Shown here one piece after another: positions 1 to 64,000 of a stretch of 64,000 nt of DNA. This DNA is from Lysobacter sp. S4-A87. GTDB lineage: Bacteria; Pseudomonadota; Gammaproteobacteria; Xanthomonadales; Xanthomonadaceae. The first letter of the stretch is position 1; each line of letters begins with the position of its first letter. The notes beneath the pieces were generated by a model. It was not told the DNA's origin. It saw only the letters and a program-made list of their open reading frames with translations, and searched no databases. Location: assembly GCF_022637455.1 (NCBI RefSeq), contig NZ_CP093341.1:1674001-1738000 (forward strand), in the 5' to 3' direction. The translations under genes and the position numbers were made by a program.

Positions 1-182
1 GATACGCGCACGGCGGCCGCATGGCGTCGGAGTACCACCAACTGTTTGGCGAGTACCCGAGCCAGACACTTGGCCGCGATTTCCCGGCTTCGGACCTGGG
101 TGTCGACGGCACGGCGACTGCGCCTGCGGACGGCGTCGGCGATGAGTTCGACGGTGCGGACGCCGGTTCGCCGTTGCGGCAT
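1..182 (-). CDS. Possible 5' part of an unidentified gene leaving the window
   Basis: An open minus-strand frame begins with ATG at 182 and stays open to the window edge (about 60 codons). The start reads MPQRRTGVRTVELIAD and continues Arg-rich. Third codon positions are about 75% G/C with many GCC, GTC, CTC and GAC codons, which is compatible with coding. The piece is too short to identify, other frames are also open here, and no clear ribosome-binding site precedes the ATG. It may be noncoding. It would be divergent from pip. Confidence 0.22.
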   Translation of the reverse strand, partial: MPQRRTGVRTVELIADAVRRRSRRAVDTQVRSREIAAKCLARVLAKQLVVLRRHAAAVRV

Positions 183-348
183 GGCGCATGGCGACCCGCT
201 GGCGGGCACTGATCCCTGCATCGCCAGGCGGCGTTGGCGGCCAGAGATCGCGCACCGGCGCTGTCCCGGCACGATGTACAACAGGCGGCTGCGGCGTTCC
301 AATGGGCGCTCTCCGGCGAAGGCCGGCCGAACGCCAGGAACCCGTACC
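183..348. other. Short upstream region of pip, no gene seen
   Basis: About 165 bases between the doubtful partial ORF and the chosen pip start. The pip frame is open upstream of its start to base 46, but that translation is Arg-rich and unlike the enzyme, so I treat it as noncoding leader. An AGGA at 336-339 sits nine bases before the GTG start of pip. Confidence 0.4.
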
Positions 349-1308
349 GTGCGCGACCTGTACCCGGAGATTCTCCCCTACCGCAGTTTTCGCCTCGCCG
401 TGGATGGACTCCACGAGTTGCATGTCGAGGAGTGCGGCAATCGCGACGGCCTGCCGGTGCTGTTCCTCCATGGCGGCCCGGGTGCGGGCGTGTCGCCCTA
501 TCACCGCCGCTTCTTCGATCCCGCCAAGTACCGGATCGTCCTGTTCGACCAGCGCGGCGCGGGCAAGTCGACGCCGCACGCGGAACTGCGCGACAACACC
601 ACCTGGCACCTGGTGGCCGACATCGAGGCCATCCGCGAGCACCTGGGCATCGATCGCTGGGCGGTGTTCGGTGGCTCGTGGGGGTCGACGCTGGCGCTGG
701 CCTATGCGCAATCTCACCCTGAGCGAGTCACCGGCCTGGTGCTGCGTGGCATCTTCCTCGGCCGCGGCTATGAGCTGCGCTGGTTCAACGAGCTCGACGG
801 CGGCGCATCGCAGATATTTCCCGAGCGCTGGGCGCATTACCTGGCGCACATTCCCGAGCACGAGCGCGGCGACATGATCGAGGCCTACTGGCGTCGCCTC
901 GACAGCGACGACGAGGCCACGCGTCTGGCCGCAGCGCACGCATGGGGCCACTGGGAGGGGGGCAGCACGACGCTGGTGCACGATCCCGACGAGCCGGGCA
1001 ACTTCGCCGATCCGCAGGTGGCGCTGGCGGTGGCACGCGCCGAGGCGCACTACTTCCGCCATGGCATGTTTCTCGAGCACGACCAGCTGCTGCGCGACAT
1101 CGACCTCATCGCCGACATCCCCGCGACCATCGTGCACGGTCGCTACGACATCATCTGCCCGGTGCGGGCCGCGTGCGACCTGGCCGCGGCGTGGCCGCAG
1201 GCGCGGCTGCGGATCGTGCTGGCCGGGCACAGTGCCGCCGATCCGGCGATCGTCGATGCACTGGTCGAGGCCACCGACGCGATGGCAGCGCAGCTCACGG
1301 CACGGTGA
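349..1308 (+). CDS. pip: Proline iminopeptidase (alpha/beta hydrolase, S33 family)
   Basis: Cytoplasmic aminopeptidase that removes N-terminal proline from peptides. From the GTG at 349 the product is 319 residues, the usual family length. An HGGPGAG oxyanion-hole motif begins at H41, DQRGAGKS follows, and the nucleophile elbow GGSWGS puts the catalytic Ser at 110. The likely Asp is D267 (GRYDII) and the His is H294 (GHSA). The frame could start at 46, but the extra 101 residues are Arg-rich and unlike the family; AGGA nine bases before the GTG supports the shorter form. The gene converges on the MDR oxidoreductase gene, the two 3' ends overlapping by 14 bases. Confidence 0.93.
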   Translation: MRDLYPEILPYRSFRLAVDGLHELHVEECGNRDGLPVLFLHGGPGAGVSPYHRRFFDPAKYRIVLFDQRGAGKSTPHAELRDNTTWHLVADIEAIREHLGIDRWAVFGGSWGSTLALAYAQSHPERVTGLVLRGIFLGRGYELRWFNELDGGASQIFPERWAHYLAHIPEHERGDMIEAYWRRLDSDDEATRLAAAHAWGHWEGGSTTLVHDPDEPGNFADPQVALAVARAEAHYFRHGMFLEHDQLLRDIDLIADIPATIVHGRYDIICPVRAACDLAAAWPQARLRIVLAGHSAADPAIVDALVEATDAMAAQLTAR

Positions 1309-2401
1309 TGATCACCTTGCCGCGGGCGCGGCCGGATTCGAGGTAGCGGATCGCGTCGGGCACTTCGGCCAGCGGATACGTGCGATCGATGACCGGCGTG
1401 ACCTTGCCGGCGGCCATCAGGTCGGCGAGCACGGTCAGGTCCTTCTGGTTGAGCTCGGCCAGCACCATGCCCATGTCCTGTGGCACGAACCATGACGTCA
1501 CCGCGGCACCGATCGGCTTGATCATCGGCCCGACCCAGTGGCCATCGTCTGGCCCGCCACCGCCGATCAGCACGTAATGGCCTTCGGCCTTGAGCACGCG
1601 GCGATTCTCGGACAGGGAGCGGTTGCCGACGTTGTCGAGGATCACGTCGTACTGCTCCTTGCCCTGCGTGTAGTCGCTGGTCTTGTAATCGATCACCTGG
1701 TCGGCACCGAGCGACCGCACCATTTCGACGTTGCGCGTGCTGCACACGCCGGTGACGCTGGCGCCCATCGACTTGGCGATCTGCACCGCGAACGTGCCCA
1801 CGCCACCGGATGCACCATTGATCAGGACCGCCTGTCCGGCCTTCACCTGGCCGCCGTCGCGAAGACCCTGCAGCGCGGTGATCGCGGCAACGCCGACGCC
1901 GGCCGCCTGTTCGAAACTGAGGTTGGCCGGTTTGGCGACGATCGCGCGATCCTGCTTGACCACGACATACTCGGCGAAAGCACCGGTGCGGCCGCCGAAC
2001 ACTTCCTCACCGGGCTTGAAGCGCGTGACGTCCTTGCCGACCGCCTCGACCGTTCCTGCGAAATCGACGCCCAGCCGGATCACGTCCGGTCGTCGCAGGC
2101 CGGTGCCCATGCGCATGAGGTAAGGGGTTCCGCGCATGTAGTGCCAGTCCAGCGGATTGGCCGCGGCATTGCGCACGTGCACCAGCACCTCGTCGTCTGC
2201 AGGCACCGGCTTCTCGACGTCGCCGTAGCGCAGCGTTTCGGCCGTGCCGTAGTCGCAATAGGTGACGGCCTTCATCGGATGCACCAGCTTCGCCACCGGC
2301 TCGCTGCAGGCATTGTCCGAACGCCAGTAGGCGACCAGCAATGCCAGCATCGCCAGCACCACCACGACCGCGCCGAAACCTGCCACGCGCTTCAGTCTCA
2401 T
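1295..2401 (-). CDS. Zinc-free MDR NAD(P)-dependent oxidoreductase with N-terminal membrane anchor
   Basis: Medium-chain dehydrogenase/reductase of the quinone-oxidoreductase type, 368 residues. The GroES-like fold starts at about residue 43 (MKAVTYCDYG). A Rossmann dinucleotide site NGASGGVG lies at 195-202, and the family's C-terminal helix region ends KVIITVP. No catalytic or structural zinc cysteine clusters are visible, consistent with an NADPH:quinone/enone reductase. Residues 8-25 form a hydrophobic segment after MRLKR, giving an anchor or uncleaved signal that most soluble family members lack. The start ATG at 2401 is needed to include this segment. Substrate is unknown. The gene is divergent from the serine hydrolase gene. 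Confidence 0.88.
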   Translation of the reverse strand: MRLKRVAGFGAVVVVLAMLALLVAYWRSDNACSEPVAKLVHPMKAVTYCDYGTAETLRYGDVEKPVPADDEVLVHVRNAAANPLDWHYMRGTPYLMRMGTGLRRPDVIRLGVDFAGTVEAVGKDVTRFKPGEEVFGGRTGAFAEYVVVKQDRAIVAKPANLSFEQAAGVGVAAITALQGLRDGGQVKAGQAVLINGASGGVGTFAVQIAKSMGASVTGVCSTRNVEMVRSLGADQVIDYKTSDYTQGKEQYDVILDNVGNRSLSENRRVLKAEGHYVLIGGGGPDDGHWVGPMIKPIGAAVTSWFVPQDMGMVLAELNQKDLTVLADLMAAGKVTPVIDRTYPLAEVPDAIRYLESGRARGKVIITVP

Positions 2402-2561
2402 CCTGACCCCCTCCGCATCGGCTGCCGCGCCGGGTCCGGCGCGCTCCGGTGTCGGCCGACGATTGCACTGGAAAAGTTAAATCGATGTGACCGGCCGCCG
2501 GGCCGTGGCACCGGCGCGTCCGCTATCCTGCGGCGTCCCCTCGCGCAGGCACGCCGGCATC

Positions 2562-3776
2562 ATGTCGAACACGCCCAACCGTTTCCCATATCTGCGCCAG
2601 CGCGCACTGGGCCTGGTGTTGCTGCTGGCGACGTTCGTCGCCGCTGCCGCCGATGGCACGGCGAACTATTTCCCGCCACGCGGCGACTGGGAGCGGATGG
2701 CACCGGCGCAGTCCGGTTTCGATCCGGGGCGGCTGCAGCAGGCCATCGCCTTCGCCCAGGCACACGAGGCGCCGGAGCCACGCGATCAGGCGCAATCGCT
2801 GGCGCAGAGTTTCGGCAGCAAGGAACCGGACTTTGGCGGGCAGATCGGACCGACCGCAGTGCGGGCAGGCATCAACGGCCTGATCGTCCACCGTGGTCGC
2901 GTGATCGCCGAGTTCGGCGACACCCACAGCATCGACATGGGCCACAGCGTCACCAAGACCTTCCTCAGCACGGTGGTGGGACTGGCCTGGCAGGACGGAC
3001 GCATCGGCGATACCAGCGATCGCGTCGCCGGCTACATGCCGCGCGACGTCGACCTGTTCGCCGCCGAACACAATGCGCCGATCACCTGGGAGCACCTGCT
3101 GCGCCAGACCAGCGACTGGCAGGGCACGCTGTGGGGCAAGCCGGACTGGGCCGACCGGCCATCCGGTCCGAAGGAGCAATGGCCGCAGCGCGCGCGCCAC
3201 ACGCCCGGCAGCCACTACATGTACAACGACGTGCGCGTGAACGTGCTCGCACTGGCAGCGCTGCAGGTGTGGCGCCAGCCCCTGCCGCAGGTCCTGCGCG
3301 AGCGCGTCATGGACCCGATCGGCGCCAGCAGCCGCTGGCGCTGGCACGGCTACCGCAATTCGTGGATCGAACTCGACGGCGAGAAGATGCAATCGGTGTC
3401 CGGCGGCGGCCACTGGGGCGGCGGCATGTTCATCGACAGCTGGGACCTGGCCCGCTTCGGCTATCTGTTCCTGCGTGACGGGCGCTGGCAGGACCGGCAG
3501 ATCATCTCGCCCGAATGGATCGCCAAGGCGCGCACGCCCGGTACCGACAAGGACGACTACGGCTACTGCAACTGGTTCCTCAATACCGGCCGCAAGGCGC
3601 TGCCGTCGGCACCGGCCAGCAGCGTCACCTTCCGTGGCAACGGCCAGAACATCGTCTACATCGACTGGGACAACGACCTGCTGATCGTGGTGCGCTGGAT
3701 CGATCGCGGCGACGCGCTGGACCAGTTCATCGGCAAGGTGCTTGCGGCGCGGCGCGCCACGCCGCAGGCGCCCTGA
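2562..3776 (+). CDS. Exported serine hydrolase of the beta-lactamase/class C esterase family
   Basis: A 404-residue protein starting at the ATG at 2562 with a signal peptide (RQRALGLVLLLATFVAAAADG). The active-site SxxK is SVTK at S129-K132 and the second motif is YMYND (Tyr-x-Asn). The third motif appears as HWGGG rather than KTG, which is common in EstB-like esterases and D-aminopeptidase relatives. The fold is PF00144. The physiological substrate cannot be read from sequence; a true beta-lactamase is less likely. The frame could start 25 codons earlier at 2487, but that would bury the signal peptide. The 3' end faces the next gene with only five bases between them. Confidence 0.88.
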   Translation: MSNTPNRFPYLRQRALGLVLLLATFVAAAADGTANYFPPRGDWERMAPAQSGFDPGRLQQAIAFAQAHEAPEPRDQAQSLAQSFGSKEPDFGGQIGPTAVRAGINGLIVHRGRVIAEFGDTHSIDMGHSVTKTFLSTVVGLAWQDGRIGDTSDRVAGYMPRDVDLFAAEHNAPITWEHLLRQTSDWQGTLWGKPDWADRPSGPKEQWPQRARHTPGSHYMYNDVRVNVLALAALQVWRQPLPQVLRERVMDPIGASSRWRWHGYRNSWIELDGEKMQSVSGGGHWGGGMFIDSWDLARFGYLFLRDGRWQDRQIISPEWIAKARTPGTDKDDYGYCNWFLNTGRKALPSAPASSVTFRGNGQNIVYIDWDNDLLIVVRWIDRGDALDQFIGKVLAARRATPQAP

Positions 3777-3781
3777 GACGA

Positions 3782-4909
3782 TCAGCGGCTCGGCGGCGCT
3801 TCGCCGGTCGCCAGCGGACGCACGTACTGCAGCAGGCTGGTGAGGGTCTTGCCCGGCTCTTCCCACGGCATCATGTGGGCCGAGCGCTCGAACCAGACGC
3901 CCTGCTTGTACGGTGCCTTGACCTTCTCCAGCCAGGCCCCGGTCGGTTGCGACGGCGTGGTGTAGTCGTGACGTCCCATGAACATCACCACCGGGATCGG
4001 GAACTCGCGCACGCCCTTGAAATCGACCTCGAGGAACTCCGGCAGCAGCCTGCCAAGGCTGAACACACTGCCCAGGTTGATCGCGCAGCGGTCCACGTCG
4101 TTGTAGTCCGGTGACAGGCGCGGACCGCGGTAGTAGTAGTTGGAGTCCTCGCGGAATGCGGTCAGACCACCGTAGAACTGCGGCCACTTGCGCGCCAGGA
4201 TGATGCGGTCGCGGGTGATCGGCGTATCGCCCGGGTACGGTGCGATCGACGCCAGTTCACGCATCGCCTCTTCGTTGTTGTGCGCCCTGGCCTGCTCGAC
4301 GCCGAAGTCGTAGCTGATGCGCTCGTTGTCGCGCGTGTTGATGACCTGGCCGATGCCGACGTAGGCGTAGAACAGATCGGGGCGCTTGAGCGCGGCGCCC
4401 ATGCCGACGATCGTGCCCCAGCTGTGGCCGACCAGGATCAGCTTGTCCTTGTGGTAGCGCTTGCGCAGGTACTGCGCCACTTCGATCGCATCGTCGACGT
4501 AACGCTGGATGTGGATGGTGTCGCCGATGGAATCAGGCGGCGTGGCCTCGTTGTAGGTCTTGCCGGCGCCGCGCTGGTCCCAGTTGACGACGGTGAAGTA
4601 TTCCTCCATCGGTCGCTGGAACTGCCAGGTGGTCGGCGTGATCGGCGCGGCGGGCCCGCCGTGCACGAACAGGATCATCGGATTGTCGCGGTCCTGGCCG
4701 CGCACGTTGAGCCACTGCTCGATGCCGCCGATGCGGGTCCTGTACGACTCCTGCACACCGCCCGGAGCAACGATGCGCTGCATGTCGGCGATGATTTCCC
4801 GCGACGGTTCGTAGGACGAACGGTCCGGGCATTCCTGTGCAGCTGCGGCCAGCGACGTGGCCAGGGTTGCGGCCATCGTCGCCGCCAACACAATCGATCG
4901 CTTGATCAT
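3782..4909 (-). CDS. Exported alpha/beta hydrolase, proline-iminopeptidase-like
   Basis: A 375-residue protein with a clear cleavable signal peptide (about residues 1-24, ending AAAAQ). The fold is the same S33 type as pip: HGGP at 83-86, NWDQRGAGKT at 109-118, nucleophile GHSWG with Ser163, Asp315 (GRHDYTTP) and His345 (SAHMMPWEEP). Export suggests hydrolysis of peptides or esters in the periplasm or outside the cell. It is not a duplicate of pip; the sequences differ greatly beyond the motifs. It forms a convergent pair with the serine hydrolase, and no operon partner is seen. Confidence 0.88.
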   Translation of the reverse strand: MIKRSIVLAATMAATLATSLAAAAQECPDRSSYEPSREIIADMQRIVAPGGVQESYRTRIGGIEQWLNVRGQDRDNPMILFVHGGPAAPITPTTWQFQRPMEEYFTVVNWDQRGAGKTYNEATPPDSIGDTIHIQRYVDDAIEVAQYLRKRYHKDKLILVGHSWGTIVGMGAALKRPDLFYAYVGIGQVINTRDNERISYDFGVEQARAHNNEEAMRELASIAPYPGDTPITRDRIILARKWPQFYGGLTAFREDSNYYYRGPRLSPDYNDVDRCAINLGSVFSLGRLLPEFLEVDFKGVREFPIPVVMFMGRHDYTTPSQPTGAWLEKVKAPYKQGVWFERSAHMMPWEEPGKTLTSLLQYVRPLATGEAPPSR

Positions 4910-5006
4910 GAACGCTCCTTGGAAAGACCGGCGGGACGCCGCCGGCCTTGAGCCAAGGGATACGATCAGCGCCGCGAGGGTTGCGATTGCAGGTGCGCGC
5001 CTGCGC

Positions 5007-5963
5007 TCAGCTGCGCGCGCGCCAGCTGGCCAGCAGCACCGCGGCGGCGGAGGCGACGTTGAGGCTTTCGACCGCGCCGGTACCCGGGATCGACAGGCGC
5101 AGGTCGCACGCGGCGGCCAGTTCGCGATCCATGCCCTCGCCTTCCGCGCCCAGCACGTAGATCACACGCTGCGGCAATGGCGCGGAGAACAGGTCGCTGC
5201 CGCCCTGCACCACGGTCGCGGCCAGGGTGAAGCCGACGCTGCGCAGCTGCGCGATGGCGTTGTCGGTGCGGCCCAGGCGCACCATCGGCACGACCTCGGC
5301 ACCGCCTTCGGCGACGCGTGCAGCGGCCCCGGAAAGCGTCAGCGTCGAATGCTTCGGCAGCAGGATCGCACTGACGCCAAAATGCGCCGCCGAACGCAGG
5401 ATCGCGCCAAAGTTGTGCGGGTTGCCGACGCCGTCCAGCCAGATCGCGCACTGCGGACCGGCCGGCAGCTCACGCAGCCAGTTCGACAGCGCCAGCGGTT
5501 CCTCGCGCAGGACGTCGGCGACGATGCCTTCGTGGTGCGCGCTGGCGGCAAGCTTGTGGAGGTCTTCCTCATCGACCACGCGATAGCCGACGCGGTGGGC
5601 CACGCACCACTTCAGGATCGGCTGCAGCGCCGGGATGCGCGCCTCGGCCAGGTAAAGCTTGCGGATCGCCTGCGGACGCCGGGCGAACACCGCGCGTACG
5701 GCATTGAGCCCGTACAGGCGCAACTCGGCGCTGCGACGCTCGCGCGCCGACGGACCCAGCTCGTGGTCACTCTCGTGGCTGGACTCGGCAACGCGCGGCG
5801 CCTGCGACCCATAGGGGGAGGCGTGCGGCGCGCGCGGTGCACGTGGCGGACGATCGCGGTCAGCAGGCGCCTCGCCGCGCTCACGCGGTGGACGCGCCCA
5901 GGGCTGGCCGGTCGGAGGTTGGCGCGGGCCGCGCGGCGGTTTACCAGGGGGATCGTGTCGCAT
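5007..5963 (-). CDS. TrmH-family (SpoU) tRNA/rRNA 2'-O-ribose methyltransferase
   Basis: SAM-dependent RNA methyltransferase with a trefoil knot, 318 residues. After a disordered Pro/Arg-rich N-terminus (about residues 1-75) there is a substrate-binding domain (LRLYGLNAVRAVFARRP), then the three SpoU motifs: VGNPHNFGAILRSAAHFG, VLGAEGEGM and LSIPGTGAVESLNVASA. The layout matches the YfiF subgroup. The exact RNA target is not known. It begins 15 bases after the stop of the GNAT gene on the same strand, so the two are probably co-transcribed. Confidence 0.9.
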   Translation of the reverse strand: MRHDPPGKPPRGPRQPPTGQPWARPPRERGEAPADRDRPPRAPRAPHASPYGSQAPRVAESSHESDHELGPSARERRSAELRLYGLNAVRAVFARRPQAIRKLYLAEARIPALQPILKWCVAHRVGYRVVDEEDLHKLAASAHHEGIVADVLREEPLALSNWLRELPAGPQCAIWLDGVGNPHNFGAILRSAAHFGVSAILLPKHSTLTLSGAAARVAEGGAEVVPMVRLGRTDNAIAQLRSVGFTLAATVVQGGSDLFSAPLPQRVIYVLGAEGEGMDRELAAACDLRLSIPGTGAVESLNVASAAAVLLASWRARS

Positions 5964-5978
5964 CTGTCGTATTCCCTC

Positions 5979-6536
5979 TCATCCTGGCCGCCGCACCTTC
6001 GCGAACACGCGCAGGTCATGCAGCTGGCCGAACTTCATCACGGCGCAACGTTGTGCGCCCTCTTCTTCGAAACCGTTCTTCAGCAGCACGCGCGCCGAGG
6101 CGGGATTGCTGTCGAGCACGGTTGCCTGCAGGCGATGCAACGCCAGCGTGTCCATCAGCCAGGGCACGTAGACGGCCACCACCTGGGTCATCAGTCCCTG
6201 GCCCCAGCGGGAATGACCGAGCCAGTAGCCCATTTCCGCCGAGTATCGGCGATCGCCCTGGCCGGGCCGCGCGCCGATGCCGCCGCAGGCCCTGCCGTCG
6301 ACTTCGATCGCGAACACCGGATCGGCCAGGTCGACGACCTTGCCGGCCAGGAAACGCTGGCCATCCAGGCGGGTGTACGGATGCGGAAATCGATCGCTGA
6401 GGCCACGCACGACCCGCAGGTCATCGGCATGCTGCAGCAGGTCGTCGAGGTCGTCGGCCCGCCACGGCCGCAGCACGAAGCCGTCGCCAGCCAGGCGCAC
6501 GTCGCGGTGGTCGGGCTGGCGTAGCGGTTCGGGCAT
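5979..6536 (-). CDS. GNAT family N-acetyltransferase (RimJ/RimL-like)
   Basis: Acetyl-CoA-dependent acetyltransferase, 185 residues from the ATG at 6536. It has the RimJ/RimL layout: FVLRPWRADDLDDLLQHADD at the start, an acetyl-CoA loop region MGYWLGHSRWGQGLMTQVV, and LDSNPASARVLLKNGFEEEG near the end. Family members acetylate protein N-termini or small amines; the substrate here is not predictable. The frame stays open upstream into the efflux gene, but that translation is a shadow. It lies directly upstream of the TrmH-family gene. Confidence 0.88.
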   Translation of the reverse strand: MPEPLRQPDHRDVRLAGDGFVLRPWRADDLDDLLQHADDLRVVRGLSDRFPHPYTRLDGQRFLAGKVVDLADPVFAIEVDGRACGGIGARPGQGDRRYSAEMGYWLGHSRWGQGLMTQVVAVYVPWLMDTLALHRLQATVLDSNPASARVLLKNGFEEEGAQRCAVMKFGQLHDLRVFAKVRRPG

Positions 6537-6625
6537 GGCGCAAGGGTAACCGATCGCCGCGCGGGGCCTCTGCATGGCCGCCCTGCGCGGCCTGCCCCTC
6601 TGCCGCGGGGGAGAGGGAGCGGGCG

Positions 6626-9600
6626 CTAGGCGTGCCCGCCCACCGACGGCGTTTCCGCCTCCAGCTTCTCCAGTTCCTGCGACACCGCCTCCGGCGACTT
6701 CGTGTATCTGGCCAGCAGCACATAGAACGCCGGCACCACGAACAGCGACAGCAGCGTCGAGAACGACACGCCGAAGATCACCACGATGCCGATCGTCGCC
6801 CGGCTCGCCGAACCCGGGCCGCCGGCAACCACCAGCGGCACCGCACCGACCACCGTAGCAATGGACGTCATCAGGATCGGACGCAGGCGCACCGCCGAGG
6901 CTTCGACGATCGCCTGGTGAATGCTGCGTCCCTCGTCGCGCAACTGGTTGGCGAACTCGACGATCAGGATGCCGTTCTTCGCAGCCAGGCCGACCAGCAT
7001 GACGATGCCGATCTGGCTGAACAGATTGAGCGTGCCGCCGGTCAGCGCCAGGCCGATCAGCGCACCGAGCACGCCCAGCGGTACCGTCAGCATGATCACG
7101 AACGGATGGATGAAGCTCTCGAACTGCGCCGCCAGCACCAGGTACACGATCAGCAGTGCCAGGGTGAACGTCAGCATCACCGCGCCGCCGGCCTTGAGGT
7201 ACTCGCGCGACTCGCCCTTCCAGTCGATCTGGGCATGGTCGGGCAGCTCTTCCTGCACCGTCTTCTCCAGCCACTGCATGGCTTCGCCCATGCGGTAGCC
7301 CGGCGTCAGGCCCGCACTGATCGTGATCGCGCGCAGGCGGTTGAAGCGGTTGAGGCTGCCCGGCTCGGCCAGCTCGCGCAGGGTCACCAGGTTCGACAGC
7401 GGAATCAGCGCGCCGTCGCGCGCACGCACCTGGATCGCCTCCAGGTCGGCCGGCGACGCACGCAGTTCGCGATCGGACTGGACGATGACGTCGTACTCCT
7501 CGCCGTTCTGCACGAAGGTGGTGACGCGGCGGCTGCCCATCATCGTTTCCAGGGCGTGGCCAATGTCGGTCACCGGCACGCCAAGGTCGGCCGCACGCTG
7601 GCGGTCGATCTCCACGCGCATCTGCGGACGCGTTTCCTTGTAGTCCGAATCGGTCGAGAAGAAGCCCGGGTTCTGCTCCATCTTCGCAAGCAGCTTGTCG
7701 CGCCACTGCGCCAGCTCGGCATATTCAGGGCCGCCCAGGACGATGTTGATCGGCTGGCCGCGGCCGCGCACCAGGCCACCGCTGACCTGCGGCATCGCGC
7801 GCACGCCCGGCAGGCTGCCGAGCTCGCCCTGCAACTGCTTGGCGACGTCGGCGGTGCTGATGTCGCGCTCCTTCCAGTCCTTCAGGAACACCGCGATGCG
7901 GCCGGTGTGCATTTCCTCGCTGGCGCCGAAGCCGCCGGGCACGCGCGGGTTGTAGCGCTGGATCACGCCGTCCTTGCCGGTGTGCGCGGCAACGATCTTC
8001 TCGACCTGCTGCACCTGCCCGACCGTGTAGTCGAAACCGGCGCCCTCCGGGCCAAGGATGCTGATCTGGAACGAACCGCGGTCTTCCGGCGGCGCCAGTT
8101 CCGACGGCACCACCTTGAACAGCACCAGGCTCAGCACGATCGCGACCACCATCACCGCGCCGAACACCCACGGCCGGTTCACGCTATGGTCGAGGAAGCC
8201 GCGATAGCGCTTGCCGATGCCATCCAGGCGCGCATTGACCCAGCGGTTGACCGGGTTGGACTTCTCTTCGCTGTGCGCACGCACCAGCTTGGACGACATC
8301 ATCGGCGTCAGCGTCAGCGCGACGAACGCCGACAGCGCCACCGCGCCGGCCAATGCCACCGACAGCTCGCGGAACAGGCGGCCGGTGTTGCCTTCCATGA
8401 AGCCGACCGGCAGGAACACCGCCACCAGCACGGCAGTGGTGGCGATCACCGCAAAGGCGACCTGCTTGGTGCCGCGCTTGGCCGCGACCAGGCGCGGCTC
8501 GCCCAGGTCGATGCGGCGCTGGATGTTCTCCAGCACCACGATCGCATCGTCGACCACCAGGCCGATGCACAGCACCAGCGCCAGCAATGTCAGCAGGTTG
8601 ATCGAGAAGCCGAACAGGTACAGCGGAATGAACGCGGCGATCAGGCACACCGGCACGGTCACGGCCGGAATGAGCGCGGCGCGGAAACTGCCCAGGAACA
8701 GCCAGATCACCAGCAGCACCAGCACGATCGCCTCGACCAGCGTGTGGTAGACGCGCTCGACCGCCGATTCGATGAACACCGTGGTGTCGAAGGCGACGAA
8801 GATCTTGGTGCCCTGCGGCAGCGTCTTCTGCACCTGCTCGGCCTCGGCGCGGACGGCGCGGGCGACATCGAGGCTGTTGGCAGTGGAGGTCTTGACGATG
8901 CCCAGGCCGATGTTCGGCTCGCCGTTGCTGCGGTAGTAGGCGCGGCGCTCGGCCGAGGCCAGCTCGATCCTGGCCACGTCGCCCAGGCGCACGACGTAAC
9001 CGTCGGTGCCCTTGGCCAGCGGGATCTGGGCGAAGTCCTCGGGCTTCTGGTAGCTGCGCGCCACGCGCAGGGTGAAGTCGCGGGCGTTGGATTCGATGCG
9101 GCCGGCCGGAAGCTCGACGTTCTCGGCTTCCAGCGCGTTCTCGACATCGTTGACGGTGATGCCGCGCGCGGCGAGCGCGTCGCGATCGATCCAGACCCGC
9201 ATCGCGTAGCGCTGCTGGCCGCCGATGCGGACCTGGGCGACGCCGTCGACCGACGACAACCGGTCGACCACGTAACGCTCGGCGTAGTCGGACAGCTGCA
9301 GCGTGTCCATCTTCGTCGAGCTCATGTTGAGCCAGAGGATCGGGTCGGCGTCGGCCTCGACCTTCTCGATCTGCGGCGGATCGGCTTCTTCCGGCAGGCG
9401 GTTGGTGACGCGGCTGACCGCGTCGCGGACGTCGTTGGCGGCGGCCTCGATCTCGCGCGACAGGGTGAACTCGATGCTGATCGAGGCGCGACCATTGATG
9501 CTGCGCGACTCGATGGTCTCGATGCCCTCGATGCCCGCCAGCGCGTCCTCGAGGATCTGGGTGATGCGGGTTTCGACCACCGCCGCCGAGGCGCCGGGGT

Positions 9601-9751
9601 AGTTCACGTCCACTGACACGATCGGCGGATCGATCGCGGGCAGTTCGCGCAATGTCAGGCGCGAGAACGCCATCACGCCGAGCACGATGAGCAGCAGGCT
9701 CATCACCGTGGCGAACACGGGACGGCGGATCGACAGATCGGACAGGTTCAT
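6626..9751 (-). CDS. RND efflux transporter inner-membrane subunit (HAE1/AcrB family)
   Basis: A proton-driven drug or solute exporter of 1041 residues, the normal size. It starts MNLSDLSIRRPVFATVMSLL (first TM helix). Two large periplasmic loops are visible, and the proton-relay Asp pair sits in GLVVDDAIVVLEN at about residue 405. TM10-TM12 lie in the last 180 residues. The gene follows its periplasmic adaptor with a three-base gap; no outer-membrane channel gene is present, so a TolC-type protein encoded elsewhere is presumably used. Substrates cannot be read from sequence. Confidence 0.95.
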   Translation of the reverse strand: MNLSDLSIRRPVFATVMSLLLIVLGVMAFSRLTLRELPAIDPPIVSVDVNYPGASAAVVETRITQILEDALAGIEGIETIESRSINGRASISIEFTLSREIEAAANDVRDAVSRVTNRLPEEADPPQIEKVEADADPILWLNMSSTKMDTLQLSDYAERYVVDRLSSVDGVAQVRIGGQQRYAMRVWIDRDALAARGITVNDVENALEAENVELPAGRIESNARDFTLRVARSYQKPEDFAQIPLAKGTDGYVVRLGDVARIELASAERRAYYRSNGEPNIGLGIVKTSTANSLDVARAVRAEAEQVQKTLPQGTKIFVAFDTTVFIESAVERVYHTLVEAIVLVLLVIWLFLGSFRAALIPAVTVPVCLIAAFIPLYLFGFSINLLTLLALVLCIGLVVDDAIVVLENIQRRIDLGEPRLVAAKRGTKQVAFAVIATTAVLVAVFLPVGFMEGNTGRLFRELSVALAGAVALSAFVALTLTPMMSSKLVRAHSEEKSNPVNRWVNARLDGIGKRYRGFLDHSVNRPWVFGAVMVVAIVLSLVLFKVVPSELAPPEDRGSFQISILGPEGAGFDYTVGQVQQVEKIVAAHTGKDGVIQRYNPRVPGGFGASEEMHTGRIAVFLKDWKERDISTADVAKQLQGELGSLPGVRAMPQVSGGLVRGRGQPINIVLGGPEYAELAQWRDKLLAKMEQNPGFFSTDSDYKETRPQMRVEIDRQRAADLGVPVTDIGHALETMMGSRRVTTFVQNGEEYDVIVQSDRELRASPADLEAIQVRARDGALIPLSNLVTLRELAEPGSLNRFNRLRAITISAGLTPGYRMGEAMQWLEKTVQEELPDHAQIDWKGESREYLKAGGAVMLTFTLALLIVYLVLAAQFESFIHPFVIMLTVPLGVLGALIGLALTGGTLNLFSQIGIVMLVGLAAKNGILIVEFANQLRDEGRSIHQAIVEASAVRLRPILMTSIATVVGAVPLVVAGGPGSASRATIGIVVIFGVSFSTLLSLFVVPAFYVLLARYTKSPEAVSQELEKLEAETPSVGGHA

Positions 9752-9754
9752 GGC

Positions 9755-10840
9755 TCAGCCCCGGGTTGCCGGCGCGGACTGGTCGGCTTTCTGGTCGGCC
9801 TTGAGATCGGTGATGCGGCTGCCAACGCGCAGCTTGCCGGTGCCGTCGACGACGATGCGGTCGCCGACCGCCAGGCCCTGCGTGACCTCGGCCTTGCCGT
9901 CGCGGCGGCTGCCGACCTTGACGTCGGCGCGCTCCACCGACGAATCGGGCTTGACCCGGTAGACGAAGCTGTCGGTGCCGACCTGGACGATCGAGATCTC
10001 CGGCACCAGCAGCGCCTGGCGCTCCGGCCGCACCAGCGTCACCTGCAGCAGCATGCCCGGGCGCAGCTCGCGCCCGTCATTGGCGAAGTCGCCGCGCACG
10101 GTGACGGCGCGGGTGGCCTCGTCGATGCGCGCGTCGATCGTACTGACCACGCCCTCGAAGCGGCGGCCCGGATAGGCCGTGCTGGTGCCGCTGACCTTCT
10201 GTCCGACGGCGAGACTGGCCAGCAGTGCCTCCTGGACCGGGAAGTCGACGTAGACGCGGGCAGTGTCGTCGAGCGTGGCGATCGGCGTGCCCGGCGTGAC
10301 CAGCGCGCCCGGGCTGACCTGGCGGATGCCCAGCACGCCGCTGAACGGTGCGCGGATCACGCGGTCGCCGATGTCGGCGCGCATTTGCGCGACGCGGGCG
10401 CGGGCGACATCGCGTGCGGCGCGCTGGGTGTCGAGCGTCGAGCGCGCGATCAGTTGCTGGGTGTCCAGTTCGGTCTGGCGCTTGTAGAGCTGCTCGGATT
10501 CGTTGGCGGCCGCTTCGGCCTGGGCCAGGGCCGCCTGCTGCTGGCGCCCGGTCAGGGTGACCAGCGGCGCACCCGCAGCGACGATGTCGCCGCTGTTGAA
10601 ATGCACCTGCTCGACGGTCTCGCTGACCTTGGCCGAGACCGTGATCGACTCGCGCGCCTTGACGTTGCCCAGCGCCAGCACGGTGTCGCTCCAGGGCTGC
10701 AGGCTCACCAGCTGGGTGGTCACCGGGATCGGCCGATCGCCGCCGCCGTCGCGCTGCTTGGCGTCATTGCTGCCGCACGCGGCCAGCGCGATGGCGAAAA
10801 CCAGCAGGCAGCTGGCCTGAAATCCCGGGGTAAGTCGCAT
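9755..10840 (-). CDS. RND efflux periplasmic adaptor (membrane fusion protein), lipoprotein
   Basis: A 361-residue HlyD/AcrA-type adaptor. The lipobox ALAAC puts the lipidated Cys at 22. The barrel-sandwich hybrid halves (VSAKVSETVEQVHFNSGDIV and APFSGVLGIRQVSPG) flank a short alpha-hairpin around residues 100-150, followed by beta-barrel and membrane-proximal domains. It is the first gene of a two-gene operon with the RND pump. No regulator gene is adjacent. Confidence 0.94.
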   Translation of the reverse strand: MRLTPGFQASCLLVFAIALAACGSNDAKQRDGGGDRPIPVTTQLVSLQPWSDTVLALGNVKARESITVSAKVSETVEQVHFNSGDIVAAGAPLVTLTGRQQQAALAQAEAAANESEQLYKRQTELDTQQLIARSTLDTQRAARDVARARVAQMRADIGDRVIRAPFSGVLGIRQVSPGALVTPGTPIATLDDTARVYVDFPVQEALLASLAVGQKVSGTSTAYPGRRFEGVVSTIDARIDEATRAVTVRGDFANDGRELRPGMLLQVTLVRPERQALLVPEISIVQVGTDSFVYRVKPDSSVERADVKVGSRRDGKAEVTQGLAVGDRIVVDGTGKLRVGSRITDLKADQKADQSAPATRG

Positions 10841-11114
10841 GCGGCTCTCTGAACATGGGGCAGCGGCGTGCCCAAACCATTGGATTCTAGCTGTCCACGG
10901 TTAACGTCCGCGTAGGCCATTGGTTGACAGCACACTCTGCACAGCCGGCTCCGGGCGGCCGCCCAGACCGGGGCGGGCCGGCGGGCGACGACGCCCACGG
11001 GGCCTGGACTGTGGCAATCTGCGGCGGCGATCACCCTGCCGGCGCCCCCGCGGCGCCTGGCCCTCGCCACGCGACGGTCCGCCCGACTTCCCACCCTGCC
11101 TGGAGTCGAAAGAA
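10841..11114. other. Divergent intergenic region between efflux adaptor and cysK
   Basis: About 270 bases that must hold promoters for both flanking genes. I see no clear palindrome. A TTGACA occurs at 10924-10929, but there is no matching -10 at normal spacing, so I do not call a promoter. The stretch 10960-11080 is very G/C-rich and the cysK frame is open through it, but its translation does not resemble the enzyme. Confidence 0.5.
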
Positions 11115-12068
11115 ATGATCCACGACAGCATCCTCGACACGATCGGCCGCACCCCGGTCGTTCGCCTGCACCGCCTCGCCCCCGACCACGTCACCATCTA
11201 CGCCAAGGTCGAGGCCTTCAATCCCGGCGGCTCGGTCAAGGACCGCCTGGCCCTGGCGATCATCCTCGACGCCGAAGCGCGCGGCCAGCTGAAGCCGGGC
11301 GACACGGTGGTGGAGGCGACCTCGGGCAACACCGGCGTGGCGCTGGCCATGGTCTGCGCCGCGCGCGGCTACAAATTCGTCGCGACGATGTCGGAAACGT
11401 TCTCGATGGAGCGCCGCAAGCTGATGCGCGCCTTCGGCGCCAAGGTGATCCTCACCCCGGCCGCCGAACGCGGCAGCGGCATGGTGCGTCGCGCCGGGGA
11501 GCTGGCGAAGAAGCACGGCTGGTTCCTCGCCCGCCAGTTCGAGAATGAGGCCAACCCGGCCTATCACCGCCAGACCACCGCGGCCGAGATCCTGCGCGAT
11601 TTCGCCGGGCGCAGGCTCGACCATTTCGTCACCGGCTGGGGCACCGGCGGCACGCTCACCGGTGTCGGCGAGGTGCTGAAGGTCGCTCGCCCGGAAGTGC
11701 GCGTGACCACCTGCGAACCGGCCGGCGCATCGCTGCTGGCGGGCAAGGAATGGCAGCCGCACAAGATCCAGGGCTGGACCCCGGACTTCGTTCCGGCGGT
11801 GCTCAACCGCGACGTCGCCGATGCGATCCTGCCGATCGACGACGTGCTCGCGCGTGACACCGCACGACGCCTGGCCAGCGAAGAAGGCATCTTCGTCGGC
11901 ATCTCCGCCGGCGCCACCGCGGCGGCGGCGCTGGAAGTGGCGCGCAATGCGGAAAAGGGATCGGTGATCCTGGCGATGCTGCCCGACACCGGCGAGCGTT
12001 ACCTGAGCACGTTCCTGTTCGAGGGCGTGAACGAGGGTTCGGACGACGAGTGGCTGGCGGGGTTGTAG
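11115..12068 (+). CDS. cysK: Cysteine synthase (O-acetylserine sulfhydrylase)
   Basis: PLP enzyme making L-cysteine from O-acetylserine and sulfide, 317 residues. It starts MIHDSILDTIGRTPVVRLHR. The PLP lysine is K42 in NPGGSVKDR, the substrate loop is TSGNTG near residue 70, the phosphate-binding loop is GTGGTLTG, and the end carries YLSTFLFEG. The start at 11115 was chosen because it gives the canonical N-terminus, although the frame is open 65 codons further upstream. CysK and CysM are hard to separate by motif; length and C-terminus favour the CysK type. Confidence 0.92.
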   Translation: MIHDSILDTIGRTPVVRLHRLAPDHVTIYAKVEAFNPGGSVKDRLALAIILDAEARGQLKPGDTVVEATSGNTGVALAMVCAARGYKFVATMSETFSMERRKLMRAFGAKVILTPAAERGSGMVRRAGELAKKHGWFLARQFENEANPAYHRQTTAAEILRDFAGRRLDHFVTGWGTGGTLTGVGEVLKVARPEVRVTTCEPAGASLLAGKEWQPHKIQGWTPDFVPAVLNRDVADAILPIDDVLARDTARRLASEEGIFVGISAGATAAAALEVARNAEKGSVILAMLPDTGERYLSTFLFEGVNEGSDDEWLAGL

Positions 12069-12071
12069 GTC

Positions 12072-12125
12072 CGTAGCCCGGGCAAGGCCGAAGGCCGCAC
12101 CCGGGTGCGCTGCGCTTACCCGGCC
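12072..12125. repeat. REP-like intergenic palindromic element
   Basis: Between cysK and the macro-domain gene. Two CCCGGG hexamers (12077-12082 and 12100-12105) bracket a GGCC-GAA-GGCC hairpin, followed by a GCGCTGCGC stretch and another CCGG-rich arm. The build resembles the short GC-rich repeats common between genes of xanthomonads and pseudomonads. I saw one copy in this window. It may also act as the transcription end of cysK, though no T-run follows. Confidence 0.45.
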
Positions 12126-12140
12126 CACGTGGAGCACGCC

Positions 12141-12665
12141 ATGTCGATGCACGTATTCGAAGGCGACATCACGCTCCTGGCGGTCGATGCCATCGTCAAT
12201 GCCGCCAATGAGGCGCTGCTCGGAGGGGGTGGTGTCGACGGCGCGATCCACCGCGCCGCCGGCCCCGGCCTGCTCGAGGAGTGCCGCAAGCTGCCGCAGG
12301 TGCGACCGGGCGTGCGCTGCCCGACGGGCCAATCGCGCATCACCGGCGGGCATCGTCTTCCGGCGCGTTTCGTGATCCACACCGTCGGCCCGGTCTGGCA
12401 CGGCGGTGACGCCGGCGAGGCCGCGCTGCTTGCCGCCTGCTATCGCAACAGTCTGGAGCTGGCGTTGCAGCACGGCGTTGAGTCGATCACCTTCCCGGCG
12501 ATCAGCTGCGGCGTCTATGGCTATCCGCCGGAACTGGCGGTGCCATTGGCGGTGGCGACGGTGGACCAGTGGCAGGCCGCGCACAAGCAGCCGATCGCGG
12601 TGACGTTCGCGTGCTTCGGCAATGAGATGGCACAGCGGTATCGCGCCGTGCTGGATTCGATCTGA
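12141..12665 (+). CDS. Macro-domain protein, O-acetyl-ADP-ribose deacetylase-like (YmdB type)
   Basis: A 174-residue single macro domain that binds ADP-ribose and probably hydrolyses O-acetyl-ADP-ribose or removes ADP-ribose from proteins. It shows the family signature: [20 protein letters not shown], then [14 protein letters not shown] with the catalytic Asp-Gly, HTVGPVW, and [12 protein letters not shown]. The ATG at 12141 follows a GTGGAG site and starts just before the first strand; the frame stays open upstream through the repeat element. It stands alone and is convergent with napC. Confidence 0.92.
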
Positions 12666-12686
12666 GGGCGCTTGCCCCGGGTGCGC

Positions 12687-13286
12687 TCACCCCTGCGGCA
12701 CCCCCGCCATGTCCGGCAGGCGATGTGCCACGCCCTTGTGGCAATCGATGCAGGTCTTCTCACCCGTGCCCAGCCAGCGCTTGTGGATCTGCGAGGCGCG
12801 CGATCCCTGGCGGGTCAGGTCCATCGAGTCGAAGTCGTGGCAGTTGCGGCATTCCAGCGAATCGTTGGCCTTCAGCCGCGACCATTCGTGCATCGCCAGC
12901 TCCAGGCGATGGTCGAGGAACTTCTCGCGCGTATCGATGGTGCCAAACAGCTTGCCCCACACCTCCTTCGACGCCTGCATCTTGCGCGCGATCTTGTCGG
13001 TCCACTGATGCGGCACGTGGCAGTCCGGACATGTCGCGCGCACGCCGGAGCGGTTGCTGTAGTGAATGGTCGACTTGAGCTCCTGGAACACGTTGTCGTG
13101 CATCTCGTGGCAGCCGGTGCAGAACTTCTCGGTGTTGGTCGCTTCCAGCGCGGTGTTGAATCCGCCCCAGAACATGATGCCGGCGATGAATCCCGCCGCC
13201 ACCAGGAAGCCAAGGCTGTAGTGCACGCTGGGCGAGCGCAAGGTGCGCCAATAGGGTTTGAACCGTTCGAACCAGCGCTTGAACAT
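12687..13286 (-). CDS. napC: NapC tetrahaem c-type cytochrome, quinol dehydrogenase
   Basis: Membrane-anchored cytochrome (199 residues) of the NapC/NirT family that takes electrons from quinol and passes them to NapB/NapA. An N-terminal TM helix ([20 protein letters not shown]) is followed by four haem motifs: CTGCH, CPDCH, CRNCH and CIDCH. Its ATG overlaps the napB stop by one base (TGATG), so translation is probably coupled. It is the last gene of napEFDABC. Confidence 0.95.
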
Positions 13287-13864
13287 CACTGGCTCCCTTT
13301 CGCTTCGGCGGCCGCGAGGACCTTGTCGATGTCCTCGAAGTTGTTGGCGACCAGCACCGGCGCGTCGGTCTGCACCACGTGGCACTGGTTGCAGAAGTAC
13401 CGGCGGGAGGAAATCGACGCCAGGAACTGGTCGTCGCGGTCCATGTAGTGGGTCACGCTGACCGGCGGCGCCTGGAACTTCTCGGCATTGGCGCGGGCAT
13501 GGCAGAGCATGCAGCGGTTGCTGTTCTTGTCGACCTGGTAGCCGTCGATGGCATGGGGGATGGTCGGCGGCTGCATCGGATAGGCACGTTCGCGCTTGCG
13601 GTCGACGTTCTCGACGCGCGCCATCGGCAGCGGCGCCGCCTCCTGGTCGACCGGCACGCCGCGGCGCAGCGCATCGAGCTGGCGGGTGGCGGTGCGGCCG
13701 ATTGCCGAGTCCGCATGCGGCGCCGGCGCGGCCGCCGCGACGCGGGCCTCGGCCGCGCGCTCATGCTTGCCGACCATCCGGCCGAACAGCCAGCCGGCGA
13801 AGAAGATCAGGGCCATCACCCCGACGGTCAGGCCGACGGCGATCAACAGTGGCTTGTTGCGCAT
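13286..13864 (-). CDS. napB: NapB dihaem cytochrome subunit of periplasmic nitrate reductase
   Basis: Periplasmic electron-transfer subunit that reduces NapA, 192 residues. A hydrophobic N-terminal segment ([20 protein letters not shown]) serves for export and may remain as an anchor. There are two haem-binding motifs, CMLCH and CNQCH, each preceded by a conserved region ([19 protein letters not shown]). It lies 12 bases after napA and overlaps napC by one base. Confidence 0.94.
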
Positions 13865-13876
13865 GGCGAAGCCCTC

Positions 13877-16369
13877 CTAGGCGCCCAGTACCTTGACCGC
13901 GCACTTCTTGAAGTCGGTCTGCTTGGAGATCGGATCGGTGGCGTCGAGCGTGACCTTGTTGATCAGCTGCCCGGCATCGAACCACGGTACGAACACCACG
14001 CCCGGCGGCATGCGGTTGCGACCGCGCGTCTCCACCCGCGTGCGCATCTCGCCACGGCGCGAAATCACCCGCACGTCGTCGCCGCGCTTCAAGCCACGCG
14101 CCTTGGCATCGTCGGGGTTCATGAAGATCACCGCGGTCGGGAAGCTGCGGTACAGCTCCGGCACGCGCATCGTCATCGAGCCCGAATGCCAGTGCTCGAG
14201 CACGCGCCCGGTGACCAGCCACATGTCGTATTCCTTGTCCGGCGACTCGGCGGGTGGCTCATAGGGCAACGCCCAGATCACCGCGCGGTTGTCCGCATTT
14301 CCGTAGAACTGGTAGCCGCTGCCGGCCTTGACGTAAGGATCCGTGCCTTCGCGGTAGCGCCAGCGCGTTTCCTTGCCGTTGACTACCGGCCAGCGCAGGC
14401 CGCGCGTGCGGTGGTAGTCGTCGAACGGTGCCAGGTCATGGCCGTGGCCCCGACCGAAAGCAGCGTACTCCTCGAACAGGCCCTTCTGCACGTAGAAGCC
14501 GAAGTCCTTGGATTCGTCGTTGGCGTAGCCCGCTTCGATGTCGCTCAACGGGAACTTGTCTACGTTGCCGTTGCGGAACAGCACATCGAACAGCGTCTTG
14601 CCCTTGAAGGCCGGGTTGGCGGCGAGGATCTCCGCCGGCCAGCACTCGTCGGTGGTGAAGCGCTTGGAGAATTCCATCAGCTGCCACAGGTCCGAGCGCG
14701 CCTGTGCCGGCGCGTCGACCAGCTGGTGCCAGAACTGGGTACGGCGCTCGGCGTTGCCGTAGGCACCCTCCTTCTCCACCCACATCGCCGCCGGCAGCAC
14801 CAGGTCGGCGGCCTGCGCGGTCACCGTCGGATAGGCGTCGGAGACGACGATGAAGTTGTCCGGGTTGCGGTAGCCCGGCCAGCCCTCCTCGCGCAGGTTG
14901 GCGGCGGCCTGCATGTTGTTGTTGACCTGCACCCAGTAGGCATTGAGCTTGCCGTCCTTGAGCGCACGATTCTGCTCGACGGCGTGGTAGCCGGGCTTGG
15001 CCTTGATGATGCCGTGCGGAATCTTCCAGATCTCCTCGGCATGTTTGCGGTGCTCGGGATTGGTCACCACCATGTCCGCCGGCAGGCGATGGCTGAAGGT
15101 GCCGACCTCGCGCGCGGTGCCGCACGCCGACGGCTGCCCGGTCAGCGAGAACGGGCTGTTGCCCGGCGTGGCGATCTTGCCGGTCAGCAGGTGCAGGTTG
15201 TAGACCATGTTGTTGGCCCACACGCCGCGCGTGTGCTGGTTGAACCCCATGGTCCAGAACGAGGTGACCTTGATCTTCGGGTCGGCGTACAGCTCGGCCA
15301 GCTTCTGCAGCCAGCCGGCTTCCACGCCGGTCATCTCCACCGTCTTCTCCAGCGTGTACGGCGCCACGAACGCGGCGAACTGGTCGAAGTCGATCACCTT
15401 GCCGCCGCCGGCATCCTTGGCGTTCTTGGCCTTGACCTCCAGCGGGTGCTCCGGACGCAGGCCGTAGCCGATGTCGACGTTGCCCTGCTTGAAGCTGGTG
15501 TGCTTGCTGACGAAGTCCTTGTTGACCTTGCCGTTTTTGATGATGTAGTTGGCGATGTAGTTGAGGATCACCAGGTCGGTCTGCGGATTGAACACGATCG
15601 GGATGTCGGCCAGCTCGAAGCTGCGATGCTCGAAGGTGGACAGCACCGCGACCTTGACGTTGGGGTCGGTCAGGCGCCGGTCGGTCACCCGGGTCCACAG
15701 GATCGGGTGCATCTCGGCCATGTTCGAACCCCACAGCACGAATGCATCGGCGACTTCGAAGTCGTCGTAGCAGCCCATCGGTTCGTCCATGCCGAAGGTG
15801 CGCATGAAGCCCATCACCGCCGAGGCCATGCAGTGGCGCGCATTGGGATCGATGTGGTTGCTGCGGAAGCCGGCCTTCATCAGCTTGTTGGCGGCGTAGC
15901 CCTCGAAGATGGTCCACTGGCCGGACCCGAACATCCCGATGCCGTCGCCGCCCTTGTTCTTGAGCACGCGCTTGAACTGTGCGGCCATGACATCGAACGC
16001 CTCGTCCCACTCCACCTCGACGAAGTCGCCTTCCTTTGCGTAGACGCCATTGGTCTTGCGCAGCAGCGGCTTGGTCAGGCGATCGCTGCCGTACATGATC
16101 TTCGACAGGAAGTAGCCCTTGATGCAGTTGATGCCGCGGTTGACCTCGGCATGGACGTCGCCATGGGTGGCGACGACGCGGCCGTCCTTGACCGCGACGT
16201 TGACGCCGCAGCCGGTACCGCAGAACCGGCACGGTGCCTTGTCCCACTTCAATGCGGTCAGGTCGCCTTCGGTGACGATGTTGGCGGCGCCACCCGGCAG
16301 GGACATGCCGGCGGCGGCCGCAGCGGTGGTGACCGCGGTGTTGCGGATGAACTCGCGACGGGTGGTCAT
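13877..16369 (-). CDS. napA: NapA, periplasmic nitrate reductase catalytic subunit
   Basis: Mo-bis-MGD enzyme reducing nitrate to nitrite in the periplasm, 830 residues, full length. A twin-arginine signal ([12 protein letters not shown]) is followed by the [4Fe-4S] ligands CRFC-x3-C with a fourth Cys in GINCIKG. The molybdenum-ligating Cys lies in RHCMASAV, and the TGQPSACG-type cofactor region is present. The start at 16369 gives the Tat signal right at the N-terminus and overlaps the napD stop (ATGA); the frame is open further upstream within napD. All expected active-site motifs are intact. Confidence 0.97.
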
Positions 16370-16671
16370 GGCGCGACTCCGGTGACGGTAAGGGTTGGCA
16401 TGGGGGTGTCGAGCGCTTCGCCCGGTTCGGCGTGGTGGTAGACCAGCAGCACGTTGAGCACGCCCGGCACGGCGCGCAGGGCTTCGATGCGATCGAGCAG
16501 CGCGTACTGGTCGGCGCATTCGCACAGCACGATGCTGCGGGTGCCCTCGCTTCGCGCCAGCTCCATGTCGACGCTGGCCGCGATCCAGGTGGCCAGCGCG
16601 GCGGCGGCGTCATCGCGGTGTTGGACGACGAAGCTGGCGATGTGGATTTCGTTGGCGGTCGCGCTGCTCAT
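16366..16671 (-). CDS. napD: NapD, NapA maturation chaperone
   Basis: A 101-residue cytoplasmic chaperone that binds the Tat signal of NapA and holds back its export until the cofactors are inserted. It has the small ferredoxin-like fold pattern [13 protein letters not shown] ... [13 protein letters not shown]. The chosen ATG at 16671 overlaps the napF stop by four bases, and its own stop overlaps the napA start, giving a tightly coupled F-D-A order. Confidence 0.9.
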
Positions 16672-17162
16672 GCCTGCTCCAGGTGCATCAAGGCCACTGC
16701 GTCGACCGGGCACACGCTTACGCAGGCACCGCACCCGTTGCAGCGCGCGGGGTCGATGACGGGTGTCGGTACGCGGGTCGACAGGGGGAATGCGATCGCC
16801 CTTTCCGGGCAGGCATCGCGGCAACTCGAACAGACCACGCCGTGGCGCGGCAGGCAGGCGTCGCCGGCGCTGGCCAGCGTGCGCCAGGGCACTTCAGACG
16901 CCGTGCGGTCGATCGCCCGCGGCGTGCAGGCATCGGCACAGTCGCCGCAGAACGTGCACTCACCCAGGTGCGGGTCGAACACGGCATAACCGGCAGCGCT
17001 ACGCACGAGCACCTGCTCGGGGCAGCGCTCGATGCACGCACCGCAGCCGGTGCAGGCGTCGAGGAATGCGGATTCATCCAGGGCCCAGGGCGGACGCAGC
17101 GGCGTGCGGGCGGCCTGCCTGCCCAACAGCAATGCCCGGCGCGAGCGGTTTGGCGCGGCCAC
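16668..17162 (-). CDS. napF: NapF ferredoxin-type protein
   Basis: A 164-residue cytoplasmic iron-sulfur protein that assists NapA assembly. Three cysteine clusters of the [4Fe-4S] type are visible: CTGCGACIERCP, CTFCGDCADAC with CSSCRDACP, and CNGCGACVSVCP near the C-terminus. The N-terminus is RRALLLGRQ. One base separates it from napE. Confidence 0.92.
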   Translation of the reverse strand: MAAPNRSRRALLLGRQAARTPLRPPWALDESAFLDACTGCGACIERCPEQVLVRSAAGYAVFDPHLGECTFCGDCADACTPRAIDRTASEVPWRTLASAGDACLPRHGVVCSSCRDACPERAIAFPLSTRVPTPVIDPARCNGCGACVSVCPVDAVALMHLEQA

Positions 17163-17163
17163 C

Positions 17164-17325
17164 TCAGTGCCCCGTCGGCGGGCCGGCGAACATCTGCCAG
17201 ATCCAGACCATGAAGCCGTATCCCGCGACGAACATCACCGTCAGCAGCGGGAAGACGACAGCGGTAAGCAGCAGGAACGCGACGCGCTCGCGCCGTTTGA
17301 TGACCGCGTGGTCTGGCTGGCCCAT
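17164..17325 (-). CDS. napE: NapE small membrane protein
   Basis: A 53-residue single-pass membrane protein and first gene of the nap operon. After a basic start (AVIKRRERVAF) there is one long hydrophobic helix (LLLTAVVFPLLTVMFVAGYG) ending in FMVWIWQMF. This matches the NapE family in size and pattern. Its role is not settled. The frame is open 39 codons further upstream, into the promoter region, so the ATG at 17325 was preferred. Confidence 0.85.
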   Translation of the reverse strand: MGQPDHAVIKRRERVAFLLLTAVVFPLLTVMFVAGYGFMVWIWQMFAGPPTGH

Positions 17326-17580
17326 GGCTGGCTCCGTAACGACAATCCATTCCGTTCGCAGCGAGGATGACGCCCCGCCCCATCGGCTTCCTTGATCCAA
17401 CTCAAACGGGTCAGGAGAGCGGCGTCTCAGCGCCGGCGCCATTGGTACCCCACGGCGTGTTAAGGCGTCGTGTTAACGGTTCGTCAAACTCGTGTTCCAC
17501 GGCGCTGCGTGGCAGGGGATTCAGCGGCATTTACGCCGACGCGGCGCAACATCCGACAATCCCGGCAACGGAGCTGTTCG
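17326..17580. other. Divergent intergenic region between napE and the carboxypeptidase gene
   Basis: Holds the nap promoter described separately. On the plus side the carboxypeptidase frame is open from 17470, but the stretch before 17581 reads as Arg-rich non-signal sequence and is taken as leader. No clear sigma-70 promoter was picked out for the carboxypeptidase. Confidence 0.5.
17357..17405 (-). promoter_or_regulatory. Candidate FNR-dependent class II promoter of napEFDABC
   Basis: TTGATCCAACTCAA at 17392-17405 fits the FNR/DNR consensus TTGAT-N4-ATCAA with one mismatch. On the minus strand a CATCCT hexamer (17364-17369) lies where a -10 should be. If transcription starts at 17357, the box is centred exactly at -41.5, the class II activator geometry, and the leader to napE is about 32 bases. 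Xanthomonads carry several CRP/FNR regulators, so which protein binds is open. Confidence 0.6.
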
Positions 17581-19311
17581 ATGCGCCCCGGACTCGCTGC
17601 GTTGTTATTGTCTCTCGCCGCAAGCGGTCCGGCCGCGAGTGGCAAAGAAGATCAGCTGCTCTTCGTCAGCGTGCACTATCAGGACCGCGCCCAGGTGCAG
17701 TATCTGGCCGGCCGGTTCCAGCACGTGATGGTCGACGAGCGCATTCGCACGGCCGCATTCGAGGCCAGCTACGACGAGTACCTCGCGCTGCGCCGGGCCG
17801 GTGTCGATGCGCACATCGACGAGGTCGCTACGGCGCGCATGCGCGAGGCGGACGAAGCGCTGCTTCGAGACGACCTGCAACGCGACGTCCTGCAGCGCGA
17901 CGTCCTTCAGCCCGACGTCCTTCAGCCCGAAGCGATCCCCGGCTTCGCCTGCTACCGCACCGTCGAGGAGACCTACGCCACGATGGAGCAGCTGGCGCGC
18001 GATCGTCCGGATCTGGCGCGGGTGGTGGACATCGGTCCGACCTGGCTGCGCAGCCGCGATGCCGCGACGGGCTACCCGATGAAAGTGCTGGTGCTCGGCA
18101 ACAGTGCCACCGACGGTGAAATCGCCAACAAACCGAACATGGTGCTGCTGGGCTCCATTCACGCACGCGAGTACACGCCTGCGGAAGTCCTGGCGCGCTT
18201 CGCGCAATGGCTGGTCGACGGTTACGGCAGCAACGCCGAGGCGACCTGGCTGCTGGACACCTATCGCTTCCATTTCGTGCTGCAGGCCAACCCGGACGGA
18301 CGCAAGCGCGCCGAGGGCGGCGCCTCGTGGCGAAAGAACGTCAACACCAGCAACGGCTCGTGCACCGCCAGCAACTACGGCATCGATCTCAACCGGAACT
18401 TCCCGTTCCGCTGGAACGGCGCCGCCGGCGGCTCCAGCGGCAATCCCTGTGCGGGTACCTATCGCGGCCCGCAGCAGGGGTCGGAGCCGGAGACGCAGAA
18501 CCTGCTGCGTTACATCGCCGGCGTCGCCGATGCCAGTGGCACCTGGCGCGGCGGCGTGTTTCCCGATCGCCGCGGTGATGCCGCCACCGCCGCCGCACCG
18601 CAGGACTATCGCGGCCTGTTCGTCGACCTGCACAGCTACTCGCGACTTGTGCTGTGGCCGTGGGCCTACTCCACCACGGCAACCGCGAACGCGACCGCAC
18701 TGCGCACCCTCGGCCGCAGGATTGCCTGGCACAACGGCTATGCCCCGAAGCAATGGGTCGGACTGTATGTCGCCGACGGCACCAACACCGACACGATGTA
18801 CGGCCTGCTCGGCGTGCCCAGCTACACGATCGAGATGGGCGTGGCGTTCTTCGAGAGCTGCTCGACATTCGAGTCGACCACGCTGCCGAAGAACCTGGCC
18901 GCCTTGCGCTACGCCGCGCGCAACCTGACCGCGCCCTACGTCTATCCGTCCGGGCCAGACACGGTTGCCGTGACGGCATACCCGGCAAGCGTCAGTGCCG
19001 GACAGCCCGTAACCGTGACCGCCACCATCGACGACGGCCGCAGCAACCAGAGCAACGGCGCCGAGCCGGTGCAAGCGATCAGCGCCGCTTCGGCCTACCT
19101 CGACCAGCGACCGTGGACGGCCGGCGCCGCGCGGATTGTGATGCAGTCCAGCGACGGGGCCTGGGATACCAGCCGCGAAAGCGTTCGCGCGGTGATCAGC
19201 ACGCAGGGCCTGGCGCCAGGTCGCCACGTCGTCTTCGTCCGCGGCAGCGACGCCAGCGGCAGCGTTGGGACGCCGAATGCGGCGTATTTCACGGTGGTTG
19301 GCGGCCAGTGA
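17581..19311 (+). CDS. Secreted M14 zinc carboxypeptidase
   Basis: Metallocarboxypeptidase of 576 residues. It has a signal peptide (LAALLLSLAASGPAASG), a propeptide of about 100 residues, and a catalytic domain with the zinc motif HARE (SIHAREYTPAE) and third ligand in LHSYS. The substrate region is IDLNRNFPFRW and the catalytic Glu is in YTIEMGVAF. A C-terminal beta-sandwich domain of about 110 residues (VTAYPASVSAGQPVTVTATI) probably aids secretion or binding. The propeptide carries four pentapeptide repeats, described separately. The ATG at 17581 starts the signal peptide directly; an earlier in-frame start at 17470 would destroy it. Confidence 0.92.
   Translation: MRPGLAALLLSLAASGPAASGKEDQLLFVSVHYQDRAQVQYLAGRFQHVMVDERIRTAAFEASYDEYLALRRAGVDAHIDEVATARMREADEALLRDDLQRDVLQRDVLQPDVLQPEAIPGFACYRTVEETYATMEQLARDRPDLARVVDIGPTWLRSRDAATGYPMKVLVLGNSATDGEIANKPNMVLLGSIHAREYTPAEVLARFAQWLVDGYGSNAEATWLLDTYRFHFVLQANPDGRKRAEGGASWRKNVNTSNGSCTASNYGIDLNRNFPFRWNGAAGGSSGNPCAGTYRGPQQGSEPETQNLLRYIAGVADASGTWRGGVFPDRRGDAATAAAPQDYRGLFVDLHSYSRLVLWPWAYSTTATANATALRTLGRRIAWHNGYAPKQWVGLYVADGTNTDTMYGLLGVPSYTIEMGVAFFESCSTFESTTLPKNLAALRYAARNLTAPYVYPSGPDTVAVTAYPASVSAGQPVTVTATIDDGRSNQSNGAEPVQAISAASAYLDQRPWTAGAARIVMQSSDGAWDTSRESVRAVISTQGLAPGRHVVFVRGSDASGSVGTPNAAYFTVVGGQ
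17869..17928 (+). repeat. Tandem 15-bp repeat inside the carboxypeptidase propeptide
   Basis: Four head-to-tail 15-bp units encode DDLQR, DVLQR, DVLQP, DVLQP. Units three and four are identical at the DNA level, which suggests recent slippage. They lie at the end of the propeptide, just before the mature catalytic domain. Confidence 0.85.
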
Positions 19312-19356
19312 CCCTACCAGGACGCGTTGTTCCCGCTTTCGCAACCCAAGCCAGAA

Positions 19357-19551
19357 GCAACGTCCTTGGATCCCCGCCTTCGCGGGGATGACGGTGGTTT
19401 GGAGACGGTCCGAAGACCGGGCAATGAAGCGGCATGGCGTCGTCCGCCGGCCCTGGGATTGCGGAGCAGTGGGCCATGGATGGCCCACGCCCCGCGTAAA
19501 GACAGGATGTCGTCCGCGGGGCGCAGCAATCCCAGGGCCGGCGGACGACGC
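19357..19551. repeat. Composite structured intergenic repeat, copy 1 (3' of fba)
   Basis: Module A (19357-19393) contains the hairpin ATCCCCGC-CTTC-GCGGGGAT at 19370-19389. A 43-bp linker follows. Module B is a long palindrome whose 26-bp arms (19437-19462 and 19526-19551) are perfect reverse complements. Inside the 63-base centre are a 6-bp hairpin (19470-19487), a 9-bp stem (19488-19496 with 19515-19523) and a small GACA/TGTC stem. It lies between the convergent carboxypeptidase and fba genes. Copies 2 and 3 have the same module order. Confidence 0.9.
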
Positions 19552-19607
19552 CTTTCCGAAGCCCCCCACGCAACTGGAACGCAGCCGACACGCCAAACGA
19601 CAGACAA

Positions 19608-19632
19608 CAAAAAAGCCGGCACAAGGCCGGCT
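19608..19632 (-). terminator. Intrinsic terminator of fba
   Basis: On the minus strand, AGCCGGC (19632-19626) pairs with GCCGGCT (19620-19614) around a five-base loop and is followed by a run of T. It lies 27 bases past the fba stop. Confidence 0.88.
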
Positions 19633-19658
19633 CTTCTGCTGATCAGCAAACGCGACGC

Positions 19659-20669
19659 TTACGCAGCCTGCTTCCACTGGCCAAGTGCAGCCAGACCGTT
19701 GTCACGAGCACGCTCGTACACCGTCTGCTGAGCCTTGGCGAAGTTGTTCACCAGATCCTGCGACCACAGCTTCAGCGCCGCCTGCTGCATCGCGCGACCG
19801 TACGAGAACGACAGCGGCCACGGATTCGGACCCATCTGGTTCATCGCATTGAGGTGCGCAGTAGCGTCCTCGTCGGCCTGGCCACCGGACAGGAACACGA
19901 TGCCCGGCAGCGTCGCCGGCACGGTCGACTTCAAGCACTGCAGCGTCGCCGCAGCGACGTCCTCGACACTGGCCTTCTCACCGCTGGTGGTGCCCGGCAG
20001 GATCATCGACGCCTTCAGGATCGTGCCCTCCAGCATCACGTTGTGCTCGTACAGCGAAGCGAACAGCGAACGCAGCGTGACCTCGGTGACCTCATAGCAG
20101 GTCTCGATATCGTGCGAACCGTCCATGATCACTTCCGGCTCGACCATCGGCACCAGACCCTGCTCCTGGCACAGCGCCGCATAGCGCGCCAGCGCATGCG
20201 CATTGGAATCGATGCAGGTGCCCGACGGAATGTCGTCACCGATGTTGATCACCGCGCGCCACTTGGCGAAACGCGCACCGAGCTTGTAGTACTCCTCCAG
20301 GCGCGCACGCAGACCATCCAGACCCTCGGTGATCACTTCGCCCGGGAAGCCGGCCAGCGCATGCGTGCCCTTGTCGACCTTGATGCCCGGGATCATGCCG
20401 TTGTCGGACATGTACTTGGCGAACGGAATGCCGCTCCTGGTCGACTGGCGGATGGTCTCGTCGAACAGGATCGCGCCGGAAATGTAGTCGCTCAGCTTGG
20501 GCGTGGCCAGCAGCAGCTCGCGGTAGGCGCGGCGATTCTCTTCGGTGTTCTCGATGCCGACGCCGGCGAAGCGCTTGGCAATGGTGCTGGTGGACTCATC
20601 GATGGCGATGATGCCCTTGCCCGGGGCCACCATGGCCTGGGCGGTTTCGGCAAGCTGTTCGATGCTCAT
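19659..20669 (-). CDS. fba: Class I fructose-bisphosphate aldolase
   Basis: Cleaves fructose-1,6-bisphosphate to glyceraldehyde-3-phosphate and dihydroxyacetone phosphate, 336 residues. It is the Schiff-base, eukaryote-like type: GKGIIAIDESTSTIAKRF near the N-terminus, KWRAVINIGD, the signature MVEPEVIMDG, and the active-site lysine in EGTILKASMILPG. FLSGGQADEDAT and PLSFSYGRAMQ complete the phosphate-binding region. The ATG at 20669 follows a GCAGGACG site. It is the last of a minus-strand glycolytic run. Confidence 0.95.
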   Translation of the reverse strand: MSIEQLAETAQAMVAPGKGIIAIDESTSTIAKRFAGVGIENTEENRRAYRELLLATPKLSDYISGAILFDETIRQSTRSGIPFAKYMSDNGMIPGIKVDKGTHALAGFPGEVITEGLDGLRARLEEYYKLGARFAKWRAVINIGDDIPSGTCIDSNAHALARYAALCQEQGLVPMVEPEVIMDGSHDIETCYEVTEVTLRSLFASLYEHNVMLEGTILKASMILPGTTSGEKASVEDVAAATLQCLKSTVPATLPGIVFLSGGQADEDATAHLNAMNQMGPNPWPLSFSYGRAMQQAALKLWSQDLVNNFAKAQQTVYERARDNGLAALGQWKQAA

Positions 20670-20695
20670 TGGACGTCCTGCAGGAGCGGTGGGAA

Positions 20696-20708
20696 GCCCG
20701 GCATTATA
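20696..20708 (-). promoter_or_regulatory. Promoter of fba with perfect -10 box
   Basis: On the minus strand TATAAT occupies 20708-20703, which places transcription start near 20696 and a leader of about 27 bases. The -35 region is G/C-rich and weak, so an activator or extended -10 contact may help. Confidence 0.6.
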
Positions 20709-20744
20709 GCCGCAGCGTGGCGTTCCCGCCCGCGGTCGGCCACG

Positions 20745-20770
20745 GTGAATCAATCACTTGCGTGATTCAC
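20745..20770. promoter_or_regulatory. Palindrome upstream of fba, candidate operator
   Basis: GTGAATCA (20745-20752) and TGATTCAC (20763-20770) form inverted half-sites with a ten-base spacer. An inner ATCAC/GTGAT pairing overlaps them. The centre is about 60 bases before the predicted fba start of transcription, a typical activator position. It could instead be a weak 3' hairpin of the upstream lipoprotein gene; no T-run follows. Confidence 0.4.
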
Positions 20771-20820
20771 ACCTTCGATTTCAATACCAGTTTCAGGTGC
20801 CGTTGCCAGCCCGGACCGGG

Positions 20821-21540
20821 TCACTGCCCGGCGATGGCCTGGCGCAACGTGTGGTTGGCCGCGTCCCGCGTCTTCAGGGGCTGGCCGTACTCGTCCACGC
20901 CCGGGAAGAAATCGGCGGATGGATCGATGCTGCGCTTGAGGGCCGCGATCTGCGCGTAGCAGTCGGACATCGCACCGGCATGCGGGCACCCGAGCAGATG
21001 GTAGAACTCGTGGACGGTCGCCTTGCCCGGTGGCGTGAACACCTGGTTGAGCGACACCTGGGTGGCCACGACATAGCCGCGCGTATGCGTGGGATCGTCA
21101 ACGCTGCCGAGCACCTCCGGCATCAGCAGGCCCCACAGGAAATCACCCGCATTTCGATCGACGAACGCCACCAGGCGATCGCACGGCGCCTCCAGCTCGT
21201 GCGCGATGACATCGTCAAACAGGCTGCGATGAGCGAAGCCCGCGCGTGTCCACGGCCGCACCCATGGCACCACCACGTCGATGCCGTAGGGTTTGAACTC
21301 CTGGTTGACCTCGGCAATCAACTTGTCGATGCGCTTCTCGCTGACGTCGCTGGTGCGCAGCACGCACACGCGCATCTGCACCGGCGGGCCGTATTCGATC
21401 GCGAAGCGCTGCTGGGTGTGCATTCCCACCGTCGTGCACGCGCACAACGCAATGGCGGCCAGCGTGAAGCTGGCGGCTAGCGCGACGCCGCGCAGCAGGC
21501 GCGACGCACGGCGGGGACCATCGATCCTGACGGTTGCCAC
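20821..21540 (-). CDS. Lipoprotein with metzincin-type zinc protease motif
   Basis: I do not recognise this family. The 239-residue protein has a signal peptide with a lipobox (LCAC, lipid Cys35). The full metzincin zinc motif HEFYHLLGCPH lies at H177-H187 (HExxHxxGxxH), and a Met four residues on (M191) could form the Met-turn. Several Cys (C59, C120, C185, C194) may form disulfides. The start is GTG at 21540, preceded by AGGGGA. It sits between pyk and fba but has no evident metabolic link. The protease call rests on the motif alone. Confidence 0.72.
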   Translation of the reverse strand: MATVRIDGPRRASRLLRGVALAASFTLAAIALCACTTVGMHTQQRFAIEYGPPVQMRVCVLRTSDVSEKRIDKLIAEVNQEFKPYGIDVVVPWVRPWTRAGFAHRSLFDDVIAHELEAPCDRLVAFVDRNAGDFLWGLLMPEVLGSVDDPTHTRGYVVATQVSLNQVFTPPGKATVHEFYHLLGCPHAGAMSDCYAQIAALKRSIDPSADFFPGVDEYGQPLKTRDAANHTLRQAIAGQ

Positions 21541-21669
21541 GGCAATTCCCCTGGATGAGGGATTGCTATCGCCAACGCGCCAGACACGAAGCGGCGGCCA
21601 TCACGCCGCCTTCGCAAAGACAAATGCATTGATGGGAGCCAGCTCGCTGCCGGCTCCGTCAACGGCGGC

Positions 21670-23136
21670 TCAGAGCTCGCCCAGTCCTTCTGCCGTGCCG
21701 TCGGCACCGACCTGCAACAGGCGCAGCGTGTTGGTCGCGCCGTGCTGCTCCATATGGTCGCCACTGGTGAAAATGACGCGGTCGCCGACGCTGAGCCGGT
21801 CCTGCTTGAACAACTGCTTGATCGCGCTGCGGGCGGCATCGCGCGAGGTCAGGCCACGGCTGTCGAAGTCGTAGGCCACGACATCGCGCATCATCGTCAT
21901 GCGACGGCGCGAGCCGTCATGGCGCGACATCGCGTAGATCGGCACCTGCGAGCGGAAGCGCGAGAGGAAACGCGCAGTGCCACCAGACTCGGTCATCGCC
22001 ACGATGGCACGCACGCCGATGTGCTCGGACAGGAACATCGTGGCCATGGCGATAGCCTGGTCGGCGCGCTCGAGGTTGCGCGGGGCGGCTTCGAAATCGG
22101 TGTCGCGGTTGAACTGGCGCTCGGCGCCCAGGCAGATGCGCGCCATCGCCTCGACCGCCTTCACCGGATAGCGGCCGGCGGCCGATTCCTGCGACAGCAT
22201 CACCGCGTCGGTGCCGTCGATGACGGCGTTGGCGACGTCGAGCACCTCTGCGCGGGTCGGGATCGGGCTGTCGACCATCGACTGCAGCATCTGCGTGGCG
22301 GTGATCACCACGCGGTTGCGCTCCAGCGCCTCGCGGATGATCTTCTTCTGCAGGCCTGGCAGTTCGGCGTCGCCGATCTCCACGCCCAGGTCGCCGCGCG
22401 CGACCATGACCACGTCGCTGGCGTCGACGATCTCGGACAGGTTCTCGATCGCTTCGGCGCGTTCGATCTTCGACACCAGCGCGGCATCGCTGCCGGCGGC
22501 GCGGGCGATGCGACGCGCTTCGTTCATGTCTTCGGCATTGCGGCAGAACGACACCGCGATGAAATCGGCGCCGAGTTCGGCGGCGACCAGGATCAGCTCC
22601 TTGTCGCGCTCGGTCAGCGCGCCCAGCGAGAGGCCGCCGCCCTGCTTGTTCAGGCCCTTGCGGTCGGACAGCGCACCGTCGTTGAGCACGGTGGTGATGA
22701 TGCGCTCGCCCTCGATCGCGCCTACTCGCAGCTGCAGCAGACCGTCGTCGAGCAGCAGCACGTCGCCCGGACGCACGTCGTTGGGCAAACCGAGGTAGCT
22801 CACGCCAACCTCGCGCAGGTTGCCCGGAGGCGCATCGACGCTGGCGACCAGGTCGAAGCGGTCGCCGGCCTTGAGAAGGACCTTGCCTTCGGCGAAACGT
22901 TCGATGCGGATCTTCGGGCCCGGCAGGTCGGCGAGGATGCCGACCTCCACGCCGACGCGCTTGGCGGCTTCGCGCACGGCTTCGGCGCGGGCAACCTGCG
23001 AGGACGGATCGCCGTGCGAGAAATTGAGCCGGACCACGTCGACACCGGCGGTGAGCAGCGCGTCGAGGACGCCCGGCGGATCAGTGGCCGGGCCGAGGGT
23101 TGCGAGGATCTTGGTGCGGCGCTGTGTGGTTGTCAT
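21670..23136 (-). CDS. pyk: Pyruvate kinase
   Basis: Converts phosphoenolpyruvate and ADP to pyruvate and ATP, 488 residues. It starts RRTKILATLGPAT. VVRLNFSHGD, DLPGPKIRIERF, the signature VSKIERAEAIENL and MVARGDLGVEI line the active site, and the C-terminal domain (SLRVGDRVIFTSGDH-type end) is present. It lies downstream of pgk and the HAD phosphatase on the same strand but after a gap of nearly 200 bases, so it probably has its own promoter. Confidence 0.96.
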   Translation of the reverse strand: MTTTQRRTKILATLGPATDPPGVLDALLTAGVDVVRLNFSHGDPSSQVARAEAVREAAKRVGVEVGILADLPGPKIRIERFAEGKVLLKAGDRFDLVASVDAPPGNLREVGVSYLGLPNDVRPGDVLLLDDGLLQLRVGAIEGERIITTVLNDGALSDRKGLNKQGGGLSLGALTERDKELILVAAELGADFIAVSFCRNAEDMNEARRIARAAGSDAALVSKIERAEAIENLSEIVDASDVVMVARGDLGVEIGDAELPGLQKKIIREALERNRVVITATQMLQSMVDSPIPTRAEVLDVANAVIDGTDAVMLSQESAAGRYPVKAVEAMARICLGAERQFNRDTDFEAAPRNLERADQAIAMATMFLSEHIGVRAIVAMTESGGTARFLSRFRSQVPIYAMSRHDGSRRRMTMMRDVVAYDFDSRGLTSRDAARSAIKQLFKQDRLSVGDRVIFTSGDHMEQHGATNTLRLLQVGADGTAEGLGEL

Positions 23137-23333
23137 CGAATGCTGCTTTCGCCTGGTGCGGCTTTTGCCGAGTGAGATTCATTGATTCCGGCGACGCTAG
23201 CACAGCTGTACGTTCAATCGGATTGAATACGCACGCAATCCGGGACGCGGGTCGTCCATACCGCGGGGCATGTGGGAAAGTGGTCTGCAATCACCCGGTC
23301 AAAAGCAGACCACCGCTGTCCCGGCGACCGCGC

Positions 23334-23972
23334 TCAGGCCGCCAGCAGGCCCTGCAGCTCGCCCGGCGCAGCAACCAGGTGCAGCGCCCCCGCCTCGCGC
23401 AACTCGACCTCGCCACCAAACCCCCAGAGCACGCCGACATTGCGCATGCCGTGGTGACGCGCGCCCTCGATGTCCATGCGCCGGTCGCCGATCATCCAGC
23501 ACTCACCGGCGGCGACATCCAGGCGCCGCAGCGCCTCGCCGATCAACTGGTCCTTGTGGCTGATGCGACCGTCCAGGGTCGCACCGACGATGTCGTCGAA
23601 ACGATGCCCGAACGGCAGGTGCCCGGCGATCTTTCGCGCGTGCGGTTCGTTCTTGGCGGTGACCACCGCCAGGCGGTGCCCGGCCGCGTGCAGCGCCTCG
23701 ATGGTCTCGCCGATGCCGGCGTAGACCTCGTGCTCGGCCCAGCCGTGGCTCTCGAAGCGGTCGCGGTAGTGCAGCACCGCCTGCTCGACGTCCTGCGGAT
23801 CGTCGAGCAGCGGACCGAAGCTGGTACGCAAGGCCGGTCCGATCCAGCGCCGCAGTTCCGACTGCGGCGGCACCGGCAGGCCCATCTTCACCAGTGCGTA
23901 CTCGACACAGCGGGTGATGCCGACGGCCGAGTCGATCAGCGTGCCGTCCATGTCGAAGAACACCGTTGCCAT
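23334..23972 (-). CDS. HAD hydrolase, phosphoglycolate phosphatase-like
   Basis: A 212-residue haloacid-dehalogenase-type phosphatase. Motif I is DMDGTLIDS with the nucleophile Asp at the N-terminus, a small helical cap follows, motif II Thr is in VVTAKNEP, and motifs III/IV are K...MIGDRRMDIEGA. It resembles Gph/PgmB-like enzymes. It starts nine bases after the pgk stop, so it is co-transcribed with pgk and may repair a damaged glycolytic metabolite (such as 2-phosphoglycolate or 2-phospholactate); that role is an inference. Confidence 0.88.
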   Translation of the reverse strand: MATVFFDMDGTLIDSAVGITRCVEYALVKMGLPVPPQSELRRWIGPALRTSFGPLLDDPQDVEQAVLHYRDRFESHGWAEHEVYAGIGETIEALHAAGHRLAVVTAKNEPHARKIAGHLPFGHRFDDIVGATLDGRISHKDQLIGEALRRLDVAAGECWMIGDRRMDIEGARHHGMRNVGVLWGFGGEVELREAGALHLVAAPGELQGLLAA

Positions 23973-23981
23973 TGCAGCGCC

Positions 23982-25154
23982 TCAGCCCCGCGCCTTGAGC
24001 GCGGTCACCGCCGGCAGTTCCTTGCCTTCGAGGAACTCGAGGAAGGCGCCGCCGCCGGTCGAGATGTAGGTCACGTCCTGCTCGATGCCGTACTTGTCGA
24101 CCGCCGCCAGGGTATCGCCGCCGCCGGCGATCGAGAACGCCTTGCTGGCGGCGATCGCACGCGCCAGGGTTTCGGTGCCCTTGCCGAACGCATCGAATTC
24201 GAACACGCCGACCGGGCCGTTCCACACCACGGTGCCGGCGGCCTTGATCAGCTCGGCGTAGCGCGCAGCGGTGTCCGGACCGATGTCGAGGATCATGTCG
24301 TCGGCGCCGACGGCATCGACGGCCTTGACCGTGGCAGGTGCATCGGCGGAGAAAGCCGGGGCGACCACGACGTCGGTCGGCACCGGGATGTCGGCGCCGC
24401 GCGCCCTGGCATCGGCCATGATCTTCTTCGCGGTGTCGATCAGGTCGTTCTCGACCAGCGACTTGCCGACGCCGTGGCCCATCGCGGCGATGAAGGTGTT
24501 GGCGATGCCGCCGCCGACGATCAGCTGGTCGACCTTGCTGACCAGCGACGACAGCAGTTCAAGCTTGGTCGAGACCTTGGAACCGGCGACGATCGCCAGC
24601 AGCGGACGCGCCGGGTTGTCGAGCGCCTTGGCCAGCGCATCGAGCTCGGCCATCAGCAACGGACCACCAGCGGCGACCTTGGCGAATCGGATCGCGCCAT
24701 GCGTCGACGCCTGGGCGCGGTGCGCGGTGCCGAAGGCGTCCATGACGTAGACGTCGCACAGCGCGGCGTACTTCTTCGACAGCGCTTCGTCGTCCTTGCC
24801 CTCGCCGACGTTCATGCGGCAGTTCTCGAGCAGCACCAGCTGGCCCGGCGCGACCTCGACGCCGTCCACCCAGTCCTTGACCAGCGGCACGTCGATGCCG
24901 AGCAGCTCCGACAGGCGCCGGGCGACCGGTGCGAGCGAATCGGCCTCGCTCCACACGCCTTCCTTCGGCCGGCCCAGGTGCGAGGTGACCATCACCGCAG
25001 CGCCCTTCTCCAACGCCAGCTTCATCGTCGGCACCGCCGCGGTGATGCGCTGCTCGGAGGTGATGCGACCGTCGTCGATGGGCACGTTGAGGTCTTCGCG
25101 GATCAGCACGCGCTTGCCGGCGAGATCGAGGTCGGACATGCGGACGATGGACAT
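23982..25154 (-). CDS. pgk: Phosphoglycerate kinase
   Basis: Transfers phosphate from 1,3-bisphosphoglycerate to ADP, 390 residues. It begins [20 protein letters not shown]. The substrate-binding [11 protein letters not shown], the hinge region and the nucleotide-binding [14 protein letters not shown] are present, and the closing [17 protein letters not shown] matches the family. An internal ATG at codon 6 is the only competing start. It is the head of the pgk-HAD unit. Confidence 0.96.
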
Positions 25155-25244
25155 GGGGGGCGCTCCGGGTGAATGCGTAGCCGCGTATTGTCGCGGCCCC
25201 CGTGCCGGAATGAAACCGCTGCACGCCGCAGCGGGCGCCCCTGT

Positions 25245-26678
25245 TTAGGCCCCGCCCGGGGTTTCCGGGTCGTGCGCCGCGCCCTGCCCGGCCGCCGGCC
25301 TGGGCTGGCGCAGCAGGCTCAGTGCGAACGCGCTGACGACCAGCGCCCCCAGCACCAGCACCGACCACAACAGCCACGAGGTCCAGTCGCGGCGGGCGGT
25401 GAACGCGGCATCTCCCGCCAGCGCCTGCGCTGCACCGAGGGAGGCGGGCGCGGGTTGCCAGGCGTCGCCGCGCTGCTCGCGCATGGCATCGACCAGCTGC
25501 GACAGCGGCGAATCGGCACGGCGCGCACGTGCGCTGCCGGCGACCAGCGAGTAAGGCGCCGGCCCCTGCGCGAGGAAGACCACCACTTCCGGCCGGTAGC
25601 CCAGACGCAGCGCAGGATCGCCGCTGACCGGCGTGCTGGCGCTCAGGCGCCAGTAGCGGTCGCGGACGACCCGATCGAGCACCCGTGCGCCGGAACGGCT
25701 CGCGCGCCCGGCCGAATCGACCTGCCAGGCCATCCACGGACCGGCGCGCAGCTGCCAGGGCGCACCGCTGTCGTCGCGGCTTTCCAGCCGCCACTCGACG
25801 GCATGGTTGCCCGGAAGCTCGACATCCACCTGCTGCACCGGGAAGCGACCTTCGAGGTTGAACTCGAATGCATCGCGACCGGCCTGGTCGATGCGGCGGC
25901 CGCGCAGTGGTTGCCACTGCGGCGCCGAGGCCACGGCAGAGCCGGCCAGCTCGGCGCTGACCGCGGTGATCTCGATCGGCTGATCGCTGCGGTCCGGCGT
26001 GAGTCGCAGGTAACGAACGTGGCGAGCGGGAGACAGTTCGATGCGCCGCTGCAGCAGGCGCCGCCCGTCGCGTTGCAGGTCAACCAGGCGGCCGCGCACG
26101 GGCAACGGCTGCCATTGGTCGAGATCGTCGCTGCCTTCGACGCGAAAGCCCAGGTCCAGTGCAGAGGCTGGTGCCGACGCCGGTGTCGAGGCTGGCTGCC
26201 ATTGCAGCTCCAGCGCGGTGATCGCCTCGCGTGCCTGGCTGGCATCGACCAGCAGCACGTTCTGCGGCAACGCGTCGGCGGCGGCGCCGTTTACGCGTGC
26301 CTGGACGCCGCGCAGGCGCCCCTCGCCATCGATCGTTCCGGTCAGCTCCCAGCCTCCGGCCGGGCCACCGGCGGGCGTGGCCGGAAGCCTGAACCATGGC
26401 AACGCGATCCGGGCCGGCGCCTGGACCAGGGGCTGCTCCGGTGCGAACAACGCCGACGGAACGGTGGCGCCGTCGTGGTTGCGGACCTCGAAGTCGCGCA
26501 GGTCATGTGTGTACAGCTGCCGATACACCGACGCGTCCAGGGTCACGCGATAGGCGCCGCCATCGTCCCGGCTCAGCTTGAGCGGCCACTGCTGGGCGAA
26601 GTCTTCGCTGGCAACGGCGGGCGCGGCAAGCAACAGGCAGGCGACCTGAAGGCAGACAATCCGGGCGAGGCGTTTCAT
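25245..26678 (-). CDS. DUF3999 domain envelope protein
   Basis: Function unknown. A 477-residue protein with a signal peptide (RIVCLQVACLLLAAPAVASE), a large beta-rich exterior region with jelly-roll-like stretches (LDLGFRVEGSDDLDQWQPL; RYWRLSAST), and a C-terminal TM helix (LLWSVLVLGALVVSAFALSL). This is the DUF3999 pattern. It begins in a four-base ATGA overlap with the DUF2339 gene, and the two families are often paired, so they probably act together in the cell envelope. Confidence 0.85.
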   Translation of the reverse strand: MKRLARIVCLQVACLLLAAPAVASEDFAQQWPLKLSRDDGGAYRVTLDASVYRQLYTHDLRDFEVRNHDGATVPSALFAPEQPLVQAPARIALPWFRLPATPAGGPAGGWELTGTIDGEGRLRGVQARVNGAAADALPQNVLLVDASQAREAITALELQWQPASTPASAPASALDLGFRVEGSDDLDQWQPLPVRGRLVDLQRDGRRLLQRRIELSPARHVRYLRLTPDRSDQPIEITAVSAELAGSAVASAPQWQPLRGRRIDQAGRDAFEFNLEGRFPVQQVDVELPGNHAVEWRLESRDDSGAPWQLRAGPWMAWQVDSAGRASRSGARVLDRVVRDRYWRLSASTPVSGDPALRLGYRPEVVVFLAQGPAPYSLVAGSARARRADSPLSQLVDAMREQRGDAWQPAPASLGAAQALAGDAAFTARRDWTSWLLWSVLVLGALVVSAFALSLLRQPRPAAGQGAAHDPETPGGA

Positions 26679-29413
26679 GGGCTGGCGTCGAACTCCGTGC
26701 GCAGTGCGCGCGGCGGCGCGGGAGCAAAGTAACCGACCAGCGTGCACAGCAGGCCGTAGGCGATGAACGACGCGATCCCGAGCATCGTGCCCAGGTGCGA
26801 GCGGTCGACCAGGACCAGCTTGACCAGCACCACCGCCATCAGCACCGCACCGGCCCGCCACAGGTCGCGCTGGCCACGGCGCGAACCCAGGATCCAGCCG
26901 AACACACCGAGCACGCTCCAGACGATGGTCAGGCTGGTCTGCACCAGGCTGGTCGAGAACATCGAGCCACCCCAGGCAATGCCGCCAACGTGGTGGACGG
27001 TGCGCAGGGTGATCACCGTGATCAGCGCGAAGCCCGCCGCGGCGAGCAGCGGGATGCGGCGTTCGCGCAAGTCGTCGGAGACCAGCGGCGACGCCAGCCA
27101 TGCGGCGGCGAGTCCGATCACGGCCAGCTGCGCCAGGTCCAGCGGATTGAGCACCGGCAGCCATTGCAACGGCGTGCTGCTGCCGGCAACGGTCAGCGCG
27201 ACCGTCGCACCAAGCGCGACGGCGAGCACGAACAGGCGCTGCAATGGCGCGCGCCATTGCTCGAAGTGGCTCGCCAGCGGCGTTGCGATCCATTGCGGGC
27301 GCCACTGCACCAGCGCGGCAATGCACCAGGCCGGCAAGCCAAGCGCGGCGACCTTCCAGCCGTCGCCGAATGCAGCCTGGCTGGCCAGCCAGTACAGCGA
27401 CAGGCCCGCAGCAAGCGCCCAGGACCACAACCACAGCGAATGGGCGAGCGCGATCGGGCTTTCGCCTTCGCCGTGGTCGCGCAGGCAACGCAGGCTGCGC
27501 CAGCCGGCGAGTGCGAACACCAGCCACGCCACGCCGCCGAGACCTGCAAACGGATGGTCGTGCGCAGCGTCCTGCACGAGCGCCAGCGGCAGCGCCGCGG
27601 CCATGGCCGCGACCACGCTCCAGGCGAGTGCGCGCGCCGGAATCCGCCGGTACACCTCCGCTACGACCCAACCCGTCACCGCCGCGAACATCAGCACCGC
27701 GTCGGGCCATTCCTGCGCGGTGACGAAGCGGTCGATCTCGTGCAGTGCGTTGCCGCACCACCAGCCCAGGCCCCACAGGTAATAGACCAGCGCCGGAGGG
27801 TCGGCAGAAATGCGTCGATAGCTCCACGCGCTGGCGAAGCCGGCGATCGCGATCAGCAACGCGCCCATGCAGGCTGCATTTGCGATCGGCGTCGCCGCCG
27901 TCGGATTGTCGGCAAGGCCGATGGCGAAGGCGCCGGCGGCCAGCAGCTGCAGCAGCAACCCGGTCACTTGCGGCAACTGCCGTTGCTGGTGCGATCCCAG
28001 CCAGACCAGCGCTGCGCCCTCCAGGGCGAACACGCAAGCGGTGGCCTGCGCCGACAGTGCCAACGGCACCGCCAGCGTCGCAAAGCCCACGGCCAGCAAT
28101 GCGTGCGATGTGGCCAGCATGGTGAAGCGCTCGCGACGGCGCAGCCACCACGCGAGTGCCGCGTACACCGCCGCCAATGCCAGTGCGCACAGGGCCAGCT
28201 GCATGCGGTCGCCTTCGAGCAGCGCGGCCTGCAGCGCGAACGCCACCAGCGGCGTGCCAAACACCAGGCAGCCATCGATGCGGTCACGCTTGCCGTCCGG
28301 TCGCTGCTGCGCGTACAGGATCGGCACGAGCAGATAGCAGAAGAAGAACAGCAACAGGAACGGTTCGGTGGTGGCGAAGTGCTCGGGCTTGTAGCTCAGC
28401 ACGCCCCAGACGGTGCCGACACCGAAGGTGAAGACGAACCCCAGCAGGTTCAGCGCACGCCACGGCCGCACCCACGCGATCACGAAGATGGCCAGGTTGA
28501 GCACGGCGTAGTAGCCGAACAGCGCAACATGGTTGCCGCTGCCGGTCGACAGCCAGATGGGCGCGAGGAATCCGGCCAGGATGCCCAGCACCGCGAGCGC
28601 GATCGCGTTCTGGCGCACCGCCAGCACGCCTGCGCCGGCCACCAGCACCACGCTCAGGGCGAAGGCGACGCCGGCCGGAATCATCTGATAGAAGCGGAAG
28701 GCCGCGAAGATGACCAGCAACAGCACGCCGATCGCACCGCCCTGCAGGCTCAGCGCGAAGCTGCGCCTGGCCTCGCGCTGGCGCCAGCCGAAGACCAGCG
28801 CGGCCAGCGCCGAGGCGGCGATGCCGGCCAGGCGAAGCTCGACCGGCATGCGCATCCAGCCCTGGTCGGATGCGTATTTCAGCAACGACGCGATGCCGGC
28901 GAAGAACACCAGCACGCCGACCTTGACCGGCATGTTGCCTTCGGTGAACCACTTGCGTACCGCACGCCTGGCCAGGTCGAACGCGTCGGGCGAAGCCGGC
29001 TGGCGCGGCGCGCGCGCGTACTGCGGCGCGGCTCGTTCGCGCGCGGCGGCGGGCAGCGGCATTGGTGCCGGCGGTGCCTGCTGCGCCGGAGAAGCAGGAG
29101 GTTGTGGTGCGACCGGGCGTTCGACCGGAGGCGGTTTGGGCGCTGTGGCCGCTGGTGCCTGGGTGCGCATCCATTCCTGCAGCGTCGGTCCGTCGGTCGG
29201 TTCCTGGGCAACCGGCTCCTGGGCAACCGGTTCCTGGCCAACCGGTCCCGGGGCAACCCGTTCCCGCCCGACAGCTTGCGAGCGCAATTGCGCGACCTGC
29301 GCCTCGAGGACCGCCACGCGCGTCTTGAGCGCACTGATCATCGCCAGCGCGACGATCAACAGCACCGGCACCGACAACACCACGAGCACCAGAATTCCAA
29401 TTCCACCAGCCAT
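26675..29413 (-). CDS. DUF2339 multi-pass membrane protein
   Basis: Function unknown. About 912 residues from the ATG at 29413. One N-terminal TM helix (GILVLVVLSVPVLLIVALAM) is followed by a short coiled coil, then a Pro/Ala/Gln-rich linker (about residues 50-140) with pentapeptide repeats, and about 25 predicted TM segments to the end. The first conserved block reads KWFTEGNMPVKVGVLVFFAG. A GTG ten codons earlier (29443) could also start it. It is translationally coupled to the DUF3999 gene. Confidence 0.85.
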   Translation of the reverse strand: MAGGIGILVLVVLSVPVLLIVALAMISALKTRVAVLEAQVAQLRSQAVGRERVAPGPVGQEPVAQEPVAQEPTDGPTLQEWMRTQAPAATAPKPPPVERPVAPQPPASPAQQAPPAPMPLPAAARERAAPQYARAPRQPASPDAFDLARRAVRKWFTEGNMPVKVGVLVFFAGIASLLKYASDQGWMRMPVELRLAGIAASALAALVFGWRQREARRSFALSLQGGAIGVLLLVIFAAFRFYQMIPAGVAFALSVVLVAGAGVLAVRQNAIALAVLGILAGFLAPIWLSTGSGNHVALFGYYAVLNLAIFVIAWVRPWRALNLLGFVFTFGVGTVWGVLSYKPEHFATTEPFLLLFFFCYLLVPILYAQQRPDGKRDRIDGCLVFGTPLVAFALQAALLEGDRMQLALCALALAAVYAALAWWLRRRERFTMLATSHALLAVGFATLAVPLALSAQATACVFALEGAALVWLGSHQQRQLPQVTGLLLQLLAAGAFAIGLADNPTAATPIANAACMGALLIAIAGFASAWSYRRISADPPALVYYLWGLGWWCGNALHEIDRFVTAQEWPDAVLMFAAVTGWVVAEVYRRIPARALAWSVVAAMAAALPLALVQDAAHDHPFAGLGGVAWLVFALAGWRSLRCLRDHGEGESPIALAHSLWLWSWALAAGLSLYWLASQAAFGDGWKVAALGLPAWCIAALVQWRPQWIATPLASHFEQWRAPLQRLFVLAVALGATVALTVAGSSTPLQWLPVLNPLDLAQLAVIGLAAAWLASPLVSDDLRERRIPLLAAAGFALITVITLRTVHHVGGIAWGGSMFSTSLVQTSLTIVWSVLGVFGWILGSRRGQRDLWRAGAVLMAVVLVKLVLVDRSHLGTMLGIASFIAYGLLCTLVGYFAPAPPRALRTEFDASP
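29199..29258 (-). repeat. Tandem 15-bp repeat in the DUF2339 linker
   Basis: Four 15-bp units of the type GGTTCCTGGGCAACC on the plus strand, with a few substitutions, encode repeated Gln-Glu-Pro-Val-Ala on the minus strand. A partial fifth unit follows. They fall in the flexible linker after the first TM helix. Confidence 0.85.
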
Positions 29414-29547
29414 CCATGGGCCCCCTGTTGTGGATCTGCGCACACCTTACCGCAAGCGCGGACGCCCGGTTCAGGTCGTGACTTCCGATCACAATGCACA
29501 ACATTATGTGTTGACCAATCCACCGGACCACACTATGTTGTGGCCGT

Positions 29548-29766
29548 CGGTGCCGACCTCGCGGTCGGCTTAAAAGGGAAGTCCGGTGCGGCCTCGCTCA
29601 GATCACATCGTTGATCGAGCGGCCAACTCCGGCGCTGCCCCGCAGCGGTAGTGGAAACGAACGCCGTCATGGCACTGGGCCCAAGGCCTGGGAAGCGACG
29701 GTCAGTAGGTGAGGTGGCCAGCGGCATGCGCCCGGTCCTCGCGTCCAGAGCCCGAAGACCTGCCGA
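29548..29766 (+). ncRNA. Cobalamin (B12) riboswitch upstream of nrdA
   Basis: Adenosylcobalamin riboswitch judged by conserved pieces in order: GGTGCCGACC...GGTCGGC, AAAAGGGAA, GGCGCTGCCCCGCAGCGGTA, the B12-box-like GGCACTGGGC, CTGGGAAGCGACGGTCAGTA and a closing AGCCCGAAGACCTGCC. An 8-bp hairpin ACCGCGCG/CGCGCGGT (29769-29792) follows and another (29806-29822) holds GGAGG in its loop, which could form the expression platform. It leads into class Ia ribonucleotide reductase, so cobalamin should repress nrdAB. Confidence 0.9.
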
Positions 29767-29986
29767 CAACCGCGCGTTGCACACCGCGCGGTGACCGGCC
29801 AGCGAGTCTTCGGAGGGAAGACGGTCGGTGTTGCATGGAGGCGCGCCGTTGCTGTCGAAGGACGCCCGCCACCACAGGCCCGTCTCGGCCTGCGCGACGC
29901 CGCAACCGCAATCTCCGAGTCCCGCGCCACGCCGCCCTTCGAGGGAAGGACGACGAGCCGTGCGCCCACGCACCGGAGCTATCACG
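29767..29986 (+). promoter_or_regulatory. Leader between the riboswitch and nrdA
   Basis: About 220 bases with two hairpins (29769-29792; 29806-29822) and no T-run, which favours control of translation over termination. A short frame 29835-29990 ends in an ATGA overlap with the nrdA start, and a GTG at 29828 is in frame with nrdA behind GGAGGG. Both have Arg/Pro-rich translations and I do not call them as genes. Confidence 0.45.
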
Positions 29987-32491
29987 ATGACCACCACTAC
30001 CGACGCGCCTGCCGTCAATCAGCCTGCCGTCACCCGGCCTGCTGCCCCTGCCGCCGCAATCGCGCAGGGCGAGTCCGCCGGCTTCACCCTGACCCCGCCC
30101 GCCGCCAACCTCACCATGACGGTGACCAAGCGCAACGGCCGCCGCGACCCGGTCGACCTCAACAAGATCGTGCGCGCAGTGACGCGCAACTGCGAAGGCC
30201 TTTTCTCCGTCGACCCGATGCGCGTGGCCACCCGCACCATCTCCGGCCTGTATGACGGCGCGACCACGCGCGAGCTCGACGAGCTTTCGATCCGCACCGC
30301 CGCCCTGCTCACCGCCGAAGAACCCGAGTACGGCCGCCTCGCCGCGCGCCTGCTCGCCGGCGTGATCGAGAAGGAAGTCGCCGGCATCGAGATCCACGCG
30401 TTTTCGCAGTCGGTGCAGCGCGGCTTCGACCTGGGCCTGATCAACGAGCGCCTGCTGACCTTCGTCCAGGCCAACGCGCGCAAGCTCAACGACGCGATCG
30501 ACCCGACCCTCAACCAGCGCTTCGATTACTTCGGCCTGCGCACGCTGTACGACCGCTACCTGCTGCGCCACCCGACCGCGCGCACCGTCATCGAAACGCC
30601 GCAGCAGTTCTTCCTGCGCATCGCCTGCGCACTGAGCGAGGATGTCAGCGACGCCCTGGCGCTGTACCGGCGAATGGCGCAGCTGGACTACATCCCCAGC
30701 TCGCCGACGCTGTTCAACTCCGGCACCACGCACGAGCAGCTGTCGAGCTGCTTCCTGCTCGACTCGCCGGAAGACTCGCTGGAAAGCATCTACAAGCGCT
30801 ACATGGACGTCGCCAAACTGAGCAAATTCAGCGGCGGCATCGGCCTGAGCTACACGCGCATCCGTTCGCGCGGCTCGCTGATCCGGTCGACCAATGGCCT
30901 GAGCAACGGCATCGTGCCGTGGCTGAAGACGCTCGATGCCTCGGTCGCCGCGGTCAACCAGGGCGGCAAGCGCAAGGGCGCGGCTTGCGTGTACCTGGAG
31001 CCGTGGCATGCCGACGTCGAGGAGTTCCTGGAGCTGCGCGACAACACCGGCGATGAAGCGCGGCGCACGCACAACCTCAACCTCGCCAACTGGATCCCCG
31101 ACGAGTTCATGCGCCGCGTCGAGGCCGACGGCGACTGGTCGCTGTTCGACCCGGCCCGCGTGCCGCAGCTGACCGACCTGTGGGGCGAGGCCTTCGACCG
31201 CGCTTACCACGCCGCCGAAGTGGCCGGCCTGGCGGCGCGCCAGGTCAAGGCACGCGAGCTGTACAGCCGCATGGTGCGCACGCTGGCGCAGACCGGCAAC
31301 GGCTGGATGAACTTCAAGGACAAGTCCAACCGCGCCTGCAACCAGACCCTGCGCGAAGGCAACGTGGTGCACCTGTCGAACCTGTGCACCGAGATCCTGG
31401 AAGTCACGTCGCAGGACGAGACCGCGGTGTGCAACCTGGGTTCGATCAACCTGTCGCACCACGTCGAGCTGTTTGCCGAAGGCCCGGTGCACGGCGAAGG
31501 CGGTCTCGCCTCCATCGGCATGTTCGATTTCGGGAAGCTGGCCGAGACCGTGCGCCTGGCCGTGCGCCAGCTCGACCGCGTCATTGATTTGAATTTCTAC
31601 CCGATCGAGACCGCGCGGCGCGCCAACCTCAAGTGGCGCCCGGTTGGCCTGGGCGTGATGGGCCTGCAGGACGTGTTCTTCAAACTGCGCATGCCGTTCG
31701 ATTCCGACCAGGCGCGTGCGCTGTCGCGGCAGATCGCCGAGGCGGTGTACTTCCATGCGCTGTCCGCTTCGAATGAGCTGGCAATGGAGCGCGGTCGCCA
31801 TCCCTCGTTCGCCGATACGCGCGCGTCGCAGGGCGAGCTGCAGTTCGAAGCCTGGGGCGTGACACCTTCCGAAGCCCACGGCTGGGACAGCCTGCGCGCG
31901 CGCATCGCCGAGCACGGCCTGCGCAACTCGCTGCTGATCGCGATCGCGCCGACGGCGACCATCGCCTCGATCGCAGGCTGTTACGAGTGCATCGAGCCGC
32001 AGGTGTCAAACCTGTTCAAGCGCGAGACGTTGTCCGGCGACTTCCTGGTGGTCAACCGCTACCTCGCCGAGGAACTCAAGACGCTCGGCCTGTGGACGCC
32101 GGAACTGCGCGACCGCATCAAGATGGCCGAAGGTTCGATCCAGGGCATCACCCAGATCCCTGAGTCGCTGCGCGCCGTCTTCCGCACCGCCTGGGAACTG
32201 CCGATGCGCTCGCTGATCGACATGGCCGCAGACCGCGGCGCCTTCATCGACCAGAGCCAGTCGCTGAACCTGTTCATCGAGAGCCCGAACATCGGCCAGC
32301 TGTCGTCGATGTACATGTACGCATGGAAGAAGGGGCTCAAGACGACCTACTACCTGCGCTCGCGCCCGGCGACGAAGATCGCCAAGGCCACGGTCAGCGG
32401 CGTCGCCGAAGCGGCAAAGCCGGAGTACACCGCGGTCGAGGCCGTGGCCTGCTCGCTCGAGAACCCCGAGAGCTGCGAAGCCTGCCAGTAA
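29987..32491 (+). CDS. nrdA: Ribonucleoside-diphosphate reductase class Ia, alpha subunit
   Basis: Reduces ribonucleoside diphosphates to deoxyribonucleotides with NrdB. 834 residues from the ATG at 29987 (GGAG eight bases before). An Ala/Pro-rich tail of about 40 residues precedes an ATP cone (TVTKRNGRRDPVDLNKIVRA) that gives allosteric control. Active-site blocks are intact: SSCFLL, NLCTEI (Asn-x-Cys-x-Glu), VCNLGSINLS and PTATIASIAGCYE, with paired Tyr in KKGLKTTYYLRSR. The C-terminal redox pair is CEAC. It lies directly downstream of the B12 riboswitch. Confidence 0.96.
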   Translation: MTTTTDAPAVNQPAVTRPAAPAAAIAQGESAGFTLTPPAANLTMTVTKRNGRRDPVDLNKIVRAVTRNCEGLFSVDPMRVATRTISGLYDGATTRELDELSIRTAALLTAEEPEYGRLAARLLAGVIEKEVAGIEIHAFSQSVQRGFDLGLINERLLTFVQANARKLNDAIDPTLNQRFDYFGLRTLYDRYLLRHPTARTVIETPQQFFLRIACALSEDVSDALALYRRMAQLDYIPSSPTLFNSGTTHEQLSSCFLLDSPEDSLESIYKRYMDVAKLSKFSGGIGLSYTRIRSRGSLIRSTNGLSNGIVPWLKTLDASVAAVNQGGKRKGAACVYLEPWHADVEEFLELRDNTGDEARRTHNLNLANWIPDEFMRRVEADGDWSLFDPARVPQLTDLWGEAFDRAYHAAEVAGLAARQVKARELYSRMVRTLAQTGNGWMNFKDKSNRACNQTLREGNVVHLSNLCTEILEVTSQDETAVCNLGSINLSHHVELFAEGPVHGEGGLASIGMFDFGKLAETVRLAVRQLDRVIDLNFYPIETARRANLKWRPVGLGVMGLQDVFFKLRMPFDSDQARALSRQIAEAVYFHALSASNELAMERGRHPSFADTRASQGELQFEAWGVTPSEAHGWDSLRARIAEHGLRNSLLIAIAPTATIASIAGCYECIEPQVSNLFKRETLSGDFLVVNRYLAEELKTLGLWTPELRDRIKMAEGSIQGITQIPESLRAVFRTAWELPMRSLIDMAADRGAFIDQSQSLNLFIESPNIGQLSSMYMYAWKKGLKTTYYLRSRPATKIAKATVSGVAEAAKPEYTAVEAVACSLENPESCEACQ

Positions 32492-32634
32492 CCCACAAGC
32501 CGGCGGTGGCCCTGGCGTCACCGCCCCACAAGAACCGTCCCTTCAGCCGGCGTGCGACGCGCGAACTGCTTCCCTCCCCCCGCGCAACGCAGCGTCGCCC
32601 GCCCCTGAAGGGCAAGGTCCACCGAGGCAACACC
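32492..32634 (+). other. nrdA-nrdB spacer
   Basis: A 143-base gap on the same strand. No terminator hairpin with T-run and no clear promoter is visible, so nrdB is probably read from the nrdA transcript and shares riboswitch control. Confidence 0.5.
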
Positions 32635-33645
32635 ATGTCCGACACCCGCCTGCTCGACCCCGGCTTCGATCTCACCCTGCGGCCGATGCGTTACCCGCAG
32701 TTCTACGAGATGTACCGCGACGCGATCCGCAACACCTGGACCGTCGAAGAGGTCGATTTCTCGCTCGACGTCAACGACCTCAAGCACAAGCTCGGTCCGG
32801 CCGAGCGCCACCTGATCGAGCGGCTGGTGGCGTTCTTCGCCACCGGCGACAGCATCGTCGCCAACAACCTGGTGCTGAACCTCTACCAGCACATCAACGC
32901 GCCCGAGGCGCGCATGTACCTGTCGCGGCAGCTGTACGAGGAAGCGCTGCACGTGCAGTTCTACCTGACTCTGCTCGATACTTACCTGCCCGACCCGGTC
33001 GCCCGCGCCAAGGCTTTCGACGCAGTGCAGAACATTCCGTCGATCCGCGCCAAGGCCGAGTTCTGCTTCAAGTGGATCGACTCGATCCAGGGCATCCGGC
33101 GCATCGAGACCACGGACCAGCGTCGCCAGTTCCTGCTCAACCTGATCTGCTTCGCCTGCTGCATCGAGGGCCTGTTCTTCTTCGCCGCATTCGCCTACGT
33201 CTACTACCTGCGCTCGCGCGGCCTGCTGCACGGGCTGGCGTCGGGCACCAACTGGGTGTTCCGTGACGAAAGCTGCCACATGGCCTTCGCCTTCGAGGTG
33301 ATCCGCACCGCGCGCAGCGAGCAGCCGGAACTGTTCGACGACGAGCTGCAGCGCCAGGTCGTGCAGATGCTGGAGGAAGCGGTGGAGTGCGAGATGCAGT
33401 TCGCCCAGGACGTGCTGTCGGGCGGCGTCGCCGGCCTGTCGCCCAAGGACATGCGCCAGTACCTGCAGTACTGCGCCGACCAGCGCCTGGCGCAACTGGG
33501 CATGCCGCGCCATTTCGGCGCGACCAACCCGTTCGCCTTCATGGATCTGCAGGACGTGCAGGAAGTGACCAACTTCTTCGAGCGCCGCGTCTCGGCCTAC
33601 CAGGTGGGCGTGCAGGGCGAGGTCGCCTTCGATGCCGCGTTCTGA
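32635..33645 (+). CDS. nrdB: Ribonucleoside-diphosphate reductase class Ia, beta subunit
   Basis: Diiron-tyrosyl radical subunit, 336 residues. Iron ligands and radical site read in EEALHVQFY (Glu, His, then Tyr in the E-xx-H-xxx-Y spacing), with a second ligand set in CCIEGLFFFAAF and RDESCHMAF. The Tyr is present, so this is the standard radical-bearing form. The ATG at 32635 begins MSDTRLLDPG; the frame is open upstream but overlaps the nrdA end. Its stop overlaps the thioesterase start. Confidence 0.96.
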   Translation: MSDTRLLDPGFDLTLRPMRYPQFYEMYRDAIRNTWTVEEVDFSLDVNDLKHKLGPAERHLIERLVAFFATGDSIVANNLVLNLYQHINAPEARMYLSRQLYEEALHVQFYLTLLDTYLPDPVARAKAFDAVQNIPSIRAKAEFCFKWIDSIQGIRRIETTDQRRQFLLNLICFACCIEGLFFFAAFAYVYYLRSRGLLHGLASGTNWVFRDESCHMAFAFEVIRTARSEQPELFDDELQRQVVQMLEEAVECEMQFAQDVLSGGVAGLSPKDMRQYLQYCADQRLAQLGMPRHFGATNPFAFMDLQDVQEVTNFFERRVSAYQVGVQGEVAFDAAF

Positions 33646-34039
33646 GACGCCAACGCCCCCGACCGAAGCCCGCATGACCGAAATAGTCTTCCCCGACCAC
33701 ACCAACCACCTCGGCACCCTGTTCGGTGGCCAGGCGCTGGCATGGATGGACAAGGCCGCCTTCGTCGCCGCCTCGCGCTATGCGCGCAGCACCGTGGTCA
33801 CCGCGCGCTCGGAACAGATCGACTTCCACGTCGCCGTGCCCAAGGGCGCCCTGGTAGAACTGGTCGCACGCGTGGTCGCCACCGGCCGCAGCTCGCTGCA
33901 GGTGGAAGTCGACATGTACCGCGAGGACCTGATGACAGGCGACACGCAACTGGCCACGCGCGGCCGCTTCACGATGGTCGCGCTGGACGTGCACGGCCAG
34001 CCGACGCCGGTCCCCGCACTGCAGCCATCCGGCGATTGA
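33632..34039 (+). CDS. Hotdog-fold acyl-CoA thioesterase (YciA-like)
   Basis: A 135-residue acyl-CoA hydrolase with a single hotdog domain. The signature HTNHLGTLFGGQALAWMDKAA contains the Asn/Asp catalytic region, followed by VTARSEQIDFHVAVPKGALV. The start at 33632 overlaps nrdB by 14 bases and gives the short pre-domain segment usual in relatives (EARMTEIVFP); an alternative ATG at 33674 starts right at MTEIVFP. The overlap suggests co-expression with nrdAB, but no functional link is evident. Confidence 0.85.
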   Translation: MPRSETPTPPTEARMTEIVFPDHTNHLGTLFGGQALAWMDKAAFVAASRYARSTVVTARSEQIDFHVAVPKGALVELVARVVATGRSSLQVEVDMYREDLMTGDTQLATRGRFTMVALDVHGQPTPVPALQPSGD

Positions 34040-34105
34040 CGCCCCCTGCCCGCGGCGCTAATTTAGCGGCGTCGTGGTGACCATCGCTTCATAAAGATAA
34101 AGCGA

Positions 34106-34294
34106 TGTGACAAGCACCGCCGGGCGACCGGCGGTGCCAGAGGGAATCCGGTACGGACAACCGTCCAATTCCGGAGCTGCCCCGCAGCGGTATATGGGAA
34201 CGACCGCCATCCATGCACTGGGCTCTGCCCGGGAAGCGATGGCCAGTAGGTGAGGAGCTTGCGCCCCTCGCGCCCACGAGCCCGAAGACCTGCC
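34106..34294 (+). ncRNA. Cobalamin (B12) riboswitch upstream of metE
   Basis: The same conserved blocks as the nrdA element: GCACCGCCGGGCGACCGG, CAGAGGGAATCCGGT, GGAGCTGCCCCGCAGCGGTA, ATGCACTGGGCT, CGGGAAGCGATGGCCAGTAG and the closing GAGCCCGAAGACCTGCC. It is followed at once by a very stable 7-bp hairpin with a TTCG tetraloop. It precedes metE, the B12-independent methionine synthase, the classic target of repression by cobalamin. Confidence 0.93.
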
Positions 34295-34299
34295 ATGAC

Positions 34300-34317
34300 C
34301 GGAGGGTTCGCCCTCCG
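34300..34317 (+). promoter_or_regulatory. UUCG hairpin after the metE riboswitch
   Basis: CGGAGGG-TTCG-CCCTCCG forms a perfect 7-bp stem with a UUCG tetraloop, starting six bases after the riboswitch. No T-run follows, so it is more likely a switching or stabilising stem of the expression platform than a terminator. The remaining 160 bases to metE show no gene. Confidence 0.6.
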
Positions 34318-34478
34318 TCCGACCCCCGACCGCACGGCTCGCGCCGCGTGGCCGGTTCGCCCGCGGGGGCGAAGGTCGAAGGCAGGTCCCGGTCCCGAAG
34401 CCGCTTGCGGCGGCGGGGGCGTGCCCATGCCCTCCTTCGTTGCCCTGCGTCATGCATACGCATCGCAGGTACATAACC

Positions 34479-36755
34479 ATGATCCAGGTAACCCATCTCG
34501 GCTTCCCGCGCATTGGCGCGCGGCGCGAGCTCAAGCAGACCCTCGAATCGTTCTGGAAAGGCCAGGCGCCAGCCCAGGACCTGCACGACACGGCACGCGA
34601 GTTGCGCGCACGGCACTGGCAACTGGCACGCGATGCCGGTGTCGATGTCGTCGCCTGCAACGACTTCTCGCTGTACGACCACGTGCTGGACACGGCGGTG
34701 CTGTTCGATGCCATCCCGCCCTCGCACCGCGACGTGTTCGAAGCAGATCCGCTGGCCGGCTATTTCGCTCTCGCCCGCGGCCTGCAGGACGGCCAGCACG
34801 ACCTCCATGCGCTGGAGATGACCAAGTGGTTCGACAGCAACTACCACTACCTCGTGCCGCAGTTCCAGCTCGACCAGACCTTCCGCCTGCGCGGCGACAA
34901 GCCGCTGGCCGAGCTGGGTGAAGCCCGTGCGCTCGGACTGGAGGCGCGCCCCGTGCTGCTCGGCCCGGTCTCGTTCCTCAAGCTGGGCAAGCGTGAGGAC
35001 GGCGGCTGCCCGCTCGAACTGCTCGATGCGCTGCTGCCGGCCTACGTGCAACTGCTGCAGCAGCTGAAGGCGGCCGGTGCCTCGTGGGTGCAGATCGACG
35101 AACCCTGTCTGGTGCTCGACCTCGGCGACGCCGACCGCGAGGCCTATCGCCGTGCCTTCGCCGCGCTGGCCGCGGCTGACGTTCCGCAGATCCTGCTGGC
35201 GACTTACTTTGGCGACCTGGGCGACAACCTGGAGCTGGTCGCGGGGCTGCCGGTGGACGCGCTCCACGTCGACCTCGTACGCGCACCGCAGCAGCTCGTG
35301 CGCGTGCTCGCCAGGTGGCCGGCCGAGCGCCCATTGAGCCTGGGCGTCGTCGACGGACGCAACGTGTGGCGCACCGACCTCGACGCAGCATTGGCGCTTG
35401 TGCGCACGGCCGGTTCGCGCGTGCGATGGCTGGCGCCGTCATGCTCGCTGCTGCACGTGCCGATCGACCTGGAGCTCGAGCGCAAATTGCCGCAGCCGCT
35501 GCGCGGCGGCATGGCCTTCGCACGGCAGAAGCTCGAAGAGCTGCGGTTGCTCGCCGATGCCCATGCCGGCAATGCAGGCGCAAAAGCAGCGATCGCCACT
35601 GCGCAGGCAGCACGCGCCGCCCATCGCAATGCGCCGGAACTGAGCAACGCCACGGTCCGCGCGCGCTTGGCCGCACTGGTTCCGGCGATGAGCCGGCGCG
35701 TCACGCCCTACCCGCAGCGCGCGCCACTGCAGCACGAGCGGTTGCCGCTGCCGCCACTGCCGACCACCACGATCGGTTCCTTCCCGCAGCTGTCGCTGGT
35801 GCGCAAGGCCCGCGCCGACCACAAGGCCGGCAAGCTCGATGACGCCGGCTACCGCCAGTTCCTCGAGCGCGAGATCGACAACTGCCTGCGCGAACAGGAA
35901 GCCATCGGCCTGGACGTGCTGGTGCATGGCGAGTTCGAGCGCAACGACATGGTCGAGTACTTCGGCGAGCAGCTCGACGGCTTCGCCTTCACCTCCCACG
36001 GCTGGGTGCAGAGCTACGGCTCGCGCTGCGTGAAGCCGCCGGTGCTGTACGGCGACGTCAGCCGGCCGCGGGCGATGACCGTGGAATGGACCCGCTACGC
36101 GCAGTCACGCACGCAGTATCCGGTGAAGGGCATGCTGACCGGGCCGGTCACCATCCTGCAGTGGTCGTTCGTGCGCGACGACCAGCCACGCGCCGACACC
36201 TGCCGGCAGATCGCGCTGGCCCTGCGCGATGAAGTGCTGGAGCTGGAAGCGGCCGGCATCGCCATCATCCAGATCGACGAGCCGGCATTGCGCGAAGGCC
36301 TGCCGTTGCGGCGCGACGATTGGCCGCACTACCTGGCCTGGGCGGTGGAGGCGTTCGGCCTCGCCGCCGGTGCAGTGGCCGATACCACCCAGATCCATAC
36401 CCACATGTGCTACGCCGAGTTCAATGACATCATCGATGCGGTCGCCGCGCTCGATGCCGACGTGATCTCGATCGAGACTTCGCGCTCACGGATGGAGCTG
36501 CTCGATGCCTTTGCCAGATTCCGCTACCCCAACGGCATCGGCCCGGGCGTGTATGACATCCACGCCCCGCGCGTGCCGTCGCCGGGCGAGATCGGCGAGC
36601 TGCTGGACAAGGCGTTGCAGGTGATTCCGGCGGCGCAGCTGTGGGTCAACCCGGACTGCGGCCTCAAGACGCGCGGCTGGCCGGAGGTGCGCAAGGCGCT
36701 GAGCGCGATGGTCCAGGCCACCCGTGAACTGCGCCTGGGACTGACCGCGGCCTGA
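34479..36755 (+). CDS. metE: Cobalamin-independent methionine synthase
   Basis: Methylates homocysteine with 5-methyltetrahydropteroyltriglutamate, 758 residues, full length. The N-terminal domain starts THLGFPRIGARRELK. The catalytic C-terminal domain starts near TTTIGSFPQ and carries the zinc ligands in IHTHMCYAEF (His, Cys, Glu) and VNPDCGLKTRGW (Cys). The ATG at 34479 gives MIQVTHLGFP; 13 extra upstream codons look unlike the family. Expression should fall when B12 is available. Confidence 0.97.
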   Translation: MIQVTHLGFPRIGARRELKQTLESFWKGQAPAQDLHDTARELRARHWQLARDAGVDVVACNDFSLYDHVLDTAVLFDAIPPSHRDVFEADPLAGYFALARGLQDGQHDLHALEMTKWFDSNYHYLVPQFQLDQTFRLRGDKPLAELGEARALGLEARPVLLGPVSFLKLGKREDGGCPLELLDALLPAYVQLLQQLKAAGASWVQIDEPCLVLDLGDADREAYRRAFAALAAADVPQILLATYFGDLGDNLELVAGLPVDALHVDLVRAPQQLVRVLARWPAERPLSLGVVDGRNVWRTDLDAALALVRTAGSRVRWLAPSCSLLHVPIDLELERKLPQPLRGGMAFARQKLEELRLLADAHAGNAGAKAAIATAQAARAAHRNAPELSNATVRARLAALVPAMSRRVTPYPQRAPLQHERLPLPPLPTTTIGSFPQLSLVRKARADHKAGKLDDAGYRQFLEREIDNCLREQEAIGLDVLVHGEFERNDMVEYFGEQLDGFAFTSHGWVQSYGSRCVKPPVLYGDVSRPRAMTVEWTRYAQSRTQYPVKGMLTGPVTILQWSFVRDDQPRADTCRQIALALRDEVLELEAAGIAIIQIDEPALREGLPLRRDDWPHYLAWAVEAFGLAAGAVADTTQIHTHMCYAEFNDIIDAVAALDADVISIETSRSRMELLDAFARFRYPNGIGPGVYDIHAPRVPSPGEIGELLDKALQVIPAAQLWVNPDCGLKTRGWPEVRKALSAMVQATRELRLGLTAA

Positions 36756-36760
36756 CGGCG

Positions 36761-36799
36761 ATGGAGCCGCCCACCCGCCAACGCGGGCGGGCGGCCTCC
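36761..36799 (+). terminator. Hairpin 3' of metE, probable terminator
   Basis: A long GC-rich hairpin: ATGGAG and CTCCAT close a stem of CCCGC/GCGGG type around a CAAC loop, starting five bases after the metE stop. The T-run is missing, so efficiency is uncertain. Confidence 0.55.
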
Positions 36800-36861
36800 A
36801 TTGCATCCTGGCCGGCCGCAGGACTAAATAGCCGACATCCTGAACGGGAATCGCCGCTGCC

Positions 36862-38382
36862 ATGTCGCCAATGCGCCTGCCCCGCAGCCATGTTCTCTGG
36901 CTCGCCCTGATCGCGATCGCGCTGTTCGTGCTGCGGCTCTTCAGCAACCAGCACTACGGCTTCCACCGCGACGAACTGGCACTGCTCGACGATGCACGAA
37001 CGCTGGCCTGGGGCTACGTCGCCTACCCGCCGCTGACGCCGGCGCTCGGGCGCATCTCGCTGGAATTGTTCGGCGATTCGCTCAGCGGCTTCCGTGTGTT
37101 TGCGGCCCTGGCGCAAAGCATCGCCGCCGTGCTTGCCGGCCTGATCGCGCGCGAAATGGGCGGCACCCGCGCCACGCAGATAGTGACAGCGCTGTTCGCT
37201 GCGCTGGCGCCGTTCTCGATGGTGGCAGGCGGCCTGATGCAATACGTCAGCATCGACTACCTCTGGTGGGTGCTGCTGGCCTGGTTGATGCTGCGACTGG
37301 TCAACAGCGCCGACCCGCGCTGGTGGCTGGCGATCGGCGCGGTGATCGGCCTGGGCATGCTGACCAAGTACACGATGGTGTTCTTCGTCGCCGGCATAGT
37401 GGTGGCCACGCTGGCGACACCGCTGCGCTCGCACCTGCGCGGCCGCTGGCTGTGGCTCGGAGCGGCACTGTCAGTGCTGCTGTTCCTGCCCAATGCGCTG
37501 TGGCAATGGCGGCACGACTTCATCTCGCTGGACTTCCTGCAGACCATCCACGCCCGCGATGTGCGCATCGGCCGCACCCGGGATTTCCTGATCGAGCAGC
37601 TCTACGGCAATGCCGGCCTGATGGCCCTGCCGGTCTGGCTGGCCGGTCTGGCCTGGCTGATCCTGTCCAAGGCCGGCCGACGCTATGCCGTGGTTGCATG
37701 GATGTACGCGGTGCCATTGTTCCTGTTCGCGATGGCCCAGGGCCGCGCGTATTACCTGGCGCCGGCCTATCCGATGCTGCTTGCGGCCGGCTGTGTCGCG
37801 ATCGAACAGTTCCTGCACCGGCAGGGGCCACTGCGCGCCGGCTACGCGTTCACCGGCACGGCGCTGATGACGGTTTGGATCGTGGCCATGGCCGCGGCGA
37901 GCGGTCTGATCGGCCTGCAGTTTTCCGCGGTCAACTCGATGGGCTGGCGCATCAGCCGTGCCGCGCACGACAACTTCGCCGAGCAGATCGGCTGGCCGGA
38001 ACTGGTGGCGGAAGTGGCGCGCATCTACCACGCGTTGCCGGAAGGCGAGCGCGAGCACACGGCCGTGTTCACCAACAACTACGGCGAGGCCGGTGCGATC
38101 AATCTCTACGGGCCGAAGCTTGGCCTGCCGACAGCGATCAGCCCGGTCAATTCGTACTGGTACAAGGGCTATGGTTCGACGCCACCGAACACGGTGATCG
38201 TATTGGGCGACACGCGCGAGGACATAGCCGACGCGCCGGGCGACTGCGTGCCCGCAGGCCGCATACGCAATCGATACAACGTGCCCAACGAAGAGACGCG
38301 CGACCACCCGGACATCTTCATCTGCCGCAACCTGCGCATTCCGTGGTCGCAGGCGTGGCCGAAGATGCAGAAGTTCGGTTAA
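36862..38382 (+). CDS. Glycosyltransferase family 39-type integral membrane protein (ArnT/PMT-like)
   Basis: A 506-residue GT-C glycosyltransferase that would use a lipid-linked sugar at the periplasmic face. It has about ten TM helices. The first periplasmic loop carries the catalytic acidic motif HRDELALLDD, followed by YPPLTPALGRISLELFG. A soluble C-terminal region (about residues 350-506) contains NNYGEAGAINLYGP. The acceptor is unknown; lipid A, glycan or protein are possible. It stands alone and overlaps the next gene's 3' end by four bases, tail to tail. Confidence 0.85.
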   Translation: MSPMRLPRSHVLWLALIAIALFVLRLFSNQHYGFHRDELALLDDARTLAWGYVAYPPLTPALGRISLELFGDSLSGFRVFAALAQSIAAVLAGLIAREMGGTRATQIVTALFAALAPFSMVAGGLMQYVSIDYLWWVLLAWLMLRLVNSADPRWWLAIGAVIGLGMLTKYTMVFFVAGIVVATLATPLRSHLRGRWLWLGAALSVLLFLPNALWQWRHDFISLDFLQTIHARDVRIGRTRDFLIEQLYGNAGLMALPVWLAGLAWLILSKAGRRYAVVAWMYAVPLFLFAMAQGRAYYLAPAYPMLLAAGCVAIEQFLHRQGPLRAGYAFTGTALMTVWIVAMAAASGLIGLQFSAVNSMGWRISRAAHDNFAEQIGWPELVAEVARIYHALPEGEREHTAVFTNNYGEAGAINLYGPKLGLPTAISPVNSYWYKGYGSTPPNTVIVLGDTREDIADAPGDCVPAGRIRNRYNVPNEETRDHPDIFICRNLRIPWSQAWPKMQKFG

Positions 38383-38789
38383 CCGGTCTCGGCGATGGCG
38401 ATGCCGAGCGGGAGCGCGCCCTTGCGTTCCTGCAGGCCCAGGCCGTAACGCAGGCTGTAGCCGATCTTGTTGGCGTGTTCGCAGGCCAGCGCGGCATGCT
38501 CCGGCGCCAGCAGCGACTCCGCGGTCTGCTGCCACAGCGACAACCACTGGTCGAAATGCTCGGGGCGGATCGGGTGCGGCCGGTGCGCGGCCATGGGCTG
38601 TCCGCGATAACTGCGCGTGCCCAGCAGTACCGACGACCAGAACGACGTCAGCAGCCGCTTGTGCCCGGGCCAGTCGTCGATGGCGGCGTTGAAGACGGGA
38701 CCGAGTTCCGGGTGGGCGCGGACCTGCTCGTAGAAGCGGTCCACGAGGGTCGCCAACTGCTGCTCATCAAGCTGTGGGGTTTGGCTCAT
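38379..38789 (-). CDS. Group III truncated haemoglobin
   Basis: A 136-residue haem protein of the trHb3 (P) group. LVDRFYEQVRAHPELGPVFN, then WPGHKRLLTSFWSSVLLGT, the proximal-His region RPEHFDQWLSLW and a C-terminal helix follow the family order. Such proteins are linked to nitric oxide and redox stress, which would fit an organism with periplasmic nitrate reductase, but the biological role here is an inference. The ATG at 38789 was chosen because upstream codons run into the repeat element. Confidence 0.9.
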   Translation of the reverse strand: MSQTPQLDEQQLATLVDRFYEQVRAHPELGPVFNAAIDDWPGHKRLLTSFWSSVLLGTRSYRGQPMAAHRPHPIRPEHFDQWLSLWQQTAESLLAPEHAALACEHANKIGYSLRYGLGLQERKGALPLGIAIAETG

Positions 38790-38847
38790 GGCTCTTCTAC
38801 TGGGGTTTTTAGGCCCGGAAATCAAGGTGTGCCTGCTGTTCTGGCGA

Positions 38848-39036
38848 GCAACATCCATGGGTTCCCGCCTTCGCGGGAATGACGGGCAAGGGACCGAAGA
38901 CCATGCAACGAAGAGCCGAAGCGTCGTCCGCCGGGCCGGGGATTGCGTAGCAGCGGGACATGGATGTCCCGCGCCCCGCGTTCGGACAGGATGTCCGACC
39001 AAGGGGCGGAGCAATCCCCGGCCCGGTGGACGACGC
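38848..39036. repeat. Composite structured intergenic repeat, copy 2 (3' of gap)
   Basis: Module A (38848-38884) has the hairpin TTCCCGC-CTTC-GCGGGAA at 38862-38879. A 36-bp linker follows. Module B has 26-bp arms at 38921-38946 and 39011-39036 with one mismatch that is a G-T (G-U) pair. Inner stems are CGGGAC/GTCCCG (38954-38971), CGCCCC/GGGGCG (38972-38977 with 39003-39008) and CGGACA/TGTCCG (38983-38997). Several bases differ from copy 1 on both sides of a stem, preserving pairing. Confidence 0.9.
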
Positions 39037-39083
39037 AGCTCCGCAGACGGAAGCGTGCGACCAATGGGAGAAGAGCCAAAGAA

Positions 39084-39106
39084 AAGGCCGGCAAGATGCC
39101 GGCCTT
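39084..39106 (-). terminator. Intrinsic terminator of gap
   Basis: A 9-bp perfect stem, AAGGCCGGC with GCCGGCCTT, five-base loop, followed on the minus strand by TTCTTT. It lies 26 bases past the gap stop. Confidence 0.85.
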
Positions 39107-39131
39107 GTCTGTGATGCTACAGCCGCGCGAC

Positions 39132-40196
<1,065 letters not shown>

Positions 40197-40249
40197 ACAG
40201 GCCCGCCCTCGGGCCCGGGACGGAAGGGCCACGCCGGGCCCCGGGCGAC

Positions 40250-40263
40250 TTGATCCGGATCAA
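40250..40263 (+). promoter_or_regulatory. Perfect FNR-type box upstream of ompW
   Basis: TTGATCCGGATCAA matches the consensus TTGAT-N4-ATCAA exactly and is fully symmetric. A GACACT hexamer at 40285-40290 sits one base away from the -10 position expected for a class II FNR promoter. ompW is a known FNR-responsive gene in enterobacteria. The site also lies about 65 bases upstream of the predicted gap start and might affect that gene. Confidence 0.7.
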
Positions 40264-40320
40264 GCGCGTCCAATGCCCCCTGCAGACACTGGAGGCCTCC
40301 CCACAACAAGGCTCCCCAAC

Positions 40321-40944
40321 ATGCACAAGCCGCTTCTTTCCGGCGCCATCGCGCTCGCCCTGGGCAGCGCCGCCCTCCCCGCCCTGGCCCAGTCCGCCGG
40401 TGACTGGACCGTCGGCGTCGGCGTCCATGCCGTCGACCCCAAGTCCGACAACGGCCGCCTGGCCAACGGGACACTCAAGGTGGACATCGACCGCGACATC
40501 AAGCCGAGCGTGACGTTCGAGTACTTCGTGCGCGACAACCTCGGCGTAGAAGTCCTCGCCGCCTGGCCGTTCGAGCACGACATCAACATCGCCGGCCTGG
40601 GCCGGGTCGGCAGCACCAGGCAGCTGCCGCCGACGGTTTCGCTGCAGTACCACTTCAATGGCCAGGGCCGGATCTCGCCGTTCGTTGGCGCGGGCATCAA
40701 CTACACCGCGTTCTTCAGCGAGGACACCACCGGCGCGCTGGCCGGCAGCAAGCTCAAGCTCGACGACTCCTGGGGTCTGGCGGCGCATGCCGGCATCGAC
40801 TTCGCGGTCGGCCAGCGCGGTGCGATCCGCGTCGACGCGCGCTGGATCGACATCGACAGCGACGTCGCCCTCGACGGCGCGAAGCTGGGCACGGTGGCGA
40901 TCGACCCGATCGTCTACGGCGCTGCGTACGTCATGAAGTTCTGA
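40321..40944 (+). CDS. ompW: OmpW-family outer-membrane protein
   Basis: Eight-stranded outer-membrane beta-barrel, 207 residues. A signal peptide (LLSGAIALALGSAALPALAQ) is followed by amphipathic strands, the family block WTVGVGVHAVDPKSDNG near the start, VEVLAAWPFEHDI, PPTVSLQYHFN and ISPFVGAGINYT, and a C-terminal Phe (YVMKF) for barrel assembly. Members form a narrow channel for small hydrophobic molecules. The ATG at 40321 starts the signal peptide directly. Confidence 0.93.
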   Translation: MHKPLLSGAIALALGSAALPALAQSAGDWTVGVGVHAVDPKSDNGRLANGTLKVDIDRDIKPSVTFEYFVRDNLGVEVLAAWPFEHDINIAGLGRVGSTRQLPPTVSLQYHFNGQGRISPFVGAGINYTAFFSEDTTGALAGSKLKLDDSWGLAAHAGIDFAVGQRGAIRVDARWIDIDSDVALDGAKLGTVAIDPIVYGAAYVMKF

Positions 40945-41015
40945 GGGAGCGGTTTGTGTGGGGAAGGCCCCGAAACGCAAAGGCGTGTCGTCGCTGGTCG
41001 GCTAAAGTGCGCGCC

Positions 41016-41819
41016 ATGATCAGAGCCCTCACCGCCCTCCTGCTTGTCCTCAGCCTCCTGCCCGCCCCCGCTGCCGCGTGGGGCCGGCTCGGCCATCGCC
41101 TGGTCGCGTCCCTGGCCTGGGACGGGATGACCCCGGCGGCCCGCGCAGCCGCCCTGCAACTGCTCGAAGGCGAACCGGAGCCGACCCTGGCCGGCATCGC
41201 CAGCTGGGCCGACGACCTGCGCGAGAGCGACCCCGACCTGGGCAAGCGCACCAGCAAGTGGCACTACGTGAACATCGCCGAGGACGGATGCGTCTACGAA
41301 CAGCAGCGCCATTGCCGCAATGGCGACTGCGTGGTCGAGGCGATCCGCGCGCAGACCGCGATCCTCGCCGACACGAAGCGGCCGAAGGCGGAACGGCTGC
41401 AGGCGCTGAAGTTCGTCGTCCACTTCGTCGGCGATGTCCACCAGCCGCTGCATGCCGGCTACGGCCACGACAAGGGCGGCAACGACTTCCAGGTCAACCT
41501 CAACGGCCGTGGCAGCAACCTGCATTCGCTGTGGGACAGCGGCATGCTCAAGGACAGCGGACTCGACGAGCCGGCCTGGCTGGCGCGCCTGCGCGCGATG
41601 CCGGCGGCGACGCAGATGCCCGGCAAGCCCCTGCCGCCGCAGTCCGCGGCCTGGGCCGAAACCTCCTGCGCGATCGTCAGGCGCCCGGGTTTCTATCCGG
41701 CCCGCGCCACGATCGGCCCGGACTACCTGCAGACATGGCGCCCCGTGGCCGAGGCCCAGCTGCGCCTGGGCGGCGCGCAGCTGGCCGCGACCCTCAACGC
41801 GGCGCTAAGCCGACACTAG
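41016..41819 (+). CDS. Secreted S1/P1-type nuclease
   Basis: Zinc-dependent single-strand nuclease family, 267 residues. After a signal peptide the mature protein should begin at Trp22 (WGRLGHRL), whose N-terminus binds zinc in this family. Other ligands are visible in HYVNIAED, VVHFVGDVHQPLH, GGNDFQVNLNG and LHSLWDSG. It probably degrades extracellular or periplasmic RNA/DNA, for phosphate or nucleoside supply. The start 41016 was chosen for the signal peptide; the frame is open 20 codons earlier. Confidence 0.92.
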   Translation: MIRALTALLLVLSLLPAPAAAWGRLGHRLVASLAWDGMTPAARAAALQLLEGEPEPTLAGIASWADDLRESDPDLGKRTSKWHYVNIAEDGCVYEQQRHCRNGDCVVEAIRAQTAILADTKRPKAERLQALKFVVHFVGDVHQPLHAGYGHDKGGNDFQVNLNGRGSNLHSLWDSGMLKDSGLDEPAWLARLRAMPAATQMPGKPLPPQSAAWAETSCAIVRRPGFYPARATIGPDYLQTWRPVAEAQLRLGGAQLAATLNAALSRH

Positions 41820-41893
41820 GACCGGCACCAGGGCCGACACCAGGCTCGATGGGGGCCTACACTCCGGGCACGGTTCACCCGGCGAGAAAAGCC

Positions 41894-42766
41894 ATGTTCC
41901 CGCACGTCCAGCCGTTCTTCCATGCCGACAGCAACACCTGGAGCTACGTCGTGCACGAGCCCGCCGGGCAGGGCGCGGCGGCGGCAGTGATCGATGCGGT
42001 CCTGGATTTCGATGCCAAGGCCGGGCGAACGTCGACGGCGTCGGCGCAGCAACTGCTCGACTACGCGCGCGATCACGACCTGCAGGTGCAGTGGATCCTG
42101 GAAACGCACGCGCACGCCGACCACCTCAGCGGCGGCCACTGGCTCAAGTCGCAGTGGCCGCAGGCCAGGCTGGCGATCGGCGAAGGCATCCGCACGGTGC
42201 AGAAGACATTTCGTCCGATCTTCAACCTGGGCGATCACTTCCCGGTCGATGGTTCGCAGTTCGACCATCTGTTCGAAGACGGCGAACTGTTCCGCATCGG
42301 CGCGCTCCAAGCGCGCGTGACCGCCGTGCCCGGGCATACCTGCGACAGCAGCGCCTACCTGATCGGCGATGCGCTGTTCACCGGCGACTCGCTGTTCATG
42401 CCCGATGCGGGCACGGCGCGCTGCGATTTCCCCGGCGGTGACGCGCGCACACTGTTCCGCTCGATACGGCATCTGTTCCACACCCTGCCCGACGACACCC
42501 GCGTGTTCGTCTGCCACGACTACGGCCCGGGCGGTCGCGAAGTGGCATGCGAGACCACGATCGGCGCGCAGAAGCGCGACAACATCCATGTCCGCGAAGG
42601 CACCGGGGAGGACGCGTTCGTCGCCCTGCGCGAGGCCCGCGATGCGACGCTGGCGATGCCGGCGCTGATCCTGCCCGCGGTGCAGGCCAACATCCGCGCC
42701 GGCGCGTTGCCGCCGCCGGAGGACAACGGCGTGCGTTACCTCAAGATTCCACTCGACCGGCTTTGA
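41894..42766 (+). CDS. MBL-fold hydrolase of the persulfide dioxygenase / Blh type
   Basis: A 290-residue metallo-beta-lactamase-fold protein. The metal motif is THAHADH (HxHxDH), with GHT and HDYGPGG giving further ligands. YLIGDALFTGDSLFMPDAGTARCDFPGG is typical of ETHE1/Blh enzymes that oxidise glutathione persulfide. The next two genes encode YeeE/YedE halves, the arrangement known for H2S detoxification (blh-pmpAB). No BigR-type regulator and no rhodanese are next to it. Confidence 0.87.
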   Translation: MFPHVQPFFHADSNTWSYVVHEPAGQGAAAAVIDAVLDFDAKAGRTSTASAQQLLDYARDHDLQVQWILETHAHADHLSGGHWLKSQWPQARLAIGEGIRTVQKTFRPIFNLGDHFPVDGSQFDHLFEDGELFRIGALQARVTAVPGHTCDSSAYLIGDALFTGDSLFMPDAGTARCDFPGGDARTLFRSIRHLFHTLPDDTRVFVCHDYGPGGREVACETTIGAQKRDNIHVREGTGEDAFVALREARDATLAMPALILPAVQANIRAGALPPPEDNGVRYLKIPLDRL

Positions 42767-42789
42767 TCAACCTGCCCTGACACGTTCTG

Positions 42790-43215
42790 ATGCCAACCCA
42801 GTTCACTCCCGTTTCTGCGCTGATCGGCGGCGCGCTCATCGGCCTTGCCGCCACCTGGCTGCTGCTCGCGCTGGGCCGCATCGCCGGCATCAGCGGCATC
42901 CTCAACAGCACCGTTGATGGCGAGGCCGGTCGCGGTTGGCGAATCGCGTTCCTGCTCGGGCTTGTCGTCGCCGCAGGTGCCTGGTTTGCCTGGTCCGGCT
43001 CGCCCGGTCGCAACGGCTTCCCGCTGCCCTGGCTGGTCGCCGGCGGACTGCTGGTCGGCTTCGGCACGCGCCTGGGCAACGGCTGCACCAGCGGGCACGG
43101 CATCTGCGGCCTGGCGCGGCTGTCGAAGCGCTCGCTGCTCGCCGTGCTGGTGTTCATGGGCGCGGGTTTCCTCACCGTCTACGTGCTGCGCCACGTGATC
43201 GGAGGCGTGGCATGA
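42790..43215 (+). CDS. YeeE/YedE family sulfur transporter half, N-terminal type
   Basis: A 141-residue inner-membrane protein with about four TM helices. The family motif LVGFGTRLGNGCTSGHGICG carries the conserved Cys residues that handle thiosulfate or other sulfur species. It starts 23 bases after the MBL gene and overlaps the next gene by four bases. Together with the next gene it forms one split transporter (PmpA type). Confidence 0.88.
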   Translation: MPTQFTPVSALIGGALIGLAATWLLLALGRIAGISGILNSTVDGEAGRGWRIAFLLGLVVAAGAWFAWSGSPGRNGFPLPWLVAGGLLVGFGTRLGNGCTSGHGICGLARLSKRSLLAVLVFMGAGFLTVYVLRHVIGGVA

Positions 43216-43631
43216 AGCTGATCGTCCACGCTGCGATTGCCGGCGCACTGTTCGGCCTGGGCCTGGCGGTGTCGGGCATGACCGATCCGGACAAGGTCCT
43301 GAACTTCCTCGACCTGGCGGGGCATTGGGATCCTTCGCTGGCGCTGGTGATGGGCGGAGCGCTGGCGGTCGCATTGCCGAGTTTCGCCCTGGTGCGCCGT
43401 CGCGGCCGCACATTGTCGGGTGACCCGTTGCCAGCACCACCGGCGCCGACGATCGACCGCCGCCTGCTGATCGGCAGCGCGCTGTTCGGCATCGGCTGGG
43501 GCATCGCCGGCTATTGCCCCGGACCGGCCCTCGCCAACCTCGCGCACGGTACGCTGGAGTCGGTTGTGTTCGTCATGGCGATGCTGGCCGGCTCGCAACT
43601 GGCCCGCCTTGCTCTGCGAACCTCGCAATGA
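43212..43631 (+). CDS. YeeE/YedE family sulfur transporter half, C-terminal type
   Basis: A 139-residue membrane protein, the second half (PmpB type). It begins LIVHAAIAGALFGLGLAVSG with MTDPDKVLNFLDL and has the conserved Cys in GWGIAGYCPGPAL. Its ATG overlaps the preceding stop (ATGA), so the two halves are translationally coupled. Likely sulfur-compound movement across the inner membrane; the substrate is not certain. Confidence 0.88.
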   Translation: MKLIVHAAIAGALFGLGLAVSGMTDPDKVLNFLDLAGHWDPSLALVMGGALAVALPSFALVRRRGRTLSGDPLPAPPAPTIDRRLLIGSALFGIGWGIAGYCPGPALANLAHGTLESVVFVMAMLAGSQLARLALRTSQ

Positions 43632-43688
43632 CCTGTATGCAATGTGCCCCTTGGCAACGCCTACACATGCAGCGCATAGGCTGTCGCC

Positions 43689-45635
43689 ATGAATGAACGC
43701 CCCGCCCCCACCCTGCTCGACTCGCTCGACGACGCCGTCGAGTTCCTGCTCACCGTCCGCCACGGCGCGCTGCACGTAGGCGCGCCGCTGGGACTGGGCA
43801 AGCCGCATCGGCTGCTCAACGCACTGTATGCGCGGATCGAGAAGGATCCGTCTCGCCCCCTGCACCTGTATACCGCGCTGTCACTCGACCCGCCCGGCGG
43901 CGGCAAAGGCCTGGAAGCCCGCTTCATCAAGCCTTTCAGCCAACGCCATTTCGGCGATGACTTTCCACGCCTGGCCTACGTGCAGGCGCTCAAGCGCGAT
44001 GCATTGCCGGCGCACATCGAGGTGGAGGAGTTCTATCTCCAGTCCGGTGCGATGCTCGGCTCGACGCAGGTGCAGCGCCGCTACGCCAGCCTCAACTACA
44101 CCCACGTCGCGCGCGCCCTCGCCGACCGCGGCCTCAACGCCATCGTGCAGAAGGTGGCGCGCTCGGCTGACGGCAGCCGGTTGTCGCTGTCGTGCAACAC
44201 CGACCTTACCTTCGACGCACTCGACGCGATCGCAGCGCGCGGCCTGCCACGGCCACTGCTGATCGCCGAAGTCGACCCGGAACTGCCCTGGCTCGCCGGC
44301 AGCGCGGAAGTGGATGCCGCCTTCTTCGACGCCATCGTGCGACCGCCCGGCCCGTATCCGAAACTGTTCGGATTGCCGCGCCAACCGGTGAGCGACGTCG
44401 ACTACGCGATCGGCTTCCACGCCAGCACCCTGGTGCGCGACGGCGGCACGCTGCAGATAGGCATCGGCGCACTGGCCGACGCGCTGTGCCATGCCCTGGT
44501 GCTGCGCCACACCGACAACGCCGCCTATCGCGACGTACTGCGCGCGCTTGGCTCGGCACAGGCCGAAGACCCGGCGCTGGCCCCGTTCGCGCAGGGCCTT
44601 TACGGCTGCAGCGAGATGATCAACGAAGGCTTCCGCCGCCTGGTGGAAGTCGGCGTGCTGTCGCGCAAGGTCGTCGACGATCACGGGCTGATGCAGCGCA
44701 TCGCCGACGGCCAGGCCAGTGCGGACGACCTGGCGCGACTGCAGCGCGAAGGCGAATTCCTGCACGGCGCCTTCTACCTGGGCTCACCGGACTTCTACCA
44801 ATGGCTGCGCGACCTGAGCGACGAGGAGCGTCGGGGCATCGGCATGAAGCGCGTCGGCGAGGTCAACGAACTCTATGGCGGCAACGAAGCCCTGGAGCGC
44901 CTGCAACGTCGCGACGCCCGCTTCTTCAACACCTGCATGATGGCGACTGCGCTGGGCGCGGCGGTGTCGGATGCACTGGAAGACGGCCGCGTCGTCTCCG
45001 GCGTCGGCGGCCAGTACAACTTCGTGGCAATGGCGCATGCATTGCCCGACGCACGATCGGTGTTGCTGCTGCGCGCCAGCCGCGAGGCCGCCGGCGAGAC
45101 CACGTCCAACATCGTCTGGAACTACGGCCACACGACGATCCCGCGTCACCTGCGCGACATCTACATCAGCGAGTACGGCATCGCCGACGTGCGCGGGCGC
45201 AGCGACGAAGACTGCATCATGGCGATGGCAGCGATCTGCGACGCCCGCTTCCAGCAGCCGCTGCTCGACACCGCGCGTGGCGCAGGCAAACTGCGCCGGG
45301 ATTTCGTACTTCCCGCGCGGGCTGCCGGCAATACCGCGCAGTCGCTGCAGTCGGCGCTACAACCCTATCGCCGCAACGGCACATTGCCCGACTATCCGCT
45401 GGGCAGCGACTTCACCTCGGTCGAGCAGCGGCTGGTGAAGGCGCTGGGATGGCTGAAGGCGAATACGGCGACGCGCACGGGCAAGCTGCGCACGCTCTGG
45501 CGCGCCTTGTCGGCAAGGGAAACGGACCGCGAGGCGCTGCAACGGATGGGCCTGGAAGCACCTTCCAGCCTCGGCGAGCGGATCGAAGCGCGCCTGTTGA
45601 ATCTGGCGCTGGTGCAGGCTGCGAGTGAGTGTTGA
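43689..45635 (+). CDS. Acetyl-CoA hydrolase/transferase family protein
   Basis: A 648-residue protein related to acetyl-CoA hydrolases and CoA-transferases, longer than the usual 430-510. Family blocks: IGIGALADALCHALV, LYGCSEMINEGFRRL, and the CoA-binding/catalytic region VNELYGG with FFNTCMMATALGAAVSD. The second domain ends around residue 560 (ISEYGIADVRGRSDEDCI). About 80 extra residues at the C-terminus have no clear domain. Substrate is not known; acetate or other acyl-CoA metabolism is likely. Convergent with tkt. Confidence 0.85.
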   Translation: MNERPAPTLLDSLDDAVEFLLTVRHGALHVGAPLGLGKPHRLLNALYARIEKDPSRPLHLYTALSLDPPGGGKGLEARFIKPFSQRHFGDDFPRLAYVQALKRDALPAHIEVEEFYLQSGAMLGSTQVQRRYASLNYTHVARALADRGLNAIVQKVARSADGSRLSLSCNTDLTFDALDAIAARGLPRPLLIAEVDPELPWLAGSAEVDAAFFDAIVRPPGPYPKLFGLPRQPVSDVDYAIGFHASTLVRDGGTLQIGIGALADALCHALVLRHTDNAAYRDVLRALGSAQAEDPALAPFAQGLYGCSEMINEGFRRLVEVGVLSRKVVDDHGLMQRIADGQASADDLARLQREGEFLHGAFYLGSPDFYQWLRDLSDEERRGIGMKRVGEVNELYGGNEALERLQRRDARFFNTCMMATALGAAVSDALEDGRVVSGVGGQYNFVAMAHALPDARSVLLLRASREAAGETTSNIVWNYGHTTIPRHLRDIYISEYGIADVRGRSDEDCIMAMAAICDARFQQPLLDTARGAGKLRRDFVLPARAAGNTAQSLQSALQPYRRNGTLPDYPLGSDFTSVEQRLVKALGWLKANTATRTGKLRTLWRALSARETDREALQRMGLEAPSSLGERIEARLLNLALVQAASEC

Positions 45636-45656
45636 GGCTCGCGGAGCCGATCAAGA

Positions 45657-45746
45657 GCAACGTCCATGGATCCCCGCCTTCGCGGGGATGACGGCTTCCA
45701 ACGCAGACCGGGCAACGAAATGCCGAAGCGTCGTCCGCCGGGTCGG
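45657..45746. repeat. Composite structured intergenic repeat, copy 3, truncated (3' of tkt)
   Basis: Module A (45657-45693) is nearly identical to copy 1, with the hairpin at 45670-45689. The 34-base linker is close to that of copy 2 and keeps ACCGGGCAACGAA. Of module B only the first 19 bases of the left arm remain (45728-45746); the centre and right arm are absent or diverged. Confidence 0.85.
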
Positions 45747-45802
45747 CCCGCCCCTCCGCAGGAATCGGCCCGCAACTTCGCAGGCAACGGCCCACAAAAT
45801 GA

Positions 45803-45824
45803 AAGAGCCGCCCAAAGGCGGCCC
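45803..45824 (-). terminator. Intrinsic terminator of tkt
   Basis: GCCGCC (45807-45812) and GGCGGC (45817-45822) form the stem core, extended by flanking bases, with a four-base loop. On the minus strand it is followed by TCTTTCATTTT. It lies 26 bases past the tkt stop. Confidence 0.82.
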
Positions 45825-45849
45825 TTCCAATCGCACGACAACAGGGCAA

Positions 45850-47841
45850 TCAACCCAGCCCGCGCGCAGCCTCGACCACCTTCTCGACCGTGAAGCCAAA
45901 CTCCGGGAACAGCTTCTCCGCCGGAGCCGACGCACCGAAATCGTCAATGCCGATCACCGCACCGTCCAGGCCCACGTACTTGTGCCAGAAACCCGTCACG
46001 CCCGCCTCGATCGCCACCCGCTTGCGGCAATCGCGCGGCAGCACCGACTCACGGTATTCCGCATCCTGGCGATCGAACACATTCGTCGACGGCATCGACA
46101 CCACGCGCACCTTGTCACCGAGCTGCGCCGCCGCATCCATCGCCAGGCCCACCTCCGAACCAGTCGCGATCAGGATGACCTCCGGCGCACCGTTGGAATC
46201 CTTCAGCACATAACCACCGCGCGCGATGTCGGCCACCTGCTGCTCGTTGCGCTGCTGGTGCGCCAGATTCTGGCGCGAGAAGATCAGGCAGCTCGGACCA
46301 TCGCTGCGCAGGATCGCCGCCTTCCAGCATGCCGCCGACTCGACCGCATCGCACGGACGCCACAGATCGTTGTGCGGGATGTAACGCAGCGACGCCATGT
46401 GCTCGATCGGCTGATGCGTCGGACCGTCCTCGCCCAGGCCAATGGAATCATGCGTGTAGACATGGATCGCATGCGCACCCATCAGCGCACTCATGCGCAC
46501 CGCATTGCGCGCGTAATCGCTGAACACCAGGAACGTCGCGTCGTACGGAATGAAGCACTCGTGCAGGCCCAGACCGTTGCTGATCGCCGTCATCGCGAAC
46601 TCGCGCACACCGTAATAGATGTAGTTGGCGTTGGGATCGTCGGTCGCGACCGACTTGCTGCCCTTCCACAGAGTCAGGTTCGAATGCGCCAGGTCGGCCG
46701 AACCGCCGATCAGTTCCGGCAGCAGCGGCGCGAAAGTCTCGATCGCCATCTGCGACGCCTTGCGTGAAGCAATCACCGGACCTTCGGCCTGGAGCTTTGC
46801 GATGTAAGCGTCGGCGGCCTCGACGAAGCCCTCCGGCAGCGCACCGCTGGCGCGACGGGTCAGCTCGGCGGCCAGCTCCGGGTACTGGCTCTGGTAGGCC
46901 GAGAACAACTGGTCCCATTCCTGTTCGCGCTGCACGCCGGTGCTGCGCACGCGCCAGCCGTCGTAGATCGCTTCGGGAATCTCGAACGGACCGTACTCCC
47001 AGCCCAGCGCCTGGCGGGTGGCGGCGACTTCGTCCTTGCCCAGCGGCGCGCCGTGCGAAGACTCCTTGCCGGCCTTGGCGGGCGAACCGTAACCAATGGT
47101 GGTGCGGCAGCAGATCAGGGTCGGCTTGTCGGTCGACTTCAGCGCCGTCTCGATCGCGGTCTTGATCTCGTCGGCGTCCTGCCCGTTGACGCCACGCACC
47201 ACGTTCCAACCGTAGGCCTCGAAGCGCGCCGGCGTGTTGTCGGTGAACCAGCCGTCGGTGTTGCCGTCGATCGAAATCTTGTTGTCGTCCCAGAACGCGA
47301 CCAGCTTGTGCAGGCCCCAGGTGCCGGCCAGCGACGCGGCCTCGTGCGAGATGCCTTCCATCAGGCAGCCATCGCCCATGAACACCCAGGTGCGGTTGTC
47401 GACGATCTTGTGCTCGGGCTTGTTGAAGCGCTGTGCGAGCAGCTTCTCGGCGAGCGCCATGCCGACGGCATTGGCGAAGCCCTGGCCGAGCGGACCGGTG
47501 GTGGTCTCGATGCCCGGCGTCATGAAGTTTTCCGGATGGCCCGGGGTCTTGGAATTGAGCTGGCGGAAGTTCTTCAGCTCATCCAGCGACAGGTCGTAGC
47601 CCGACAGGTGCAGCAGCGCGTACTGCAGCATCGAACCGTGGCCGTTGGACAACACGAAGCGGTCGCGGTTGAACCAGTTCGGGTTGCTCGGGTTATGGCT
47701 GAGGTAGTCGTTCCACAGCACTTCGGCAATATCGGCCATGCCCATCGGCATACCCGGGTGGCCGGAATTGGCGGCCTGCACGGCGTCAATGGCAAGGAAG
47801 CGGATGGCGTTGGCTAGTTCGCGGCGGCTGGGCGTCGTCAT
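45850..47841 (-). CDS. tkt: Transketolase
   Basis: TPP enzyme of the pentose phosphate pathway, 663 residues. Blocks in order: [34 protein letters not shown], the TPP motif [19 protein letters not shown] with [11 protein letters not shown], the second-domain [14 protein letters not shown], and a C-terminal domain with [14 protein letters not shown]. All cofactor and sugar-phosphate motifs are intact. A short gap separates it from the symporter gene on the same strand. Confidence 0.97.
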
Positions 47842-48044
47842 GGCGTCGGGGCGGGGTCTTCGGCTGCGGGGAGGGGCCCATGCGGAGACCTGGCGATCGA
47901 AGCCTGGCCGGGCGGGCCAGCCATTGTCCCATTGACACGCCGCCCTGTCGCCCCGGCTCGGCGCCGGGGGCGGGACAGACCTGTGAGGAGCCGGAGAGGC
48001 CGGCCAGGGAGGGGCCGCCGACCGCCCCCCCCTGGCCGCAGACT
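47842..48044. other. Spacer between symporter and tkt
   Basis: About 200 bases on the minus-strand 5' side of tkt. It is G/C-rich with a GGCCGGCC-centred repeat around 47990-48005, which may serve as a symporter terminator stem. No gene seen and no convincing promoter hexamers. Confidence 0.4.
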
Positions 48045-49361
48045 TCAGGCCGTCGCCGGCTCGGCCGGCACTTCCGCCGGTTCGCCACGCGATACGACCG
48101 TGGCGAGCATGAGGTCACCGGTGACGTTGAGCGTCGTCCGGCACATGTCGAGGAAGCGGTCGACGCCCAGGATCAGGCCGATGCCCTCGGGGGGCACGCC
48201 GACCATGCCGCAGATCAGCGCCACCACCGGCAGCGAGCCGGCCGGGACGCCGGCCGTGCCGATGCCGCCCAGGATGCAGACGAACATCACCGTGGCCTGC
48301 TGCACCAGGGTCAGCTCGACCCCGAAGAACTGCGCCAGGAACAGCACCGTGACGCCCTCGAACAGGGCGGTGCCGTTCTGGTTGGCGGTGGCGCCCACGG
48401 TCAGCACGAAGCGCGACACCCGCCGCGGCAGGCCGAGCTTTTCGTCGGCCACGCGCAGCGCGGTCGGCAGGGTGGCGTTGGACGAGGCCGTGGAGAAGGC
48501 CATCACCATCGCTTCCTGCACGCCCTTGAAGAACTTCATCGGCGAGTAACCGCCTGCGAACTTCAGCACCAGCGAATAGACCACGAACATGTGCAGCGCC
48601 AGCGCCAGCACCACCACGCCGACGTAGGCGCCGAGGCTGCCGAGCAGCTCCCAGCCGAACAGCACCGCCAGGTTGAACATGAAGCAGAACACCGCGTACG
48701 GCGCCAGCTTGATGACCATCCCGATCAGCGTCATCGACACCTCGAACAGGCCTTCGATGCCGCGCTGCAGGGTTTCGGTCGCCTTGGTCCGGGTCAGCAC
48801 CAGGCCGATGCCGAGCATCAGCGCGAAGAACATCACCGCCAGGATGGTGTTGTCGGCGGCGGCCTTGACGATGTTGTCGGGGACGATCGCCATCAGCATG
48901 TCCAGGCCCTTGGGCTGGACGTGGGTGCTGCCGACGATGGCGCTGGCGCGCTCGGAGCCTTCGCTGAGCAGCTGCTGCGCGCGCACCGGGTCGACGCCGG
49001 CGCCGGGCTGCAGCCAGTTGACCAGCAGCAGGCCGAGGATGACCGCGATGCCGGACACGACCACGGTGTAGCCCAGCGTGCGCCAGCCGATGCGGCCCAG
49101 CGCGCGCACGTCGCCCATTTCGGCCACGCCGATGACCAGTGCCGAGAACAGCAGCGGGATCACCAGCATGAAGATCAGTCGCAGGAACAGAGTGCCGGCG
49201 GGCTGGGTCACATAGGTCGTGAACGTCTTGACCCACCCGGTGTCGGCGCCGACTCCGTAGTGCACGACCAGGCCCAGCAACAGGCCGGCCACGAAGCCGA
49301 TCGCCATTTTCCAGTGCAGCGGCAGCTTGCCTTTGCCGGCGCTGGTGTTCGAATCACTCAT
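48045..49361 (-). CDS. Dicarboxylate/amino acid:cation symporter (DAACS family)
   Basis: Inner-membrane transporter of 438 residues, related to GltP/DctA. Conserved parts: a first helix block [36 protein letters not shown], the serine-rich hairpin [15 protein letters not shown], and the substrate/ion site [10 protein letters not shown] followed by [18 protein letters not shown]. Substrate is probably glutamate, aspartate or C4-dicarboxylates. The ATG at 49361 follows AGGAG; the frame is open further upstream. Confidence 0.93.
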
Positions 49362-49479
49362 CCTGCAACTCCTCCGGGAACCGCGCGAGCTTAGCAAACC
49401 GCCCGGCGGCACCCGGAATCACCGGGTGTCGGCAGCAAGTGCAGACAATGGCCGACCTGGTGGCGCCGGCGGTCGCGAC

Positions 49480-51249
49480 TCAGGCGCCGCGGCCTCCGGA
49501 CGGGTTCAGCGGGCTTGCCGGGCCGGCCGGGTAAAGCGGCGGCAGCGGCGAGGGACTGTCCGCAGGACGTTCGCGCCAGCGCGGACCCGACGCGAACACC
49601 TTGCGCAGCGCCTGCCGCGCGGCCACGCCGTCACCCCTGCCCCAACGCGCCCGCTGCAATGCCTGTACTGCATCGCGTTGATCGTCGTCCGCCAGTCGCG
49701 CGATGACATCGTCGAGATCGCGCGCACGCGGTTGCGCGGCCGCGCACAGGGCATCGGCGACGTCACCAAGCGCACCGCGATCGAGCGCCTGCCTGAGGCC
49801 GATAGCGCCCGAAGCGGTCGGCCGTGCCGATCCGCCCGGTGTACTTTCACCCGCCGTCGCTTCTGCCGCCGCGCGCGCGTCGCCACGATGCAGGCCCCAG
49901 ACCAGCGTGAAGAGCCACAGGGCGGCAAACAGCAGCGTCGCCAGCACCCAGCCGCGGCTTGCGCCCTGGATCACCTGCAGCGGTGAGCCGGCGTCGGCGA
50001 CCACTTCGGCGGGTGCCGCCGGCGAAGCCGTCACTGGATCCGGGGTAGGCGTCGGCGCGGCGGCCGCCGGCAGTGCCGTCCATGACAGTGCCGGCAGTGT
50101 CGCGGTGCGGACCATGCCGGCGCGCACGTCCCACCAGCTCAGGCGCATGCCGCCCAGGTCGACCTTGCCCGTGCGCGAGGGCACCAGCGAGAAGCGCCGT
50201 GTCAGCTTCGCCCGCGGCCTGCCGTCGACAAAGCGCTCATCGGCCTGGACCGGTTCGGCGAACACCTGCACGCCCGCCATCGCCGGCAACTGCAATTCCG
50301 GCATCTGCGCGGCGGTGGCGCCATCGGCGGTGGCCTCCACCACCAGCGTCGCCGCGGCGCCGGCGCGCAGCTCCTGCGGCGTGGACTGGTAACGGAGCTG
50401 GAGGTCCTGCAACGGCAACCACGGCTGCGGCGCATCGGCCGGCACCGGCCGCACCTGCAGCACGCGCGGCGCGGACTGCGCCTGCAGCGCGCCACCATTG
50501 CCACCGAACAGGTCATCGAAGAAGCCACCGGCGCCACGGCCTTCGAAGCTGGCCGGCGGAATCGTCAGCGCGCCACTGCGCTCGGGCACGAGCAGGAAGC
50601 GGCGTTCGACCACGCTGTAACGACGCCCACCGACATCACGCTGGTACTGGGCGTCGTCGCCGACGCGCTGCAGCGAGGCACCTTCCGGGGCGGGCTGATC
50701 AAGCTGCCCCGAAACCAGCGGCGCGGCCGAATACAACCGGACCACCCAGCCGACCGACTGCTGCACGTACGGGTCTGCGTCGTCGGCTTCGCTCTCGATG
50801 AACACATCGTCGCCGGCGCGGGCCGGCGTGCGTCCGCTTGTGGGCGTGACCACCAGTGGCAACGGTTGTGTCCGCTCGCTGCCCAGACCCAGGGCGGGCA
50901 CGGTCAATACACCATCGCGTCGCGGCCGCAATGCGACTGCGTAAAGCGTGCGCATGCTGTTGCGACCGTTGATGCTTTCGAACTCGCGTCGGCTGGTGTG
51001 GCCGCTCACCGAAAAGTCGGCCTGCAGTGGCGCGTAGTCCGGCTCGGCGGCGGCGGCCGAAGTCGTTTCGATGTTGAGCGTGACCGTTTCCCCCAGGGCG
51101 ATGCGATCACGGTCCAGCCAGGCGCGGGTCTGCGCCGATGCCGCCAGGCTCATTGTCGACAGCAACAACCAGATCACCACGCGCATCAGCGTGCGTGGCA
51201 ACAGGTACCGATGGTTGCTCTGCTTCGTTGCCTGCGTGACTGCACTCAT
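49480..51249 (-). CDS. batD: BatD family protein
   Basis: A 589-residue protein of the BatD type, last gene of the moxR/Bat operon. Signal peptide (VVIWLLLSTMSLAASAQT), several Ig-like beta domains (AWLDRDRIALGETVTLNIET; YVQQSVGWVVRLYSA), a TM helix near residue 435 (GWVLATLLFAALWLFTLVWG) and a cytoplasmic tail. Role unknown; Bat proteins have been linked to oxygen or stress tolerance in other bacteria. Its start overlaps the batBC stop by four bases. Confidence 0.88.
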   Translation of the reverse strand: MSAVTQATKQSNHRYLLPRTLMRVVIWLLLSTMSLAASAQTRAWLDRDRIALGETVTLNIETTSAAAAEPDYAPLQADFSVSGHTSRREFESINGRNSMRTLYAVALRPRRDGVLTVPALGLGSERTQPLPLVVTPTSGRTPARAGDDVFIESEADDADPYVQQSVGWVVRLYSAAPLVSGQLDQPAPEGASLQRVGDDAQYQRDVGGRRYSVVERRFLLVPERSGALTIPPASFEGRGAGGFFDDLFGGNGGALQAQSAPRVLQVRPVPADAPQPWLPLQDLQLRYQSTPQELRAGAAATLVVEATADGATAAQMPELQLPAMAGVQVFAEPVQADERFVDGRPRAKLTRRFSLVPSRTGKVDLGGMRLSWWDVRAGMVRTATLPALSWTALPAAAAPTPTPDPVTASPAAPAEVVADAGSPLQVIQGASRGWVLATLLFAALWLFTLVWGLHRGDARAAAEATAGESTPGGSARPTASGAIGLRQALDRGALGDVADALCAAAQPRARDLDDVIARLADDDQRDAVQALQRARWGRGDGVAARQALRKVFASGPRWRERPADSPSPLPPLYPAGPASPLNPSGGRGA

Positions 51250-52964
51250 GGCTGACCCTGGCCCTCCGTGAGCCGGCGTTCCTGCTCGATCCGGAATTTC
51301 TCGCGCAGCAGGCTGCCCGGATCATCGGGCACGCGTCGTAACCAGGCCTCATTGGCCAGGCGTTGCTCGCGCTGCTGCGGCGTTTCGTTGGCCTGTTCGG
51401 CACGGCGCCGCGGCTCTGCCTGGCCGTTACGCTGTTGCTGCTGCAGGGCGCGTTGCATGCGCTCGCGCTGGGCGGCATCGGCCTGGCGCTGGGCCTGCGC
51501 ATCGGCGGGCTTGGCCGCCTGCTGTTGCTGCGCGGGTTGCCGATCCTGCTGCGGCTTGCCAGGTTTCGGCGGTGGCTGACCCGTGCCTGCCTGGCTGGAC
51601 TGGCTGCCCGGGGAGGTCTGCCTTCGCTGTGGCTGCCCCGAGTTCGATTCGTCCTTGGACTTGGACGACTGCCGCTTCATCGCCGCTTCGACCGCACGCT
51701 TGTTGGCCATCGCATCGTCCATGCCGGGACGTCGCTTCAGTGCTTCGTCATAGGCCGCGATCGCCTGCGGATACTGCCCCGCCTTGGCCAGTGCGTTGCC
51801 GCGGTTGTAGTGGGCATCGGCGCTGTCGGCACCGCCGAACAACGTCGCCGCCTGGGGGAAATCGCCGCGGCGGTAGGCCTGCGAGGCCTCCTCCATGTGC
51901 GCATGCTCGACCTGGTCGGCGCGCCGCCACAGCTCCGCCGCACGTGCCTGCGGAATCGGCCAGGCGAAGCACAGCGCCAGCACGAGCATTGCCGCGCGCC
52001 GGCGGAACGCGAGCAGCGCCAGCAGCATCAGCGGCGGCAGCAGCCAGTAACCCTGGTCCTGCCACGCGCGCGCCCTGCCCTTGGCGACGCCGGCATCTTC
52101 CTGCCCGGGATCGAGGATGCCCAGCTTTCCGAGGTCGTCGTCGCCGGCTGCGATCCCGGCATACCCGCCGTCACCGGCGGCGGCCATCGCACGCAGCGAC
52201 GCGGCATCCAGGCGCGCCTGGCCGAAGCTGCCGTCGCTACGCCGGTATGGCGCGCCGGCCGCGGTTCCGATGCCCAGTGCGAACACGCGGTAGCCCTGTC
52301 TGGCCGCGCGCGCGGCGGCGTCGCGCGCCGCGTCGTCGGACTGCGCGGTGAGCACGACGATGTCGCCGCGATCGAATCCGGCGCGCCGCAGCAACTGCAC
52401 CGACCAGTCGATGGCGCGATCGGCGCGCTGGCCATCGACCGGCATCACGTCCGGCGCGAGTGCATCGAGGAACAGCGCCACGTTGGCGACGTCCTCGGTC
52501 AACGGCGCGACGGTGAACGCATCGCCGGCGTAGGCGACCAGCGCCACCTGCCCGGCGGCACGCTCGCGCAGCAAAGTAGAGATCTTCGCCCGCGACTGCG
52601 CCAGTCGCGATGGCGGCACATCCGCAGCCGTGGCCGCACTCGACAGATCGAGCGCGATCACCAATGGCGCCCGGCTCTGCCACAACGGTTGTGGCGTCTG
52701 TCGCCAGCTGGGCCCGGCCAGTGCCACTACTGCGATCGTGTAGGCCAGCGCCGCCAGACCGCTCGTCCAGCGTGTGCGCACGTCGGCGCGCTGCGCCAGC
52801 AGGTGCGGCAACAGGTGCGCATCGACGGCACCGCGCCAGGCACTGGCGCGACGACGGCGCAGTTTCCACAGCCACGCCAGCAGCGGCAGCGCCAGCAGCG
52901 CCCACAGCCACTGCGGTCGCAGCAGGTGCAGCGCCGCCATGTCGACGCCGGCGAGCGCGTTCAT
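51246..52964 (-). CDS. BatB-BatC fusion: VWA domain plus TPR and Gln-rich tail
   Basis: A 572-residue protein that joins the VWA membrane protein (BatB) with the TPR protein (BatC). TM helices flank an N-terminal VWA domain whose MIDAS reads DLSSA at D106-A110, so the third metal residue is Ala rather than Ser. A second TM region near residue 305-340 is followed by TPR-like helices (EEASQAYRRGDFPQAATLF, DAHYNRGNALAKAGQYPQA) and a Gln/Pro/Ala-rich disordered tail of about 130 residues. The ATG at 52964 gives an ATGA overlap with batA. Confidence 0.87.
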   Translation of the reverse strand: MNALAGVDMAALHLLRPQWLWALLALPLLAWLWKLRRRRASAWRGAVDAHLLPHLLAQRADVRTRWTSGLAALAYTIAVVALAGPSWRQTPQPLWQSRAPLVIALDLSSAATAADVPPSRLAQSRAKISTLLRERAAGQVALVAYAGDAFTVAPLTEDVANVALFLDALAPDVMPVDGQRADRAIDWSVQLLRRAGFDRGDIVVLTAQSDDAARDAAARAARQGYRVFALGIGTAAGAPYRRSDGSFGQARLDAASLRAMAAAGDGGYAGIAAGDDDLGKLGILDPGQEDAGVAKGRARAWQDQGYWLLPPLMLLALLAFRRRAAMLVLALCFAWPIPQARAAELWRRADQVEHAHMEEASQAYRRGDFPQAATLFGGADSADAHYNRGNALAKAGQYPQAIAAYDEALKRRPGMDDAMANKRAVEAAMKRQSSKSKDESNSGQPQRRQTSPGSQSSQAGTGQPPPKPGKPQQDRQPAQQQQAAKPADAQAQRQADAAQRERMQRALQQQQRNGQAEPRRRAEQANETPQQREQRLANEAWLRRVPDDPGSLLREKFRIEQERRLTEGQGQP

Positions 52965-53980
52965 GCCAGCCTCCGTCGCGGCCAGGCGAAAGCGAGCAAG
53001 GCACACGCCAATGCCGCCGACAACGGCCAGTAGTAGCGCTCGATGCGCGGGCGCAGCGCCTTTCCCGGTTGCGCGATGGGTTCGATCCGGTCGATCTCGG
53101 CGTAGATGTCGACCAGCTGCGATGTGTCACGCGCACGGAAGAAACGGCCGCCGGTGGCCTTGGCGATCGCGCGCAGGCCCGGCTCGTCGATCTCGTCGCC
53201 GGCACCCGGCATCGGCATTGGCAGGCCGAAGAACGACATCGAGCCCTCGCTGCCGAAGGCGATGGTATGGATGCGGACGCCTTCGGCGCGCGCGATCTGC
53301 GCGGCCTTGGCCGGTTCGAGCAGGCCGGCGGTGTTGACGCCGTCGGTCAGCAGCACCAGCACGCGCTGCTCCGCCGGCCGCGACTGCAGGCGCTTCACTG
53401 CCAGGGCGATGGCATCGCCAATGGCGGTCTCCTGCCCGGCCAGGCCGATGACGCTGTCATTGAGTTGCTCGCGCACCGAGTCGAGGTCGAGCGTGAGCGG
53501 CGTCAACGCATAGGCACGGCGACCGAACACGATCAGCCCGACACGATCGCCATAGCGACGATCGAGGAAATCGGCGAGCACGGCCTTGGCGGCGGTAAGC
53601 CGGTCGACGGTTCGACCGCCCAGGTCCATGTCCGGCTCGCGCATGCTTGCAGACAGATCCAGCGCCAGCATCAGGTCGCGCGCGACCTGCGGCGGCTGCA
53701 CGGGTTCGCCCAGTTGCTGCGGGCGCGCCGCAGCCACGCACAGCAGGACCCAGCCCAGCCAGACCAGCACACCGGCGCGGCCGCCAAGGCCGCCGCGTCG
53801 ACCGGCAGCGGCGACGCGTTGCAGGCGGTCGCCGTACGGCACCTGCAATGCCGCCGCGGTGCCGCGCGCGGGGGGCAGCAACCATCGCGCCAGCAAGGGC
53901 AGTGGCAACGCCAGCAGCCACCAGGGCCAGGCGAATGCGTCGGCCAACCTGATCAACGGCGCCAGCAGTGCGTCGATCAT
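52961..53980 (-). CDS. batA: BatA VWA-domain membrane protein
   Basis: A 339-residue protein with N-terminal TM helices, a VWA domain with an intact MIDAS (DLSAS at D108-S112; Thr in GQETAIGDA; Asp in LLTDGVNT) and a C-terminal TM helix. It should bind a divalent metal and a protein partner in the envelope. The ATG at 53980 overlaps the DUF4381 stop (ATGA). An upstream ATG at 53995 is possible but would overlap that gene more. Confidence 0.9.
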   Translation of the reverse strand: MIDALLAPLIRLADAFAWPWWLLALPLPLLARWLLPPARGTAAALQVPYGDRLQRVAAAGRRGGLGGRAGVLVWLGWVLLCVAAARPQQLGEPVQPPQVARDLMLALDLSASMREPDMDLGGRTVDRLTAAKAVLADFLDRRYGDRVGLIVFGRRAYALTPLTLDLDSVREQLNDSVIGLAGQETAIGDAIALAVKRLQSRPAEQRVLVLLTDGVNTAGLLEPAKAAQIARAEGVRIHTIAFGSEGSMSFFGLPMPMPGAGDEIDEPGLRAIAKATGGRFFRARDTSQLVDIYAEIDRIEPIAQPGKALRPRIERYYWPLSAALACALLAFAWPRRRLA

Positions 53981-54453
53981 GCCGCGCCCATCCACTGCAG
54001 GAAGCGCGAACGCGCCAGCGGTCGTAGCGCGTGCACGTCGGCCGTCGTGACGTCACGCCGGTATCCGCCATCGAGCAGCAAGCGGCCATGGCCGCGGCTG
54101 AAGTCGCTGTTCGCCGCCGCGCGTGGCTTCGTTGCGGAACCGGCATCGAGGAACGCCAGCCACGCTTCGCCCTGGAGGCGATCAGCATCGGCATCATGAC
54201 GGCGCGCCGCGCGGCGCAGGAGCTCCGACATGGCCGCCACCTGTGCGGCCGGCGAGCCTGCGGCGTCGACGCTGCGATCGAACAGCTCGGTGATGGCGCG
54301 ACGACGACTGCGGCGGCGCAGCACGGCCCACGTGACCGCTGCGCACAGCAGCAGCACCGCGGCGGCCAGCAACCACCAGCCAGGCGCCGGCGGCCACCAC
54401 GGCGGCGCCGGGTGCGAATGGATGTCGCGCAGGACCAGTGCGTTCGCGCCCAT
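53977..54453 (-). CDS. DUF4381 membrane protein
   Basis: A 158-residue protein of unknown function. A short N-terminal segment with HSHPAPPWWPPAPGWW leads into one TM helix (LLAAAVLLLCAAVTWAVLRR), then a soluble helical domain (ELLRRAARRHDADADRLQGEAWLAFLD). The pattern and its place between DUF58 and batA match the DUF4381 family. The ATG at 54453 shares one base with the preceding stop. Confidence 0.85.
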   Translation of the reverse strand: MGANALVLRDIHSHPAPPWWPPAPGWWLLAAAVLLLCAAVTWAVLRRRSRRRAITELFDRSVDAAGSPAAQVAAMSELLRRAARRHDADADRLQGEAWLAFLDAGSATKPRAAANSDFSRGHGRLLLDGGYRRDVTTADVHALRPLARSRFLQWMGAA

Positions 54454-55385
54454 CACGCCACCAGCGGCCGGTTGCGGCCGAGCAGGGGCAACCAGGCTTC
54501 GCTCGCCATCTGCGTCGACAGCGCCTGCACGCGGACGCCTGCGGCGGGCAGTTGCGCCAGCACCTGCTCCAGTGGACGCGCGAACTCGTTGCGCCAGGCC
54601 TGCCGTTGCGCGGCCGAGGCCAGGTCGAGCTCGATGCGGGTCTGGCCATGCTGGAACGGCAACGGCGATTTTGGTGGCGCGTCTTCGAGTGGATCGGTCA
54701 GCAGCAGCACGATCACTTCATGGTGCTGGGAAAGTGCGGGCCAGCGTCGCTCGGCGATGGCGGCCACGCTTTGCGGATCGGCCAGCAGCAGCAGGCGCGA
54801 GCCAGGCCGCAGCAATCGCTGGGCGTGGTCCAGTGCGACATCCAGGCCGGCATCGTCCTGCGGCGGCCGCGTGTACCAGCGCACCAGCGCGTCGAGCACG
54901 CGCAATGCACCGCGGGGTCCTGCGGCCGGCGCCACCGGCGCCTCGACACGGCTGCCGCGCAGGGCGGCGATCCGGTCGCCATCGCGCACGCCCGCCCATG
55001 CCGCGATCGCGCCCGCGCGCGCCGCTTGCACCGACTTGAAACGCACCCGCGTGCCGAAGTAGAGCGCCGGCGCGGTGTCGGCGACGATCAGGCTGAGCCG
55101 TTCGCGCTCGGCCTGGAACAACTTGGTGTGCGCACGACCGGTGCGCGCCGTCAGCCGCCAGTCGATATGGCGCGCGTCATCGCCGCCGGAGTACTCGCGC
55201 GACTCAGCGTATTCCATGCCGCGGCCACGCAGCGGCGACAGTGCCTGGCCGCTGACGCCGAAACGGCCGCGGCGTGCCTGGCCGTGCGCGGTGACGGCGG
55301 CACGCAGCACCACCAGCTCCGCCAGCGTCGGCGTGATGCCGTTGGCCGAGGTCGCATCGTCGTCGCCTGCGCGCATCGAAGTCAT
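54453..55385 (-). CDS. DUF58 domain protein of the MoxR operon
   Basis: A 310-residue cytoplasmic protein with a VWA-like fold. It shows the DUF58 signature SREYSGGDDARHIDWRLTAR in the middle, then LFQAERERLSLIVADTA. No TM helix is visible. It lies 23 bases after moxR and is the usual partner of that AAA+ ATPase. The start is the ATG at 55385; a GTG three codons before is an alternative. Confidence 0.88.
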   Translation of the reverse strand: MTSMRAGDDDATSANGITPTLAELVVLRAAVTAHGQARRGRFGVSGQALSPLRGRGMEYAESREYSGGDDARHIDWRLTARTGRAHTKLFQAERERLSLIVADTAPALYFGTRVRFKSVQAARAGAIAAWAGVRDGDRIAALRGSRVEAPVAPAAGPRGALRVLDALVRWYTRPPQDDAGLDVALDHAQRLLRPGSRLLLLADPQSVAAIAERRWPALSQHHEVIVLLLTDPLEDAPPKSPLPFQHGQTRIELDLASAAQRQAWRNEFARPLEQVLAQLPAAGVRVQALSTQMASEAWLPLLGRNRPLVA

Positions 55386-55408
55386 CGCATCCACTCCGGG
55401 CCGGCGGC

Positions 55409-56401
55409 TCAGGGCAACGGCACCCGCTGCAGCAGTTCGGCCACCAGGCGATCGCCGTCCCAGCCTTCGGCCGTGGCCTCGTAACTTGGCAGGATCCGGT
55501 GCCGCAACACCTCAGGTGCCACCGCGCGGACGTCGTCCGGGGTGACGAAGTCGCGGCCGGCCAGCCAGGCGTGCGCACGCGCGCATCGCTCCAGCGCGAT
55601 CGATCCGCGCGGACTGGCGCCCCAGGCGATGCGCCGGGCCAGCGCCGGGTCGTAGCGGCCGGCGTCGCGCGAGGCCAGCACCAGTTCGATCAGGTAACGC
55701 TCGACCGGCGGTGCCAGGTGCAGTTCCAGAACCGCAGCGCGCGCCGCGAACACGTCCGACAGCGGCATGCGCTCGACCGGTGCCGCCGGCGCATGCAGGG
55801 CGACGCGGGCGCGCTCGCGGGCAAGGCGCAGGATCTCGGTCTCGGCGGCGACTTCGGGGTAGCCGATGCGCACGTACATCAGGAATCGATCGAGCTGGGC
55901 CTCCGGCAGCGGGAAGGTTCCTTCCTGCTCGATCGGATTCTGCGTCGCCATCACCAGGAACAGCGCCGGCAGCGCATAGGTCGCGCGGCCCACGGTGACC
56001 TGGCGTTCGCCCATGGCTTCGAGCAGGGCCGACTGGACCTTGGCCGGAGCGCGATTGATTTCGTCGGCGAGCAGGATCGGATGGAAGATCGGCCCGGGCT
56101 GGAACTCGAAGCGTCCTTCCTGTTGCCGCCAGACCTCGGTGCCGGTCAGGTCGGCCGGGAGCAGGTCCGGGGTGAACTGGACCCGGGCGAATTCGGCGTC
56201 CATGCGTGCCGCCATCGCGCGGATGGCGCTGGTCTTGGCCAGGCCCGGCGCGCCTTCGACCAGCAGATGGCCGTCGGCCAGCAGCGCGATCAGCAAGCGC
56301 TCGATCAGCGCCGCCTGGCCTACGATCTCGACGGAAAGCGCCTCGCGCAGGGCGCGGAAGGCATCGTGTACGCGGGGCAGATCGTCGCTGCGGCGGTCCA
56401 T
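55409..56401 (-). CDS. MoxR-family AAA+ ATPase
   Basis: A 330-residue chaperone-like ATPase, first gene of the Bat operon. Walker A GAPGLAKT at 50-57, Walker B ILLADEINRAPAK, sensor 1 ATQNPIEQEG, and the lid domain at the C-terminus. MoxR proteins are thought to act on VWA-domain partners, four of which or their relatives follow here. The frame is open upstream; the ATG at 56401 gives the family N-terminus. Confidence 0.93.
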   Translation of the reverse strand: MDRRSDDLPRVHDAFRALREALSVEIVGQAALIERLLIALLADGHLLVEGAPGLAKTSAIRAMAARMDAEFARVQFTPDLLPADLTGTEVWRQQEGRFEFQPGPIFHPILLADEINRAPAKVQSALLEAMGERQVTVGRATYALPALFLVMATQNPIEQEGTFPLPEAQLDRFLMYVRIGYPEVAAETEILRLARERARVALHAPAAPVERMPLSDVFAARAAVLELHLAPPVERYLIELVLASRDAGRYDPALARRIAWGASPRGSIALERCARAHAWLAGRDFVTPDDVRAVAPEVLRHRILPSYEATAEGWDGDRLVAELLQRVPLP

Positions 56402-56579
56402 GGGGGTCTCGAATGCGGGGCCGGACCAGTTTGACCGAAGATTGGCAACAGGGTTCAGCAGCGCGATCACCCATTCAGCGAAAGGCCACCCGGACGCCAC
56501 TGCCATCCCTACAAGCAGAAAGCCCGGCTCTCGCCGGGCTTTCCGTCATACAGTTGGATCGGGCTGCTTGTTCGAGAGC
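56402..56579. other. Spacer between pilQ and moxR
   Basis: Contains the pilQ terminator (listed separately) and the promoter region of the moxR operon. No gene seen. No clear -35/-10 pair. Confidence 0.5.
56519..56542 (-). terminator. Intrinsic terminator of pilMNOPQ
   Basis: AAAGCCCGGC and GCCGGGCTTT form a perfect 10-bp stem with a TCTC loop, 38 bases past the pilQ stop. A-rich and T-rich ends make it usable in both directions. Confidence 0.85.
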
Positions 56580-58520
56580 TTAGCGCTGCTCGACCCTGAG
56601 CACCTTCGGCGTAACCATGATCAGCAGTTCGGCCTTGTCCTTGTTGCGACCCTTGCGCTTGAACAGGTTGCCCAGGAACGGCACGTCGCCGAGGAACGGA
56701 ACCTTGGCAATGTCGCTGCGATCGCGAAACTCGTAGACGCCGCCGACGACCACGGTCTGGCCATCCTGGACCAGCACGGCGGTGTTGACCTCGCGCTTGG
56801 CGATCTGCGGCACCTGGCCAATCGACGTGTTGGTGAAGCCCTCGACCTCGTCCTTCTTGACGTTCATGTTCAGGAACACGCGGCCGTCGTGGGTGATGGT
56901 CGGGGTGACCTTCAGCTCCAGCAACACGTCCTTGAACTGCACGTTCGGGATCGGAATGCTGTTACCACCCTGCTGCGGCGAGATCGTCACGTAACCGACT
57001 TCCTGGCCCTGGCGGATGACCGCCTCGCGCTGGTTGCTGGTGACGATGCGCGGGTTGGAAATCACCTCGCCCCGGCCTTCTTCCTGCATCGCTGACAGCT
57101 CGACATCGAGCAGGTAACCGGCGTTGAGGATCGAAAGCGCCAGTGCGCTGGGCGCGGTGACTGACGCGGCAGGCAGGTTGCTCATCAGAGAACGCGTGAC
57201 ATCGAAGGCGTTCGCACCGCCCTGCACCGCCTCCGCACGCGAGTTGGCGTTGGCCGACGATGCATCGGTATTTCCACCGAAGCCGACCGAGCTGCGGTCA
57301 CCCGGCTTGCCGCTGGCGCCGCTGATGCCGAACTTGGCACCGAGGTCGCGGGCGAAGGTATCGGTGGCGATGACGACACGAGCTTCGATCAGCACCTGGT
57401 CGACCGGGCGGTCGATCACGTGGATCAGCTCCTTCATCTGCGTGATCTTCTTCGGGATGTCGCTGATCATCAGCGTGTTGGTGCGTTCGTCGGCGACCAG
57501 GCGACCACGCGACGACAGGAAGCCGCTGTCCTGGTTGTTGCCGCTGGAACCGCCACCGGTACCGCCGCCGCCGATGCCCTTGGCTTCGGTCAACGCCTTA
57601 TAGATCTGGGTGGCGTTGTGGTAGTTGATCTGCACGTACTCGGTCACCAGGTCGACGCGGCTGTCGATCGCGATGCGCGCGTCTTCCTTGTCCTGCTCGT
57701 ACTTGGCGATCTCGGGCTGCGGTGCGACCCACACCACGTTGCCGCTACGACGCTTGTCCAGGCCCTTGGCCTGCAGGACGATGTCGAGTGCCTGGTCCCA
57801 CGGCACGTTCATCAGGCGCAGCGTGATGTTGCCGGTGACCGTGTCGGAGGCGACGACGTTCAGGCCCGACTCTTCGGCGATCAGCTGCAGGACGGTGCGA
57901 ACCGGGATGTCCTGGAAGTTGAACGTGACCGGACGGCCGCTGTAGGCACGACCACCGGTGGCGGCGGGCTTGCCGTCGACCGTGGCGCCCACGGCGCGAC
58001 CGGTGGCGGCCCCCGTGCGCGGCACGATCTCGACGATGTACTCGCGGCCGGTCTGGTAGGCCATCGACTCGAAGTTGCCGCTGGTGTTGAGCACCAGCTG
58101 CATGCCCTTGCCGCTGGCACGGGCGTCGATGCGCTGCACCGGCGTGGCGAAGTCGACCACGTTCAGCGGCTTCTGCAACGAGGCAGGCAGCTGTGCGTTG
58201 CCGACGTCGATGACGACGCTGGAGCCCTGGTTGCGCAGGTCCGGCGCGGCACCGTCGCCGCTGAACTTCACGACCAGGCGGCCGGAGCCGTCAGTGCCGC
58301 GCTTGAAGTCGATGTTGGACACCGCGATGGTGCCCGGCAACTGCTTGGCCGGGTCGGCGCTGGCCGCTGGCGCTACCGTCGCCGGTGCAGTGGCAGGCGC
58401 CGGTGCGGCGGCGTGGACGGCGCTGAAGGCGGCAATTGCGCCGACCATCAGACCCACCGACCCGCTGCGCAAGAGCAGCGGGCGACGGGCCGGTCGCGTG
58501 CGTGTGTTGAAAACGGTCAT
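56580..58520 (-). CDS. pilQ: Type IV pilus secretin PilQ
   Basis: Outer-membrane channel for the type IV pilus, 646 residues. Signal region (LLLRSGSVGLMVGAIAAFSA), Ala/Pro-rich linker, AMIN-type domain (GRLVVKFSGDGAAPDLRNQ), N0 domain (VTFNFQDIPVRTVLQLIAE), N1 (VTEYVQINYHNATQIYKAL) and secretin core (VLIEARVVIATDTFARDLG) to the end (KDKAELLIMVTPKVL). A Gly/Ser-rich insert interrupts N1. The ATG at 58520 precedes the signal. Only one AMIN domain is obvious, fewer than in some relatives. Confidence 0.95.
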   Translation of the reverse strand: MTVFNTRTRPARRPLLLRSGSVGLMVGAIAAFSAVHAAAPAPATAPATVAPAASADPAKQLPGTIAVSNIDFKRGTDGSGRLVVKFSGDGAAPDLRNQGSSVVIDVGNAQLPASLQKPLNVVDFATPVQRIDARASGKGMQLVLNTSGNFESMAYQTGREYIVEIVPRTGAATGRAVGATVDGKPAATGGRAYSGRPVTFNFQDIPVRTVLQLIAEESGLNVVASDTVTGNITLRLMNVPWDQALDIVLQAKGLDKRRSGNVVWVAPQPEIAKYEQDKEDARIAIDSRVDLVTEYVQINYHNATQIYKALTEAKGIGGGGTGGGSSGNNQDSGFLSSRGRLVADERTNTLMISDIPKKITQMKELIHVIDRPVDQVLIEARVVIATDTFARDLGAKFGISGASGKPGDRSSVGFGGNTDASSANANSRAEAVQGGANAFDVTRSLMSNLPAASVTAPSALALSILNAGYLLDVELSAMQEEGRGEVISNPRIVTSNQREAVIRQGQEVGYVTISPQQGGNSIPIPNVQFKDVLLELKVTPTITHDGRVFLNMNVKKDEVEGFTNTSIGQVPQIAKREVNTAVLVQDGQTVVVGGVYEFRDRSDIAKVPFLGDVPFLGNLFKRKGRNKDKAELLIMVTPKVLRVEQR

Positions 58521-58539
58521 CGTTGCTATCCCCCAATCC

Positions 58540-59103
58540 CTATTGATCTTCCAACGCGACCGTGGCCGGGCGTTCCAGCCATCCACCCGCGCCGTCCGGC
58601 ACCAGTTCCACCAATTCGATGTGGTCTTCGAACACGCCGGTCACCCGACCGTCGCTCTGCCCCATGTACGCGCCGGCCTGGACCCGGTAGGTCACCTTGT
58701 CCGGCGCCATCACCAGCGCCACGACACCACCGCCCTTGCCCAGCGTACCGACCATGTCGAGGCTGTCGAGCGGGAACTGCTCCAGCGTCTGCTTGCGGCG
58801 TGCCGAATCCGGACGCGGGCCGTTGCCGCCATCTTCGTCGGTAAACGCTGTGCTGAACGGATCGCGCATGGCGTAGGCGTTGTATTCGAAAGTCTCGAAC
58901 TGCTGCATCACCGGCAGCGGGTCCAGCGGCGGCGCCGGACGGGCCTTGACCTCGGCGATCCACTTTTCCAGGTTCGGCGACTCACCAGGCGTGCTGGTGA
59001 TGCCGCGCGAGCAGCCTGCCAGGACCAGGGCCACGGCCAGCATGGTCAGTGCTCGTCCGGACAGGGCATGCGGTGCCGCGCCTTCACGAATGGTTGCGCG
59101 CAT
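58540..59103 (-). CDS. pilP: Type IV pilus lipoprotein PilP
   Basis: A 187-residue inner-membrane lipoprotein (lipobox LAGC) that links the PilN/PilO complex with PilQ. A Pro-rich flexible segment is followed by a small beta domain (LDSLDMVGTLGKGGGVVALV, VTYRVQAGAYMGQSDGRV, HIELVELV). It starts one base after the pilO stop. Confidence 0.93.
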   Translation of the reverse strand: MRATIREGAAPHALSGRALTMLAVALVLAGCSRGITSTPGESPNLEKWIAEVKARPAPPLDPLPVMQQFETFEYNAYAMRDPFSTAFTDEDGGNGPRPDSARRKQTLEQFPLDSLDMVGTLGKGGGVVALVMAPDKVTYRVQAGAYMGQSDGRVTGVFEDHIELVELVPDGAGGWLERPATVALEDQ

Positions 59104-59104
59104 C

Positions 59105-59779
59105 TCAGGTCCCCCCCTGCTTGCCGTCGGTCGCCGCGGCCGATTCCTGCTTGGCGACCTCATCCTCGTCGAGATAGCGGTAGGTCTTCACCGTACCGGC
59201 CAGCTCGAGCGGGCTGTTGGGCGTGATTGCGGCACCGGCTTCCCTGCTGCGCGGCTTCAGCGAGATGTCGTGCATGGTCATGATCACCACGCGCGGCAGC
59301 GAAGCCACGCCGCTGACGAATCCGCCGAACTGGTGGTAACTGCCCACCATGCGCAGCGCGATCGGCTTCTCGGCGTAGAACTCCTTGGGCTGCTCGGCAC
59401 CAGGCTGGAACAGCTCGTTGGTGATGCCGGTGGCCAGAGCGGTCTGCGAGATGTCGACGATCAGGTCGGGCATTTCGGTCTTGCTCGGCAGCTGCCGCAG
59501 CATCTGCTGCAGCTGCTGCTCCATCTGCGCCAGCTGCTGCTTCAGCGGCTCCAGGTTGGCGGCACGGCCCTGCTTGGTTTCGTACTCGGTACGCAGGTCG
59601 GCTTCCTCACGCTCCAGGCCTTCCAGTTCGGTGCGCTTGTCGCTGACGAACAGGTACCAGGCCAGGCCGACGATCAGCGCCGCGATGAGGACGCAGAAGC
59701 CCATCTTGGCCTGCTGCGGCCAGGAGCCGATGTTGTTGAAATCGAGTTCGTTGAGCTTGATGGATTTCTTCTTGCTCAT
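59105..59779 (-). CDS. pilO: Type IV pilus alignment protein PilO
   Basis: A 224-residue bitopic inner-membrane protein. Short cytoplasmic start (KKKSIKLNELDFNNIGSW), one TM helix (AKMGFCVLIAALIVGLAWYL), a long coiled coil (about residues 50-95) and a ferredoxin-like periplasmic domain (PIALRMVGSYHQFGGFVSG). It overlaps pilN by four bases. Confidence 0.95.
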   Translation of the reverse strand: MSKKKSIKLNELDFNNIGSWPQQAKMGFCVLIAALIVGLAWYLFVSDKRTELEGLEREEADLRTEYETKQGRAANLEPLKQQLAQMEQQLQQMLRQLPSKTEMPDLIVDISQTALATGITNELFQPGAEQPKEFYAEKPIALRMVGSYHQFGGFVSGVASLPRVVIMTMHDISLKPRSREAGAAITPNSPLELAGTVKTYRYLDEDEVAKQESAAATDGKQGGT

Positions 59780-60566
59780 GACGCCGCTCCCTTGGTCGGC
59801 GCTGCAGCCGGCGCCGTCGGCGCGTTGGCGGGGGTCGCTACCGGCGCGGCGGCCGGAGTGCTTGCCGGTTGTGCGGTGGCTGCGCCCGGTGCCGGTGCGG
59901 TCGGTGCCGCGCCCGCAGGTGCGGTGCCGGTACCGGCCGCGGTGGCATCAGCCGCCTGCGCGATCTGCGAGGTAGACGCCGCCGGTGCGTCCGGCACGCC
60001 GTCGCCATCCTCGTCCTTGGGCGCGTTCGGGTTGGCCAGCTGGACCTGCAGCTTGAACTCGTACGGCAGGCCCTTGTCGCCACCCTTGGCTTCGATGATC
60101 GACAGGTCCGGGCTGGTCATCCAGCCAGAGCCTTCCAGGTTGCGCATGTAGGTACTGACGCGGGCGTTGGACTGGGCGCGACCTTCAAGGGTGAGGGTCT
60201 GGCTGTCCTGCTTGATCGAGGTCAGCACGGCGCCGTCGGGGATGGTGCGCACCAGCGAATCGAACAGGTGCACCATCTGCGAGCGGTTGGCCTGCAGTTC
60301 TTCGATCACTTCCTTGCGTGCGAGCAGCTTGGACTTCTTCTTGTCGAGTTCCTCGATCTCCGCGATCGCCTTGTCGACCTGCGCGATCTGGTCGCGCATG
60401 TAGGTGTTGCGTTCGTTCTGACCGTCAATCTGGCCGTTGTAGTAGCTGATGATCACGAACGACAGCAGCACCGCGCCCAGTGCCGCCATCGCGAACATCA
60501 CCGCGAATTCCTTCTGGCGGAGCTTGCGGCGCTCTTCGCGCCATGGGAGGAGGTTGATGCGTGCCA

Positions 60567-60567
<1 letters not shown>
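59776..60567 (-). CDS. pilN: Type IV pilus assembly protein PilN with Ala/Pro-rich tail
   Basis: A 263-residue bitopic protein. The N-terminal INLLPWREERR binds PilM. One TM helix (FAMAALGAVLLSFVIISYYN), a coiled coil and a periplasmic domain (AVLTSIKQDSQTLTLEGRAQ) follow. After about residue 190 comes an acidic DEDGDGVPDA segment and a 60-residue Ala/Pro/Thr-rich tail, beyond the length of typical PilN (about 180-200). Its start overlaps the pilM stop region by one base. Confidence 0.94.
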
Positions 60568-61870
<1,303 letters not shown>

Positions 61871-64000
61871 ATGCCCCGTTTCCGCCGCCTGCTGCGCTGG
61901 GCGCTGATCGCGTCCGCCGGCCTGGCCCTGCTCGGCGCCATTGCCCTGGGCACCCTGTACTACCTCGTTGCCCCCAAGCTACCCGACGTCGAGACCCTGC
62001 GCACGGTCGAGATGCAGGAACCGATGTACGTCTACGCCAGGGACGGCCGCCTGATGGCGCTGTTCGGCGAGACCCGGCGCTACCCGATCTCGATCCAGGA
62101 CGTCCCGGACCGGCTCAAGCAGGCCTTCATCTCGATCGAGGATGCGCGTTTCTACAAGCATCACGGCGTCGATTTCAAGGGCATCGCGCGCGCTGTCTGG
62201 CTGCTCGCCACGACCGATGCGCGTCGTGTTCCCGGTGGCTCGACCATCACCCAGCAGGTCGCGCGTCAGTTCTTCCTCAGCAACGAATACAGCTACACGC
62301 GCAAGCTCGCCGAGATGCTGCTGGCGATGCGCATGGAGCGCGAGCTGAGCAAGGACGAGATCTTCGAGCTGTATCTCAACAAGAGCTTCTTCGGCAATCG
62401 CGCCTACGGTGTCGGCGCGGCCGCGGAGTTCTATTACGGCAAGAAGCTGGGCGAGCTCACGCTCGATGAAATGGCTTCGCTCGCTGGAATTCCGAAGTTC
62501 CCGTCCAGCGGCAATCCGCTGAGCAATCCCGAGCGCGCCAAGGAACGTCGCGACTACATCCTGCAGCGCATGGCCGACCTGCGTTACATCAGCCAGGCCG
62601 AGGCCGACCAGGCCAAGGCCGCGCAGATGCATGCCACGCCGCACGAGCGCCCGGTCGAGGTGTACGCCCCGTACGTGGCCGAGATGGTGCGCCAGGAAAT
62701 GGTCGCCCGCTATGGCGCCGAAGCGCTGACGCGCGGTTTCCACGTCACCACGACGATCGATCCGACCCTGCAGGCCGCCGCCGACCAGGCCATCCGCGAT
62801 GGGCTGTCGGTGTACGACCGCCGCCACGGCTGGCATGGCGTCGAACAACATTTCGACCTCGCCGCAGGTGAGGATGCAGCGTCGCTGCGCACGCGCCTGC
62901 GCGGCATTCCGGCGCAGGCCTCGCTGCTGCCGGCGATCGTCACCGGCAGCAATGGCAGCCAGGTGCAGCTGGTGCTGGCCGATGGCAGCCAGATCGAGCT
63001 AGGCCCCAACCAGGGCTTCGGCGGACGCAGCCCGGCCAGCCTGGTCAAGCGTGGCGACCTGGTGCGCGTGCTGCGCACCGAGCCGGCCCCGGCCAAGCCC
63101 GGCCAGACCGGCCCCATGCCGGCGCCGACCTACCGCCTCGACCAGGTCCCGCAGGCCCAGGCAGCGCTGGTGTCGCTTGAGCCGGGCAACGGCGCACTGC
63201 GCGCCCTGTCCGGTGGCTACAGCTTCGCCGGCGCCAAGTTCAACCGCGCCACCCAGGCGCGCCGCCAGCCGGGTTCGAGCTTCAAGCCGTTCCTGTATGC
63301 CGCATCGTTCGAGCGCGGCTTCAATCCGGCGTCGGTGGTGCTGGACGCGCCGGTCGTGTTCAAGGACCGTCGCGGCCACATCTGGCGTCCGCAGAACGAC
63401 AGCGGCAATTTCGCCGGCCCGATGCGCCTGCGCGAGGCGATGGTGCAGTCGCGCAACCTGGTGTCGGTGCGCCTGCTCGACGCCATCGGCGTCGACTACG
63501 CGCGCAAGTACATCAGCCACTTCGGCTTCGACGAAGCCGAACTGCCGCCGAACCTGTCGATGTCGCTGGGCTCGGCGTCGCTGACGCCGATGTCGGTCGC
63601 GCGCGGTTTCTCCGCCTTCGCCAATGGCGGCTTCCGCATCACGCCGTGGTTCATCGACGAGGTCAAGGACCGCGAGGGCGCGGTGGTGTTCAAGGAAAAG
63701 CCGGCCATTGCCTGCCCGGCCTGCGGCGGTACCGGCGGTGCCAGCAGGGCGGTGCAGACCTCGACGGTGGTCGACGGCTTCAACCTGGGCCCGAATGCGA
63801 CACCGGCCGCGCCGGTGGAGGCCAAGCCGAAGGACGAGCCGAAGAAGACCGAGATCGACACCAGCAAGCTGGTGCTGGCGCCGCGCGCGATCGACAGCCG
63901 CATCGCCTACCAGATCAACTCGATGCTGCGCGACGTCGTCCTGCGCGGTACCGGCACCGCGGCCAAGGTGCTCGAGCGCGAGGACGTCGGTGGCAAGACC
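61871..64000 (+). CDS. mrcA: Class A penicillin-binding protein 1a (partial, runs off the window)
   Basis: Bifunctional peptidoglycan synthase; the first 710 residues are present. N-terminal TM helix ([20 protein letters not shown]), glycosyltransferase domain with catalytic Glu90 ([14 protein letters not shown]) and [15 protein letters not shown], an OB-like insert, and the transpeptidase domain with SxxK at S469-K472 (PGSSFKPF) and SRN in [10 protein letters not shown]. The third motif is cut at the edge (GGKT). The segment after residue 600 contains CPACGGTGG (C615, C618) and a Pro/Lys-rich linker. The start is the ATG at 61871. Confidence 0.96.

Follow-up and report, generated by a model that had tools for sequence, protein, structure and literature searches.

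The window analyzed here, a 64,000-nucleotide stretch of the Lysobacter sp. S4-A87 genome, carries two full copies of a composite repeat, copy 1 (19357-19551) and copy 2 (38848-39036), together with a truncated third copy (45657-45746). Copies 1 and 2 lie beside fba and gap as originally annotated, and Pfam confirms these genes as encoding a class-I fructose-bisphosphate aldolase and GAPDH. The module order given in the original prediction, a short hairpin followed by a linker and a long palindrome, can be read directly in both full copies, and copy 3 is indeed truncated, retaining only the short hairpin, the linker, and part of one arm. The short hairpin of copy 1 (19367..19393, minus strand) has a CGTC tag, an 8-bp stem, a 4-nt loop, and a CCA tail, features that a published description assigns to CGTC-type REPs (CGTC tag, 8- to 9-bp stem starting with AT, 4- to 5-nt loop, CCA tail; PMC3733652). 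The short hairpins of copies 1 and 3 (the latter at 45667..45693, minus strand) fit this type in full, and that of copy 2 (38858..38883, minus strand) fits it with one stem mismatch. The likeness to repeats widespread in proteobacterial genomes seen earlier thus belongs to a repeat type that is already known; the CGTC-1 REP covers the short hairpin (tag, stem, loop, and tail) and not the long module (PMC3733652). The linker of copy 1 (19394..19436, plus strand) contains the conserved stretches CCGAAGACC and GGCAATG.

The long module folds into a 26-bp stem that closes a three-way junction, with two hairpins whose tips, C-AUGGAU-G and ACAGGAUGU, both contain GGA. In copy 1 (19437..19551, plus strand, which is the GGA strand), the 5' and 3' arms of the outer stem occupy 19437..19462 and 19526..19551, and the two hairpins follow each other on the same strand: hairpin 1 (H1; 19469..19488) has the loop AUGGAU with its GGA at 19478-19480, and hairpin 2 (H2; 19489..19522) carries the second tip with its GGA at 19505-19507, 24 nt from that of H1. 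The module of copy 2 (38921..39036, plus strand) has arms at 38921-38946 and 39011-39036, H1 at 38953-38972 with GGA at 38962-38964, and the GGA of H2 at 38989-38991. Copy 3 has a remnant of the 5' arm (45728..45746, plus strand), with no hairpins and no 3' arm. For genome searches, we used a model built from the repeat (R1), which scores copy 1 at 123.6 bits and copy 2 at 134.4 bits and misses the remnant in copy 3. R1 assigns strand poorly on palindromes, with reverse-strand echoes of true elements scoring 24 to 56 bits, and strand was read from the GGA.

The original prediction held that paired base changes between the full copies reflect selection on a folded form, either RNA or a DNA cruciform. 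Direct reading confirms the two arm changes and those of their partners, the change of the inner hairpin from TGGGCC/GGCCCA to CGGGAC/GTCCCG on both sides, and the sole arm departure in copy 2 (G38930/T39027), which is a G.U pair on the plus strand. The calculated fold energy is -110.5 kcal/mol for copy 1 (z = -10.4) and -102.6 kcal/mol for copy 2 (z = -10.8), values reached by 0 of 200 shuffles, and copy 3 shows no gain in fold energy over its shuffles (z = 0.07). In an alignment of 36 copies, of which 33 are distinct, 98.2% of pair cells hold paired bases, and both partners change at 14 of the 41 pairs (shuffle mean of 5.2, with 0 of 500 as high); shuffled and slid versions served as controls. 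Loop columns are invariant and stems variable in alignment A1, and stems differ widely between genera, some of which show the three-way junction with different stems, while the fold and GGA tips are mostly retained. Both GGA motifs were open in 26 of 32 folded pattern matches, and one was paired in the minimum-energy fold in the remaining 6. Further copies, paired changes, and selection on a folded form are all supported, and the selected fold can be narrowed to the strand with the GGA tips.

This narrowing comes from stem mismatches. The long stem is able to fold on either strand, and a strand-specific mismatch test is a way to distinguish a selected single-stranded fold from a cruciform or from correction of the palindrome. 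We scored 157 elements symmetrically, counting distinct-context events on the GGA strand, and found 85 G.U against 12 A.C mismatches, 24 G.G against 0 C.C, and 33 G.A against 2 C.T. A subset of 77 elements from sequence-pattern loci gave 48 G.U and 7 A.C, and a small control set of CGTC REPs gave 7 and 11. Because the residual mismatches are G.U rather than A.C, the single-stranded fold of the GGA-tip strand appears to be selected; the same bias would also be expected from a selected single-stranded DNA fold.

A covariance-model search found many further copies of the long module, with 22 full R1 copies in Lysobacter sp. S4-A87 (G000), 24 in one congener, and none found in 10 other congeners. 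R1 matches occurred in 121 of 395 genomes of the family, and over 369 genomes of the class there were 2 with matches, both from the host's family. Both window sites are empty in 11 of 11 congeners, and no target-site duplication of the kind expected for a MITE was clear by eye at the two empty sites compared, where the flanks have diverged. A 400-kb sample of G000, picked between known copies, contained no element and a single inverted repeat of another kind, and 42 of 43 long inverted repeats in loci centered on elements carried CATGGATG; neither survey is a fair genome-wide test because the regions were chosen. No clean origin, from which leading-strand bias could be read, emerged from GC skew in 20 samples.

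The copies had also been predicted to lie just past the intrinsic terminators of central-carbon genes. At each location, one terminator-like site of the minus-strand gene does separate the end of that gene from the element, but these are consensus matches only, since shuffles expect 0.3 to 0.6 per region. The central-carbon rule did not survive a scan of the genes neighboring the 22 copies (30 of 43 scanned), which are mixed: besides fba and gap, there is one more central-carbon type, a lactate/malate dehydrogenase, and the others include IF-1, MetK, a Clp ATPase, AcrB, COQ7, and PhoX. The empty sites in congeners also count against such a rule. For 45 of the 47 copies of G000 and G010 (half-copy L060 and copy L074 failed the stem filter), we tabulated genomic context. 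Sense orientation in tandem gaps was 15:8 in these two genomes, 15:23 at other loci, and 30:31 combined, so that a sense 3'-UTR location was rejected as a rule and the random orientation toward genes weakens a simple 3'-UTR model. Copies are 3' of at least one gene in 43 of the 44 cases in G000 and G010 with both neighbors called and in 84 of 90 elsewhere, and divergent gaps are avoided in G000 and G010 (1 divergent to 23 tandem, versus 42 to 75 for other gaps; P = 0.0013). With no sense preference and no sigma-70-like promoter seen at the three window sites, a transcript of the element is something we infer only.

The hairpin tips resemble binding sites of CsrA, for which PMC7652899 gives the CsrB repeat CAGGA(U/A/C)G and an ANGGAN hexaloop as site forms and 10 to 63 nt as the bridging range between sites. 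The GGA tips match one or the other form, and their spacing falls inside this range. Our search of G000 and G010 required the H1 sequence and not the H2 sequence, and 44 of the 45 copies have CAGGATG or CAGGAAG at H2, the exception (L255) having lost the H2 GGA; a copy in G014 (L019) reads ATCGAT. Two features depart from the SELEX results: the stems of H1 exceed the short SELEX hairpins in length, and H2 is without the R that precedes GGA in the SELEX consensus (PMC7652899). G000 encodes a single CsrA, which has L4 and R44 and is a near match of CsrA-family chains with solved structures, 2JPP among them. Of 14 genomes with the motif pair, 3 gave no CsrA match, and the motif-pair match in one of these 3 (Brevundimonas) is without the fold. 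Among the papers listed in literature searches, none describes a dispersed repeat that binds CsrA.

Among described families, the nearest is TwoAYGGAY (Rfam RF01731, clan CL00106), an RNA with a published prediction of CsrA binding (PMC4333381) and that shares its Rfam clan with rsmX and RsmW. An existing Rfam family thus has the same architecture, in which an outer stem, long and of low conservation, closes a three-way junction with two GGA-tip hairpins, as in the RF01731 consensus, but its model misses the window copies: the gathering score of 43 bits is reached nowhere in the window, RF01731 is absent at E<=10 when copy 1 alone is compared with Rfam, and there is no match in G000 and G010 at E<=0.001 with strict filters. 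Within the window, H1 has the AYGGAY loop form (AUGGAU) and H2 (CAGGAUG) does not; both loops are AUGGAU in L015, L023, L026, L029, and L032. Apart from H2 and scores below the cut-off, the repeat differs from TwoAYGGAY in its 20-odd insertion-polymorphic copies adjoining REPs; RF01731 is itself multicopy in some genomes of the family, and some congeners carry TwoAYGGAY-type copies. R1 overlaps 4 of 11 above-cut-off RF01731 loci in the family (L290, L292, L294, and L299) and missed 7 (L291, L293, L295-L298, and L300), and its overlaps with RF01731 loci, L196 and L136 included, score 40 to 57 bits, against the 24 to 56 bits of its reverse-strand echoes of true elements. Rfam matches to VA, RsmW, miRNA, and rsmX at or near copies were all under their cut-offs. 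Sequestering sRNAs of the CsrB/RsmX/RsmW type also have GGA in hairpin loops and paired sites, whereas the two sites of this repeat sit in a three-way junction and are dispersed over intergenic gaps. A further comparison comes from Xanthomonas campestris, a relative. Its RsmU, compared by description only, is an RsmA-binding RNA from a 3' UTR and differs from this repeat in being processed from one mRNA (PMC7694677).

We consider the long module likely to encode a CsrA/RsmA-binding RNA and to be a dispersed, insertion-prone element that has multiplied as a repeat in intergenic gaps; it appears to be related to an RNA family that has received little study, from which it would stand out by its high copy number and tendency to insert. 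Transcription of the GGA strand would yield an RNA that folds into a long stem presenting two GGA hairpins ∼24 nt apart, a pair suited to clamp one CsrA dimer. Taken together, the dispersed copies would serve as CsrA decoys or draw CsrA to whichever transcripts contain them. The repeat would then be grouped with TwoAYGGAY-like RNAs as a subfamily missed by the Rfam model and adjoining CGTC-type REP hairpins.

The main rival is a nonautonomous mobile DNA that moves as single-stranded DNA, in which a transposase or recombinase recognizes the folded GGA strand via its loops and the CsrA likeness is coincidental. Such an element would account for dispersed copies that are present or absent between close species, for empty sites, random orientation, and avoidance of divergent gaps in G000 and G010, and for a fold selected on one strand. 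However, the sole enzyme family scanned, the Y1 tyrosine transposases (PF01797) expected for a RAYT-mobilized REP or REPIN, gave 0 matches in G000 (the control was positive in 5 of 14 genomes), no target duplication was clear at the two sites compared, the tips of H1 and H2 match two CsrA site forms known from the literature, and the Rfam clan unites TwoAYGGAY with rsmX and RsmW; we regard this alternative as unlikely. We give still less credence to a REP-like bidirectional barrier or mRNA 3'-end stabilizer with incidental GGA loops, which the position of most copies 3' of a gene and a long stem that folds on either strand would suit, but which predicts neither the constancy of the GGA tips nor the one-strand excess of G.U over A.C. 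Least probable, and only barely credible to us, is that palindrome-correcting replication errors (template switching) rather than selection keep the arms identical: the arms pair almost perfectly irrespective of sequence (the 157 elements include 84 distinct inner arms), as that process would have it, yet it predicts strand-symmetric mismatches, which are seen in the control REPs and not in the elements, and the loops are constant too.

Returning to the CsrA-binding repeat, we tentatively suggest that it could form a mobile, genome-wide CsrA sponge, in which copy number and host transcripts would set the amount of free CsrA and gain or loss of copies would rewire a global post-transcriptional regulator between close species. 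If the CsrA-binding reading is right, CsrA decoys would not be confined to dedicated sRNA genes and could spread as repeats, close species would differ greatly in CsrA sites of this type (more than 20 versus none by R1), and TwoAYGGAY would acquire many relatives along with a role open to testing.

The window holds two full copies of the composite repeat and one truncated copy (copy 3), which has neither hairpin of the long palindromic module (module B) and no second arm. On the minus strand, the short hairpin (module A) of copies 1 and 3 consists of a CGTC tag, an 8-bp stem starting with AT, a 4-nt loop and a CCA tail, with copy 2 having a single stem mismatch; PMC3733652 describes CGTC-1 REPs by the same tag, stem, loop and tail. 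On the plus strand, module B of the full copies forms a three-way junction, closed by a 26-bp outer stem, with two hairpins, H1 with the tip C-AUGGAU-G and H2 with the tip ACA-GGA-UGU, at energies of -110.5 and -102.6 kcal/mol for copies 1 and 2 (z about -10.5, with 0 of 200 shuffles as low). Two cobalamin riboswitches also lie on the plus strand of the window (29531-29781, 95.9 bits; 34096-34311, 76.7 bits).

A blastn search of the window's own genome (G000) returned 60 matches, short hairpins and palindrome echoes included. A covariance model of module B (R1), derived from 36 copies, identified full copies in G000 (22) and in one congener, G010 (24), with no match in the other 10 congeners at E≤0.001; the raw lists of 45 and 48 matches include one half copy and matches to the reverse strand of true palindromic elements (echoes). 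The alignment of the 36 copies has 98.2% paired cells and both-side changes in 14 of 41 pairs, versus 5.2 in shuffles (0 of 500 as high) and 2 to 4 in slid controls; its loop columns are invariant, and the mean minority fraction of paired columns is 0.066.

The original prediction allowed the selected form to be either RNA or a DNA cruciform. A cruciform, or palindrome correction, would be expected to treat both strands equally, and the stem mismatches are unequal. Among the 157 unique elements extracted from all loci at that stage, with arms aligned ungapped and an equal penalty for each mismatch type, distinct-context events on the GGA-loop strand numbered 85 G.U versus 12 A.C (binomial p=1e-14), 24 G.G versus 0 C.C, and 33 G.A/A.G versus 2 C.T/T.C. 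Selection appears to act on the fold of one strand, that with the GGA loops. The covariance model is not the source of this bias, since the 77 elements from loci found by a stemless sequence pattern gave 48 G.U versus 7 A.C; these were fetched without a stem condition, the stem being required later, at extraction, with symmetric scoring. By locus group, 40 favor G.U, 3 favor A.C and 14 are tied, the groups not all being independent because several come from one genome. A small control set of CGTC REPs, oriented by tag, gave 7 G.U versus 11 A.C. In a single-stranded fold, G.U, G.G and G.A are more stable than A.C, C.C and C.T, for DNA and RNA alike, and the observed order fits this.

The H2 tip is CAGGATG (43) or CAGGAAG (1) in 44 of 45 copies from G000 and G010, the sole exception (L255) having lost the GGA. 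Where H2 was required only to hold a GGA within the hairpin, as in the 157-element extraction, the 80 elements not fetched by pattern had CAGGATG in 59, CATGGATG in 9 and other tips in 12; tips of the 77 pattern-locus elements are biased by the pattern itself. Because H1 (CA[TA]GGATG) was a search condition for the 45-copy and 157-element sets, its constancy in these sets does not count as a finding, and it also entered the scoring of the set found by covariance model; H1 is likewise constant in the blastn-found set, where it was no condition. A review (PMC7652899) gives the CsrB repeat as CAGGA(U/A/C)G and the RsmE-bound hexaloop as ANGGAN, and has the CsrA dimer bridging sites 10 to 63 nt apart, best over 18; the two GGAs of module B, 24 nt apart, lie inside that range. 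H2 does not exactly fit the SELEX consensus RUACARGGAUGU, lacking the R before GGA.

The consensus of TwoAYGGAY RNA (Rfam model RF01731) has a long stem, a junction and two GGA hairpins, all as in module B, and the copies from Hydrocarboniphaga and Halothiobacillaceae exceed the RF01731 cut-off. In the family, matches above the cut-off occur in 11 of 395 genomes, including congeners G001, G005 and G011, with no match in G000 or G010. R1 overlaps 4 of the 11 family loci (L290, L292, L294, L299) and misses 7 (L291, L293, L295-L298, L300); the two models also overlap at L196 and L136. Since echoes score 24 to 56 bits with R1, this cross-match is no more than suggestive. Rfam clan CL00106 unites RsmW, rsmX and TwoAYGGAY. 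PMC4333381 predicts that TwoAYGGAY binds CsrA and remarks on its poorly conserved external stem, so the CsrA idea is already in print for this kind of RNA; PMC2864571 rates TwoAYGGAY as a probable RNA, unlikely to be cis-regulatory. Among the papers listed in the literature searches, there was no account of the module B subfamily, its copy number, its insertion polymorphism or the strand test. TwoAYGGAY-type copies (L293, L295, L300, L301, L303, L308) are mostly followed by a recurring palindrome, e.g., GGTTACTTTTCTTTGGGCAAGCAAAGAAAAGTGACC. Inverted module pairs ~170-250 bp apart occur at G014 loci (L011, L015, L019, L023, L026, L029, L032) and in genomes G343, G378 and G327, where R1 matches one partner and the TwoAYGGAY model the other.

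R1, run with strict filters and scoring no more than 9-10 candidates in each genome, matched 121 of 395 family genomes and 18 of 54 genera (E≤1e-4). Twenty-three of 28 loci fetched from this search fall under the extraction rule of the 157-element set, and a fold check, in which L105 and L121 were read manually because the script had picked a stem GGA, found both GGA tips open in 22 (exception L114); outside the rule are L111 (a duplicate of L011), three copies with another H1 tip (L113, L116 and L128) and L132. Stem sequences differ widely between genera. At E≤1e-6, Luteimonas weifangensis had 63 matches and Pseudoxanthomonas kaohsiungensis 57, echoes possibly counted. The pattern GGCCATGGATGGCC-N15..45-ACAGGATG matched at least 120 stretches in named genomes, the 80 matches listed including Lysobacter, Stenotrophomonas, Thermomonas, Luteimonas and Pseudoxanthomonas as well as Salinicola, Halomonas, Shewanella, Hydrocarboniphaga, a Halothiobacillaceae MAG and some non-gammaproteobacteria. 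Of the 32 hits folded, from 30 of the pattern loci, 26 had both GGAs unpaired, the other hits being L147, L176, L180, L202, L135 and one in L201. CsrA is present in 11 of 14 pattern-bearing genomes examined (a fifteenth, L133, is not in the count) and was not found in a Spirochaetia genome, a Deltaproteobacteria MAG and Brevundimonas, whose pattern hit does not form the junction. The Spirochaetia loci L138 and L150 have GGA hairpin pairs that fold; for L138, with CsrA not found in the genome, this is at odds with a CsrA reading there.

The element is absent from the fba site (copy 1) in every congener, and in G010, G005 and G011 this is a true empty site because the neighboring gene is common to them; the gap site (copy 2) is empty in 11 of 11 congeners. 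Five G000-G010 copy pairs look orthologous from long flanking matches. With genes called by our own ORF scorer, the 45 G000 and G010 copies lie in convergent (20), tandem sense (15), tandem antisense (8), divergent (1) and unknown (1) gaps, divergent gaps being avoided relative to tandem (p=0.0013, against gaps of ≥100 nt in the same loci after removal of those holding an element). Ninety further elements are convergent (46), tandem sense (15), tandem antisense (23) or divergent (6), and the tandem counts across both sets indicate no overall orientation preference. The original prediction placed the three window copies beside central-carbon genes; the neighboring genes of the 22 G000 copies are functionally mixed (30 of 43 scanned). 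No Y1 transposase was found in G000. In seven G010 copies (L061, L065, L253, L255, L256, L260, L261) a further conserved sequence of some 200-300 nt, common to all of them, lies between element and upstream gene; it includes a long hairpin in 6 of 7. At L053:2684-5830 the order is metK, element, SAH riboswitch (56.5 bits), ahcY. A sub-threshold rsmX match (L049:3793-3934, 30.3 bits, cut-off 56) lies just upstream of a copy and overlaps the end of a small gene weakly similar to Thx/S31e.

The strand-specific fold, together with two published forms of CsrA site, makes a CsrA-binding RNA the best reading of module B, and one we consider probable; we infer its transcription, CsrA binding and a sponge effect. 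Random orientation and the insertion pattern would also suit a signal for single-stranded DNA mobility, which for these reasons stays the main rival, though we judge it unlikely. The CsrA-binding RNA and DNA mobility are compatible, since such an RNA could spread as the passenger of a mobile repeat.
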